Shown: piece by piece, positions 1-64,000 of the stretch
Layout of the letters: the number at the start of each line of letters is the position of its first letter
How positions within the stretch are numbered: position 1 is the first letter of the stretch
From: Dicyema japonicum
Lineage: Eukaryota; Dicyemida; Rhombozoa; Dicyemidae
Length of the DNA stretch: 64,000 bases
Assembly: GCA_011109175.1 (NCBI GenBank)
Contig: RDEW01000034.1
Span: forward strand, 579,556-643,555
Direction of reading: 5' to 3'
The notes under the pieces: generated by a model
The model's database searches: none
What the model saw: only the letters and a program-made list of their open reading frames with translations
What the model was told of the DNA's origin: nothing
Program-made: the position numbers and the translations under genes

Positions 1-540
1 GTTTCCCTGTTAAGGAGTTGATCTTGTATGAATTGGATATTGAAGCTCCATAGGCCCATGAGGCACAAGCTTATCTACCGTCGGTTTTAGTTGATTGAAC
101 AAGACGACAGCGCATTCCTGTGACGGCCTGGACTTTAAGAGCGGTTTGATTTTATTTAGTTTCCTGAGACCCTTTGTCGTAACGTTCTTCACATGTTGAG
201 AAAATGTCTCGGAAAAAACAATGAGGGCAAAGAAGGAAGCGCTACGCGATCAATTCACGTTCTACCCCATAGTTGTTGGGACAACGAGGAATAAGTGAGA
301 GATTGCTTCGTCTTTTAAAGAAACTTGGACGCCTAACTACGCTAAAAGCCACGACGCACATGAGACTCGGTGGTTTCTCAAGTTGAGTTCTGTTGCGATC
401 GGGAGAGGCAACTCAACGTCGATTATGTGGCGTGGACCACTTTTGATTGATCTATAAATTCCAAAAATAGTAACTATAATATCTGTGACCGGTTCTAAAG
501 AGGTTAGGCTGAAAATGAGGCGCAAAATCTATTTAACCGT
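1..540 (-). mobile_element. jockey-like LINE fragment (reverse transcriptase C-terminal region)
   Basis: The minus strand reads as broken pieces of the region after the reverse transcriptase core of a jockey-type LINE. The stretch at 10-192 matches the minus strand of about 14380-14640, including the shared segments near GAGGCACAAGC and ATTCCTGTGACGG. Upstream pieces at 337-525 fit the same family. Stops and frameshifts rule out a working protein. The fragment runs off the left edge of the window. Confidence 0.5.
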
Positions 541-1030
541 TAAAGCCGGTTAACCATATGACCGAAAGTTAACGGTAACCGGTTTAGACGGTTAAATATG
601 AGCCATTAAGTCGCGAAACTTAACAAAGCATTATTACTATCATTTAGACAGCAAAACAATCGCGATAGACAGGCAGACAGATGATTTTATTAACATAACT
701 CGTTACTAATTAAAAACTAAGTGAATAAAGAGAAGCCAATGAGTTTGTCCTAGTTGGCATGGTCTGGTATAACGAGATACCATGTGTGAAATTGTAGAAG
801 CGATTTCAACATCGCGGTAGCTTTTTCCTTCTGTTCCTGATGTAACCTATAAAAGAACACTTCAAATTCACACAAACACCGAGATATTGCAATTGATCCA
901 TACATTTGATTGCTATTAACGATAATTTTTGATTTATTTCTGTTGTTGATAATCTAGGAAACATTACATTTTTCTAGAGATAAGGATATATTTTATATCG
1001 GCACCAACATTTAATTTTTCAAATATGATT
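532..1030. other. non-coding stretch with an imperfect palindrome at 532-597
   Basis: No coding signal is seen. Positions 532-597 form an imperfect inverted repeat: ATTTAACCG at the left is matched by CGGTTAAAT at the right, and inner copies of CCGGTTAACC and GGTAACCGG pair with each other. The rest is AT-rich without recognisable structure. Confidence 0.5.
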
Positions 1031-1449
1031 TGAAACTCGTTTCCAAGAAATGGAATGTCCCAATCACGCTACTCGCTACTCGTTGTGGTGCTAAGAAGAA
1101 AGAAGAGAAAAAGAAAGGAAAATCAGAAAATGACATGCAGAAAACTAATCAGGCCAAGTCTGACTCTGTTCACTGTCCATCTATGGATCACGTTACATTC
1201 GAAGAAATACAACTTTTACCTGCGAGATCAAAAGAGCAGTGCGTGTCTTGTGGATATTCAACGCGAGGAAGTACGGGTTGAATTGCACATCTTGGGAGAT
1301 TTTTCCACTTCGGTGTGTCCGAATGTTGAAATTGGCTGCGAGATCTCTATACAAATGGGACTGCGCATACTGTATGTATGCCGACCCCGCTCGGTGCCGT
1401 CATCCAACTGAATTCAGTCATCTCTCTTATTCTGGAAAAATCGAACCCT

Positions 1450-3130
1450 TTTTGCTACGCATATCCGAGAGTCGGATAGCTAGAAGGATTCCACTGAGGA
1501 TACCAAAGGCCGCTCGAATTCCCGCTGCTGAATGCCTTCACATCATTAATTTATAAAGCCATCAACACCAGCGACCAGGCTTTTGATATGTCTACTGAGC
1601 TTTGCACTTATGACCCTAGGAATTTCTGCCTCAGAGCAAGCTCGCAACAGATCACTGGCCTAAAAAATCAAGAATACTTTTGTCTTTTTGGCTACTTCAA
1701 CGCAGCAAGACTCAGGAATCGAGCCTGAGCAAGTACTTCGGCGTAAACAGTTGTCTACAGAAGCTGGGTGTAAACAGGAAGATTCTAAAACATTTCAAGA
1801 GAGAGTGAACCAAAAACTGATGGAGTTGTTGAGAAAAAAGCACCCTGCTCCACCAGCGGAACTTGACAATGCCAGAAGACCGCCCGGCATTTACTTTCAT
1901 GGAATTTGAAGTAGTGCGTGGAATAAAGTCTTTTGCTCCCAGCAGCTGCGGAGGTCTGGACGGACTGCGTCCAAGCCATGTAAAGGACTTAACCTCCGAA
2001 GCTACTGCTGAAGCCGGCCTTGTTAACGTTATCAAAATGCTGCTCACTCGAATAGTTAATGGTGATATTTCAAAATTTGCTAGAGATCTTATTTTTTGTG
2101 GACATTTATTGGCATTCCGAAATGAAGATGGAGGTGTCCGCCCAATTGCGATCGGCACATACTTTCGAAGGCTTGCTGCTAAAATCTCAGCCCGGAGAGT
2201 CTCCCACAATATTGCTGAAGAGTTGTTCCCTAGTCAACTTGGGGTGGGAGAGATCGTGGTTGCAAAGCAGCAGTTCACGCCGTGAGGAATTACTTCAACA
2301 ACAATAATTCTTAGACCCAAAGGCTAGGCCTAAAGCTTGATATATCAAGTGCCTTCAACTCGCTGAGGAAAGACTGTATTTTGGAAATCTGTTGGAAGAG
2401 AGCTCCAGAGATTGGCCGACTAGTACACTTATCGTATGTGACAAACTCAGCCTACGAAGCGATATCGTTTATTCACGCACAGGCGTTCAGCAGGGAGACC
2501 CTCTAGGTCTTTGCTTTTTGCAAGGACAATTAACACAGTGGCACGAAAAATAAACAGCGAACTCAACCTGTGGACGACGCCACAATAGCTGGCCCATGAG
2601 AGAATGTATATCAGGATATTTCTACAACCATTCCAGCTCTAAACCAATTGGGTTTAAGTGTCAACGTTATGAAATCGGAACTGATCAATATTTCTTGTTC
2701 ATCTCCAAGCTTTTCTACTGCCTGCCAAAGAATTCAGATCCCTACTTCCAGGTTTCAGCATATCCTCCTTGGACAAGGCACACTTCCTCGGCTGCCCTCT
2801 CGGAAACGACGAGCTGGAAAACTGCCTTACCTGTAAGGATAATGAAGTTGAAGCCTTTACAAAAGAGTATCATTTTTGGATCCACATGTGTCTTTCTTCT
2901 TGCTAAAGAAATGTATTTCCATGTCGAAGATGATGTACATTTGAGATGTTCACCATGTTTTGAACACCGGAAAGCACTATTGTTGGCTGATGGGTCTCTG
3001 AGACGATCAGCGGAGTCAATACTGAATGTCAAATTCGATGATCTGGGCTGGACAATGTGCAAACTACCTGCGAGAAATGAGGGCATTGGGTTAAGATCCC
3101 CTTTGAGGCCGCCCTGGTAAATCACATAAA
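1450..3130 (+). mobile_element. degenerate non-LTR retrotransposon, RLE-type family 1 (copy 1)
   Basis: Frameshifted remains of a reverse-transcriptase protein. In order: an N-terminal RIPKAARIPAAE segment near 1500, then (1863-2285) the finger/palm entry with GVRPIAIGTYFRRLAAK, then AFNSLRKD near 2350, and finally the thumb and connector with LRCSPCFEHRK, LRRSAES and LPARNEGIGLRSP (2940-3110). The same order and motifs recur at 18160-19035, 19670-21010 and 23050-24550. The later copies show a PD-(D/E)XK-like nuclease module at the C terminus, which is missing or unrecognisable here. The element is dead. The exact clade cannot be settled without a tree. Confidence 0.7.
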
Positions 3131-3590
3131 GACGCTCTAGTCGAACGAGAAGAGATTAACAGACGAAAAAGGAGAAATTTGACCAATAAGCCAACAGATA
3201 AGTCAAACCAGAATTTGTGTAGATTATTCCGTTGGTTATGAACAAGAATGTGTCTCAGAATGCTTCAATAATAATATTGATAGGCTACATTCAATCAGTC
3301 GTATTAATATAACTCTGGAAGTATGGTGTTTGAGCATATCTGGTACTTATCTTCAAAGATGACCCTAGTTTTACGGATTTCTTGGAGAGACTGTCGGGGC
3401 AGAAGTCGGTTGGCATGCCCTACCGTTTCATATTACTTTCCCTCATCACTTACTTTGCAGTGTTTACTTTATAACCTACTTAACTTAAATTTCCATGTTT
3501 GAAGCAAACTATTAACAAAAAATCAAAAAAGTAGTCATTAGTAGCAAGTAGGTCAAATCAATATTAATCTTTAACAAATTAACATAAATT
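3131..3590. other. no gene recognised
   Basis: AT-rich sequence between the dead LINE and the RING-finger remnant. The first half may be unrecognisable LINE 3' sequence. I see no conserved motif. Confidence 0.4.
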
Positions 3591-3594
3591 GACA

Positions 3595-4163
3595 GAAAAG
3601 ATCATATTATTTGGAGTGACTACAAAGACATTCAACAAATCGAGAGTTTTTATGAGACAAAAATGCAAATTAGAGTATATAATTTGACGAAGGTCATGGA
3701 TGACCAAAGTGATTACTATCCAAGTTATGATAATATTACGATGAATATAAGGATGATCATAGGTTAATGTACAACGTGATTACTTTAATGAGTGGGAGTC
3801 ATTGACAGTATTCCAAGATTATAATCCCACTGAAACTTTTATTCCTAAAAAAGTAGAGAAATATAAAATAAAATGTGATGTTGAGTTCTCCAAACCTTGT
3901 ATTACAAATGTGGAACAAATTCATGATGGGATTTGTTATTCTTGTCATAACTATTACAACGAGGACAAGAGATTGCCAGAAATCCTCCCAAACTGTAATC
4001 ACACATTATGTCATTACTAAAACAACTCTGTACAACTGGATGGGATATTATTTGTCCAATTTGCCTGACGAAAACAGAACTACCACTTTATAATAGGTTT
4101 AATGTTCTACAATGTGACACAAATTCACTTAAATTAGCCATTTCACAACAAACCATTAAATAA
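3595..4163 (+). pseudogene. RING-finger (C3HC4-like) gene, apparently broken
   Basis: Two exons or frames give a nearly complete RING finger. One frame ends with ICYSC and PNCNHTLCHY (about 3930-4018); another continues with WDIICPICLTKTELPLYN and stops at 4161-4163. The spacing C-x2-C ... C-x-H-x2-C ... C-x2-C fits a zinc-binding E3-ligase type RING, but the central pair is split by a one-base shift near 4015, and no GT-AG micro-intron repairs it. Upstream open stretches contain IIWSDYKDIQQIESFYE and PTETFIPKKVEKYKIK, with an in-frame break around 3770. Either a pseudogene or a gene with sequencing errors. RING fingers of this type act in ubiquitin transfer; no substrate can be inferred. Confidence 0.45.
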
Positions 4164-4284
4164 GTAATGTTTCACTAATCCACTAACAAATAATAAAGTT
4201 TCTAGTTTTTGTTCTATATGGAATTATAATTATTTTCTCACGATAACCATTATATTTATCGCATAGGCAGGAAAACGTAATTTT

Positions 4285-4320
4285 AGTGAAGAACAGTCAA
4301 TTAACTAATCGTAATTCGAA
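4285..4320 (-). repeat. fragment of tRNA-derived SINE
   Basis: GAAGAACAGTCAATTAACTA followed by ATCGTA is a diverged reverse-strand match to the body of the SINE at 40323-40655. A 50-bp imperfect hairpin (CCGGGCATGCC ... GGCATCCCGG) follows at about 4322-4374. Confidence 0.45.
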
Positions 4321-4609
4321 ACCGGGCATGCCATCATGACTTTTCATGGCACTTATGACACTACGGCATCCCGGCCGATTAATTGTATTAATTATTATTA
4401 TATTTGGTTCTGTTTTTTCTTTCGCTTGGGATCAACTTTTTGGATCTCTGGGAACGTCAGTCCCGGTCTCTAACAATCCTTTTATAAATTCTTGATGAGA
4501 TTTGATCACATTTTTTCAGTTTTGTAAATTCGTCTATTAGTAAGAATGCTTGGTAGTCAGTTGAATTTATAAATGAGTGATTAGTTTTACTTCCTTAATT
4601 ATAGTAATA

Positions 4610-4930
4610 GCCCTTTCGTAGAGGCGTATTATTGTTTCCACTACTAAACTTTCATTTGGGGAGGACACACACTTTATTTAAAAACGAAAGAGAAGTTAGG
4701 CTAATTAATCGTAAATGGGGGTCAAAACATTACTGATGTTCTTAACTTTTTTTCTTTTGATTTCCTTAGACAACCCAGTTGCAGTGAGGTACTAATGGCT
4801 GAGTCACTCGTCAAGTCGGAAGCATCGTAAATACATCAAATCTTTAGCCAAATGGACAGCAGCGAGATTCTACAAAGTAATCATTTGAATCCTGTCGGTC
4901 ACTCATAACACTACGCCGTAATCATTAAAT
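4610..4930 (-). repeat. old, diverged tRNA-derived SINE
   Basis: The reverse strand matches the array SINE along nearly its whole length. AGGACACACACTTTATTTAA corresponds to the 3' part, CAGTGAGGTACTAATGGCTG and GTCACTCGTCAAGTC to the middle, and GACAGCAGCGAGATTC to the box B end of the tRNA-like head. It is far more diverged than the copies at 40.3 and 47.9 kb, so the family has been active over a long period. Confidence 0.6.
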
Positions 4931-5197
4931 TTGTTAAAAGGATTTGAATTTGAATAATCGATTGAATTTCGGTAATTATTAGAACATTAACTCAACCTTG
5001 TCAAAAGTAAATTAAATATTTCAAAGCACTGATCGATAAGTTCAGATTCGTCAATAACATCCTCAATTCTAAGAAGACGGTTGTCTTAATAAACCAACAT
5101 AAAGTATGACAATTGGTTAAGTGAACCGTAACTGTAGTTATGCTAAAATTAATAAATAATGAATTTAATATAAAATATAAATTAAAAGTAAAGTGCA

Positions 5198-6997
5198 ATG
5201 AATAATCCCAGAGATTACAATCAAATAAGGTAAATAAGTACACACAACAGATCCGATGACCAACACAAACATATAATAGAAAAACTCACCAATAATTCCA
5301 TCGAACTTAAAAACTCATTCGAAGACCATGAAAATAAATTTTATGAATTTTCAGCAAATAAAAACAAAGAAACCAAAAAAATAATGAACGCTGTCACGAA
5401 AAACGTGCGTATTAGATTTTTATTAAAGAACCACAAAATTGAGAACATTAGCGAGAATTTGCAAAATATTGACAACAATAATGCTATAAATATTGATAAA
5501 TAAAAAAAATGTACATTCATTGAGTAATCCGCAGGAACACACAAATTTGGAGTGCAATGAAGACTTTGAGAGAAGCCATTCAAGTTCACGACAACGAACT
5601 GGGTAACATAATATCGCTTATAAGGGAAAAGTTTTATTTTCACGTAAAATTAGAGAAAATGAGAATTTAAATTTGCTTAAAGAACTCAAGAGCAATCAAC
5701 AAAACAGTCAATTGAAGATAGAAAATCTAAAAAAGTTCCAGAAAGAGCATTCAAGGGATCTACTTAATATTCTCGACAACCAAGTCGAGGACCTCAAAAA
5801 ACAACTAGACCAAAATGAAACTAATTTAAATAAAAAATTAAATTCATTTGAGGAAAAAATAAAAAAAGTTTTATTTAATTTTATTTTACGACAATTAATT
5901 TTCAAATTGAAGAAGTAAAATCCGAGTTTAATCCAGATTCACACTTGTTCGATGTGATACATGCACTTATAAAGTCAGAGATCTATAATGTTATACAGAG
6001 AATTGATGAAAAAATAGAAGTATGAGTTTTAATAAATTTAAGATATCAGAAAGGGAGATGGTGGGCTCAATTATAAATAAGGAAAATGCAGCAATAAGAT
6101 CTGAGATCAGATCTCTCAGAAAGTCACTACAGGAAATTGAGAGTTCAAAGTTTATAACCTGTAAATAATTGTTAGAGCACGTGATAAAGCTAAAACTAAA
6201 ATCGCTTTAAATACGCTTTCTGAAATAATATGCAAAAAAGATGAACTTTTAAGGAAGAAAATCAAAAACATTGACACACGTGCAGACGCATCAATCGAAA
6301 CGGTATTATAAACAATTTAATATTATTTAAATTAAAAAATAATTTATAGAATAATGAAAAAATGATTGAAATCATTAAAACCGAAATTGAAAATAATAGC
6401 ACTAAAATTAAAGATGAATTGAAAAAAGATCAAAAAAGCTTAGTAAATGATGTCAAGAAGATTAAGGAAACAATGGAATCCCAAAATTTCCAAGTATCTA
6501 ACACTTTGTTAATTTCAAAGGATATATTCAACAAATATATATTGAAAATAAATGAACTGATTACAACAACTACAAAAAATGAAAAAAACATTGAAAGACT
6601 AAAAACTCATTTGAATTCAATGGAAGATAAGGTTGTTTTGAGTTGTGAGTCAAGCTCTCTGTGTTGATTTCTAAAAGCAACAAGAAAAGTAAAAAAGTAC
6701 ATTATTCTCCTACGGAATATGAAAGTAAGCAAAATGTATATGGTGCCTTTGATGATGTCTTTGGAAAAGACAATAAAAAAAGTAAAGAGGATGTAGGTCA
6801 TTCTCCTCCTGAAGATGAAAGTAAGCATAATGTATATGGTGCCTTTGATGATGTTTTTGTAAGTAAAAATAATATATATGGTATCTCAATGATGATTTGT
6901 AGACACTGATGATTACACTTATGTGTACTCTAATGCATCGACAATTCCATATATTAAAGAGAAACCTAATAAATTTAGTAATAAAAGGAATAAATAA
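5198..6997 (+). CDS. coiled-coil protein gene with about 11 introns and C-terminal YGAFDDVF repeats
   Basis: Spliced model from ATG 5198 to TAA 6995-6997. Introns: 5230-5250 (21 nt), 5405-5428 (24), 5483-5534 (52, GC-AG; its last 24 nt also start with GT), 5603-5624 and 5631-5653 (22 and 23, or one of 51), 6020-6042 (23), 6150-6175 (26), 6303-6349 (47), 6632-6654 (23), 6881-6902 (22). All these junctions keep frame. One junction (about 5868-5912) is off by one base, beside a run of seven A. The roughly 490-residue product is Lys/Glu/Asn/Leu-rich with long heptad-like stretches (for example NILDNQVEDLKKQLDQNE). The tail carries two copies of ESK(Q/H)NVYGAFDDVF and a Tyr-rich end. No signal peptide or membrane segment is visible. 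Probably a cytoskeletal or scaffold protein; I do not recognise the family. Confidence 0.72.
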
Positions 6998-7019
6998 TTA
7001 TTATAACTATTTGGGTTTT

Positions 7020-7880
7020 TCTAATCATACATTTTGTCTCCAATCCTCTTTAATTTGTTTCTGAATGATCTCCCCGTTCCTATGAACAATAATGACATGT
7101 ACTTTCCTATGCTGATGACATAATTTGTAGGGACGTAAATGTCATGCTAAAGAAAGACTACAAGGAACACTAAATAACATATATGGATGGTCGTGCGAAA
7201 ATAGATTAAATGCATGTTACGGAAATTCAGCAGTCACTCTATTCACTAAGAATAGAAAGATGGGAACACAAACAATTGATGTCACGTTAAATGGAGTGCC
7301 TATACCACAAAAGAAAGAAGATACTGGGAGTAACTTTTGATACTTTCCTCTGCTTCTCAGCCCATGTGGAATCCATCATATCAACCTGTCCAAAGAAGAT
7401 CAATTTTGTAAAAGCCTTCCTTTGGAACTGTGGAGGAATTTATCCGCCAGGTGTCGGGACCCTCTACAAGCAGTATATCGAGCCAACAATAGGCTATGCA
7501 TGTGCTGCGTGGGGATCTAACCTGGCGGCAACGAACCTAATAAAAATTCAAGAGATCCAGTCATAAGCATTAAAGTTACTGGGAAAATATACAGATAAAG
7601 AAATTACCCCAGAACACTCGAGTCTATCATAGAGGGAACTGGAGGCAATTTCAGAAGAGGAGGGAATAGTACGTATAGAAAAATCCAAATAATCTGTTAT
7701 TAATTGCTTGAGTGAAAATATATTTAAAAAATATTGTCATAGTAACATGAAAGAAGTAAAACTAGGATGTATTGATAATAAATCATTATATGAGTATACA
7801 AAAAAGTGGGCTAAAATAACAGAAAATGTAATTGGTAAGTGTAATATAGGGTTATGGAGTAAACAGAGTGCTGTACATTG
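7020..7880 (+). mobile_element. jockey-like LINE reverse transcriptase remnant
   Basis: Broken palm and thumb of a jockey-type reverse transcriptase. The region 7030-7110 reads as LLFNLFLNDLPVPMNNN and then a decayed YADD box. The open stretch 7291-7566 holds LGVTFDTFLCFSAHVESI and LYKQYIEPTIGYACAAWG, the usual thumb motifs. Fragments continue to about 7880 with many stops. Not functional. Confidence 0.7.
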
Positions 7881-7929
7881 CTGAATGTGTGAGTAAAGAA
7901 GATAGTGAATATTTGAAAAGTATTTAACT

Positions 7930-8626
7930 TTATTAGTACAAGTTAAGTATTCACACTTTTTCGAACAGACATGTCATAAATATGGAGTCTCCAGTCCTTC
8001 TGGGATGCTCATTAAATATGCCAAAAGATATATTCACTACGTTGAGGTTTGTATTATGATAATCACAGATTACAGACCCAGTTATGTTTGATCTCTTCAA
8101 ATGGCACACAGAGACCACTTGGGGATACCACTGAGGAAGAACATTGTACAAACATAAAAATAATAAATATCTCCTATAATGCTAATATTTTGCTTATTTG
8201 TAGATTAATAAGAGAATATTCACAAATCCAATATTTATTAACATGAATATTCAACAGACAAATTCCACAAATCAAGAAAGGTCCCCCCAAGAGGTCTCCA
8301 AAATATTTATAGAACAGTTATTAAACTCAAAATGTTTATTTACAATCTCTCTCCTGTATTTTGCCTTATTTCAGTTTTAGATAATCACTAAAAGGAATGA
8401 TTCCATATTGAATGCTATACTTAAATCAGCATCAGAGTATCTCCCACAATCTGGTTACCAATGTAACTGTTTATCCTTAGGAGTCCTCGACTACTTCTTT
8501 TATGAGGAATGTCCCCACTGTAGGGAATTGGATGAAATAATAGCAATTAAAGGCAGATCTCTTGATGAACCATTTTCTTCCGAATTGGAGTTTAGTAATC
8601 AAAAATCATTTTCCATAACAGACTAA
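7930..8626 (+). CDS. possible host gene, several micro-intron exons, function unknown
   Basis: A canonical 22-nt GT-AG intron at 8046-8067 joins two open stretches. In one frame the sequence reads YGVSSPSGMLIKYAKRYIHY then ITDPVMFDLFKWH; in another it starts MESPVLLGCSLNMPKD and continues QRPLGDTTEEEHC. A later exon (about 8381-8626) reads SILNAILKSASEYLPQSG, a Cys-x-Cys and Cys-x2-Cys pair (YQCNC, EECPHCRELDE), and stops at 8624-8626. The middle (8150-8380) cannot be joined with confidence. Codon quality and the 22-nt intron suggest a real gene, perhaps with a small zinc-binding module. I do not recognise it, and its true frame is uncertain. Confidence 0.35.
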
Positions 8627-8947
8627 TATATTATTTTACAAATATTTTTAATCAAAATATTAACCAATAGCTATCCCACTAGATCACTGAGATTCTTTTT
8701 AAAAGACTATGATGCACTATCATCTCTTTAGAAAACCTGAAAACTATTTTTTCTTCTCCCAATATACATTTCTTAGGACAAAGTTCTGTTCCCCTCTTCG
8801 AACCAACTTTGTTTGTCCTTTTGGTGAATTTACGAAAGTGTCCTATCCGTTAGTTACGTCACTAAGAGGTTGATAATTATCAAATTAAAGCAGTTAAGTT
8901 TTGATTTAATGGGTTATGTACAAATGAGTATGCAGAAAAGGTAAATG

Positions 8948-9166
8948 AAGGTAAATTCAGAGAATTCTCATTCATCAAGTAAAGTGTTTGTTTTCGACAT
9001 GAAACGTTATTTATTACAAATCAAAAATATTTTGCGTCGAATTAAGACTAAACATATAGATTCCTTATTCTTTATCAGATCATTGATTGATGGATTCTTT
9101 TTGAACTATGTTATCACTTTCTTCTGGTCCTTGCAATATTTCTTAACTGCTGTTCCTATTGGGTGA
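8948..9166 (+). CDS. small hypothetical ORF with one hydrophobic segment
   Basis: An ATG-started 72-residue frame. The first half is basic and polar (KRYLLQIKNILRRIKTK); the second half is hydrophobic (FFLNYVITFFWSLQYFLTAV) and could span a membrane. No family is recognised and no splice partner is clear. It may be an exon or a chance frame. Confidence 0.2.
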   Translation, partial: KVNSENSHSSSKVFVFDMKRYLLQIKNILRRIKTKHIDSLFFIRSLIDGFFLNYVITFFWSLQYFLTAVPIG

Positions 9167-9229
9167 TAAAGTTGAATCCAATCATAATTTTGTCAATTTA
9201 CAGTGAGATTGGGCATGTCTTCTAACTAT

Positions 9230-10700
9230 TGTGAATACAGACTATCCTTTACTGACGAAGTTTTTCAAGTTAAGACATGTCATCGAACAAATTACGATCA
9301 AGTTAGTTTTTTTGGATAACTCTGGCTAACATATACATCCTTCCACAAGGATCATACCCCATATCCTATGAGCTTAACTCATTGCTTTCTATTGGGGACC
9401 TCAATGCAAGACACCAACTTTGGCTAATCTCACAGTCCTTTTACAACCGGGAATAGACAATTGCAAATAGTCTCGGTGATGCTGTTTTCCTGAATGATCC
9501 TAAAGTCCACACGAGAACCATATTAAGAAGATGTAGTTTGGACATTTCCAGATCATATTCTTTCCTTCAAGAACTACCGAAAAGTAACCAATTCTGTTTA
9601 CAAAACTATTTTATTCTCATTACACTCAATAGATAAAGCACACCTTAACCTACTTATGAGAAACACAACGCAGTTTAAAGGTCTTTTCGAGAGACCTTGA
9701 TATAAAAGTGAATTACACCGATGAGAGGGCCATATCAGGAAGTATTTTCAGACAAATAAATTCCAGGAGTCATCGATGAATTGAAGAACTCACTGATTCG
9801 GAGTCTAGACAAGATTTCTTCAATTTACATGAAACATTTAAGCCACCATACAATCTCGCACGGATCTTTGATTGGTCTGTTAACTTATTTTGATAAACAA
9901 AGTTTAATGAATCAACGGTCCACATAATTGACGTTGTTGTCTGTAAACGAAAACATCACGAAAATTTGAAAGAACACACTTATCTCTCAAATACTAAAGT
10001 TTTAAAAGCAGAAGGGAAATCCTGCTTCATACTATCCCACCATATTACTCATGGTGATTACCCCTCTTCTTCCCCATTACAACACGTTGCTCGTTCTAGA
10101 AGATCGACAACACTAACGATTTATTGTTGACGCCTTTAATGTATTTCAGATCAAGATCACGTTTACCACCAAACTGAGTTCTCAACGGCTCCCCACTATC
10201 TTCATCTCTATTCAACCTGTTTTACAATACAATGTCCTTATTGCAGACCAAATACTGTTTCGCGTCAATCGTAGCCTTCAAGTCTCCAATGTACCTGGAT
10301 AGTGCATACAATTATCCGAGTACAAGCAACAAATTCCCTCACAATTTTACGACAATGTGATGAAATACACGAACCAAGCAATGAAAACCTCAAAAAGGCT
10401 TTCAGAAACTAAATATTTTACTGAAAATAGTCAAGAGAACTTTTTCAATCCAGAAAAATCCTACCAAAAAACACCAGTTGGATTTGCTCCCACAGCATGG
10501 AGATTCGTGCTGACGAAGCCAATCTCCACCTAATAAATTCACTACACCAGTCAACTATTCAGAACAATACAAATCTACCTTTACTTATAGAAGTTATGAC
10601 CTTTAACTTAGTGACAACCTTTCTATATTTTTCTTTTGATGTTGAGTCTTTGAACATGACAAAAACCCGCTTCACCTATCTTCATCCGGGCGAAGGAAAG
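9230..10700 (+). mobile_element. jockey-like LINE remnant (AP endonuclease domain and beyond)
   Basis: Frameshifted endonuclease domain: ISYELNSLLSIGDLNARHQL near 9370-9420, then NSLGDAVFLNDPKVHTRTIL and SLDIS near 9460-9550, the conserved GDLNARH and LNDP...THT...S-D motifs of jockey-type endonucleases. Beyond 9600 only scattered, stop-broken pieces remain, up to a short open stretch at 10497-10703. Not functional. Confidence 0.6.
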
Positions 10701-10814
10701 TAGGTCCTGAAGTTCTCCTCCTTAGTCCATTTTCTGTGCAATCACGAACAGAAGCGCACCCGGGCATCAGAGATGAAATGGAAAACCAATAAATACGATG
10801 GGACTGCTAATCAT

Positions 10815-13252
10815 GGTAACTAGTGTAATAAAGCATTTCTCGATATTCTCGTAGGCCAAATGATTCCTGTTATTTTTCTTAGTTGACCTCTGTGGAACGA
10901 GTCTAGTTTTTCCATATCCGCTGATGAGGTCGCCCAAGTTCCAGCTTTATATAAAAGTACGGGTTTTATGAATGAGTCGTATAATAGGATTCTCATTTTC
11001 GTGTTGATGCCTTTTTGATTGAGCCATTGATTCTTAAGTTTATATACCGCAGCATTGGCTAGAGTTTTCCTAAGTAAAATATCTTCGCTATCTCCCAAAA
11101 GTGAACCGAATTTCTTTACTTGTCACCATTTCTCTTCTAGGACGTTACTCATCCATCTTATCTCTGTGAGTTCTGTTTTCTCTGTTCACAGTAAGAAACC
11201 ATTCCCCTAATACATCTGGTGCTTTTTCTAATAGGTTTTCCAGGACCTCTTTGTCTTCAGAAATTAGGTCTACATTGTCCGCGTAGATCACTTCTTCCAT
11301 CTTTCCTTGGTATACGGTCTAAGTTCCCTCATAGCGGCTTCCAAATAAATTGTGAATAGTAGAGGAGAAAGAGAGTCTCCTTGTGGAGTGCCCGTGTTTG
11401 TTTCAAATTTTCTTGAATAGGTCTTTCCGACTCTCACAAGGAGCTCAGTGTTGGAAAGTAGAATTCGGTCATCCTTAGACTCGACTCATCAAGAAATCCG
11501 CTCAGTACCCCCATTAATTTGTTCCTGTTAACCGTATCAAAAGCTTTTGATAGGTCAATTCCCAGAATATTGGTGGCGTTACGGTATCTTTGATATGTTG
11601 CACACCTCCATCTGTGACTCCAGACCGCATCAGCTGTGGATCTCCCTTCTCGAAAACCACTTTGACTATCTGGTAGGTATTTGTAAGCAGATCCTTTTAT
11701 TCGTTCAAGCACAATGTTTGCCAAGACTTTGCGTAATGAATTTAGTAGTATGATGGGTCGCAAATTTTCGAGCGGTCCTCTGTTTTTGTTTTTTTTTATG
11801 GGGATTAGTAGTCCCGTACCCAGAGGTAGAGTTGAGTTAGTTGAAAACATTTCATTTAGTAGTGTAGCGATTTTTTCAAAAAGGAGGTCAGGGCCGTATT
11901 TCAGTAATTCTGGGTTTATCGCATCTGGTCCGGGGCTTCTGTTATTCTTGAGTTTTCGGCAGGCCGTTTTGATTTCCTCGGCCGTGATTGGTATCTCAAG
12001 GGGTCTTGGCCTTCCATCAAATGAGTGGATTTCTATGGTTTTGATGTTGAAAAGCTTCTCAAAGTGAGCCGCGATGGCTTCAGTTTGTTCTTTGGTGTTC
12101 AGTATCAGCTTACCGTTCTCGTCTTTTATGGTTAGTCGACTTCTGTTTGTTCGCCGCAGCAAACGGGCAGCGACGTACACCTGTGCGTTGTCTTTCACTT
12201 TGTTTACTTCTTCTATACAGGAAGCTATTTCTTCTATGAAAAGCTTCTTGTTCAGACCCTTTATTTTTCTTCTGACACGTTGCTTTCGCCTTGAAGGGCT
12301 TTTATCGTATTAGTGTCAGTGGCAATTGATTTTTTCATATTTATTTCTTTTAGACTTTTCGCAAGCTCAGGAACATCTGGATGAATAGCCTACAGGTGCA
12401 TTTTACTATTCTCCCCTTTGCCAAGACATGCCTCAGCAGCTTCGTTGATTGTGTCCTTTTGCGTTTCCAGGCGTCTTCTAACGAGGTATCCATCAATACG
12501 TCCTGCATATGAGTCTGAATGTATTGTTGATATCTCTCAGTAGTCTCCGGTTGGAAATCAGCCTTTTCGCGTAGTCTCTTCTGATTTTCTCAAATTCGTG
12601 ATTTTTGGCATTCTGTATTTGATGGCATGTTTTTTCAAAGTGAAGGTCGCGATGACCATCTTGTGGTCGCTGACAGTCGTCGATCCTTCATATGAACGTG
12701 CGTTTACTAGAAGGTGTTTGTCTTTAGCCCGGCATATGACATACAATGAGTATCAGTGATGACGACTCATATTCGTTGTACGTCCGTAAGTGCTGAATAG
12801 AAGTCGTCTAGTTCTGTCGGATCTTTCGCTACTCTACCGCAGTGTGGCGCATAAACATTTACAATTGTCAGAAAGCTCTTCGAAGGAGGCAATTCGTTTA
12901 GACGGATTTGCATAACACAAATCTGTCATTCACACTCCATATACGGTGGACTGCACTTGTCAACTTTGAGTGGATAACAAATCCAAGTCCATAATATTTT
13001 GAAGTCGCTCAGTTGACATATAATTCGATATTCGCCATATTTCTCATCAAGGCTACAAGTAACTCTCGTCTCTTGTAGGCACCCAATAAATACACCGTAT
13101 CTCTCCAGTTCGCCACAGGGAATCTTCCTAGACCAGGTCGTAGATAAGCCTCTAGCATTGAACGTAAGGACCTTTAGACGAGATGCATCCCTTTGTATCC
13201 TTTGCCTTTTAGACATTTTTCTCAATTGCGATCCAATTAAAAAATGAAGCAC
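10815..13252 (-). mobile_element. RTE-like LINE, nearly full length but frameshifted
   Basis: Reads on the minus strand from 13252 to about 10815. The endonuclease begins with LKVLTFNARGLSTTWSRKIP and CLQETRV (13250-12930). The reverse transcriptase (12198-11434) has KNNRSPGPDAINPELLKYGP, NLRPIILLNSLRKVLANI, QSGFREGRSTADAVW and GIDLSKAFDTVNRNKLMG. A decayed YADDVD box lies near 11270, and the thumb is at 11098-10820 (LLYDSFIKPVLLYKAGTWAT). The same family sits at 27310-29090. Frameshifts between the domains mean it is dead. Its 5' end lies about 100 bp upstream of the Sm D1 start codon. Confidence 0.85.
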
Positions 13253-13348
13253 GTCACCACCTCACCAAAAAAATTAATTGTATAATTTAAAGTAATAAAT
13301 AACATTAAAATATATTTAAAATATAAATTTAAATTTTTTTGTGTGGTG
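13253..13348 (+). promoter_or_regulatory. short Sm D1 upstream region
   Basis: Only 96 bp separate the 5' end of the reverse-strand LINE from the Sm D1 ATG. The stretch is almost entirely A and T. Any core promoter must lie here or within the LINE. No specific element can be assigned. Confidence 0.4.
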
Positions 13349-13781
13349 ATGAAACTCGTGAGGTTATATAAATTTATATAATTCATAGTTTTCTTATGAA
13401 ATTAAGTCATGAGACAGTGACAATCGAATTAAAAAACTGTAGTCAAGTCCATGGAACGATAACAGGCATAACTATATTTAAATTTATAAGGTGTTGATAA
13501 CAGCATGAATACTCACCTAAAGAACGTAAAAATGACCACGAAAGGTGGGGACACGGTGCAATTAGACACTCTCTCAATCCGTGGAAACAACATCCGCTAT
13601 TTCATTCTTCCGGATAATCTGGCCTTGGACTCAATGCTGATTGATGATGGACCAAAAATAAAGAAGAGGTCTGAAGGTTAACTCATTTATATATTTCCAA
13701 GAAAGACAGGCTCAAATGAAAGTGGCTGGTAGGACTCGTATTGGAAGAGGCAGAGGAAGGGGTCGTTCAAGGGGACGATAA
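13349..13781 (+). CDS. SNRPD1: small nuclear ribonucleoprotein Sm D1
   Basis: Four exons, 118 residues: 13349-13362, 13389-13465, 13491-13676 and 13702-13781. Introns are 26 nt (13363-13388, GT-AG), 25 nt (13466-13490, GC-AG) and 25 nt (13677-13701, GT-AG). The product follows animal Sm D1 closely: MKLV start, [16 protein letters not shown] (Sm motif 1), [41 protein letters not shown] (Sm motif 2) and an Arg-Gly tail ([12 protein letters not shown]). Length matches the usual 119. Sm D1 is a subunit of the seven-membered Sm ring that binds the U-rich Sm site of U1, U2, U4 and U5 snRNAs; the RG tail is normally arginine-methylated and binds SMN. The sequence is intact. Residue 5 is Ser where vertebrates have Arg, at the first splice junction. 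Confidence 0.97.
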
Positions 13782-13899
13782 TTATTGTTACTTTCGTTTT
13801 TTAATCTTGTTGTTAAATATGGTTTATTGAGAATTATTTGCTTATATTTGTTATAGGGGGAAGATTGGGGATTTGAATAGGTGGTTACTAAGATCATAA

Positions 13900-16177
13900 G
13901 AACAATAATGAGGTATTATTTGGGGACCTTAATGGTGGAAAAGAAACGGCAACAACCAATGTACATTGGGGATACCCCCATTCGATATTTAATAAAGAGA
14001 AAATTGTCGGAATAACATACACTAATGATCTACTCAAAAAATTCTACCATTTTAAGACTAAGAAATTAGAATCTTGGAATTAATTTATTATTATCTAACT
14101 CCGAAAAATATAACACCGAAAAGAGGTAGTTAAACTATCTAATTAAGTGATCCAGGTAGATTTTAATAGGATAGAGAGCTTTTTGATGTGCTCCTCCATT
14201 GTACCCACAGCCTTTCTGAATCTACGACGTTCTTCTTTCATGAGAATTTTGAAAAGTGTGGGCTTTTTCACAATATATGAGTAGCGGAGGCTTCTATCAC
14301 TGATTGGTAGAAGCGATCGGACTCGGAGCCGTAGAGTGATCAAGTCGGAACCATTATTCCGGATAATCGTGTTGTCAAGTAATGGGAGAAATAATTGAAC
14401 AGAGAAATGGGTTTTTGCTGTTAGGGAATTTATCTTGCAGAAGTTTGAAATTGAAATTCCGTAAGCCTAGGAGGCACAAGCATACTCCACCTTCGGGTTC
14501 AAGAACTGATGGTACAAGATGGCATCATATTCCTGTGACGGTTGGGTCTGGAAGTTATAAATGTTTTTTATAACGTTGAGTTTTCTGAGGCACCTCAACA
14601 GAACGTCCTTCACTCGCTGGAAGAAAGAGAGTTAGGGTTCTAGGGTCACTCCCAGTATTCTTGGATATGTTTTTATTGGAATAATATCTCCATAAAGGTC
14701 GATTTCAAACGTATCTTTTTGTCTCCTGTCGCTGGTAATAATTGCATAGGAAGATTGTTAGTGGACACAGAAAGTCGGTTTTAACGTTTAGGTATGAATG
14801 AAGTTCTGATTTTGTCAACGTATTTGTTTCTGCTCGCAATAATTATTAGATCATAAACATGTTTGAAGTATTTAGTCCGGACCTCCAGTACAAGGTAAGT
14901 CGTTTTAAGTTAAAAAAACGCCAGAGAAAGGGGCGATCCCTGAGGGACACCATACGGGAGGAGACAAGAGCTCGACTTTGAATATCCTATACACACACGT
15001 CCCCTTCGTCCGGTAAGAAAATTGGCTATCCGTCGCTTTAAAGTTGGATGAATGGAGTTAGTAGGATTCTCGGGACTAAATAAAAATTTCCTTTGGATGT
15101 CTAACGAGACTAGTACTATCTGTAGATGCCTTTTGGGTTCTTTAAAGCTTTCTGAGATAAATAGTTTCAAGGAAGTTAAGTGTGTTGTTGTAGAAGTTCT
15201 GACCTGAATCCGTGTTGGTAGTAACAAAAGGGAAAATGAGGTTTAATTTTCCAAAGTACGTGTTTTTCCATAGACGCGATAGCACACGGATTAGGGATAT
15301 CGGACAGTAAGATGAAGGTGAGACTTTCGGTTTCCTGTTTTTAAGACAGTTATGATATGTGAGTTCTTCCATTTACTGGAGATAGAGTTCGTGTCTGAGG
15401 ACAAATTAAAAATTGTAGTAACCGATCTGATTGCAATCTCTCCAAGAAACTTTAGCAGAATTCCAGGAATACAATCTGGACCAGACGTATATGACTTATG
15501 GATCTTGATGCCTGTGTAACCTCGGCATGGGTAGAAAGTTATATCCATGAATATAGTTTAGGTACCAAATTACGTAGGGGACAGGAGTGACTCTTCGAGA
15601 AGTCATTGTGACTTTTTTGCCCAGCCTGATTTCTTATAGTTCTTGAAGGTGGCTTTGTTCTTATGTGGGGATTTGAATGGCACAACTTTAGTATAATTGG
15701 ATTATGATCACTATGGAACTCATAGGAAACGTTCAATGAAATTAGAGGGGCACAAAAGAGGAAGAAATTGACAGATAAGGTGAAGTTGGGTTATCATTTT
15801 ATGGTGTCTTTGTGTGGATGTTTGGGTGGTTTAGAATTACCATTTTTCGAAAGAGTCAACAATTAGAGTACCTCTCTTGTCGGTCGATTAGTAAGTTAGC
15901 CATTGGGAGTATAATGCGATATGCGATATAGTCCACCGCCATTTCCAAGTCGGTCTATTCTGATGACGGTAAATCCAGAAAATAATGTGATTACAATCCT
16001 TGTAGAAAGTTTAGATTCTTGGATAAAGCAAATGTAGATTTTGTGTTTCGTCAAAAGACTGCGTAGCTCTATGATCTTTGATTTTATACCGTTAGCATTA
16101 AGCTGCATAATAATGAGGATTTGTGGTGACTTCAATACGAACCACTCATTGTGATTGATAGTAAAAACCCATGACAA
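13900..16177 (-). mobile_element. jockey/CR1-like LINE, degenerate
   Basis: Minus-strand order from 16177: endonuclease start LNANGIKSKIIELRSLLTKH and CFIQESKL (16177-15896), catalytic end SDHNPIILKL (15736-15650), reverse-transcriptase fingers SGPDCIPGILLKFLG (15500-15420), SYCPISLIRVLSRLWKN (15310-15240), palm LPYGVPQGSPLSLAFF (14960-14910) and a C-terminal region to about 14140. The family matches 1-540. Many frameshifts; dead. The tail before 13900 has no recognisable signal. Confidence 0.75.
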
Positions 16178-16189
16178 AAAGGGGGAAGA

Positions 16190-17157
16190 TGATAATTGAG
16201 GACCTTCAAGGTTTCTGCATACTCAACGATCCGGCTTTCCATACAAACACACACACTCGACGAAACAATAAACCCTCTTCTATAGAAATCTCATGGCTCT
16301 TCTTATTGACTGGTCTGTGAAATATGACACCAGGAGTGACCAAAATATTTTTGGAAATCAAAACGAGGTGATAATTAATTACAGCCTTGCGAACTGGTCT
16401 CTGAACTAGTGACATGGGCAACTTAAGAATGCTGGATGCTTCTATGTGTGGGATTCCTAAAGAACTCTACGAAACAACTTCACTGGGACAAACTTTTATG
16501 CTCAAAGACTATTGATGAGATATAACTTGGCACGTCTGTTTCTACATGGACGAACCGAAGTGTTGCAGGACTCACATCATTCTCATGCAACTCATTTGGG
16601 ACACTTGATGACGAAGCCACAAGAATTGTGGTTTGCTTCCGCCTCGAAATAGATGTTTGTGTGATCAATAGCTGTAGATGTGGAAGAATGTCGACGATAA
16701 AAGTATTCACTCTCTCTTTTGCAGGAAGAGTCGTTAGAGGATTCCGAGAAGCAGTTAAATCATCTGAGTTATTGGTGGACAGGACGATTTTGTGTCAAGT
16801 TGGAGCCTATCGGATTTCCTTCAGCCAACAAAAAGTATGAAGAAACAAATTTCTTCCCATAAGAAAGTGGTAGATACGCCACTTGTTTGGATTCTCGGAT
16901 ATCCTATTTGGACATCTAACACAGACTCAGCCTCGGAAAAGACAGATACCATAAAGATGAAGAATTTCGAATGTAACAATGGAAAGTTCATTTTTGAACC
17001 ATTCACCATGGAAACGGCAGGAATCATAAGAAGCATGTCTCTGACCCTGATAAACAGATCAAGAAAAAGAAAAAGGATAGAAGAGAAAAAAGCTGACCCA
17101 TTGAGAACGCAATTCCATGCACATCATCGGACCTATTCAATGATTGTAAACCTTTAG
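16190..17157 (+). mobile_element. composite: jockey endonuclease scrap joined to 3' end of RLE-type family 1
   Basis: 16190-16450 reads GFCILNDPAFHTNTHTRRNN and SDQNIFGNQNEVIINYSLAN in shifted frames, an AP-endonuclease scrap. 16790-17157 is the C-terminal tail of RLE family 1: WILGYPIWTSNTDSAS, FIFEPFTMETAGIIRSMSLT and RKRKRIEEKKADPL. The same composite lies reversed at 56590-57480. In both loci it abuts the 3' end of a gene A copy, so gene plus debris was copied as one block. Confidence 0.6.
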
Positions 17158-17217
17158 TTTTAGTCAAAAATTATTTTAATAAATATTTTATTTAGAGAAC
17201 CCAATCCAATCAAATTA

Positions 17218-18053
17218 TTAATAATCTAATTGAATGATAACTCCAATAATAATTAGAGCATTCAGGAAATGAATAATATTGAATGCTGAATATATTATAA
17301 TTATACAATTTATTCCAATATTACTGCGATCTTTGGTGGTTAATTTTTCAGAATATTCATTGATCTCTTCTAGCTCATCTGTGTCCATGTCATCATCAGG
17401 AGGTATAGGAGTAATGGTTGTACTGGTGGTCGTAACAGTAGGTTGTTCTAATATTAAAAATTTATTAACCTCCAATTCTATTCAAAAAATTTGCTTTGTT
17501 TATCTCTTGAAGGAATAAAACTTGATCATCGGATAATATTCTTGCACTAAAATAATATTACATTATTAACCATCCACTTTCGTCCTGTAGTATATCAAAA
17601 TCTCGGGATTGAGGGTCTATTACTTCTTTTCCTCGCAAAATATTTTTTAACAGACATTTTAATATTTTCCAGTCAAGATCTATTAATATAAATTATCTAT
17701 ACTTCAGCATCTTGTAGCACTGTTACCGTTAAAATACTATCTCTGTAATCACAATTTTCTTGACCACGACTAAAAGAATTAATTGTTGTATTACCTTATT
17801 GTTATGCTAAGTTCAGGATTAATATTCTCTTCGGTTATAGTCATAACTTCTCCTAATGCCTAAGCATTAATGACACATTTTGACCGGTATGACAAAATCT
17901 ATCTCGTCTTCCTAATTGTTAATAAAGTAAATTACTGGGAAATTATCAAATTTCACTCTCACAGGGTATGGTGTGTATTGTTGTAGTGCTATTATTATAA
18001 AATGTAATACAAATCTCTATTATTCCTAACACAATTAATAAAAACCAGAACAT
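17218..18053 (-). pseudogene. gene A, isolated reverse-strand copy
   Basis: Same eight-exon structure as the array copies, read from ATG at 18053-18051 to TAA at 17220-17218. Exons 1 to 5 follow the array consensus in frame (third exon EDEIDFVIP). Exon 6 lacks one A in the GGAAAAATATT run, which breaks the frame. The last exon has one fewer Asp and reads DELEEINEYSEKLTTKD; the end is extended by QLDY, as in copies 4 and 7. It lies outside the array and in the opposite direction. Homology continues upstream to about 18165, where RLE family 1 sequence takes over; gene B is missing. Function as described for the copy at 51937. Confidence 0.75.
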
Positions 18054-18164
18054 TTGAGTTTTACTGAAATTGGGTATTTATATAATTTATTGGTTTCTTG
18101 GAATTTTTTACTGCGAACAAGCATTTCTTGGAATTTTTATTAATGGCTTCCCTAATAAATTTAC

Positions 18165-19035
18165 ATAAATCTGCAATGCCTTCAATTCACTGAGAAGGGA
18201 TCAAATTTTCGAAACTACAAGCAAGTGAGCCCGGAACTTATTCAACTTGTCTACATCGCTTACGGAACCAATTCTTCACTGGTTTTCGGAGACAGTATTA
18301 TCTGTTCGGAGACTGGAGTCCAACAAGGGGACCCACTTGGTCCACTTTTCTTTACTCTGGCCATCGATGAAATTGTCAGCCTATCAACACACAACTAAAC
18401 CTCTGGTATCTTGATGATGCTACGATTGGAGGGCCGTGGAGAAAAGTTCATGACGTTCTGTCACAGGCCGTGCCAGCACTACGAAACCTCAAACTTGAGA
18501 TAAACATAAAGAAATCGGAAATAATAAGCATCACATACTCGGAGAGTGATTTTATCAACGTGGTCGAGTCTTTCAACTTGGTACTACCTGGAATTACTGT
18601 CGTACCCAGGGAGCGGACATACTTTCTTGGGTGCCCACTTCACGAAAAAGAACTGCGGAGCCATCTACTAACAAAAGAAGATGAACTCTCTAGAGTTACG
18701 GAGAAACTCTCCTTACTCGATGCTCATACAGCGTTTTTCCTTTTGAAAAACAGCATCGGCTTGCCCAAACTCATATACGCTCTCCGATGTTCTCTCTGCT
18801 TCAAACATCGTGACATCCTCCTGTCACTGGATTGGACATTGAGAAAATCAGCTGAATTGCTACTAAACATCAACTTTGACGTGCCGAGTTGGAATCAATG
18901 CAAGCTTCTTAAACGCCTCGGATGTCTTAGGTCGGGGCTGGATATCGCCTTTCCAGCATATGTGTCATCGCTTTCAAGCGGAAGCCTTTTGGTCCAAGAT
19001 TTCCTTCGGTCACAACATATTGGACTGAAATAGAG
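18165..19035 (+). mobile_element. RLE-type family 1 retrotransposon (copy 2), 3' half of reverse transcriptase
   Basis: AFNSLRRDQIFE, then GVQQGDPLGPLFFTLAI in shifted frames (motif B), a decayed WYLDDAT box near 18410, and a long open thumb and connector at 18470-19033 with LGCPLHEKELRSHLLTKEDE, HTAFFLLKNSIGLPKLIYAL, CSLCFKHRDILLSLDWTLRK and CKLLKRLGCLRSGLD. It ends abruptly at 19035 next to an integrase fragment. Confidence 0.75.
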
Positions 19036-19044
19036 TTTTCGCTA

Positions 19045-19531
19045 ACCAACGCTTCAGCGTTTGACTATAGCCTTCCACTTGTCCTTGTTATTGAGGGTGT
19101 CTTGGTCTTCCATGAATATCTTTTTCCCCCAATCACATAATAATCTTGAAACTTCAGAGTTACAGAACTCTGCATTATCCGTATGTAAGGTTTCAGATGG
19201 CCCAACTGATTAAGTCATGTATTCAATAGCATTTTTTATATTTTGTGAAGTTTTGCTCATTAGTAGGAATGAATATGCAAATTTTGAGTAACGAGCTATT
19301 ACATTAATAATCCATTTATATTTTTTATTATAATATCTACGAAGATCTATACAATGCGCAAGAAATCTTTCGAAATTTTGTAAACGGTAACATTTGAATA
19401 TCCTCACCTTTTCTATTTTCAACGCTTTTCACGCTTAATCGATTTATTGACTCAAAATAAAATTTTTTGTTTATAATGAAAAAAAGGACCGATGCCTTGT
19501 AGCAAAACTTAAAGATTGTTAATGTTTTCAA
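19045..19531 (-). mobile_element. integrase fragment (Ginger/gypsy-like), degenerate
   Basis: The minus strand reads KYKWIINVIARYSKFAYSFL (19422-19300), then SETLHTDNAEFCNSEVSRLL (about 19190-19130), then HGRPRHPQ, QGQVEGYSQTLKRW and KTLF in another frame. These are the core blocks of a DDE integrase (second Asp in TDNAEF, Glu in QVEGYSQTL). The 27-32 kb element has the same blocks (QSDNGTEF, GIVERFNQTL). Frameshifted and truncated. Confidence 0.65.
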
Positions 19532-19669
19532 GTGATAAATTTGTCTTACAACCCGGACAGTATCAACAGCCTGGACGCTATGACATACGACATTTATTAA
19601 CCCAAGAACACCAATAGTTAATTTAATTACTTAAATTAATTAAGTGATCTCGACAGAGTGACAAAAAAT

Positions 19670-21010
19670 CAAGTCCAAGACTGGAGTCTAACAAGGAGAC
19701 CCACTTGGCCCTCTACTCTTTGCTTTGGGAATCGGCTGTGCATCATCTGCGATCAAAACTCCCTTGAACTTATGGTACCTTGATGACGTGACCATTGGGG
19801 GGAGTTGGGAAATTGTTGTGGAAGAGGTTAAACGCGTCATCCCTGTCCTCGCGGCATCGGACTGGAGCCGAATCCATCGAAGTGCGAAGTTATTAACGTG
19901 ACCTGTGGAGAGGACACCTTTGAACGCGCAATAACGACCATTTCTACTTGCCTTCCAGGACATCAAAGTCACCCGACTAGAAAAGGCGATCTTCCTCGAA
20001 TCTCCTCTGTATGACATGTCAACTGTCATGGAGGAGAAGAGTGAATCCGTACAGCTGCTCACGCACAATCTAAAGGTTTTGGACTCCCACATTTCTCTCT
20101 TCATCCTCAAGAATTTTCACCTTACACCACGACTCCTTTTTTTTCTACGGACATCCCCATGTTTAACAGACATGGATTTCTTGAGAGTTATCGATGAGAA
20201 GCTGAGGATCTCTGTTGAAGAAACACTTAACATCTCTCTGGATAAAGCAGGGGTGGACCCAATGCAAGTTACCACTTCGTTATGGAGGAATTGAGATACG
20301 CTCGCCACTTGAACTCGCCCTCCCAGCCTTTCTGTCTTCAACATATGCTTCCCGTGGTCTAGTTCACCAGATCCTACGCTACATTAACGGATCGGACACT
20401 GAACCAATTGCATGCATGGCTCACGATGTTTGGATTGGACTTAATTTGGGACTCCCGAAGAACTTCAACAAACAACGAGACTGGAACGAACTTGTATGTT
20501 CGGACTCCACGCACTTTCCTGCCGAAAGAGCGCTGGAAGGAGCCTGAGACATAGTGCAATCAACAAGGTTATTGCGTGGGGACTAGAAGCTGCCGGATTC
20601 CCCGTCCAGCCCTAGGGCTTGCCACGGCAAACAGAAGGCCGGATGGAGCGACTCTGTTCCCGTGGGATGCTGGGAAGTACCTGGCCTGGGATGCCACCTG
20701 CGTAGATAGCTTCTCCCCTTCCAATATTACAATGAGTGCGACAAATCCAGGCTCAGCTGCAGAGAAAGCAGAAATACTAAAAGCAAAGAAGTACACATGC
20801 CTCGGCGAGCAGTACACATTTGAACCAGTCGCAGTCGAAACTTCGGGAGTCATAGGAAGCAGGTCGTTTGCCCTGCTCAACAAAATTGGATCGTTAGTCA
20901 CTAAAAGGAAGAGGGATGTCAGAGAGAAGGGCTGGCTCATTGAGCGCATCTCCTTACAGATCGTAAGGGGAAATGCGCTCTCAATCCTGAAAGCAGCCAG
21001 TAGCCTTTAA
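19670..21010 (+). mobile_element. RLE-type family 1 retrotransposon (copy 3) with C-terminal nuclease-like module
   Basis: Shifted frames give the motif B region (19680-19740), a WYLDDVTIGG box (about 19770-19800), then ILKNFHLTPRLLFFLRTSPC, QCKLPLRYGGIEIRSPLELA and ALPAFLSSTYASRGLVHQIL (20215-20547). The last open stretch, 20576-21010, has ANRRPDGATLFPWDAGKYLA followed by WDATCVDSF. This is the RPDG...WDVT pattern of the PD-(D/E)XK-like C terminus of the family. It then reads EPVAVETSGVIGSRSFALLN and ends LSILKAASSL. The 3' end is near 21050. Confidence 0.8.
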
Positions 21011-21059
21011 CTATTTGGTTTTATTCTTCAATAAATTGTTATTGATTTTAAAAAAAATT

Positions 21060-22775
21060 AAAGTAATCGTTTAGTGTTTTTTTGCATGATCGATTTCTAT
21101 ATTTTTTTGAATTTTTATTAAATTTTCAAGCATATTTAAATCAAAATTTTCATTATGCGAAAATTATTCTTTGAGTTCCAAAACACTTTTTATCGCTTCT
21201 TTAAAAAATTAATCTTTCTTTTCACAATCTTCACTAATTGTTATGTCTAAATTGTTTAGCCGAAATATCACCATTTTCATTGTTTTGAAGAAGAAATTCA
21301 AAAAGTTCGTATTTCGAAGTACGTAAACTCTACAATTTCCTCTTCTTGAATTGGATCCGAGATCATTACTTTATCAATAATTTGTTCAAAATTCTTTTTT
21401 GGTCTCCCTTGGAAGTTCTTCAATGCTTTTTTTTCATTTGGCGTCATGAAAACATTTTGATATTGTACCCACTGACACATTTCTCCAGGCAAGATGAGAA
21501 AATGACTCCATCCTTTAGCGTTATTTTTATAACATTCAATATTTTCCTAACCAAAATTCATTTTTTCCATTATATTTTTAAATTTAAATTTGTTAAAATA
21601 AGATTTGAATGATCTAATAATCCCTTGATCCATTGGTTAAGCACAGTCGTCGTGTTTTTGGTAAATATAAAACTTCCATCATACTTAATTCGATTGTTAT
21701 TTTATGAAAGGACAATGGTCTACAACCAAAAGTATCCTTTGTTTTTGTTTGAGATTCATGTCCCATTTATACAACCATTCGTTGAAAATTTGCTTGTTCA
21801 TCAAGCCTTTGAAGAATTGTGGTATTGTAAATATTCATCAACGTTCATGTTTTTAAAACACTTTGGTTTCTTATACTTTCCTATCATCAATGGGGTTATT
21901 TTATCAGATCCAGTCATATTTGCGCAAAGCATTAATGAAAGTATGAAGATTAGCTAAAAATTTTTAAAAAGATCTTTAAGTAATTTTTGTCCTGATCTGC
22001 GTCTCCTGCATACACTTTTTGAAGGAATAGTTTTGTAAAAACACCGGTTTCGTCAGCATTATAAACATTTTCGGCACCATATTCATTTATTTTTGAGAGA
22101 TAATTTTTTTTAATTCTTCAATTTCTATTTTAAACTCATCCGCAGTATATCCCAATTCACCATGAAAAATTAGTAATTTTACATTGTGCCTTTTTTAAAA
22201 CTTTTGCAGCCATCCTTTACTTGATTTGAATTCAGAGAGTCCATTTAATGCAGCAAATTTAGTTGCTTTCGATAAAATTATCTCATCATTGATTCCATGT
22301 AATCCATCCAGGTAATGAATTCAGTATCAATTGATGAATATCTGAGTTTCGAAAAACGAGAACTTTCCCATAAATTGGATTAATTTCAAGAATCTTCTCT
22401 TTATTCAATTTAAGATCGTTCGTTTATTGCACGTCTCGAAATTGATTTTTTGAAACGCGTTGAAAAAATTTCTGAGACACGCCCTAAACTTAGAGAAGAG
22501 TTTTCAATAAGATAATTTATGACTTCTTTTTTTTGATCATAAGATAATCTAGAACACTTCCTCATGTTACGAAAAAAGACACGCGGCATAAATATTTGAA
22601 AAATTAATTTTTTTAATAATAAATTTTAATTTTTTAATACTAAAACGTGGCGAGTAAGAGAATTTGGCGAGCAATGGAATTTCCTTAATAAAATTGGAAT
22701 TTTTCCAATAAAATGGCGAGTTATAGAAATGGCGAGCAACAGAGGGTAAACTGTATGGTAATTTCATTGTGATCG
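21060..22775 (-). mobile_element. Tigger/pogo-type DNA transposon, degenerate
   Basis: The minus strand from about 22565 begins MRKCSRLSYDQKKEVINYLI (helix-turn-helix N terminus). It continues with KGWLQKF, VYNADETGVFTKLFLQKVYA (first catalytic Asp), then LLVVDHCP (second Asp), MDQGIIRSFKSYFNKF (third acidic region) and the C-terminal stretch MCQWVQYQNVFMTPNEKKAL (21492-21298). Stops interrupt each segment. The right end (about 22640-22757) carries a terminal repeat starting ACAGTTTACCCTCTG with TA beside it, and GGCGAG repeats. No left terminal repeat was found, so that end is probably truncated by the LINE ending at about 21050. Confidence 0.75.
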
Positions 22776-23049
22776 ACAAAACGTGTGATTCTACCCACAC
22801 CTAAATAAAATTATGAACAGAAACTAAAAAAGTAACGTGATGTGTTGTTGTATTTTCTGCTTAATCATATTATTGAAGATTTTCTGCCTACATAAGTTTA
22901 TTAACGACGTTTGTCATGTCGAAAGTTTCTGTTTATTGAACTTATCATGTAAACAAAAAGTTTTCTCTTCGTAATAGAACTTTCGTCATTCTTAACTTTT
23001 GAGGCAGGACCTCACCTTGTATCATCGTTAACTAAACTCGTAAACACGT

Positions 23050-24550
23050 CTGCATCCAGGAACATACCTCCCATCCTCCGTGAACTTTTTTTCTTATTGT
23101 TTCCCTTCTCGAAGCCTGTTCACGGAGTCAAGCCTATTGCCGTTGGAAGCCTATTCTAAGACCTGCTTCAAAACTTTCGTTCGGGCGTGTCATCGATGAT
23201 CTGTCTTCCGAACTATAACCTGTATAACTCGGAGTGGGCGGCGAGTGAGTCCAACGCCTTCAAGAAGGTTTTGCTTTGGCAGTTGATTAGGTGCCCGTTC
23301 ATATTTTAAGGTTTTCAGTTGTTGGTATATAGAAGATGCTACGATCGGTTGTTAAACCAAGTCGGTTATGAAAATTCTAGAAAAACTTCTTCCCATTCTT
23401 AGCAGTATGGACTCGAGATTAATGCCCATAAATTTGACATTTGTAATCTGGGACTCTTGCAAGATGAATTCTTTAAATAACGATGCTGGATTATGTCTTT
23501 TCTCCCCAATGTCGCTACTACCGATGTGGGACATATTATGATATCAGGTTCACTCATCTCCACCTGGGATTATCCCTCATATTTTTAGTAAGAAACTATA
23601 GGAGATTATTGGAGCCACCGTTAAACTACACGAGTTTGATCCACAAGCTGCGTTTTTTCTCTTAAAAAATTATATTTTTTTTCAATATTAATGTTTTTGG
23701 GAGGTTCCTCTTTTGCTACATCTTTCCGGAAACCCTGAGAATTTCAACATTCTTATCTCCAAGTCTATTGAAGAAAATGTGTTACAATGGTAAGCCTGGG
23801 GTTAATAATAATACATGCATTCTTACACGTCAGATTTCGGGCATCAGCATAACTTGTGTTGTAGACGTTTCCTTGCCATTCTTCCTTTCCTCTTTATCAA
23901 GCAACATATTTCTTATCGGACTATTCTTCCAGATTCTTGCAAATTCACTTTAGACAAAAATACTGATGGGTTTAATTGCACCGTCAGGCTTGCATTCTGT
24001 CAGTCTTTTTCTCCCACAGCGGTCCTTGGCTGAACGCGTTTCCATCATCTTAGAAAGGTTCCTTTCTGGAATAGAACGCCCTCCTAAATATCCATCAGTT
24101 TCGTGATCGACTTATGCCAACCTACTTCATACGTTGTGGATCTGTTGTGGAATGCAAAGGGCTTCACCCTCTCTTGCCGTCTCAGAAGTTTCCAGTTCCC
24201 GATCATGTAGCCATCAACAGGCTCGATTTCCATCATATATGAAACTGGTGGGCCTGGACATATCCCGGACGGGGTAACTCTTCTTCTCCAGGGGAAATAC
24301 TTGATTTGGGATACCTTCTCCCAGTCGAGACTAATGGTTCTGCGTTGAAAGTTGGGGAGGAAGCTCGGACTTTCGAGAATTTCAGGATAAAAAATACACC
24401 AGATTCCATGTACAACTCGTTGTCGTCGAGACGAGCGGAGTTTTTGGGCCCAAGACTATCTTTTTTCTAAGATTACTTGGGTCAGTGATATATAAAGTGA
24501 GTAATGAGCGATTGTCAGGGGAAATAGCCATTCTATCCTATCAGCTGGAT
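23050..24550 (+). mobile_element. RLE-type family 1 retrotransposon (copy 4)
   Basis: Broken frames in family order: the motif B area (23150-23300), CWYIEDATIGC (the YxDD-like box, about 23320-23345), DPQAAFFLLKNYIFF (23635-23690), LPFLFIKQHISYRTILPDSC (23880-23945), then a decayed RPDGVTL and LIWDT region (24265-24310), VVVETSGVFGPKTIFFLRLL and GSVIYKVSNERLSGEI (24420-24530). It ends near 24550 at an AT-rich tail. Not functional. Confidence 0.65.
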
Positions 24551-24559
24551 TAATTTAAT

Positions 24560-24820
24560 AAATTGTTTTTGTTAAAAAAATTATACTGTTATGTAATTCA
24601 AATCATTTGAGATACTTAACCAATATTGATTGTCTTACTAAACTTAATAATGAGTATAAAGTAACATTCCTAGTCTAACCAATCATACGCTATATTTACT
24701 AAAGTAAATTATTATAAATAATCACAGGTTAACACTCCCATCACACATTATTCTTTGTACAATTCGTAGTAATGTTGCAATTTGATCATCGTACAATATT
24801 CGCATAATGGATAGGTAACC
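24560..24820. other. AT-rich spacer, nothing recognised
   Basis: No conserved motif on either strand, apart from weak open stretches leading into the SET-like fragment. Confidence 0.4.
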
Positions 24821-24830
24821 TTTATTAAAG

Positions 24831-25058
24831 GTGCCCATTCTTGGTGTGATTTGTCAGTCTCCAATGAATCATCTTTTTTTACATTATTCTTGCAAGTACA
24901 CCTATCACTCATTTAAAATAACGCCAAATCTATTCATTAATGATGGAATGATCGCCGTAAAATCAATGAGGAAGTTAAAATACAATCAGGAAGTTGTGTT
25001 CTCAATTATATTTAAAATGAATGAATACACTTTTTTGCTTACTAATATATTTTATTGA
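24831..25058 (+). other. possible SET-domain (SMYD-like) fragment
   Basis: An open stretch contains SPMNH, then a Cys, then FINDGMIAVKSMRKLKYNQE and VVFSII. SMYD-type methyltransferases end their SET domain with a similar order: a LMNHSC motif, then LxAxRxIxxGEE(V/I) and a Ser-Tyr. The NHSC block is disturbed, because FLHYS sits where a micro-intron could be. No other SET motifs were found upstream, so this may be an old fragment or chance likeness. Confidence 0.25.
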
Positions 25059-25652
25059 ACTTGTTGTATTCATATTTTGTTTTATAAATTATATATAGTT
25101 GAGTGCATGATGTAGACTAGGAAGTATTCAAATTAAACTACTATTTTTAGATTTTATGCTAATAATTTCACAATTTGATGGAATTTTAATTTTTAGAGTT
25201 TGGACGGACAAATCCGGACCTGCACATCTGACACATGCTTTTTTAGAACTTGTGGTTTATAACTGGCATGTCAAACACACACAAAAGATTTTTATACTGT
25301 CGACGACATTGGGGCTGACCATGTCTGAGACCACCAGAGAAAAGCAGTGGATATCTGTTAATTGCGTTAAATTGGCAGGCTGTGGTTAAGAGCGTTCTAC
25401 CTGGTCAGAAGACGTTCATAAGCTTAGACTATACACTCGCCTTTATATACGAACGTTCACATAACAACGATACTCTTGAGTGCTTCCACTTGTTTGTTGG
25501 AGCACTGGGCGCTTACGTCCATAACATGAAACTGAAATTGTTTCCCGACATTTGAAATTTAAACAAATTTTAAAACAATAATAAATTGTATCTTGTAGAA
25601 TCGTGCCGGTTATTATATTGTCTTTATAAAGCACTTGACTGACCCCATTTAG

Positions 25653-25870
25653 AATGACATCTTCAAATAAGAAGAAAAGGAAACTTAAAGAAAGACAGTT
25701 ATTTCAAGAAAAATGTGAACTACAGTACTTTTGAACAATGGTTAATGCAAAGATATTGTTTAGATTGCAATAACAGCATCGCCACAACATAAGAGTACAA
25801 CTTAAAAATACCTTATTTCCCAATACTTCGTCCAGAAGTTCCCAATACTAAACTTTGAATGGCATTGATC
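25653..25870 (+). mobile_element. hAT transposase N-terminal (ZBED/GTF2IRD2-like) fragment
   Basis: Starting at ATG 25653, shifted frames read NKKKRKLKERQLFQEKCELQ, then TMVNAKILFRLQ and IATT...YNLK. This is the pattern of the N-terminal block of ZBED/SCAND3/GTF2IRD2-like hAT proteins (F-Q-E-x-W ... Y-F ... CL-C-x-x-x-I). The cysteines are mostly lost. Only the N terminus is present. Confidence 0.4.
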
Positions 25871-26519
25871 CAGACACCACTTTCAGGACATGCTCCGGTC
25901 AACATTTTGTTTGAGGACTCAACATCTTTTCGAAAGATTTCCGTGAAACAAAATCATCCTGAAATTGAGATAGTACAAACCCAGATCTTCCGTAGGTAGG
26001 TGACGTTAACGTCAGAGATAGATGGTAGAATAGTTCTCAGCAAGGACTGGGAGAACTACTAAATTTAACAGGTGTTGTAGCCCATTCCCGAGAAGCACAA
26101 GGAAAAGTCAATTCTTTATCTAATTAACTGTGTAATTAACTGAGATAAAATAATAATTTTACTTAATTATGAATCACACAATAGAGAAGTCTCAATATGT
26201 ACAAAACTTTATGATATTTCAGATTTTAAAAGTCAGAGAATTCGAATTTAACAAAAACTTATTTTTAAATTCGAACATTGAACGAGAAACATCAATCTTT
26301 TCTTAGGTTATGAGCGTGCGATCAATTACCGATTGCAAACTCCGTACACTAATAGACCACTTGGGAATCCTGTATTCTTCAGATTGAAGATCGCCTGTGT
26401 ATATGAAACCTACAATTCCTCAACGACTTATTAATTCATCCAGCAATGACCTAATCGCAACAGGAATCTAAGATATATTGTTTCTACTGTTTTCAAAAGG
26501 GCAAATATTCCGCTAATCA

Positions 26520-26760
26520 ATAAATTATTCAATTATTCGTGGAGATTTGGACATATTCCTTTGGAAGATCCCAAAGAAAGGAAAGTCTATATCAAATGTA
26601 GAAAATTATAGATTAATTAGTCTTATCTGCAATATGTCATAGAATATGAAAAGAATAGTCTTTAATAAATTATTTTGAAGATATTCAATTTCTTTCGGAT
26701 CACCAATTTCGTCAAAATAGAGGAACTGGAAATTGAGATCCTAATGAGCGCTGCTGGCTA
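26520..26760 (+). mobile_element. LINE reverse-transcriptase finger fragment
   Basis: An open frame reads GDLDIFLWKIPKKGKSISNV then ENYRLISLICNMS and RIVFNKLF, the P-x-KKG...NYRPISL...K-x-xE-R motif of jockey-like reverse transcriptases. Nothing of the palm remains. From 25870 to 26520 I see no gene. Confidence 0.5.
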
Positions 26761-27140
26761 TTTCAGTAAATTTGGCTCACCATCCTGATGGGAAATAGCC
26801 ACGAAGTAAGGGTTCCCGCTGTATGACCTTTCTGTATAGTTTAGTTATATTATTTTGATGTTATGTAGTAGTTTTTACATAAATTTCTACTCTCCCATTC
26901 AAGTCTTTCTAAGGACTTTTTAAACCGCATTTCATATTTAGGACAATTTCTTATGGCGACTAAAATCTCAAAAATGGCATTTCATGGCATCTAAAAATGG
27001 AAATTTACATACGGACAGAATAAATTTATTATTATAAAACATAATTAAATAAATTTTAACATAATATTTTAGAAAATTTCCTTCTCGAGAATTTTTTCAG
27101 CGTTTCAATAGCTCACTCAATACTGCACGAAGTTGCGGTA

Positions 27141-27145
27141 TATTT
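27141..27145. repeat. target-site duplication, left copy (TATTT)
   Basis: Directly precedes the left terminal repeat; identical to 32532-32536. Confidence 0.75.
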
Positions 27146-27309
27146 TGTCACATGGGCAACCTGTTTTTTACGGGTTTCCATGGAAACCAGAATATACTAC
27201 ATAATATGACTTTCTTGTAACTTTTATAAGAACAACATTTAACTAATTCATTAATTCTAAATAAAAAATTAATTCAAACTGTATTTATTAAATGGCTAAC
27301 CTGATTTCT

Positions 27310-29090
27310 TTTAATTTTAACAGCATGGCTTTAGTCAGGAGACTGAACAAGACACTTCGCCAAGAAGAACTTCTTCGCGAAATCAATGAAGTATCCAAAC
27401 TAAAGATAATTCACAAATGTATATGGCCGCTCGTTTACTACGCCACACAAACCGGAAGGAACGAATAATCATCAAAGACAAAAATGGCAAGACATTACTG
27501 AATACTGAAGAGCAAGCGGAGGTAATTGCAACATATTTTGAGAAACTTTTTAATGTGACTACAGCAATCCCCCATTCAAAGGAAAGCCTAGACCCTTAAA
27601 AGAACCAATTTCAATTTTGGAAGTAAAAACAGCATGTCAAAAACTAAAAAATAACAGAAGCCCTGGACCAGATACGATAAACCCAGAATTACTGAAATAC
27701 GGGCCTGACCCCCTTTTTGAAAAAATCGCAACACTACTAAATGATATGTTTTCAACTAACTCAACCTTGCCCTGGGAACGGAATTACTAATACCTATACA
27801 AAAACCCAATAAACCCAAAGGACCGGTTGAAAACTTACGACCTATTATATTATCAAATTCGCTACGGAAAGTCTTAACTAACATTGTATTGGAACGAATA
27901 CACGGACCCGCCTATGAATACCTACCAGAAAGTCAAAGTGAGTTCAGAGAAGGAAGATCAACAGCTGATGCAGTCTGGAGTCACAGATAGAGATGAGCAA
28001 CACATCAAAGATATTTCAATGCTATCCACATTCTGGGAATAGATCTATCAAAAGCCTTTGACTCGGTTAACAGGAAAAAATTGATGACAGTGCTGGAAGG
28101 GTTTTTGACGAATCGAGTCTAAGAATGATTCAAATCCTTCTATCTAACACAGAGCTCCTTGTGAGAGTTGGAAAAACCTACTCAAGAAAAATTGAAAAAA
28201 CACAGGCACTCCTCAAGGAGACTCCCTTTACAATATACTTGGAGGCCGCTATGAGGGAACTGAGACCATTATATCAAGGAAAAATAGAAGAAGTGATTTA
28301 TGCTGATGATGTCGACCTAATTTCTGAAGACAAAGAACTCCTGGAGCATGTAGTAGAAAAAGCACCAGATATACTTGAGAAATGGTTTCTCATCGTGAAC
28401 AGGGAAAAACAGAACGGACAGAAATAAGAAGAATGAACAACTCACTCGAAGAAAAATGGAGACACAAAGAAACTTGGCTCACTACTAGGAGATAGCGAAG
28501 ACATCATACGGAGAAAAACATTGGCAAATGCGGCATTACAAAGGCTTAAAAATCTTTGGCTAAAACGGAAAGGATATAACATAAAACAAAGGATTATGTT
28601 ATACGACACTTTCATCAAACCAATTCTACTATACAACTCTGGGACCTGGGCCACCTCTAAAGAGGAATTGGAGAGGCTAGACTCATTTCACAGGAATCAT
28701 CTAAGAAACATAACTGGAATGTCCTGGCCATCCAAGATCTCGCGGAATGGACTGTACAATAAGTGTGACTGTATACCATTAAGCCACGAGATCATTAGCT
28801 CTCGTTGGAGACTTTTTGGACACGTCCTGAGGTTGGACCCGATATCCCCTCCGAACATCGCAATGGAAGATTACTACTCCAATGTAAAACGCTTTCGTGG
28901 AAGACCGTTCTACAAAACGATCTGAAAGCCGTGAAGAAAACATTGGCATCTGGTGACGATCTGGACTCACTGAGGGACCTAGCAAAGAACAGAAGAGCTT
29001 GGAGCAACCTAACTAATTCTCTTATATTTTTTGCTGCACATGCGGGGCTATAAATATTATGGCTCTCGTGAAAGTGATAATAATGGCTTT
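27310..29090 (+). mobile_element. RTE-like LINE, 5'-truncated, inserted in the Ginger-like element
   Basis: Same family as 10815-13252. Shifted frames read MYMAARLLRHTNRK (27417), KNNRSPGPD, INPELLKYGPD (27640-27710), RPIILSNSLRKVLTNIVLER (27838-27898), EGRSTADAVWSH (27950-27986), GIDLSKAFDSVNRKKLM (28037-28085), a YADDVDLISEDKEL box (28299-28335) and a thumb with LWLKRKGYNIKQRIMLYDTF and IKPILLYNSGTWATS (28521-28660). No endonuclease domain is present. The 3' end (about 29036-29072, CACATGCGGGGCTATAAA... GGCTCTCGTGAAA) is nearly the same as the SINE tail at 40593-40634. Confidence 0.85.
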
Positions 29091-29099
29091 AGTGATTTT

Positions 29100-32000
29100 G
29101 TATGTATCAATTTAGGGGTTATATCAGAGATCTTATCTAATGTGACAAAAAAACAGATATTGTGTCGAATCGATCTTGAAGATGTAAGTACTCAAATGAA
29201 ACGGAGAATACGAGAAAAGGCCTCACATTTTTCGCCTAGAAACGATAAGTTTAATTCTAATTTAATTTAGATTTTTCTTGAAAGGAAACTCAGAAAAATT
29301 GGTTATTCCTCTGGAATGTGAGTCGAGATGGAAACCCATGCCAGATCCCTCCATCTGATCTCACACGGAGCGATCAATAAAATCGAATTTCTTTGCCGTC
29401 GGAACTATTTTATAGTAAAGAGTTCCGTAATAAGAAAAGTTAAAAATGATTGTGAGGTTTGTAAGTTTTCGCTTCCTCTTAAGGTTATCTTTTTCAAATA
29501 ACTGCTTAGATTGTTGACGAGAACAATCATGTTTTTACGTCTGCATCAAAATGAGCGTTTTCAGATTAATCTAATCGATCTGAAAAAATTAAAGGTGTCA
29601 ACAAAGGATATAAATGGATCCTATGCGTAATTGATGTATATAGTCGGTAATAAAATTATCTATTACCACGTCACAGTGGTGACACGTTTATATGGGACAA
29701 AAAAGGGTATTTTTAAAAAATCGTCCCATATAATTATTTGTCCCATATAATATTTTAATTTTTTTAATCAACAAATTTATTTCAAATATAATCTATCATC
29801 ACTTTTTCTTTTATTAATTGAAACTTTATTTAATTTGGATTCAAACCTCATCAAATGAACACATAGATCACTATCGTATTCATGCACCAAATTTTTAAAA
29901 GATCCAAGTCTAATTCTTATTTCTTTTAAATCTTCATATGAAAACGGTTCATCATTTTGGTCAATTCTTTCTTCAAAGTTATTTCGGGATTGAAAATTAT
30001 TGATTCATTCACATTTTCAGATTCATTTTCCAAAGGTTCATTGAATTCAATATCTTCTAACACCATATTGTCAGGATTTACTTCTTTATAGTACAAACCA
30101 GCTTTTTTCAACAATTAATAACAGTGTTTTTAGAAATTAACTTTACGGCTTCTTTAATCCAAAATATACTATCAATTTTTAGATTTAAATTTAATTTCTT
30201 CACATTCCCAAATATTAATTAAATTCTGTTGATTGAGCTTTGTATTTACTTTTAATTACTTTAATAATTCCATATCTAAAGGTTGAATTACTGAACTGGT
30301 ATTTGGAGGAATAAAATTAAATTTGATATTACTTGGCTCTTCAGTATTATAACCGCTAAAATTGTCCATTAACAAAAGAATGTGTCGATGTTCTTTAATA
30401 AAATTATTATTCAGTTCATTAATATATAAAAATGTCTTTCGTTAACCAAGCTATTTGCAACATAATATTGTTTGATTTAAGATCATATTGCTTAAAGCAC
30501 CGAGGATTTTTACTTTTACAAATAAATAATGGATTGCAAATTTCTTCATTCATTGAACAACAAAACAATGCTGTAATTTTTTCACTGTCTTTTTTTTATT
30601 GAATTTGATGACATACGAATAGCTGTGTTGCCCTCTCAAATAAATGCATGTTTTATCACAGTTATAAATATTTTCTAAAGAATAACCACGAATTAGACAA
30701 AATGATTCTGCAAATATGAATGCAGATTCATGATCAGCACTTGCAGCTTCTCCAGATAACCGTTTATATTTCATGTTATAATGACATTTGAAGGATGAAA
30801 ACCACTGTTTTCCACGTTTGAATGAATTATCATTATGTTCTTGCGCATATTTAAGTGCGAGTACTTTAATAGAATTGAGAGTCATATTCTGCGATCTTAA
30901 TTTTGAAATGGCCCCAATCAAATACTCGTTCAAAGAACCAAATCTTGGAATATATTTTGTCCGGATTACGTGCCTGTTATCGAAATTTGTATATTTGTCT
31001 AAATTCTTAGCTATTCTTCCCACGACTGTTTTGTTAGTTCCATATCGTTGGGCAATTACTCTATAAGAACTTTTTTGTTCTATGATTTCCTCAGCAATCT
31101 TGTTTTTGGTATTAAAATCAAGTTCATTTCTCTTGTTTGACGTCATAAGGTTAATAACAAAAAATATTGATTTAATTCTTTTTTTAAACAAATAATTTTT
31201 TTACAATTAACAAATGTCAGTTGAGGAAGCCTGCTGCGTGGATTGCGAACGAGTTCCCTCGGAGTATGGCTATTCTAATCTTTTTTGTCTTAGCCATTAA
31301 CCCTTTCTCGTTGATCCCTTTTCTTCTGGCAAGCAATCCTCCGAGTTCTTGCAATTCTTTAAAAATTGTCCCATATATATTAGCAATATATTTAAAATTG
31401 TTAAATAATTTATATAAATTTACTACAAAAATGCAAATATTGACAATTGTTAATAAATTGGTTAAATTGTCCCATTTATACATTTTGTCCCGTCCCATAT
31501 AATTTTTTGTCTTATATAAATGTGTCACCACTGTAGTTTCGCTTTTGAAAGGCCGTTGTTAAACAAGTCGGCAAGTGAAGTATGCCAGAATTTGGAGTCC
31601 CTTTTTTACTTATATGGACCTTGTCAAATTCTACAGTCGGACAACGGGACTGAATTTAAAAATGCCAACATTCGAGTTTTATGTGAGAAATTCAGAATAC
31701 GTCACCATGGAAGACCAAACAATCCTAGATCCCAAGTTTGTATACAAAATAATTTTTAGGGAATAGTAGAACGTTTCAATCAGACGTTGACAATATCAAT
31801 ATCTAAACTTATTGATGGGAATCAAAATGAATGTGTGTCTATTTTAGAATATGCAGTTTATTGCTATACAATACGACAATGCACTCTTTTTCAAATACGA
31901 CGCCATTCAAACGGTATCGCGGAATTTTTGGAACAAATTCCTTACAAAAGATAGAATGCGAAGAAGGTGCTACATTTAAATTTTGTAATTTTAGAATCTG

Positions 32001-32418
32001 TGATAATAGTTAATGACGTTTCAACTATTTGCGAATCGGCTCATCAAATTAATGGCGGTTTTTAATTTATAAATTACAATTTTGTATAATCCTCTAATTT
32101 CGAGATAACACCAATTGTGGGCGACGACCAATACTATCGACGGATGAATAGACGAATGGGTGTACATTTTAGTAAGTACAATTATGCAATTGGAGATCAA
32201 GTTAAAATTTTGGTGTATTTAATTAATGTACGAATCACGAAAAATCATGGAACTAACCCAGCATTGATGCTTGAAAAGTTTGAATCCAAAAATTCTGAAC
32301 TTGCGAAATAGTCTCTATCTTATCTGATTCACGTGTAGAAGTATTTTCGAACGTATTTATTGGTTGAATTTTCTGATGGAAGAATAAGATCGGTCTTAAT
32401 TTCAAGACTTAAAAAATA
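29100..32418 (+). pseudogene. integrase gene of the Ginger-like element (split by a Tigger insertion)
   Basis: Order: zinc-binding domain with SHGAINKIEFLCRRNYFIVK and CEVCKFSLPLK (29370-29500); core start INLIDLKK and GYKWILCVIDVYSR (29565-29646), where the usual first Asp of QIDLID is Asn; then, after the insertion, FAFERPLLNKSASEV, LQSDNGTEFKNANIRVL (second Asp) and HHGRPNNPRSQ (31537-31740). A 24-nt intron follows at 31741-31764, and then GIVERFNQTLTISISKLIDG (the Glu). A C-terminal region reads RRMNRRMGVHF, AIGDQVKI and, near the end, VEFSDGRIRSVLISRLKK. Frameshifts occur near 29615 and 31865. The intron holding the Tigger runs 29647-31536. It resembles KRBA2/SCAND3-type integrases. Confidence 0.75.
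29674..31533 (-). mobile_element. Tigger/pogo-type transposon nested in an intron
   Basis: 1860 bp with terminal inverted repeats of about 31 bp. The left starts CAGTGGTGACACGTTTATAT; the right, reversed, starts CAGTGGTGACACATTTATAT. The right end abuts TA; the left end abuts CA, one substitution from a TA duplication. The minus strand encodes a CENP-B-like transposase from 31191: helix-turn-helix AEEIIEQKSSYRVIAQRYGT with NKTVVGRI, a second DNA-binding part (KRGKQWFSSFKCHYNMKYKR, LSGEAAS), NIYNCDKTCIYLRG (catalytic Asp; usual DET is DKT), LLMDNFSGYN (second Asp) and IQPLDMELLK (third). The first 213 codons are open; the rest is broken. Confidence 0.85.
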
Positions 32419-32531
32419 ATTTTTTACTATATTAAATAAATTCTTTGTTAAATTTAGCAATTGCTAGCTTGTTACTATGGAAACACGTAAAAAAAGAGGT
32501 TGCCCATAGGCATCAAGCCACCCATGTGACA

Positions 32532-32536
32532 TATTT
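32532..32536. repeat. target-site duplication, right copy (TATTT)
   Basis: Directly follows the right terminal repeat; identical to 27141-27145. Confidence 0.75.
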
Positions 32537-32930
32537 AGTTAAACTTTAATAAAGATAAATTTTATTTTTAACTACACAAACACTTAACAACTACAAAACT
32601 TTCCTTTCAGTCAAACTGGCCTCTCTGGAATTGAAAACCGATTTACTATGACGATTTGTAAAGAAATTCGCTCAATAAGCCGACTCATTTCTCCAATATC
32701 TTTCTAATTCCTTGCAATAAGCGATCCGATACGGTCAGCAGGGTAAATGATCTGCCTCTAAGATAAACAAACATATTATTCAAAAAGTGGATCCAGCACG
32801 AAAAAGTTAATCAGACACCTTCATGACATTAAGCACACATGTGTCAAACGTAATCATTGCTTCGGCACGAAAACTTAACTTCGTAAATGTGCTCGTCTCA
32901 AAATATAAAAAATCTTCAAATCGATTCTAC
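32537..32930. other. spacer before the tandem array
   Basis: No recognised gene. A short open stretch before 32930 merges into the array sequence at TTTATGTAAATTTATTAGGG, which is where similarity to the other units starts. Gene B, present before every other gene A array copy, is missing here. Confidence 0.5.
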
Positions 32931-33030
32931 ATTTATGTAAATTTATTAGGGAAGTAATAAATGCTTGTTCGCAGAAAAAATTCCAAGAAATTAATAAATC
33001 ATATAAATACTCAATTTCAGTAAAACTCAA

Positions 33031-33854
33031 ATGTTCTGGTTTTTAGTAATTGTGTTAGGAATAATAGAGATTTGTATTACATTTTATAAAAATAGCATTA
33101 CAACAATACACACCATACTCTATGGAAGTGAAATTTGATAATTTCCCAGTAATTTACTTTATTAACAATTAGGAAGACGAGATAAATTTTGTCAAATCGG
33201 TCAATATGTGTCATTAATGTTCAGGCTTTAAGAGAAGTTATGACTATAACCGAAGAGAATATTAATCCTGAACTTAGCATAACAATAAGGTAATACAACA
33301 ATTAATTCTTTTAGTCGTGGTCAAGAAAATTGTGATTACAGAGATAGTATTTTAACGGTAACAGTGCTACAGATGCTGAAGTATAGATAATTTATATTAA
33401 TAGATCTTGACTGGAAAAATATTAAAATGTCTGTTAAAAAATATTTTGCGAGGAAAAGAAGTAATAGACCCTCAATCCCGAGATTTTGATATACTACAGG
33501 ACGAAAGTGGATGGTTAATAATGTAATATTATTTTAGTGCAAGAATATTATCCGATGAACAAGTTATATTCCTTCAAGGGATAAACAAAGCAGATTTTTG
33601 AATAGAATTGTAGGTTAATAAATTATTAATATTAGAACAACCTCTGTTACGACCACCAGTACAACCACTACTCCTATACCTCCTGATGATGATGACATGG
33701 ACACAGATGAGCAAAAGATATCCATGAAGATTCTGAAAAATTAACCACCAAAGATCGCAGTAATATTGGAATAAATTGTATTATTATAATATATTCAGCA
33801 TTCAATATTATTCATTTCCTGAATGCTCTAATTATTATTGGAGTTATCATTTAA
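33031..33854 (+). pseudogene. gene A copy 1
   Basis: First array copy, same eight exons as copy 6. Exon 3 reads EDEINFVKS. Single-base losses are seen in exon 5 (GCTACAGAT instead of GCTACCAGAT), exon 7 (one T fewer in the TTTTTT run) and exon 8 (one A fewer in CAAAAAGAT). It is either decayed or affected by sequencing errors. No gene B precedes it. Confidence 0.7.
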
Positions 33855-33899
33855 TTAGATTATTAATAATTTGATTGGATTGGGTTCTCTAAATAAAAA

Positions 33900-35760
33900 T
33901 TTATTAAAATAATTTTGACTAAAACTAACAGTTAACAATATTGGATGCTCTGGTAATTGAGAACGCATTTCCTCAATATTTGCATGGTAATGTGCTCAAT
34001 GGGTCAGCTTTTTTCTCTTCAAAAATTTTTCTTTCAGATCTAATTTGTTTGGGTTTTCGAAGTCACGTGGAGAATTTCCGAGGCCAAATTCTGATTTTTG
34101 AGATCAATTACCTGTTTTTCATTTACTGACACGACCTTATCCCTCAGAAAACTCTGATTAGATACAGCGAGAAACCGGGCTTGTCGCTATGGAAGAAATT
34201 CTGTTCGTCGATTCCATGGCCGAATGTTAGCCCAAATTGGTTTGATCCTCTCAGAAGGAGACCGAGACTTGCTGCTTCGTAGAAGACCAGTCGATCGATA
34301 ATGTTGATTTTTTTAAAAATTATTTAGAGTTAAAAAAACATTGAGCCAGTTTTGGGACTCAATCTACCTTAGATAGAAATACTCTGGAATCCCACCATTT
34401 GAAGGATATTTCACCGCAACAATTAGGGAAACCTTGAGCAGGCACAAACGGGAGTTTATATAGACTGAAAATGATAATATTGAGTGCCTGTCGGCCTCCT
34501 CACTGGGATTATCACTCAAAGGGAGAATAATTTACAATTTTCTTATTATTATCCAAATTTTCAAGTTAGGTCATCCTTGCAGTCGATCTTTAGTGGACTA
34601 CAATATTTGGAGAATTATCAACATTTTGGCTTCTCGTTCCATTTAGAGTTCCCATCACTACTGAATCGCTTGCTGTACTGAATCTTTTCCTGCCGACTCC
34701 GAAAACAAAAGAAAAGTTCTCACACATTTAATGTTGTCATAAATTTGCAACCTTCTTTTCGTTTTTCTTTGATTGTATAAGACTTTTTGTCATTCAAGAG
34801 TTTGTAACTTAGAGGTTTGTTCATATGTTCATGTTAAATTAATTAAATTATTCCAAAGACCAAGGATAAGCAAACTAACTAACTCCTTGATCCTGCCTCA
34901 TTCCACCGTTCCAGAACTTGTTTCCAGGTAACGACACAGAAGAGGAGTCGTTGACCTGAACACATCCGTTTCTTCCTCATCAAAGTTACTGGAGCGTCAC
35001 TGAACTGATTTAGTGATTAATTGCTGTAACCAAATCTTCCTTCCTCGATAGTGCACATTTCATATTTATACTCTACCGACATGCTCTCCAGCGTCCTCTT
35101 AAGGACAACGGATTGAATGTATGTAGTTTGAGCTCTCTAGCAAATAAATCGTACTTATTCAATTTTTTTACTTCAGTGTGCTTCAATAATCCTTGAGAAG
35201 TAAAACTCTCCTTGAACACAACTAAACTTAAATAGTCCTCTTAAACACTTATCTATCTTATTCATCATCCTCACCATTCTCAGAAAATATTTTTAGATTA
35301 TAAATAATAGTAAGTGATTGGCTGTATACGTCATCAATGATGACTTACTTTGGGATTTAAACAATTTTGGAAATTTAAATTTTAGAATTTTGCTTAAAGG
35401 ATCCATTACTAACACACAAAGCCGGAAAGACAGACGAATCTCCTTGCAATATACCACGATTTAATTTAACGAACCCAATCTTTCCCTGTTGAAATATCGA
35501 ATAACTTTCTAATGGCTTATCAGACTTTTCACAAACGTTCCGATCCACATTGGGAAACAGAAAACTCTGAACATGGCAGAGAAAGCAATGGTCCACAAAG
35601 TTGTACGCCTTCTTTAAATCAATCCACGAAGCGAATATTTTGTTTCCATAATGACTGTTTATGCACTGATTTATTACAGCTCGCTCCTTTGCCCCTTGAC
35701 ATATCCTCCTTGCCCATGCTTTTGCAAAACTGACATACAAGGTCTCACGTGAAATTCGTA
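33900..35760 (-). mobile_element. R2-like retrotransposon debris, unit 1
   Basis: The minus strand has reverse-transcriptase pieces at 35740-35375: KERAVINQCINSHYGNKIFA, SWIDLKKAYNFVDHCFL (palm motif A), and GFVKLNRGILQGDSS (motif B), followed downstream by a decayed thumb and a basic tail. This unit still has Asp in IDLKKAY, where several later units have Tyr. Stops and shifts rule out activity. Confidence 0.75.
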
Positions 35761-36283
35761 TTATTATAATATATTTATTCCTGATTGTTTTTAATAGTTA
35801 AATGTTTATTTAATGATCTTGGTTGTTTTACTGTGGTCTTGAGATTTAATTAAATAAAATTTTATTTTTCATGTGAAAACAATTTATTACGTAACAAGAC
35901 AATCAAAATAATCCACTTGATTGATGAAATGGATGTTTCTTTGACAACTGCCAGAGAAATCCTTTGGAACAACATTCGATTTCCCGACTCTCATTCTTCA
36001 CTTTCGAAATCATTGACCCAAGCGATTTTAGAAAAGAGACGTCTTGGCTCCACTCGTCTAGACAACAACGGGTTGTACATGGAATCTGAATGAGAGGCTA
36101 TCTTATTTTTTTATATTGAGAGTATTGAAGGTAAGAGCAGCCTCCCCAAATGAAAATTTATTATGAAATTATTAATTAAAAGACAGTTGTTATTAATTAA
36201 AGTTAATTAACTTAAAGTCATGAAAAAATTACTTTTATGATCTACAGGTATTAAGCACGGTCTTTTTATGATATTCACACAAA

Positions 36284-36587
36284 ATGGAAAACCGCCAGAA
36301 GAACGGTGTTTTCGAAAATTTGTTGGTTCCCGAGAGACACTGGGAAAAGATGAGAATATTGCTGAGAAGCCAGGATCAGCTGATGGCGTTTGTATTTTAA
36401 TTATTGTTTACCTTGTGATTTATGACTTAATAATAATAGATTGGAATACTATTTAAAAAACGATAGTGGAATGACCACTCAGATTATAATGGTATCAGCA
36501 TCCAAGTATTTTAAAAAGCGTTCTCAAAAGACATACCACCATCGGGATTGTAAAAATGATATTAATTCAGATTCTAAATTTATGTAA
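36284..36587 (+). CDS. gene B copy in front of gene A copy 2
   Basis: Two exons with a 52-nt intron, as described for the copy at 55208. Its stop codon lies about 90 bp before the gene A start. Confidence 0.45.
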
Positions 36588-36677
36588 ATTTATTAAGGAA
36601 GTAATAAATGCTTGTTCGCAGAAAAAATTCCAAGAAATTAATAAATCATATAAATACTCAATTTCAGTAAAACTCAA

Positions 36678-37502
36678 ATGTTCTGGTTTTTAGTAATTGT
36701 GTTAGGAATAATAGAAATTTGTATTACATTTTATAATAATAGCATTACAACAATACACACCATACCCTATGAGAGTGAAATTTGATAATTTCCCAGTAAT
36801 TTACTTTATTAACAATTAGGAGACGAGAGAAATTTTGTCATACGGTCAAAATGTGTCATTAATGTTAGGCATTAGGAGAAGTTATGACTATAACCGAAGA
36901 GAATATTAATCCTGAACTTACCATAACAATAAGGTAATACAACAATTAATTCTTTTAGTCGTGGTCATGAAAATTGTGATTACAGAGATAGTATTTTAAC
37001 GGTAACAGTGCTACCAGATGCTGAAGTATAGATAATTTATATTAATAGATCTTGACTGGAAAAATATTAAAATGTCTGTTAAAAAATATTTTGCGAGGAA
37101 AAGAAGTAGGAGACGATAAATCCCGAGATTTTGATATACTACATGACGAAAGTGGATGGTTAATAATGTAATATTATTTTAGCGCAAGAATATTATCCGA
37201 TGAACAAGTTTTATTCCTTCAAGAGATAAACAAAGCAGATTTTTTGAAAAGAATTGGAGGTTAACAAATTATTAATATTAGAACAACCTACTGTTACGAC
37301 CACCAGTACAACCACTACTCCTATACCTCCTGATGATAATGATATGGACACAGATGAGCAAAAAGATATCCATGAAGATTCTGAAAAATTAACCACCAAA
37401 GATCGCAGTAATATTGGAATAAATTGTATTATTATAATATATTCAGCATTCAATATTATTCATTTCCTGAATGCTCTAATTATTATTGGAGTTATCATTT
37501 AA
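36678..37502 (+). pseudogene. gene A copy 2
   Basis: Same structure as copy 6. Exon 3 is two bases short (ATACGG for ATACCGG plus another lost base). Exon 6 has a seven-codon variant, GTAGGAGACGATAAATCCCG, of unchanged length. The last exon is intact and reads DDNDMDTDEQKDIHEDSEKL through to the hydrophobic end. Confidence 0.7.
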
Positions 37503-37569
37503 TTAGATTATTAATAATTTGATTGGATTGGGTTCTCTAAATAAAAGGATTTATTAAAATAATTTTGAC

Positions 37570-39400
37570 TAAAACTAACAGTTAACAATTATTGGATGCT
37601 CTGGTAATTGAGAACGCATTTCCTCGATGATTTGCATCGTAATGTGCTCAATGGGTCAGCTTTTTTCTCTTCAAAAATTTTTCTTTCAGATCTAATTTGT
37701 TTGGGTTTTATCGAAGTCACGTGGAGAATTTCCGAGGCCAAATTCTGATTTTTGAGATCAATTATCTGTTTTTAATTTACTGACACGACCTTATCCCTCA
37801 GAAAACTCTGATTAGATACAGCGAGAAACCGGGCTTGTCGCTATGGAAGAAATTCTGTTCGTCGATTCCATGGCCGAATGTTAGCCCAAATTGTTGATCC
37901 TCTCAGAGGAGACCGAGACTATGCTGCTCTTCGTAGAAGACCAGTCGATCGATAATGTTGATTTTTTTAAAAATTATTTAGAGTTAAAAAGAACATTGAG
38001 CCAGTTTTGGGACTCAATCTACCTTAGATAGAAATACTCTGGAATCCCACCATTTGAAGGATATTTCACCGCAACAATTAGGGAAACCTTGAGCAGGCAC
38101 AAACGGGAGTTTATATAGACTGAAAATGATAATATTGAGTGCCTGTCGGCCTCCTCACTGGGATTATCACTCAAAGGGAGAATAATTTACAAGTTTCTTA
38201 TTATTATCCAGAATTTTCAAGGTTAGGTCATCCTTGCAGTCGATCTTAAGTGGACTACATTATTTGGAGAATTAATCAACATTTTGGCTTCTTCGTTCCA
38301 TTTAGGTTCCCATCACTTGCTGAATCGCTTGCTGTACTGAATCTTTTCTTGCCGACTCTAAAAACTCAAGAAAAGTTTCTAACACATTTAATATTGTCAT
38401 AAATTTGCAACCTTCTTTTCGTTTTTCTTTGATAGTTTAAGACTTTTTGCCATTCAACAGTTTGTAACTTAGAGGTTTGTTCACATGTTCATGTTAAATT
38501 AATTAAATTATTCCAAAGACCAAGGATAAACAAACTAACTAACTCCTTGATCCTGTCTCGTTCCACCGTTCCAGAACTTGTTTCCAGGCAACGACACTGA
38601 AGAGGAGTCGTTGACCTGTAACCCATCCGTTTCTTCCTCATCAAAGTTACCTGGAGCGTCACTGAACTGATTTATTGATTAATTGCTGTAACCAAATCTT
38701 CCTTCCTCGATAGTGCACATTTCATATTTATACTCTACCAACATGCTCTCCAGCGTCCTCTTGAGGACAACGGATTGAATGTATGTAGTTTGAGCTCTCT
38801 AGCAAATAAATCGTACTTATTCAACTTTTTTACTTCAGTGTGCTTCAATAATCCTTGAGAAGTATAACTCTCCTTAAACACAACTAAACTGAAATAATCA
38901 TCTATCTCATTCATCATCCTCACCATTCTCAGCAAATATTTTTAGATTATCAATAATAGTAAGTGATTGGCTGTATACGTCATCAATGATTAATTACTTT
39001 GGGATATAGACAATTTTGGAAATTTAAATTTTAGAATTTTGCTTAAAGGATCCATTACTAACACACAAAGCCGGAAAGACAACGAATCTCCTTGCAATAT
39101 ACCACGATTTAATTTAACGAAAACAATCTTTCCTGTTGAAATTCGAATAACTTTCTAATGGCTTATCAGACTTTTCACAAACCTTCCGATCCACATTGGG
39201 AAACAGAAAACTCAGAACATGGCAGAGAAAGCAATAGTCCACAAAGTTGTACGCCTTCTTTAAATCAATCCACGAAGCAAATAGTTTGTTTCCATAATGA
39301 CTGTTTATGCACTGATTTATTACAGCTCGCTCCTTTGCCCCTTGACATATCCTCCTTGCCCCATTTTTGCGGAACTGACATACAAGGTCTCACGTGAAAT
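37570..39400 (-). mobile_element. R2-like retrotransposon debris, unit 2
   Basis: Same segment as in unit 1. The minus strand of 38935-38735 reads MLRMVRMMNEIDDYFSLVVF and KKLNKYDLFARELKLHTFNP, a region after the palm. The 3' end directly follows gene A copy 2, pointing toward it. Confidence 0.7.
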
Positions 39401-39573
39401 TCGTATTATTATAATATATTTATTCCTGATTGTTTTTAATGGTTAAATGTTTATTTAATGATCATGGTTGTTTTACTGTGGTCTTGAGATTTAATTAAAT
39501 AAAATTTTATTTTTCATGTGAAAACAATTTATTACGTAACAAGACAATCAAAATAATCCACTTGATTGATGAA

Positions 39574-39741
39574 ATGGATGTTTCTTTTGACAACTGCCAG
39601 AAGAAATCCTTTGGAACAACTATTCGATTTCCCGACTCTCATTCTTCACTTTGGAAATCATTGACCCAAGCGATTTTAGAAAAGAGGCGTCTTGGCTCCA
39701 CTCGTCTAGACAACAACGGGTTGTACATGGAATCTGAATGA
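39574..39741 (+). other. short plus-strand ORF opposite the LINE debris in unit 3
   Basis: A 55-codon frame starting MDVSFDNCQKKSFGTTIRFP and ending NNGLYMESE. Other units are shifted here or read differently, and the minus strand of the same region matches the C terminus of RLE family 1. I therefore think this is an accidental frame, though a 5' exon of gene B cannot be excluded. Confidence 0.15.
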
Positions 39742-39930
39742 GAGGCTATCTTATTTTTTATCTTGAAATTATTAAAAGTAAGAGCAGCCTCCCCAAATGA
39801 AAATTTATTATGAAATTATTAATTAAAAGACAGTTGTTATTAATTAAAGTTAATTAATTTAAAGTCATGAAAAAATCACTTTTATGATCTACAAGTATTA
39901 AGCACGGTCTTTTTATGATATTCACACAAA

Positions 39931-40233
39931 ATGAAAACCGCCAGAAGAACGGTGTTTTCGAAAATGTGTTGGTTCCCGAGAGACACTGGGAAAAGATGAG
40001 AATATTGCTGAGAAGCCAGGATCAGCTGATGGCGTTTGTATTTTAATTATTGTTTACCTTGTGATTTATGACTTAATAATAATAGATTGGAATACTATTT
40101 AAAAAACGATAGTGGAATGACCACTCAGATTATAATGGTATCAGCATCCAAGTATTTTAAAAAGCGTTCTCAAAAGACATACCACCATCGGGATTGTAAA
40201 AATGATATTAATTCAGATTCTAAATTTATGTAA
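39931..40233 (+). pseudogene. gene B copy in front of gene A copy 3
   Basis: One G is missing directly after the start codon (ATGAAAACC for ATGGAAAACC), which shifts the frame. The SINE lies between it and the next gene A. Confidence 0.4.
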
Positions 40234-40322
40234 ATTTTTAAGGAAGTAATAAATGCTTGTTCGCAGAAAAAATTCCAAGAAATTAATAAATCATATAAAT
40301 ACTCAATTTCAGTAAAACTCAA

Positions 40323-40655
40323 TGCCGGTGGCTTAGTGGTTAGGTGTCGGGCTTAAGTGGCTTAGGCTACGGGTTCGAATCTCGCTTGCTGTTCACCTTG
40401 GTGGAAGGTTCACGCATCTACGATGCAGAAATGGTTTGACGAGTGACGCCGTCATCAGTGAATACTCACTGCGGAACTGAATTTGTCTAGAAAGGACACT
40501 CACACAAGAAAAAGAAAAAAAGAAGTGAAGATCATTCCTTGGTTCTACGATTAGTTAAAATTAACTGTTCTTTACTTAAATAAAGTGTGTGTCCTGCTAT
40601 GCGGAGCTATAAAATACTATGGCTCTCGTGAAAAGGCTTTATTATTATTATTATT
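40323..40655 (+). mobile_element. tRNA-derived SINE in unit 3
   Basis: The head has a polymerase III box A (TGGCTTAGTGG, 40329-40339) and box B (GGTTCGAATCT, 40372-40382). The middle contains TGACGAGTGACGCCGTCATC and ACTCACTGCGGAACTGA; the 3' part is ACTTAAATAAAGTGTGTGTC then CGGAGCTATAAA...GGCTCTCGTGAAA, and the tail is (ATT)n. It is flanked by the duplicated target AGTAAAACTCAA (40311-40322) and AGTAAAAACTCAA (40656-40668). The 3' part matches the RTE-like LINE end at 29036-29072. Confidence 0.9.
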
Positions 40656-40668
40656 AGTAAAAACTCAA

Positions 40669-41493
40669 ATGTTCTGGTTTTTAGTAAATTGTGTTAGGAA
40701 TAATAGAATTTGTATTACATTTATAATAATAGCATTACAACAATACACACCATACTCTATGGAAGTGAAATTTGATAATTTCCCAGTAATTTACTTTACT
40801 AACAATTAGGGAGACGAGAGAAATTTTGTCATACCGGTCAAAATGTGTCATTAATGTTTAGGCATTAGGAGAAGTTATGACTATAACCGAAGAGAATAAT
40901 AATCCTGAACTTAGCATAACAATAAGGTAATACAACAATTAATTCTTTTAGTCGTGGTCAAGAAAATTGTGATTACAGAGATAGTATTTTAACGGTAACA
41001 GTGCTACAGATGCTGAAGTATAGATAATTTATATTAATAGATCTTGACTGGAAAAATATTAAAATGTCTGTTAAAAAATATTTTGCGAGGAAAAGAAGTA
41101 ATAGACCCTCAATCCCGAAAATTTTGATATACTACAGGACGAAAGTGGATGGTTAATAATGTAATATCATTTTAGCGCAAGAATATTATCCGATGATCAA
41201 GTTTATTCTTCAAGGGATAAACAAAGCAGACTTTTTGAATAGAATTGGAGGTTAATAAATTATTAATATTAGAACAACCTCCTGTTACGACCACCAGTAC
41301 AACCACTACTCCTATACCTCCTGATGATGATGACATGGACACAGATGAGCAAAAAGATATCCATGAAGATTCTGAAAAATTAACCACCAAAGATCGCAGT
41401 AATATTGGAATAAATTGTATTATTATAATATATTCAGCATTCAATATTATTCATTTCCTGAATGCTCTAATTATTATTGGAGTTATCATTTAA
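40669..41493 (+). pseudogene. gene A copy 3 (SINE directly upstream)
   Basis: Same structure, but the first exon and intron have three single-base indels (GTAAATTG, AGAATTTG, CATTTATAA). The SINE at 40323-40655 ends immediately before the AGTAAAAACTCAA that precedes the ATG, so any promoter or leader is separated from this copy by 333 bp. The last exon is intact. Confidence 0.7.
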
Positions 41494-41559
41494 TTAGATT
41501 ATTAATAATTTGATTGATTGGGTTCTCTAAATAAAAGGATTTATTAAAATAATTTTTGA

Positions 41560-43390
41560 CTGAAACTAACAGTTAACAATAATTGATGCTCTGGTAATTG
41601 AGAACGCATTTCCTAATAATTTGCATGGTAATGTGCTCAATGGTCAGCTTTTTTCTCTTCAAAAAATTTTTCTTTCAGATCTAATTTGTTTGGGTTTTGT
41701 CGAAGTCACGTGGAGAATTTCCGAGGCCAAATTCTGATTTTTGAGATCAATTACCTGTTTTTCATTTACTGACACGACCTTATCCTCAAAACTCTGATTA
41801 GATACAGCGAGAAACCGGGCTTGTCGCTATGGAAGAAATTCTGTTCGTCGATTCCATGCCGAATGTTAGCCCAAATTGTTGATCCTCTCAGAGGAGACCG
41901 AGACCATGCTGCTCTTCGTAGAAGACCAGTCGATCGATAATGTTGATTTTTTTAAAAATTATTTAGAGTTTAATAAAAAAAACATTGAGCCAGTTTTGGG
42001 ACTCAGTCTACCTTAGATAGAAATACTCTGGAATCCCATTTGAAGGATATTTCACCGCAACAATTTGGGAAACCTCGAGCAGGCACAAACGGGAGTTTAT
42101 ATAGACTGAAAATGATAATATTGAGTGCATGTTGGCCTCCTCACTGGGATTATCACTCAAAGGGAGAATAATCTTACAATTTTCTTATTATTATCCAGAA
42201 TTTTCAAGGTTAGGTCATCCTTGCAGTCGATCTTAAGTGGACTACATTATTTGGAGAATTAATCAACATTTTGGCTTCTTCGTTCCATTTAGGGTTCCCA
42301 TCACTTGCTGAATCGCTTGCTGTACTGAATCTTTTCCTGCCGACTCCAAAAACTCAAGAAAAGTTTCTCACACATTTAATATTGTCATAAATTTGCAACC
42401 TTCTTTTCGTTTTTCTTTGATTGTTTAAGACTTCCTTTTTGCCATTCAACAGTTTGTAAATTAGAGGTTTGTTCACATGTTCATGTTAAATTAATTAAAT
42501 TATTCCAAAGACCAAGGATAAGCAAACTAACTAACTCCTTGATCCTGACTCGTTCCACCGTTCCAGAACTTGTTTCCAGGCAACGACACAGAAGAGGAGT
42601 CGTTGACCTGAAACCCATCCGTTTCTTCCTCATCAAAGTTACCTGGAACGTCACTGAACTGATTTATTGATTGATTGCTGTAACCAAATCTTCCTTCCTC
42701 GATAGTGCTCATTTCATATTTATACTTTACCAACATGCACTCCAGCGTCCTCTTGAGACAACGGATTGAATGTATGTAGTTTGAGCTCTCTAGCAAATAA
42801 ATCGTACTTATTCAACTTTTTTACTTCAGTGTGCTTCAATAATCCTTGAGAAGTAAAACTCCTTTTAAACACAACTAAACTGAAATAATCATCTATCTCA
42901 TTCATCATCCTCACCATTCTCAGCAAATATTTTTAGATTATCAATAATAGTAAGTGATTGGTTGTATACGTCATCAATGATTAATGACTTTGGGATATAG
43001 ACAATTTTGGAAATTTATTATTTAGAATTATGCTTAAAGGATCCGTGACAAACACAAATAGCCGGAAAGACAACGAATCTCCTTGCAATATACCACAATT
43101 TAATTTAACTATTCCATTCCTTGTTGAAATTTAGAATAACTTTCCACTGGCTTATCAGATTTTTCACAAACCTTCCAATCCACATTGGGAAGCAGAAAAC
43201 TCAGAACATGGAGAGAAAGCATTGGTCCACAGAGTCGTACGCCTTCTTTAAATAAATCCACGAAGCGAATAGTTTGTTTCCATAATCATTGTTTATGCAT
43301 TGATTTATTAAAGCTCGTTCTTTCGCCCCTTGACACATCCTCCTTGCTCCATGCTTTTGCAAAACTGACATACAAGGACTCACGTGAAAT
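41560..43390 (-). mobile_element. R2-like retrotransposon debris, unit 3
   Basis: The same segment, more diverged at the 5' side (43383-43201 reads GAKERALINQCINNDYGNKL and YLKKAYDSVDQCF). It retains YDSVDQ, closer to an ordinary motif A than the YNFVDH of other units. The minus strand of 42796-42527 gives LVKYKYEMSTIEEGRFGYSN. Confidence 0.7.
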
Positions 43391-43921
43391 TCGTATTATT
43401 ATAATATATTTATTCCTGATTGTTTTTAATTAGTTAAATGTTTATTTAATGATCTTGGTTGTTTTACTGTGGTCTTGAGATTTAATTAAATAAAATTTTA
43501 TTTTTCATGTGAAAACAATTTATTACGTAACAAGACAATCAAAATAATCCACTTGATTGATGAAATGGATGTTTCTTTTGACAACTGCCAGAGAAATCCT
43601 TTGGAACAACTATTCGATTTCCCGACTCTCATTCTTCACTTTGGAAATCATTGACCCAAGCGATTTTAGAAAAGAGGCGTCTTGGCTCCACTCGTCTAGA
43701 CAACAACGGGTTGTACATGGAATCTGAATGAGAGGCTATCTTATTTTTTTATCTTGAAATTATTAAAAGTACAAGCAGCCTCCCCAAATGAAAATTTATT
43801 ATGAAATTATTAATTAAAAGACAGTTGTTATTAATTAAAGTTAATTAATTTAAAGTCATGAAAAAATCACTTTTATGATCTACAAGTATTAAGCACGGTC
43901 TTTTTATGATATTCACACAAA

Positions 43922-44225
43922 ATGGAAAACCGCCAGAAGAACGGTGTTTTCGAAAATTTGTTGGTTCCCGAGAGACACTGGGAAAAGATGAGAATATTGC
44001 TGAGAAGCCAGGATCAGCTGATGGCGTTTGTATTTTAATTATTGTTTACCTTGTGATTTATGACTTAATAATAATAGATTGGAATACTATTTAAAAAACG
44101 ATAGTGGAATGACCACTCAGATTATAATGGTATCAGCATCCAAGTATTTTAAAAAGCGTTCTCAAAAGACATACCACCATCGGGATTGTAAAAATGATAT
44201 TAATTCAGATTCTAAATTTATGTAA
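43922..44225 (+). CDS. gene B copy in front of gene A copy 4
   Basis: Same two-exon model as 55208-55511, with no frame break noticed. Confidence 0.45.
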
Positions 44226-44315
44226 ATTTATTAAGGAAGTAATAAATGCTTGTTCGCAGAAAAAATTCCAAGAAATTAATAAATCATATAAATACTCAAT
44301 TTCAGTAAAACTCAA

Positions 44316-45153
44316 ATGTTCTGGTTTTTAGTAATTGTGTTAGGAATAATAGAAATTTGTATTACATTTTATAATAATAGCATTACAACAATACACACCA
44401 TACCCTATGAAGTGAAATTTGATAATTTCCCAGTAATTTACTTTATTAACAATTAGGAGACGAGATAGAAATTTTGTCATACGGTCAAATGTGTCATTAA
44501 TGTTCAGGCATTAGGAGAAGTTATGACTATAACCGAAGAGAATATTAATCCTGAACTTACCATAACAATAAGGTAATACAACAATTAATTCTTTTAGTCG
44601 TGGTCAAGAAAATTGTGATTACAGAGATAGTATTTTAACGGTAACAGTGCTACCAGATGCTGAAGTATAGATAATTTATATTAATAGATCTTGACTGGAA
44701 AAATATTAAAATGTCTGTTAAAAAATATTTTGCGAGGAAAAGAAGTAATAGACCCTCAACCCCGAGATTTTGATATACTACAGGACGAAAGTGGATGGTT
44801 AATAATGTAATATCATTTTAGCGCAAGAATATTATCCGATGAACAAGTTATATTCCTTCAAGAGATAAACAAAGCAAATTTTTTGAATAGAATTGTAGGT
44901 TAATAAATTTTTAATATTAGAACAACCTACTGTTACGACCACCAGTACAACCACTACTCCTATTCCTCCTGATGATGATGACATGGACACAGATGAGCAA
45001 AAAGATATCCATGAAGATTCTGAAAACTTAACCACCAAAGATCGCAGTAATATTGGAATAAATTGTATAATTATAATATATTTAGCATTCAATATTATTC
45101 ATTTCCTGAATGCTTTAATTATTATTGGAGTTATCATTCAATTAGATTATTAA
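44316..45153 (+). pseudogene. gene A copy 4
   Basis: Same structure. Exon 2 has lost one base (TATGAAGTG for TATGAGAGTG-type sequence). Exon 3 carries an in-frame TAG under the consensus splice model. The final stop is replaced by CAA, so the frame runs on through LDY to TAA at 45151-45153, as in copy 7 and the copy at 17218. Confidence 0.7.
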
Positions 45154-45219
45154 TAATTTGATTGGATTGGGTTCTCTAAATAAAAAGATTTATTAAAATT
45201 AATTTTGACTAAAACTAAC

Positions 45220-47020
45220 AGTTAACAATCATTGGATGCTCTGGTAATTGAGAACGCATTTCCTTGATGATTTGCATCGTAATGTGCTCAATGGTCAGCT
45301 TTTTTCTCTTCAAAAATTTTTCTTTCAGATCTAATTTGTTTGGGTTTTCGAAGTCACGTGGAGAATTTCCGAGGCCAAATTCTGATTTTTGAGATCAATT
45401 ACCTGTTTTTCATTTACTGACACGACCTTATCCCTCAGAAAACTCTGATTGGACACAGCGAGAAACCGGGCTTGTCGCTATGGAAGATATTTTGTTCGTC
45501 GATTCCATGGCCGAATGTTTGCCCAAATTGTTTAAATTCTCAGAGAAGACCGAAACCGTGCTGTTCTTCGTAGAAAACCAGTCGATCGATAATTTTGAGT
45601 TTTTTTAAAAATTATTTAGAGTTAAAAAAGCATTGAGCCAGTTTTGGGACTCAATCCACCTGAGATAGAAATACTCTGGAAACCCAGTATTTAAAGGATA
45701 TTTCACCACAACAATTAGAAACACCCTGAACAGCACAAACGGGAGTTTATTTAGACTGAAAATGAAAATATTGAGTGCCTGTTGTTTTCCTCACTGGGAT
45801 TATCACTCAAAGGGAGAATAATCTTCAATTTTCTTATTATTATCCAAATTTTTCAAAGTTAGGTCATTCTTGCAGTCGATCTTTAGTGGACTACGTTATT
45901 TGGAGAATTTATCAACATTTTGGCTTCTTCTTTCCATTTAGAGTTCCCATCACTACTGAATCGCTTGCTGTACTGAATCTTTTCCTGCCGACTCCGAAAA
46001 CAAAAGAAAAGTTCTCACACATTTAATGTTGTCATAAATTTGCAACCTTCTTTTCGTTTTTCTTTGATTGTATAAGACTTTTTTGCCATTCAACAGTTTG
46101 TAACTTAGAGGTTTGTTCATATGTTCATGTTAAATTAATTAAATTATTCCAAAGACCAAGGATAAGCAAACTAACTAACTCCTTGATCCTGCCTCGTTCC
46201 ACCGTTCCAGAACTTGTTTCCAGGTAACGACACAGAAGAGGAGTCGTTGACCTGAGACACATCCGTTTCTTCCTCATCAAAGTTATTTGGAACGTCACTG
46301 AACTGATTTATTGATTGATTGCTGTAACCAAATCTTCCTTCCTCGATAGTGCACATTTCATATTTATACTCTACCAACATGCTCTCCAGCGTCCTCTTGA
46401 GGACAACGGATTGAATGTATGTAGTTTGAGCTCTCTAGCAAATAAATCGTACTTATTCAATTTTTTACTTCAGTGTGCTTCAATAATCCTTGAGAAGTAA
46501 AACTCCTCTTAAACACAACTAAACTAATAGTCATCTATCTTATTCATCATCCTCACCATTCTCAGAAATATTTTTAGATTATCAATAATAGTAAGTGATT
46601 GGCTGTATACGTCATCAATGATGAATTACTTTGGGATTTAGACAATTTTGGAAATTTAAATTTTAGAATTTTGCTTAAAGGATCCATTACTAACACACAA
46701 AGAATCTCCTTGCAATATACCACGATTTAATTTAACGAACCCAATCTTTCCTGTTGAAATATCGAATAACTTTCTAATGGCTTATCAGACTTTCACAAAC
46801 CTTCCGATCCACATTGGGAAACAGAAAACTCAGAACATGGCAGAGAAAGCAATAGTCCACAAAGTTGTACGCCTTCTTTAAATCAAATCCACGAAGCAAA
46901 TAGTTTGTTTCCATAATGACTGTTTATGCACTGATTTATTACAGCTCGCTCCTTTGCCCCTTGACATATCCTCCTTGCTCCCATGTTTTGCGAACTGACA
47001 TACAAGGTCTCACGTGAAAT
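45220..47020 (-). mobile_element. R2-like retrotransposon debris, unit 4
   Basis: Same segment; 46380-46171 on the minus strand reads LVEYKYEMCTIEEGRFGYSN. The 3' part (45480-45780) differs more from the other units than their average, and a short deletion near 46700 removes part of the motif B region. Confidence 0.7.
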
Positions 47021-47543
47021 ATATATTATATTTATTCCTGATTGTTTTTAAGGGTTAAATGTTTATTTAATGATCATGGTTGTTTTACTTTGGTCTTGAG
47101 ATATTAATTAAATAAAATTTTATTTTTCATGTGAAAACAATTTATTACGTAACAAGACAATCAAAATAATCCACTTGATTGATGAAATGGATGTTTCTTT
47201 TGACAACTGCCAGAAAAATCCTTTGGAACAACCATTCGATTTCCCGACTCTCATTCTTCACTTTGGAAATCATTGACCCAAGCGATTTTAGAAAAGAGGC
47301 GTCTTGGCTCCACTCGTCTAGACAACAACGGGTTGTACATGGAATCTGAATGAGAGGCTATCTTATTTTTTTATCTTGAAATTATTAAAAGTAAGAGCAG
47401 CCTCCCCAAATGAAAATTTATTATGAAATTATTAATTAAAAGACAGTTGTTATTAATTAAAGTTAATTAATTTAAAGTCATGAAAAAATCACTTTTATGA
47501 TCTACAAGTATTAAGCACGGTCTTTTTATGATATTCACACAAA

Positions 47544-47847
47544 ATGAAAAACCGCCAGAAGAACGGTGTTTTCGAAAATGTGTTGGTTCCCGAGAGACAC
47601 TGGGAAAAGATGAGAATATTGCTGAGAAGCCAGGATCAGCTGATGGCGTTTGTATTTTAATTATTGTTTACCTTGTGATTTATGACTTAATAATAATAGA
47701 TTGGAATACTATTTAAAAAACGATAGTGGAATGACCACTCAGATTATAATGGTATCAGCATCCAAGTATTTTAAAAAGCGTTCTCAAAAGACATACCACC
47801 ATCGGGATTGTAAAAATGATATTAATTCAGATTCTAAATTTATGTAA
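47544..47847 (+). CDS. gene B copy in front of gene A copy 5
   Basis: Same model; residue 2 is Lys instead of Glu, and ENLL becomes ENVL. The frame is kept. The SINE separates it from gene A. Confidence 0.45.
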
Positions 47848-47936
47848 ATTTATTAAGGAAGTAATAAATGCTTGTTCGCAGAAAAAATTCCAAGAAATTA
47901 ATAAATCATATAAATACTCAATTTCAGTAAACTCAA

Positions 47937-48268
47937 TGGCGGTGGCTTAGTGGTTAGGTGTCGGGCTTAAGTGGCTTAGGCTACGGGTTCGAATCTCGCT
48001 TGCTGTTCACCTTGGTGGAAGGTTCACGCATCTACGATGCAGAAATGGTTTGACGAGTGACGCCGTCATCAGTGAATACTCACTGCGGAACTGATTTGTC
48101 TAGAAAGGACACTCACACAAGAAAAAGAAAAAAAGAAGTGAAGATCATTCCTTGGTTCTACGATTAGTTAAAATTAACTGTTCTTTACTTAAATAAAGTG
48201 TGTGTCCTGCTATGCGGAGCTATAAAATACTATGGCTCTCGTGAAAAGGCTTTATTATTATTATTATT
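47937..48268 (+). mobile_element. tRNA-derived SINE in unit 5 (same insertion as unit 3)
   Basis: Nearly identical to the copy at 40323 and at the same position relative to gene A, with the same flanking duplication. It is therefore one insertion copied by array duplication, not two independent events. Confidence 0.9.
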
Positions 48269-48281
48269 AGTAAAAACTCAA

Positions 48282-49109
48282 ATGTTCTGGTTTTTAGTAA
48301 TTGTGTTAGGAATAATAGAAATTTGTATTACATTTTATAATAATAGCATTACAACAATACACACCATACCCTATGACAGTGAAATTTGATAATTTCCCAG
48401 TAATTTACTTTATTAACAATTAGGAGACGAGAAGAAATTTTGTCATACCGGTCAAAATGTGTCATTAATGTTTAGGCTTAGGAGAAGTTATGACTATAAC
48501 CGAAGAGAATATTAATCCTGAACTTACCATAACAATAAGGTAATACAACAATTAATTCTTTTAGTCGTGGTCAAGAAAATTGTGATTACAGAGATAGTAT
48601 TTTAACGGTAACAGTGCTACCAGAAGCTGAAGGTATAGATAATTTATATTAATAGATCTTGACTGGAAAAATATTAAAATGTCTGTTAAAAAAATTTTTG
48701 CGAGGAAAAGAAGTAATAGACCCTCAATCCCGAAAATTTGATATACTACAGGACGAAAGTGGATGGTTAATAATGTAATATCATTTTAGCGCAAGAATAT
48801 TATCCGATGATCAAGTTTTATTCCTTCAAGGGATAAACAAATCAGATTTTTTGAATAGAATTGTAGGTTAATAAATTTTTAATATTAGAACAACCTACTG
48901 TTACGACCACCAGTACAACCACTACTCCTATACCTCCTGATGATGATGACATGGACAAAGATGAGCAAGAAGATATCAATGAAGATTCTGAAAAATTAAC
49001 CACCAAAGATCGCAGTAATATTGGAATAAATTGTATAATTATAATATATTCAGCATTCAATATTATTCATTTCCTGAATGCTCTAATTATTATTGGAGTT
49101 ATCATTTAA
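48282..49109 (+). pseudogene. gene A copy 5 (SINE directly upstream)
   Basis: Same structure, with the SINE at 47937-48268 directly upstream at the same site as in copy 3. One extra G lies at the exon 5 donor (GAAGGTATAG), and the poly-A run of exon 6 differs (AAAAAAATTTTTGCG). The last exon reads DKDEQEDINEDSEKL, a variant stretch. Confidence 0.7.
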
Positions 49110-49179
49110 TTAGATTATTAATAATTTGATTGGATTGGGTTTTCTAAATAAAAGGATTTATTAAAATAATTTTGACTAA

Positions 49180-51010
49180 AACTAACAGTTAACAATTATT
49201 GATGCTCTGGTAATTGAGAACGCATTTCCTTCAATAATTTGCATGGTAATGTGCTCAATGAGTCAGCTTTTTTCTCTTCAAAAATTTTTCTTTCAGATCT
49301 AATTTGTTTGGTTTTTGTCGAAGTCACGTGGAGAATTTCCGAGGCCAAATTCTGATTTTTGAGATCAAATACCTGTTTTTCATTTACTGAGACGACCTTA
49401 TCCCTCAGAAAACTCTGATTAGACACAGCGAGAAACCGGGCTTGTCGCTATGGAAGAAATTCTGTTCGTCGATTCCATGGTCGAATGTTTGCCCAAATTG
49501 TTTATCCTCTCAGAGGAGACCGAGACCATGCTGCTCTTCGTAGAAGACCAGTCGATCGATAATGTTGATTTTTTTAAAAATTATTTAGAGTTAAAAAAAC
49601 ATTGAGCCAGTTTTGGGACTCAATCTACCTTAGATAGAAATACTCTGGAATCCCACCATTTGAAGGATATTTCACCGCAACAATTAGGGAAACCCTGAGC
49701 AGGCACAAACGGGAGTTTATATAGACTGAAAATGATAATATTGAGTGTCTGTCGGCCTCCTCACTGGGATTATCACTCAAAAAGAGAATAATTTTACAAT
49801 TTTCTTATTATTATCCAGAATTTTCAAGGTTAGGTCATCCTTGCAGTCGATCTTAAGTGGACTACATTATTTGGAGAATTAATCAACATTTTGGCTTCTT
49901 CGTTCCATTTAAGGTTCCCATCACTTGCTGAATCGCTTGCTGTACTGAATCTTTTCCTGGCGACTCCAAAAACTCAAGAAAAGTTTCTCACACATTTAAT
50001 ATCGTCATAAATTTGCAACCTTCTTTTCGTTTTCTTTGATAGTTTAAGACTTCCTTTTGCCATTCAACAGTTTGTAACTTAGAGGTTTGTTCACATGTTC
50101 ATGTTAAATTAATTAAATAATTCCAAAGACCAAGGATAAGCAAACTAACTAACTCCTTATCCTGTCTCGTTCCACCGTTCCAGAACTTGTTTCCAGGCAA
50201 CGACACAGAAGAGGAGTCGTTGACCTGAAACCCATCCGTTTCTTCCTCATCAAAGTTACCTGGAACGCCACTGAACTGATTTATTGATTAATTGCTGTAA
50301 CCAAATTTTCCTTCTTCGATAGTGCTCATTTCATATTTATACTCTACCAACATGCACTACAGCATCCTCTTGAGACAACGGATTGAATGTATGTAGTTTG
50401 AGCTCTCTAACAAATAAATCGTACTTATTCAACTTTTTTACTTAGTGTGAATCAATAATCCTTGAGAAGTAAAACTCCTCTTAAACACAACTAAACTGAA
50501 ATAATCATCTATCTCATTCATCATCCTCACCATTCTCAGCAAATATTTTTAGATTATAAATAATAGTAAGTGATTGGCTGTATACGTCATCAACGATTAA
50601 TTACTTTGGGATATAGACAATTTTGGAAATTTAAATTTTAGAATTTTGCTTAAAGGATCCATTACTAACACACAAAGCCGGAAAGACAGCGAATCTCCTT
50701 GCAATATACCACGATTTAATTTAACGAACCCAATCTTTCCCTGTTGAAATATCAGATAACTTTCCAATTGCATATCAGACTCTTCACGAACCTTCCAATC
50801 CAAATTGGGAAACAGAAAACTCTGAACATGGCAGTGAAAGCAATAGTCTACAAAGTTGTACGCCTTCTTTAAATAAATCCACGAAGCGAATATTTTGTTT
50901 CCTTAATCACTGTTTTTGCACTGATTTATTACAGCTCGCTCCTTCGCCCCTTGACATATCCTCCTTGCCCATGCTTTTGCAAAACTGACATACAAGGTTT
51001 CACGTAAAAT
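49180..51010 (-). mobile_element. R2-like retrotransposon debris, unit 5
   Basis: Same segment. The minus strand of 50803-50597 reads KLNRGILQGDSLSFRLCVLV and MDPLSKILKF (motif B and following). The tail at 49426-49196 reads MSNQSFLRDKVVSVNEKQVF and FEEKKADSLSTLP. Confidence 0.75.
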
Positions 51011-51541
51011 TCGTATTATTATAATATATTTATTCCTGATTGTTTTTATTGGATTAAATGTTTATTTAATGATCTTGGTTGTTTTACTGTGGTCTTGAGA
51101 TGTTAAATAAATAAAATTTTATTTTTCATTTGAAAACAATTTATTACATAACAAGACAATCAAAATAATCCACTTGATTGATGAAATAGATGTTTCTCTT
51201 GACAACTGCCAGAGAAATCCTTTGGAACAACCATTCGATTTCCCGACTCTCATTCTTCACTTTCGAAATCATTGACCCAAGCGATTTTAGAAAAGAGACG
51301 TCTTGGCTCCACTCGTCTAGACAACAACGGGTTGTACATGGAATCTGAATGAGAGGCTATCTTATTTTTTTATATTGAGAGTATTGAAGGTAGAGCAGCC
51401 TCCCCAAATGAAAATTTATTATGAAATTATTAATTAAAAGACAGTTGTTATTAATTAAAGTTAATTAACTTAAAGTCATGAAAAAATCACTTTTATGATC
51501 TACAGGTATTAAGCACGGTCTTTTTATGATATTCACACAAA

Positions 51542-51846
51542 ATGGAAAACCGCCAGAAGAACGGTGTTTTCGAAAATTTGTTGGTTCCCGAGAGACACTG
51601 GGAAAAGATGAGAATATTGCTGAGAAGCCAGGATCAGCTGATGGCGTTTGAATTTTAATTATTGTTTACCTTGTGATTTATGACTTAATAATAATAGATT
51701 GCAATACTATTTAAAAAATCGATAGTGGAATGACCACTCAGATTATAATGGTATCAGCATCCAAGTATTTTAAAAAGCGTTCTCAAAAGACATACCACCA
51801 TCGGGATTGTAAAAATGATATTAATTCAGATTCTAAATTTATGTAA
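51542..51846 (+). CDS. gene B copy in front of gene A copy 6
   Basis: Same model; the intron donor region reads GTTTGAATTT, and there is an extra base near 51719 (AAAAAATCGATAG), so the second exon is probably shifted. Confidence 0.4.
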
Positions 51847-51936
51847 ATTTATTAAGGAAGTAATAAATGCTTGTTCGCAGAAAAAATTCCAAGAAATTAA
51901 TAAATCATATAAATACTCAATTTCAGTAAAACTCAA

Positions 51937-52763
51937 ATGTTCTGGTTTTTAGTAATTGTGTTAGGAATAATAGAAATTTGTATTACATTTTATAATAATA
52001 GCACTACAACAATACACACCATACCCTATGAGAGTGAAATTTGATAATTTCCCAGTAATTTACTTTATTAACAATTAGGGAGACGAGAGAAATTTTGTCA
52101 TACCGGTCAATATGTGTCATTAATGCTTAGGCATTAGGAGAAGTTATGACTATAACCGAAGAGAATATTAATCCTGAACTTAGCATAACAATAAGGTAAT
52201 ACAACAATTAATTCTTTTAGTCGTGGTCAAGAAAATTGTGATTACAGAGATAGTATTTTAACGGTAACAGTGCTACCAGATGCAGAAGTATAGATAATTT
52301 ATATTAATAGATCTTGACTGGAAAAATATTAAAATGTCTGTTAAAAAATATTTTGCGAGGAAAAGAAGTAATAGACCCTCAATCCCGAAATTTTGATATA
52401 CTGCAGGACGAAAGTGGATGGTTAATAATGTAATATCATTTTAGTGCAAGAATATTATCCGATGATCAAGTTTTATTCCTTCAAGGGATAAACAAAGCAG
52501 ATTTTTTGAAAAGAATTGGAGGTTAACAAATTATTAATATTAGAACAACCTCCTGTTACGACCACCAGTACAACCACTACTCCTATACCTCCTGATGATG
52601 ATGACATGGACACAGATGAGCAAAAGATATCCATGAAGATTCTGAAAAATTAACCACCAAAGATCGCAGTAATATTGGAATAAATTGTATTATTATAATA
52701 TATTCAGCATTCAATATTATTCATCTCCTGAATGCTCTAATTATTATTGGAGTTATCATTTAA
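51937..52763 (+). CDS. gene A copy 6: predicted single-pass surface protein (best-preserved copy)
   Basis: Exons 51937-51979, 52002-52054, 52079-52105, 52131-52195, 52221-52287, 52311-52429, 52451-52521 and 52544-52763. The seven GT-AG introns are 22, 24, 25, 25, 23, 21 and 22 nt, and every phase agrees. The product, about 221 residues: a hydrophobic start MFWFLVIVLGIIEIS (signal peptide), an ectodomain with SITISRGQENCDYRDSILTV, two cysteines and LRGKEVIDPQS, then VLFLQGINKADFLKRIG, a Thr/Pro stalk (TTTSTTTTPIPP) typical of O-glycosylated linkers, an acidic run, and a C-terminal hydrophobic segment IGINCIIIIYSAFNIIHFLN. This suggests a membrane-anchored, outward-facing protein. The family is not recognised. 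This copy lacks one A in exon 8 (CAAAAGAT), the only frame break seen. Confidence 0.78.
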
Positions 52764-52839
52764 TTAGATTATTAATAATTTGATTGGATTGGGTTCTCTA
52801 AATAAAAGGATTTATTAAAATAATTTTGACTAAAACTGA

Positions 52840-54670
52840 CAGTTAACAATAATTGATGCTCTGGTAATTGAGAACGCATTTCCTCCAATAATTTGCATGG
52901 AAATGTGCTCAATGGGTCAGCTTTTTTCTCTTCAAAACTTTTTCTTTCTGATCTAATTCGTTTGGGCTTTATCGAAGTCACGTGGAGAATTTCCGAGGCC
53001 AAATTCTGATTTTTGAGATCACATACCTGTTTTTCATTTACTGACACGACCTTATCCCTCAGAAAACTCTGATTAGACACAGCGAGAAACCGGGCTTGTC
53101 GCTATGGAAGAAATTCTGTTCGTCGATTCCATGGCCGAATGTTTGCCCAAATTGTTGATCCTCTCAGAGGAGACCGAGACCATGCTGCTCTTCGTAGAAA
53201 ACCGTCGATCGATAATGTTGATTTTTTTAAAAATTATTTAGAGTATTAATTTAAAAAAAAAACATTGAGCCAGTTTTGGGACTCAATCTACCTTAGATAG
53301 AAATACTCTGGAATCCAACCATTTGAAGGATATTTCACCGCAACAATTTGGGAAACCCCGAGCAGGCACAAACGGGAGTTTATATAGACTGAAAATGATA
53401 ATATTGAGTGTCTGTCGGCCTCCTCACTGGGATTATCACTCAAAAAGAGAATAATTTACAATTTTCTTATTATTATCCAGAATTTTCAAGGTTAGGTCAT
53501 CCTTGCAGTCGATCTTAAGTGGACTACATTATTTGGAGAATTAATCAACATTTTGGCTTCTTCGTTCCATTTAGGGTTCCCATCACTTGCTGAATCGCTT
53601 GCTGTACTGAATCTTTTCCTGGCGACTCCAAAAACTCAAGAAAAGTTTCTCACACATTTAATATTGTCATAAATTTGCAACCTTCTTTTCGTTTTCTTTG
53701 ATTGTTTAAGACTTCCTTTTTGCCATTCAACAGTTTGTAACTTAGAGGTTTGTTCACATGTTCATGTTAAATTAATTAAATTATTCCAAAGACCAAGGAT
53801 AAGCAAACTAACTAACTCCTTATCCTGTCTCGTTCCACCGTTCCAGAACTTGTTTCCAGGCAACGACACAGAAGAGGAGTCGTTGACCTGAAACCCATCC
53901 GTTTCTTCCTCATCAAAGTTACCTGGAACGCCACTGAACTGATTTATTGATTAATTGCTGTAACCAAATCTTCCTTCCTCGATAGTGCACATTTCATATT
54001 TATACTCTACCAACATGCTCTCCAGCATCCTCTTGAGGACAACGGATTGAATGTATGTAGTTTGAGCTCTCTAACAAATAAATCGTACTTATTCAACTTT
54101 TTTACTTAGTGTGAATCAATAATCCTTGAGAAGTAAAACTCCTCTTAAACACAACTAAACTGAAATAATCATCTATCTCATTCATCATCCTCACCATTCT
54201 CAGCAAATATTTTTAGATTATCAATAATAGTAAGTGATTGGCTGTATACGTCATCAATGATTAATTACTTTGGGATATAGACAATTTTGGAAATTTAAAT
54301 TTTAGAATTTTGCTTAAAGGATCCATTACTAACACACAAAGCCGGAAAGACAACGAATCTCCTTGCAATATACCACGATTTAATTTAACGAACCCAATCT
54401 TTCCTTGTTGAAATTTCGAATAACTTTCCAATGGCTTATGAGACTCTTCACAAACCTTCCAATCCACATTGGGAAACAGAAAACTCAGAACATGGCAGAG
54501 AAAGCAATGGTCCACAAAGTTGTACGCCTTCTTTAAATAAATCCACGAAGCGAATATTTTGTTTCCATAATGACTGTTTATGCACTGATTTATTACAGCT
54601 CGCTCCTTCGCCCCTTGACATATCCTCCTTGCTCCATGCTTTTGCGAAATTGACATACAAGGACTCACGT
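52840..54670 (-). mobile_element. R2-like retrotransposon debris, unit 6 (longest open reverse-transcriptase stretch)
   Basis: The minus strand of 54668-54261 is open for 135 codons: QGAKERAVINQCINSHYGNK, FASWIYLKKAYNFVDHCFLC, GKIGFVKLNRGILQGDSLSF and LCVLVMDPLSKILKFKFPKL. It covers palm motifs A and B. The catalytic Asp of motif A is Tyr here. The tail at 53080-52772 has RSERKSFEEKKADPLSTFPC. At 55050-54800 (and the same place in other units) the minus strand reads LKSLGSMISKVKNESREIEW and FQRIFLAVVKRNI, which matches the C terminus of RLE family 1, so two different LINE ends are fused in each unit. Confidence 0.75.
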
Positions 54671-55207
54671 GAAATTCGTATTATTATAATATATTTATTC
54701 CTGATTGTTTTTAATTAGTTAAATGTTTATTTAATGATCTTGGTTGTTTTACTGTGGTCTTGAGATGTTAATTAAATAAAATTTTATTTTTCATGTGAAA
54801 ACAATTTATTACGTAACAAGACAATCAAAATAATCCACTTGATTGATGAAATGGATGTTTCTTTTGACAACTGCCAGAAAAATCCTTTGGAACAACCATT
54901 CGATTTCCCGACTCTCATTCTTCACTTTGGAAATCATTGACCCAAGCGATTTTAGAAAAGAGGCGTCTTGGCTCCACTCGTCTAGACAACAACGGGTTGT
55001 ACATGGAATCTGAATGAGAGGCTATCTTATTTTTTTATCTTGAAATTATTAAAAGTACGAGCAGCCTCCCCAAATGAAAATTTATTATGAAATTATTAAT
55101 TAAAAGACAGTTGTTATTAATTAAAGTTAATTAATTTAAAGTCATGAAAAAATCACTTTTATGATCTACAAGTATTAAGCACGGTCTTTTTATGATATTC
55201 ACACAAA

Positions 55208-55511
55208 ATGGAAAACCGCCAGAAGAACGGTGTTTTCGAAAATTTGTTGGTTCCCGAGAGACACTGGGAAAAGATGAGAATATTGCTGAGAAGCCAGGAT
55301 CAGCTGATGGCGTTTGTATTTTAATTATTGTTTACCTTGTGATTTATGACTTAATAATAATAGATTGGAATACTATTTAAAAAACGATAGTGGAATGACC
55401 ACTCAGATTATAATGGTATCAGCATCCAAGTATTTTAAAAAGCGATCTCAAAAGACATACCACCATCGGGATTGTAAAAATGATATTAATTCAGATTCTA
55501 AATTTATGTAA
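55208..55511 (+). CDS. gene B: small basic protein, unknown function
   Basis: Exon 1 is 55208-55311 and exon 2 is 55364-55511, with a 52-nt GT-AG intron whose last 25 nt (GTGATTTATG...AATAG) also look like a complete micro-intron. The 83-residue product starts MENRQKNGVFENLLVPERHW, continues KMRILLRSQDQLMALEYYLK, and ends with a basic part, SKYFKKRSQKTYHHRDCKND. No signal peptide, membrane segment or known motif. The join gives one open frame in several units, which argues for a gene. However, another frame is also open over exon 1 (starting MIFTQNGKPPEER), so the assignment is tentative. Extra 5' exons may exist upstream. Confidence 0.5.
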
Positions 55512-55601
55512 ATTTATTAAGGAAGTAATAAATGCTTGTTCGCAGAAAAAATTCCAAGAAATTAATAAATCATATAAATACTCAATTTCAGTAAAACTCA
55601 A

Positions 55602-56438
55602 ATGTTCTGGTTTTTAGTAATTGTGTTAGGAATAATAGAGATTTGTATTACATTTTATAAAATAGCACTACAACAATACACACCATACTCTATGGAAGTG
55701 AAATTTGATAATTTCCCAGTAATTTACTTTATTAAAAATTAGGGAGACGAGATAGATTTTGTCATCGGTCAATATGTGTCATTAATGTTCAGGCTCTAAG
55801 AGAAGTTATGACTATAACCGAAGAGAATATTAATCCTGAACTTACCATAACAATAAGGTAATACAACAATTAATTCTTTTAGTCGTGGTCAAGAAAATTG
55901 TGATTACAGAGATAGTATTTTAACGGTAACAGTGCTACAAGATGCTGAAGTATAGATAATTTATATTAATAGATCTTGACTGGAAAAATATTAAAATGTC
56001 TGTTAAAAAATATTTTGCGAGGAAAAGAAGTAATAGACCCTCAACCCCGAGAATTTGATATACTACAGGACGAAAGTGGATGGTTAATAATGTAATATCA
56101 TTTTAGCGCAAGAATATTATCCGATGAACAAGTTTTATTCCTTCAAGGGATAAACAAATCAGACTTTTTGAATAGAATTGTAGGTTAATAAATTTTTAAT
56201 ATTAGAACAACCTACTGTTACGACCACCAGTACAACCACTACTCCTATACCTCCTGATGATGATGACATGGACACAGATGAGCAAAAAGATATCCATGAA
56301 GATTCTGAAAAATTAACCACCAAAGATCGCAGTAATATTGGAATAAATTGTATTATTATAATATATTCAGCATTCAATATTATTCATTTCCTGAATGCTC
56401 TAATTATTATTGGAGTTATCATTCAATTAGATTATTAA
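55602..56438 (+). pseudogene. gene A copy 7 (last in array)
   Basis: Same structure. The first intron has lost two bases (TTTATAAAATAG), and exon 3 is two bases short (GTCATCGG), breaking the frame. The stop is extended by QLDY. It is followed not by the R2-like debris of the other units but by the reversed composite element at 56590-57480. Confidence 0.7.
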
Positions 56439-56589
56439 TAATTTGATTGGATTGGGTTCTCTAAATAAAAAGATTTATTAAAATAATTTTTGACTAAAAA
56501 ACTAACAGTTAACAATTATTGGATGCTCTGGTAATTGAGAACGCATTTCCTCGATGATTTGCATCGTAATGTGCTCAATGGGTCAGCTT

Positions 56590-57480
56590 TTTTCTCTTCA
56601 TTCCTTTTTTTTTGATATGTTTATCAGGGTCAGAGACCTGTTTCTTATGATTCCTACCATCTCACGGTGACTGGTTAAAAAATGAATTGTCTATCGATAC
56701 ATTCGAAATTCTCATCTTTAGGGAATCTGTCTTTTCCGAGGCTGAGTCTGTATTAGATGTTCAAATATGATATCCGAGATATTCAAACAAGTGGCGTCCC
56801 AGCCGAGGTATGAGTCTGTATTAGATGTTCAAATATGATATCTGAGATATTCAAACAAGTGGCGTCCCATTTTCCCATGTAAAGAGATTTGTTTCTTCAG
56901 ACTTTTTGTTGGTTTAGGGAAGTCCGATAGGCTCAACTTGACACGAAAACCGACCGCTTATACTCCTCCACCAATAACTCAGATGATTTAACTGATTCTC
57001 GGATTCCTTTAACGACTCTTCCTCAAAAGAGAAAGTTAATACATTTAGCGTCGACCATTCTTCCACATCTACAGCTATTGATCACACAAACATCTATTTC
57101 GAGGCGGAAGCAAACCACAATTCTTGTGGCTTCGTCATCAAGTGTCCCAAATGAGTTGCATGAGAATGATGTGAGTCCTGCAACACTTCGGTTTGTCGAT
57201 GTAGAAACAATCGTGCCAAGTTATATCTCATCAATAGTCTGAGCATAAAAGTTTGTCCCAGTCTCGTTGTTTATTAGAGTTCTTTAGGAATCTCACACAT
57301 AGACGCATCCAGCATTCCTAAGCTGCCCATGTCACTGGTCAGAGACCAGTTCGCAAGGCTGTAATTAATTATCACCTCGATTGATTTCCAAAAATATTTT
57401 GGTCACTCCTGGTATCAAATTTCACAGACCAGTCAATAAGAGTTGAGATTTCTATTATGATGCCTCATTTTTCCGAAATA
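56590..57480 (-). mobile_element. reversed copy of the composite element at 16190-17157
   Basis: Matches 16250-17157 in reverse, including the Arg-rich C-terminal tail and the endonuclease scrap (16490-16720 corresponds to about 57240-57030). A 60-bp segment with GAGTCTGTATTAGATGTTCA is duplicated in tandem at 56743-56870. Confidence 0.7.
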
Positions 57481-57734
57481 TTGTTAACATTTCCAAATTG
57501 GCATTTTTCGTGGATATAACTTCGCCTCTAAATGACCTATATTTGAAACTGCATGCATGTAATCAATTTATACACTAAATATATGCACAAATCACTGCTT
57601 TTGAAAAGAAATTGATGTTGTGGGTATTACAGTTACAAAAAGGAAATATGACGCATTTTTTGAATTTTCTTTCTACGAATGAATATGCAAACAGTTATGG
57701 AAATTAAAATTTATTAAATAGGACAAAACATCAG

Positions 57735-58470
57735 TTAGCTTCCGCCCTCACTCCCCACGTCCCAAACAAGTGGTTTCCCGGCCTCGAAGGGAAATATAAT
57801 CATCCCGTCCGGTCGTTTCCCGTCACTTCTGCATAACCTGACCGGTTCAAGAATGGCCGAGTATCCAGCAGCATCCATAGCCCGCTTGACAATCTCATTC
57901 AGAGCCTTGTGCCTTGGGAATCTACCAGCGCTCCTCTTGCAGGCGAGAGGGTCTAGGACATAACAGTCTATCAGGATGCCACATCGGCACGGGTGAGGTA
58001 CACATACTTTCAGTCCCAGCCGCATAGAGATAGTACTTCTAACGCATCCATTATCCAGAAAGGTGCCCAGAGCTCCATTTGGGATGGCGTTTAGCCAAGC
58101 TTCGCTCTCAGGGGAAGCCCCCGAAAGCAAACAAACGCGTCGGTGCTGATTGGCTGATTCCAGTAAGAGTCCAATTGATTCCAGCACATAAATTGTCCAG
58201 GTTTCGCTGGTAGTCTTGTGAAGGAAGCAGAGGGAGGTTGGTGGCATTCCAGGGTTCTCGTGCCTGGGTTATGTCTTGGTCAATTGAGAATTCGGGTAGG
58301 GAGTGTAGAATCCTTTTGACATGGAAGCTACAGCCTACTAGTGATTATAGGTATGAAGGGAGTGAAAGGTCCACAGGGTTCCGAATTCCAAATCCTCCGA
58401 GTCTCACTGGCAGCGTAGCTTGCTTCCATGAGTAATCCTCGAACCAAACGTTGAAAATACGTTCCGCGGT
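57735..58470 (-). mobile_element. RLE-type family 1 retrotransposon 3' end with nuclease-like module
   Basis: The minus strand reads, in order: LPVRLGGFGIRNPVDLSLPS and YLSSLVG (58430-58330), then an open stretch of 170 codons (58247-57735). This contains EAWLNAIPNGALGTFLDNGC, VRSTISMRLGLKVCVPHPCR followed by CG (a Cys-rich motif), SAGRFPRHKALNEIVKRAMD and SDGKRPDGMIIFPFEAGKPL followed by VWDVG. The RPDG ... WDV arrangement fits a PD-(D/E)XK-like nuclease. This is the cleanest copy of that module in the window. Confidence 0.8.
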
Positions 58471-58479
58471 CGTTTTGGA

Positions 58480-59190
58480 TTGAGATTAGAATTTTCATCA
58501 TGTTTCATGGATTTTAGAGTTTTGATATTGAAACAGAGACAGAACCAGATTGTTATTAAATGGAATTACTTGAAATTCAATGCGACAATACACTTAAAAT
58601 ATTTTATTTTTGGAAACACATTTTACGTGAACAGTTATTCTCCAAAATGAATAATGTAAAAAATTTTCAAAACAAGGATGACTGATATTAACGATATATT
58701 ACTTTTAGCTACCAGTGAGATTAACGTAGACATTATTACTTTATTAAAAAATAAATTCACTTCTTTGAAATTTTAATTTTTTTTTGTTTGGCCCGCATCT
58801 CATAAAAAATAAAATTTTGGCCCGCGATGCCAAAAAGCCTGTCGACCCCCGATCTAAACTGTATTTTCTTTAGTATCATTGTTGCTAAGTTTTCCACTTT
58901 TTAATATCTTCCCATTATCCAAGTATGGATCCTAACTTACTCACACTTCTCCATGTTTCTTCAACTGACTGGGCTTTCATTTTACTGTTTTTATGTCCCT
59001 CTTTTGGATATTCATTTCAATGACCATTTGTCGAATATTTCGAGTTCTCAGTTTAGGATTTTTTATATCGCCCATCTTGCATATTGTGGGAAGAAAAAGC
59101 CAAATCCTCAAATCTCTGTGCGTAATATTCGACAATAAATCAATTTTGCTATTTTAAAATAAGTTTAAATTAAAATATTAATTATTTAAT
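58480..59190. other. spacer with a hAT-like terminal repeat near 58780-58855
   Basis: Reversed, 58855-58780 reads GGGGGTCGACAGGCTTTTTG, then GGCATCGCGGGCCAAA and GATGCGGGCCAAAC, which resembles the ends of hAT elements. No transposase is present. A 61-codon open frame at 58953-59138 is not recognised. Confidence 0.4.
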
Positions 59191-59192
59191 AT

Positions 59193-59713
59193 TTGATAAA
59201 ATTTATATTTTATTTAAAACTTTTTAAAAATTGGCGGTTGGTGTTGATGCAAAAATTGGAAACAAATTTAACTTATAAAGACATGGATGAGCTATTAGCT
59301 GCTGTGGAACAATTTGGGAATGAAACAAATTCGACATACCAACTTTCTGAGAGTCGGCCAATTTCAGATTGTCCCTTTGTGATCCCTAATAACAATCTTA
59401 ATTTTTACTCAGTCCGTTTCTGCTGCAGTCGAACCACATGCCATCAGAAATATTCTGCCGAGTTGATAAAAACACTAAGTCCTTAAAAGTTCTTAAATTG
59501 ATCCGCGGACACAACCACAAGACCGAATCAAAATCTCCTCAGAAATTTACTCCAAGGACCAAGAAACCCTTGTGGAACCGCGATGAGCGCTTTGTAGTAG
59601 CCAAGCAATTGACTGATAGATTGGCAGCGTTAGCCTCATATTCAGATGATCGTGTAGAGACGATAAGAAGATTACTAGAAGAGTGGGAGAATAATGGTTG
59701 TAAGTGTAGTTAA
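59193..59713 (+). mobile_element. ZSWIM/MULE-like N-terminal fragment
   Basis: Two overlapping frames: TYKDMDELLAAVEQFGNETN and STYQLSESRPIS...YSVRFCC, then after a one-base shift PSEIFCRVDKNTKSLKVLKL and IRGHNHKTES. The order F/Y-x-x-E-L..., a SESR motif, a Cys-rich turn and an HNH(K/P) box is that of the N-terminal domain of ZSWIM3/9-like and related MULE-derived proteins. The transposase core is missing. Confidence 0.55.
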
Positions 59714-60370
59714 TTATAGTGAATGAGGATGATATGTTTGTTGGACCTAAAAAACGAAGGAGGATTTGTTGACTTGTTTTTTAATATATTTAATTACCTC
59801 CAATGAATTGATATCATTCTCACAATCAATGGACGTATCTATTTCCCACGTGGGTAGGTTAAATGATGAATAGAGTTCAACTTGAGTCGAGTCAGAACTA
59901 AGTTTTAAATGAGTAGTTGAACTAGAGGGGATAGATGAAAGCATGTAATTTACACATATTCGATTTAAATGATAGTTTTATGTGGGCAATTAATATAATG
60001 TACATGTCCTTTATAGAACTATGTATATAATAGCTATGAACTTTTGTGTCGATTACGACAAAGGATTTATGTTCTGCTCATTATCTTCTTCATTTCCTAT
60101 AAGGCGTCAGTTGATCCACCTATCTCAGAGACGCTTACTTCCTGCCCAAAAAGGATCCCTCTTTACTTTACTGTAAGGTTCACAATGTAAAATATGGATG
60201 GACGTGATGATCGGACAGGATTACTCGATCAATGGATTAGTCATTATGTGTTAAATAAATAATATATAGTCGTATGTAAAGGAAAGTTATTAACATGTTG
60301 TGAGAACATTAATAAATTTATTTGAATTAATAATATCTGTTAAATTGTTATATAAACATGCAACGCGCTT
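59714..60370. other. spacer, nothing recognised
   Basis: AT-rich, without conserved motifs on either strand. Confidence 0.4.
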
Positions 60371-60379
60371 TCTATTCGG

Positions 60380-62870
60380 TGGCGTTAAAACTCTCTCGAG
60401 TTGGCAAAAATGTTGAAAGGGAAAGGGTCACTAGCGCTACCTGATGGTATGAATGTAATTCTTGCCATATCCGAGAGCGTTGTGGCAGATGACCCAAAAG
60501 AATGGGCGAGGCAGGTAGTCCTTCAGATACGTAGCAGGCTATCTCGAATGCCCTGAAATGGTTGGCCATATTTGGCGGAGCTCTGCAGTGGCAGATTCAG
60601 TACTGCTATATATATGAGTGAACTCAAGAAAATGGCTGTAGGCAAAGAGAGTACTGGTCTAAAGGGGCGGGGACCAGGTGACCACAACTGTCAAAGAGAA
60701 CACGAGCACCAGAGCTGTGATACGTTGCAGCTCAAGCATGTTTATGAGGTCTTCGCGCGGAATCTCACTGCAGTGGCAGATGTCCCACTTGAGGACCGTA
60801 GATTTACCCGCAAGATCCCTTATTGTAAGGTTAACGGAGTAGTGTTAACCTGCATCAATAAGGCTGTGGCTTATGCGGTGGAGGCTAAGCCAGTAGGGTC
60901 ACCGGGTGACATCTCCCTAGTGCTGTATGCAGGAATTGACGGACAAGCCCAGAACACCCAGTAAATGGAGGGGGCAGATCTGTGCCAAGATTGCTCGGAG
61001 ACAGATAGAGCTGGAAGCACTGGAGGGGCACTTAAGTAGTGTGGCGAGATGGGTTAAAGGAAAAGCAACGCTATAGTAAAGGGGCTAATTAGTAAACTCC
61101 GTGTTCCCAAATGGGACCTCATAGAGTTGAGGAGGGCAAAGGTGGAGTTAGAGGGGCAATAATGGTGTATAAGAGGAAACTCCATACACATGAAAGTCGG
61201 TGTAAGAGAAGGAGAGAAAATAATCTGTTTGAGTTTAATCGCAGATGTTTTACCGTCGCCTACACGAAAATAGCATAATGTGTTTCCAGGTTACATATAA
61301 AAATCTTTTGAAAGTATGGATTCAAAGGCTTAATGGCTCCCATCACTTGTATAAAGCTCTCGTAAAACCATTCCATTCTTACATATCTGTAACATGGAGA
61401 ATCTCAAAAACTTACGGACAAAGACTCACTTTTTTTCATAGAACAAACTTCTGTTTTTTTTGTATCATAGTATTTGGGTGTTACCGAAACTACACAGTTT
61501 TTTAAAAATTACTGAAGGCATCCGTAAAAGAGCAGCGTTATTGTGTAAGACGTTCTAAATGCAAGGAATTTGTTCCTAGCATTAAATGATTATGCTGTCT
61601 AGCTGCTAAACTACTACATAGGTGTTGTGGAGTTTGAGCCCAAAGAGTATGATGAGATGGATGTTATGATCCGTGGAGTACTCAGAGAGAACCATGTCCA
61701 TGTGCTGGCAGCCAATAAGGAGAGACTATATTTACCCGTGATAAATTCGGCCGTGGACTGTGTGGAGTAGTCCAACTAAGTGAGCGTATCCTAATGCGAA
61801 TGCACGACACCCTGATAGCTGGGTCAAGTGTGTCTGCTAGGAAGCACGCCATAATAACGACCGAGAAAACACGGGCAACCCACCTAGGCACTATCAGACC
61901 TTTTTGTCTGCTAAGTATGGTGTTGATGATGGTGGACTAGTAAATGTGAAGGCGTTGATCGAATTACAATATAATAATTTGATGGAAAAGATCAACTTAA
62001 AAAGCTTTCATAAGGTCCTCTTCAGAGCATTGGACAACCCACATGTCGACCTTAAATTGTCGACAATATGGCTAAAACACGGTGACAACTCGCGCTGTAC
62101 ACGTATATGCAAGACCGCAATATTTTTTGGGGTCGATCAACAAATACATGTCCCCACTTTAAGTCAAGGAGCATGTCGGTTGATCATTTAGCCACTCGAT
62201 GTGGATCCATGCTCTGCCACGACTATGTGTGGAGGCACAACGAGGTAGTAAGGAGTCTTCATCTTCTACTATGCAATAAGTATGGTATTCGCCACATCAG
62301 AAAGTTGCGGACTCATAAGGTGCAATCTGTAGTAGAGAACACTAGGGTTCAGATTAATATAGATAGTGTTGTCCGTACCTCGGTGCTAGTCAAGCACAAT
62401 AAACCGGACATTGTGGTACACGATATGGAGTCTGGGCAAGTCTTTTTCATAGAGGCTGGCATTACGTCTCAAGATTTTTGGCAGACTGTGGAAGTGGAGA
62501 AAAAAAGAAAGTATGACTTGCTTGCAATTGAGATGGGGCAGATGCTTGGTTGCAAAGTCCTCTTATTCCAATAGTAATGACGTGGGAATGAATTGCAACA
62601 AAGTACCACAAGGGTTATCTGAAGCAGTTGGGGGTAGATAGGATGCTCCAGGCCTATCTACAGTCCACTGTATTAAAGCGGACCCTAGAGAGCCTGACAC
62701 TGGAGTATAGGAAGCAGAGCCCTGAGATGCCATATGGACAGAGGGTTCAATTGGACAAGGCGCTCTCGGAGTTGTTTCAGCAACCAGAATCGAACCTGCC
62801 TGAGGAGGCTGGCGAACCAGGAAGGTTGTTGATTATTAAATATATTAACTTTTTATTGTTGGTTAAATAA
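60380..62870 (+). mobile_element. R2-like retrotransposon: N-terminal and C-terminal (nuclease) parts, reverse transcriptase missing
   Basis: 60572-60964 is open and may be N-terminal. After a broken stretch, 61620-62870 is the C-terminal region in shifted frames: FEPKEYDEMDVMIRGVLREN, ANKERLYLP, YGVDDGGLVNVKALIELQYN, TIWLKHGDNSRCTR, a Cys/His motif (CPHF...DHLATRCG, then HDYVWRHNEVVRSLH, 62107-62260), KYGIRHIRKLRTHKVQSVVE, and KPDIVVHDMESGQVFFIEAG followed by ITSQ, a PD-(D/E)XK-like restriction nuclease site. Frames 62107-62574 and 62628-62870 are open. The reverse transcriptase of the array debris is of the kind that accompanies this C terminus. Confidence 0.75.
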
Positions 62871-62879
62871 AGTCCTGTT

Positions 62880-63060
62880 AAATTGTTTATTAAATTTAAC
62901 TAAATAAATGATAACCAATTAAGGATAGAGTGATTGTTGTTTCTGACAAACTTGTAAAAATGGTGGACTAAATCTGTTAATGTTAAGCTTCAGTCTTTAA
63001 GAAGATCGAAAAGGCTTATGGAGAGTAATGTGAAATATCACCAGCTTTTTCCTTGTATTT
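62880..63060. other. spacer, nothing recognised
   Basis: AT-rich; follows the LINE 3' end. Confidence 0.4.
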
Positions 63061-63068
63061 TATTAATG

Positions 63069-63155
63069 TGAAGACCATTCATTGGTTCACCCTCAACGAT
63101 TCCTCTACGATTAGTTATAATAACTGTTCTTTACTTAAATAAAGTGTGTGTTCTG
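63069..63155 (+). repeat. SINE 3' fragment
   Basis: GAAGACCATTCATTGG ... CTACGATTAGTTATAATAAC ... ACTTAAATAAAGTGTGTGTT matches the 3' half of the array SINE. The tRNA-like head is absent. Confidence 0.65.
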
Positions 63156-63429
63156 CACGAGTGAAACCTTAGGTATTTTACGTGCTTATGGCAACGCGGG
63201 AGTTCTTACTTAACTTATTAATGTAAAAACTTTACTTATCCTTATTTTAGTTGTGCAAATAAGAAATTAAAAACAAATTTTGTCTCCCTTTAAAAAGTAG
63301 CTTACGACTAGATTAATGATCCTGCAGGAGATTCTCAAAATAATTGAGTACTCGCGAGACTCTCATATTCTGGAAATATGAATATTTTTTTTGGATTTGT
63401 AAATTCATAAAAATTTAAGAAAAAGTGAG

Positions 63430-63560
63430 AAAATGGTAATATAGCGGCTGCTCTGACTGCGTGGCTATTCCCTCTCAGGATGGAGAGCGAGAGTCGCTCA
63501 AATAACCACAGCGCTCATGGGGATCTCCTGGTCGTGCAGAAATCCGATTCCCTAGACGAC
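63430..63560. repeat. dispersed repeat shared with 26744-26815
   Basis: Reversed, this reads GAGCGCTGTGGTTATTTGAG ... CCATCCTGAGAGGGAATAGC, which matches GAGCGCTGCTGGCTATTTCA ... CCATCCTGATGGGAAATAGC at 26744. A shorter likeness lies near 24515. Its origin is unknown. Confidence 0.5.
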
Positions 63561-63691
63561 TCAAGAATTCCAGCGTCGCATGTGCAATGAACCGTCTCAA
63601 CGGCGAGTAAAACGAAAAGAAAGTCATTGGGTAGGACCGCGTACTATTAATTAATTCAAAAATTATTAATAAAAAATCTAAATTTCAGATA

Positions 63692-63870
63692 CAGTCAAAC
63701 CTCTAAAACGACTCCTCGTATACCGGAATTCCTTAAGTCCGGACCTATTCACCTCATAGGCCATCACTGCTATTTCATCTTCGATATACCGGATCTCTTC
63801 TATTCCGAATACCGGCCGATTTTGTGGTCCCAACTTGAATTTTCTTTTATCATAAACCGGCTTTCTGACA
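63692..63870 (+). repeat. terminal inverted repeat of a Tigger/pogo-type element
   Basis: TACAGTCAAACCTCTAAAAC follows a TA at the edge and continues with repeats of a TATACCGGA-like word, a form common in Tigger/pogo ends. The other end would lie beyond the window. The minus-strand open frame 63947-63678 is probably accidental. Confidence 0.45.
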
Positions 63871-64000
63871 TCAATCTTTGATCTAATCCTATTAATCGTC
63901 TTTAACCTTGAATTGTGAACAACGATAGAGATATATATTGCGAACAACTCGACTACGTTGCGAATTGTCTTTAAAGAAGAAAATTCAAATAATAAATGAA

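Follow-up and report, generated by a model that had tools for sequence, protein, structure and literature searches.

A tandem array of a short-intron gene in Dicyema japonicum, its frame-broken copies and dispersed open copies of a probable secreted or surface protein

The window analysed here, a stretch of 64,000 nucleotides of Dicyema japonicum contig RDEW01000034.1 whose GC content varies from 28 to 44% across 2-kb windows, carries between 32.9 and 56.6 kb seven direct copies (T1 to T7) of one gene, gene A, all on the forward strand. They lie in six full units of 3647, 3646, 3992, 3622, 3999 and 3665 bases, followed by a last partial unit: unit 1 at 32906..36552 (exons of T1 at 33031-33866), unit 2 at 36553..40198 (T2, 36678-37514), unit 3 at 40199..44190 (T3, 40669-41505), unit 4 at 44191..47812 (T4, 44316-45153), unit 5 at 47813..51811 (T5, 48282-49121), unit 6 at 51812..55476 (T6, 51937-52775) and the partial unit at 55477..56600 (T7, 55602-56438), the first exon position being the gene start in each case. 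The seven direct copies and the period of 3.65 kb announced in a preliminary description of this DNA were both recovered, the period rising to 3.99-4.00 kb in the two units whose start codon is preceded by a SINE. The six full units show 94.8-97.4% pairwise identity, the SINE-disturbed first columns being excluded. An eighth gene copy of the window, W8, lies outside the array in inverted orientation (17218..18053, reverse strand) and has its frame broken in exon 6.

One and the same tRNA-like SINE accounts for the extra 0.33 kb or so in units 3 and 5; it occupies an identical position immediately ahead of the ATG (forward strand; 40323..40655 in unit 3, between the upstream region and the T3 ATG, and 47937..48268 in unit 5). 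It has A-box- and B-box-like sequences and a TTA tail, and in unit 3 it is flanked by a AGTAAAACTCAA-like duplication. We take this element to be tRNA-derived; ARAGORN did not confirm a tRNA origin, and Rfam and tRNA scans of the whole window gave no matches. The retrotransposon debris said to accompany the array is indeed there: a Pfam scan of two array-spacer ORFs gave a weak match to RVT_1 (E 0.0054, below Pfam's cut-off) for a reverse-transcriptase-like fragment antisense to the gene at 54264..54680 (reverse strand), and no match for the unit-1 spacer ORF at 35378-35797 (reverse strand). TTAGGG telomere repeats were absent from the four stretches scanned, including the end of contig C120.

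In the 64.7-Mb assembly (64.67 Mb) we found 17 copies or remnants of the family and aligned 14 of them, with copy C38b as the reference for alignment and indel comparison. The gene model of eight exons and seven introns is supported by the copies elsewhere in the assembly. Indeed, every aligned copy except C83a, which retains introns 1-4, has the same seven short introns (13 of 14), GT..AG stands at the aligned columns in 91 of 98 introns (14 copies × 7), and this set is kept although DNA identity among the aligned copies drops to about 73%. The seven introns that depart from GT..AG are found once each in T4, T5, C38a and C120d, partly through gap placement, and three times in C83a. Introns of the open copies measure 22-25 nt, and intron 1 of T3 and T7 measures 21 nt; exons range from 27 to 233 nt with variable phases (43, 53, 27, 65, 67, 110, 77 and 230 nt in C38b). 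The splice columns thus bear out the multi-exon gene with seven introns of 21-25 nt proposed at the outset, but the accompanying statement that all phases fit holds for four dispersed copies only, and for none of the seven array copies with conserved splice sites, nor for W8. Genes with such short introns escape ORF scans.

The spliced product has a hydrophobic signal-like N-terminus, an ectodomain, a variable Thr/acidic linker and a conserved C-terminal hydrophobic segment; a Thr/Pro stretch and an acidic stretch are both present. In a hydrophobic-segment scan of two of the four open proteins, the values of C38b rose above 1.6 at residue 1 and again from residue 191 onward, those of C115 only at the C-terminal segment. 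Because three of the four open copies end directly after this segment, a GPI-attachment signal is an alternative to a type I membrane segment. The surface-protein architecture first described (signal peptide, Thr/Pro stalk, acidic linker and C-terminal membrane segment) stands as a prediction from the spliced sequence, and its ectodomain has, as claimed, no recognisable family: there was no significant match in a protein collection of 5.8 billion sequences, possibly with few eukaryotes, searched with a single sequence and a four-sequence profile, and none among PDB sequences; a Pfam scan of three spliced proteins out of four gave only two weak matches, both below the cut-off (E 0.03 and 0.2). 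Its sequence suggests that the product is probably surface-anchored or secreted, and of a small, unrecognised and fast-changing family.

None of the seven array copies is open to its end with the conserved splice sites. Under the conserved model the frame is broken in exons 5, 7 and 8 of T1, in exon 3 of both T2 and T7, at several places in T3, in exons 2 and 3 of T4 and in exon 4 of T5, and T6 is open for 183 residues, covering ectodomain and stalk, up to a frameshift before the C-terminal hydrophobic segment. Each array copy carries at least one exon indel that is not a multiple of three. Of the 25 exon indels counted in the array copies against C38b, 18 are of this kind, and so are all 13 exon indel events among the six full units. 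Eleven of these 13 are private to one unit; two frame breaks are common to units, one to units 1 and 3 and the other to units 1 and 6. With all columns upstream of the ATG masked, exons and spacer of the six full units have similar rates of indels (19.3 vs 23.1 per kb, p = 0.66) and of substitutions (87.4 vs 96.7 per kb, p = 0.51). T2 (217 residues) and T7 (221 residues, with an alternative intron-3 donor) become open when splice sites are shifted by up to 10 nt, so the term "mostly decayed" refers to the conserved sites. The earlier suggestion of higher dosage or variety through the array is weakened: the tandem amplification stands, and the exon indels and spacer-like exon rates speak against the rest. 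Tandem copy number is not the number of working genes.

Four dispersed copies (C38b, C109, C115 and C120d) have a full open frame of 177-230 residues, and all 12 exon indels of the last three relative to C38b are multiples of three. C120d encodes 177 residues (178 by alignment columns) when its intron-5 donor is read as GT; this intron shows TA..AG because the alignment set the donor three bases off. In C109, which contains one N, the anchor is in frame, with the motif GKNCI differing from GINCI by one letter. We infer that the dispersed open copies are working genes. Over 1205 aligned columns, the upstream flank of T1 (31723..32923) matches that of C109, an open single copy, with 92% identity, and the downstream flank of T7 (56600..57441) has homologues downstream of W8, C38a, C38b, C109 and C115. 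T1 and T7 consequently bear the two flanks of a C109-type locus, and these likely represent its ancestral 5′ and 3′ sides, respectively.

The signal of selection comes from the dispersed open copies, outside the window. The ectodomain dN/dS was 1.48-2.59 in the six pairs of the four open copies, which are non-independent and, where they include C120d, uncertain in the alignment of exons 5-7. It exceeded a neutral simulation (null medians 0.84-0.88) in five of the six pairs (p < 0.05, per pair, uncorrected), the C109-C115 pair having a simulated p of 0.054, and the excess was strongest in residues 83-147. Within the array, pN was 0.032 and pS 0.038, with no sign of positive selection. Architecture and divergence together suggest that the product probably acts at the host interface. 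To our knowledge, the molecular contact of dicyemids with their cephalopod host has been little studied. The literature listings on dicyemid surface proteins and positive selection, as far as they extend, hold no report of such a family, nor do the titles of those on tandem arrays with positive selection, ectodomains, pseudogenes and parasites. If confirmed, gene A and its relatives would represent diversifying selection on an orphan family of surface proteins in a dicyemid.

We consider it reasonably probable that gene A represents a fast-evolving, lineage-restricted orphan family of secreted or surface proteins, with working dispersed copies and a mostly decaying array. Its product would consist of an N-terminal signal, an orphan ectodomain of about 130 residues, an optional Thr/Pro stalk, an acidic linker and a C-terminal hydrophobic anchor. 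In the dispersed copies the ectodomain, mainly its membrane-proximal half, would diversify as a changing partner exerts selection on it; that partner would most likely be the host, or alternatively a mate or gamete. The array would have originated by repeated tandem duplication of the gene with a transposon-laden spacer inside a C109-type locus, and would then have recombined internally (alignment columns 300-470, misaligned beside the SINE, were left out of the recombination count). It would now be mostly decaying, its exons having no protection against frameshifts.

A rather unlikely, though serious, possibility is that the array copies are working and raise dosage, the frameshifts being long-read consensus errors left unpolished in a repeat. 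Assembly indel error is plausible because W8, C38a and C38b have few substitutions between them yet several 1-2-nt indels, almost as many as the substitutions, both within exons and, in places, beyond them. The N of C109, the private nature of most array exon indels and the opening of T2 and T7 by shifted splice sites point in the same direction, as does an indel:substitution ratio in the array (0.20-0.25 in the six pairs of units without a SINE; 0.09-0.22 in pairs with unit 3 or 5, affected by misaligned columns beside the SINE) at or above the values of 0.11 and 0.22 for the single-copy flanks of C109/C115. However, in 22 of 27 comparisons of flanks the ratio falls within 0.09-0.31, a range that includes that of the array, and this similarity weakens the plain reading of a noisy assembly. 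Moreover, array substitutions, like indels, are without exon constraint, two breaks are common to units, and a SINE stands ahead of the ATG in T3 and T5.

It is improbable, in our view, that some array copies stay useful through alternative splicing, with the exon-3 break avoided by means of an upstream donor for intron 3 or a displaced acceptor, and with T6 giving an anchor-less secreted form. The nearby open paths of T2 and T7 would allow it, and T6 retains signal, ectodomain and stalk, but the alternative intron-3 donor yields an intron longer than the remaining six and, read by eye, is missing in C120d, C83a, C83b and C83c. The reverse-transcriptase debris in the spacer, the membrane-protein architecture and the dispersal of the copies could also recall an envelope-like accessory gene of a retroelement rather than a host family, a reading that we find scarcely credible. 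We rejected it in view of the seven conserved introns, which would be unexpected in retrotransposed cargo, and of the downstream flank common to dispersed copies (about 260 bp to 2.4 kb), as in segmental duplication. In addition, in the few kb examined, spacer debris near an open copy was limited to a pair of 150-190 bp pieces, situated 2.3 and 3.5 kb past the gene on C109; C115 likewise has about 400 bp in common, immediately upstream of its gene.

A functional tandem array has open frames under coding constraint; here, in the array as assembled, no copy is open to its end with the conserved splice sites, and exon rates in the six full units are close to those of the spacer. Trypanosome VSG and Anaplasma msp2 are antigen families with pseudogene reservoirs and, like them, gene A has intact dispersed copies and a bank of broken ones. 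Indeed, the dispersed open copy C120d and array copy T2 have a tract of 99.5% identity (185/186), against 77.5% upstream. Unlike in VSG and msp2, this tract covers the conserved anchor and the 3′ end, not the variable ectodomain. We give little credence to the idea that the broken copies form a sequence bank from which array recombination and gene conversion renew the diversifying surface protein of the dispersed open copies; if true, an animal parasite made up of about 30 cells would use a pseudogene-reservoir scheme like that of certain protozoan and bacterial antigens.

The exons of schistosome micro-exon genes (MEGs) are symmetric, being divisible by three, and among the first seven exons of C38b only exon 3 is. 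MEGs, which stand with other rapidly evolving secreted families of the host-parasite interface, resemble the predicted gene A in that a large number of short exons encodes a secreted protein; the title of one study claims accelerated evolution (PMC4350168), and another gives MEG exons of 3-81 bp and introns of up to 5 kbp (PMC10526429). Gene A, with exons of 27-233 nt, introns of 22-25 nt and varying phases, differs from this and is comparable to MEGs only in how it would work; we do not assign it as a member. The portions consulted of the dicyemid intron and genome literature (PMC2222250, PMC6543705, PMC6736024) present no surface-protein family of this kind; they report a genome of about 65-67 Mb with a GC content of about 37% and many repeats, in line with the size of this assembly and the base composition of the window, and introns with a mean of 26.2 nt and a median of 27. 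The introns of gene A (22-25 nt) and those of three actin loci of the assembly (about 27 nt, read by eye) match the miniature introns so described for dicyemids.

The preliminary description of seven direct copies of gene A is borne out by a self-comparison of the window and a first-exon search. The copies (T1 to T7) start at 33031, 36678, 40669, 44316, 48282, 51937 and 55602, and the array spans 32906-56600, with six full units of 3622-3999 bases followed by an incomplete seventh. The greater length of units 3 and 5 is due to a shared ~0.33-kb element, which we take to be a tRNA-derived SINE; it sits at an identical site directly before the ATG of T3 (40323-40655) and of T5 (47937-48268), with a TTA-repeat tail in each. 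Its 16-base tRNA A-box-like string occurs at these two sites only in the whole window, with up to two mismatches allowed, and ARAGORN made no tRNA call anywhere in the window. Excluding the first columns disturbed by this element, pairwise identity among the full units is 94.8-97.4%. Since the SINE is shared by units 3 and 5 and missing from unit 4, which lies between them, units 3 and 5 have either a later common ancestor or exchanged sequence. Informative sites also fall in blocks, with less conflict between neighbouring sites than after shuffling (0.34 vs a mean of 0.54; 0/1000 shuffles reached so low a value), a sign of recombination between the array units.

The upstream flank of T1 matches that of C109, an open copy elsewhere in the assembly, over 1205 columns at 92%, and the downstream flank of T7 matches those of W8 (the eighth copy in the window), C38a, C38b, C109 and C115 at 82-90%; the array therefore probably expanded within a single-copy locus. 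Its spacer carries antisense reverse-transcriptase-like fragments, the best match (E 0.0054) falling short of the Pfam cut-off.

Searched at the DNA level, the 64.67-Mb assembly (191 contigs) yielded at least 17 gene A copies or remnants after merging of the listed matches: the seven of the array, W8 on the minus strand, C120d on the array's own contig ~70 kb off, two on C38, one each on C109, C115 and C155, and three on C83. The full alignment took in 14 of the 17, leaving out two C83 copies and the C155 copy, which are degraded pieces. All seven introns are recognisable in 13 of the 14, and C83a, at ~73% DNA identity, retains introns 1-4. GT..AG is found at the aligned columns in 91 of 98 introns, which in the reference copy C38b measure, in order, 22, 24, 25, 25, 23, 24 and 22 nt. 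Frames run from start to stop in C38b (223 aa), C109 (230), C115 (223) and C120d (177, or 178 by alignment columns), all outside the window. Furthermore, the exon indels of the last three relative to C38b are all multiples of three (12/12), which would not be expected of a non-coding origin. These other copies support the predicted exon-intron structure.

In many copies, intron 3 has a second, frame-preserving GT donor nine bases upstream; the 25-nt form of the intron is the one common to the diverged copies. A TTTCAG string ending 10 bases before the ATG is found in the array copies (in T3 and T5 it precedes the SINE), W8, C38a, C38b and C109, and is not retained in C115, C120d and C83a; it might belong to a 5'-UTR intron or a trans-splice acceptor.

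The earlier statement that all phases fit does not hold for any copy in the window with conserved splice sites. Indeed, none of the seven array copies is open to its end in this way, T6 losing its anchor after 183 open codons. Relative to C38b, the array exons carry 25 indels, 18 of which have a length not divisible by three, with at least one such in every copy. When the six full units were compared (T7 excluded), exons and spacer differed neither in indel rate (19.3 vs 23.1 per kb, p=0.66) nor in substitution rate (87.4 vs 96.7 per kb, p=0.51), and all 13 exon indel events were not multiples of three, 11 being private to one unit and two common to two units. Judging from its sequence as assembled, the array consists for the most part of copies in decay. 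Two results count against this. The frames of T2 and T7 are open, perhaps by chance, if splice-site shifts of up to 10 nt are allowed, and W8 and C38a have exon differences from C38b that are rich in indels (one indel to two substitutions, and three to three, respectively), which suggests assembly error in repeats. The indel:substitution ratio is 0.20-0.25 in the array (six SINE-free unit pairs), and 0.09-0.31 in 22 of 27 flank comparisons (0, 0.40, 0.43, 0.50 and 0.75 in the remaining five), the two between the flanks of the single-copy C109 and C115 giving 0.11 and 0.22. Error is therefore possible as a source of the array indels, and not required.

The predicted product of the open copies has a hydrophobic N-terminus, an ectodomain of ~130 residues in which C69 and C94 are invariant (4/4), a Thr/Pro stalk of varying length (long in C115, missing in C120d), an acidic stretch and, last, a ~28-residue hydrophobic segment in which N, H and C residues are invariant. 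As the protein stops directly after this segment in three of the four copies, a GPI signal in place of a membrane span would be a genuine alternative. Searches of Pfam, of PDB sequences and of 5.8 billion proteins gave no significant relatives; the family is an orphan and probably surface-anchored. C120d and T2 are 77.5% identical over their 5' part and match at 185 of 186 positions over the 3' end, a conversion-like tract that covers the anchor and not the ectodomain and may have been copied in either direction.

Ectodomain dN/dS (Nei-Gojobori) is 1.48-2.59 across the six open-copy pairs, which share branches and are thus non-independent, parts of the alignments with C120d being uncertain. 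Against a neutral simulation (1000 runs per pair, with the mutation spectrum of private changes in the array spacer; null medians 0.84-0.88), five of the six pairs have p<0.05, uncorrected for multiple tests, the sixth being C109-C115 (0.054). Over the whole protein five pairs pass (all but C38b-C109, 0.263), and over the stalk and anchor none of the six. The nearly open T6 gives ectodomain p values of 0.483, 0.236, 0.049 and 0.001 against the four open copies. The nonsynonymous excess lies mainly in residues 83-147 (for C38b-C115, pN 0.24 vs pS 0.09), pN being close to pS in residues 16-82. At the sequence level, the family has diverged in the way expected under diversifying selection, and a host-interface function appears most likely. 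The initial observation is confirmed and strengthened, apart from the fit of the phases in the window copies.

Elsewhere in the window, a LINE-type reverse-transcriptase ORF lies at 11437-12309 on the minus strand (RVT_1, E 4e-12), and 27.6-28.7 kb is an inverted, 78% related copy of 10.9-12.0 kb. A 216-codon minus-strand ORF (30553-31200), with only a weak Trp_repressor match under the Pfam cut-off, presumably resembles the start of a pogo/Tigger-type transposase. Plus-strand ORFs at 5.2-6.9 kb are Lys/Glu/Asn-rich and coiled-coil-like, and this region holds a direct repeat (~95 bp, 84%) at 6673-6859. A short repeat (~85-105 bp) 3' of C83a, at about 4255-4363 on the minus strand of stretch L013, recurs in at least 23 further places on other contigs. 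On contig C38, 25.8-46 kb holds a ~10.9-kb tandem duplication with one gene A copy in each half; stretches of it match window 4.0-18.7 kb in a different order, so that it is a segmental duplication or else a second haplotype that has been rearranged.

Very short gaps also separate the exons of actin genes in the same assembly, and three of these genes, compared by eye with actin, have a ~27-nt insertion at one site. Actin-family loci are many (76 exon-level matches to Pfam PF00022), some being equal-scoring pairs on one contig, inverted (C94) or direct (C137), a multiplicity that agrees with a published comment on multicopy genes in Dicyema. Published values are, for Dicyema japonicum, a 67.5-Mb genome with a GC of 36.7%, a mean intron of 38 bp and 48.9% repeats (PMC6736024), for D. 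acuticephalum introns of 26.2 nt (PMC2222250), and for Dicyema sp. a median intron of 27 bp vs 57 in an orthonectid (PMC6543705). The intron length of gene A, the GC of the window and the assembly size are in keeping with these dicyemid values.
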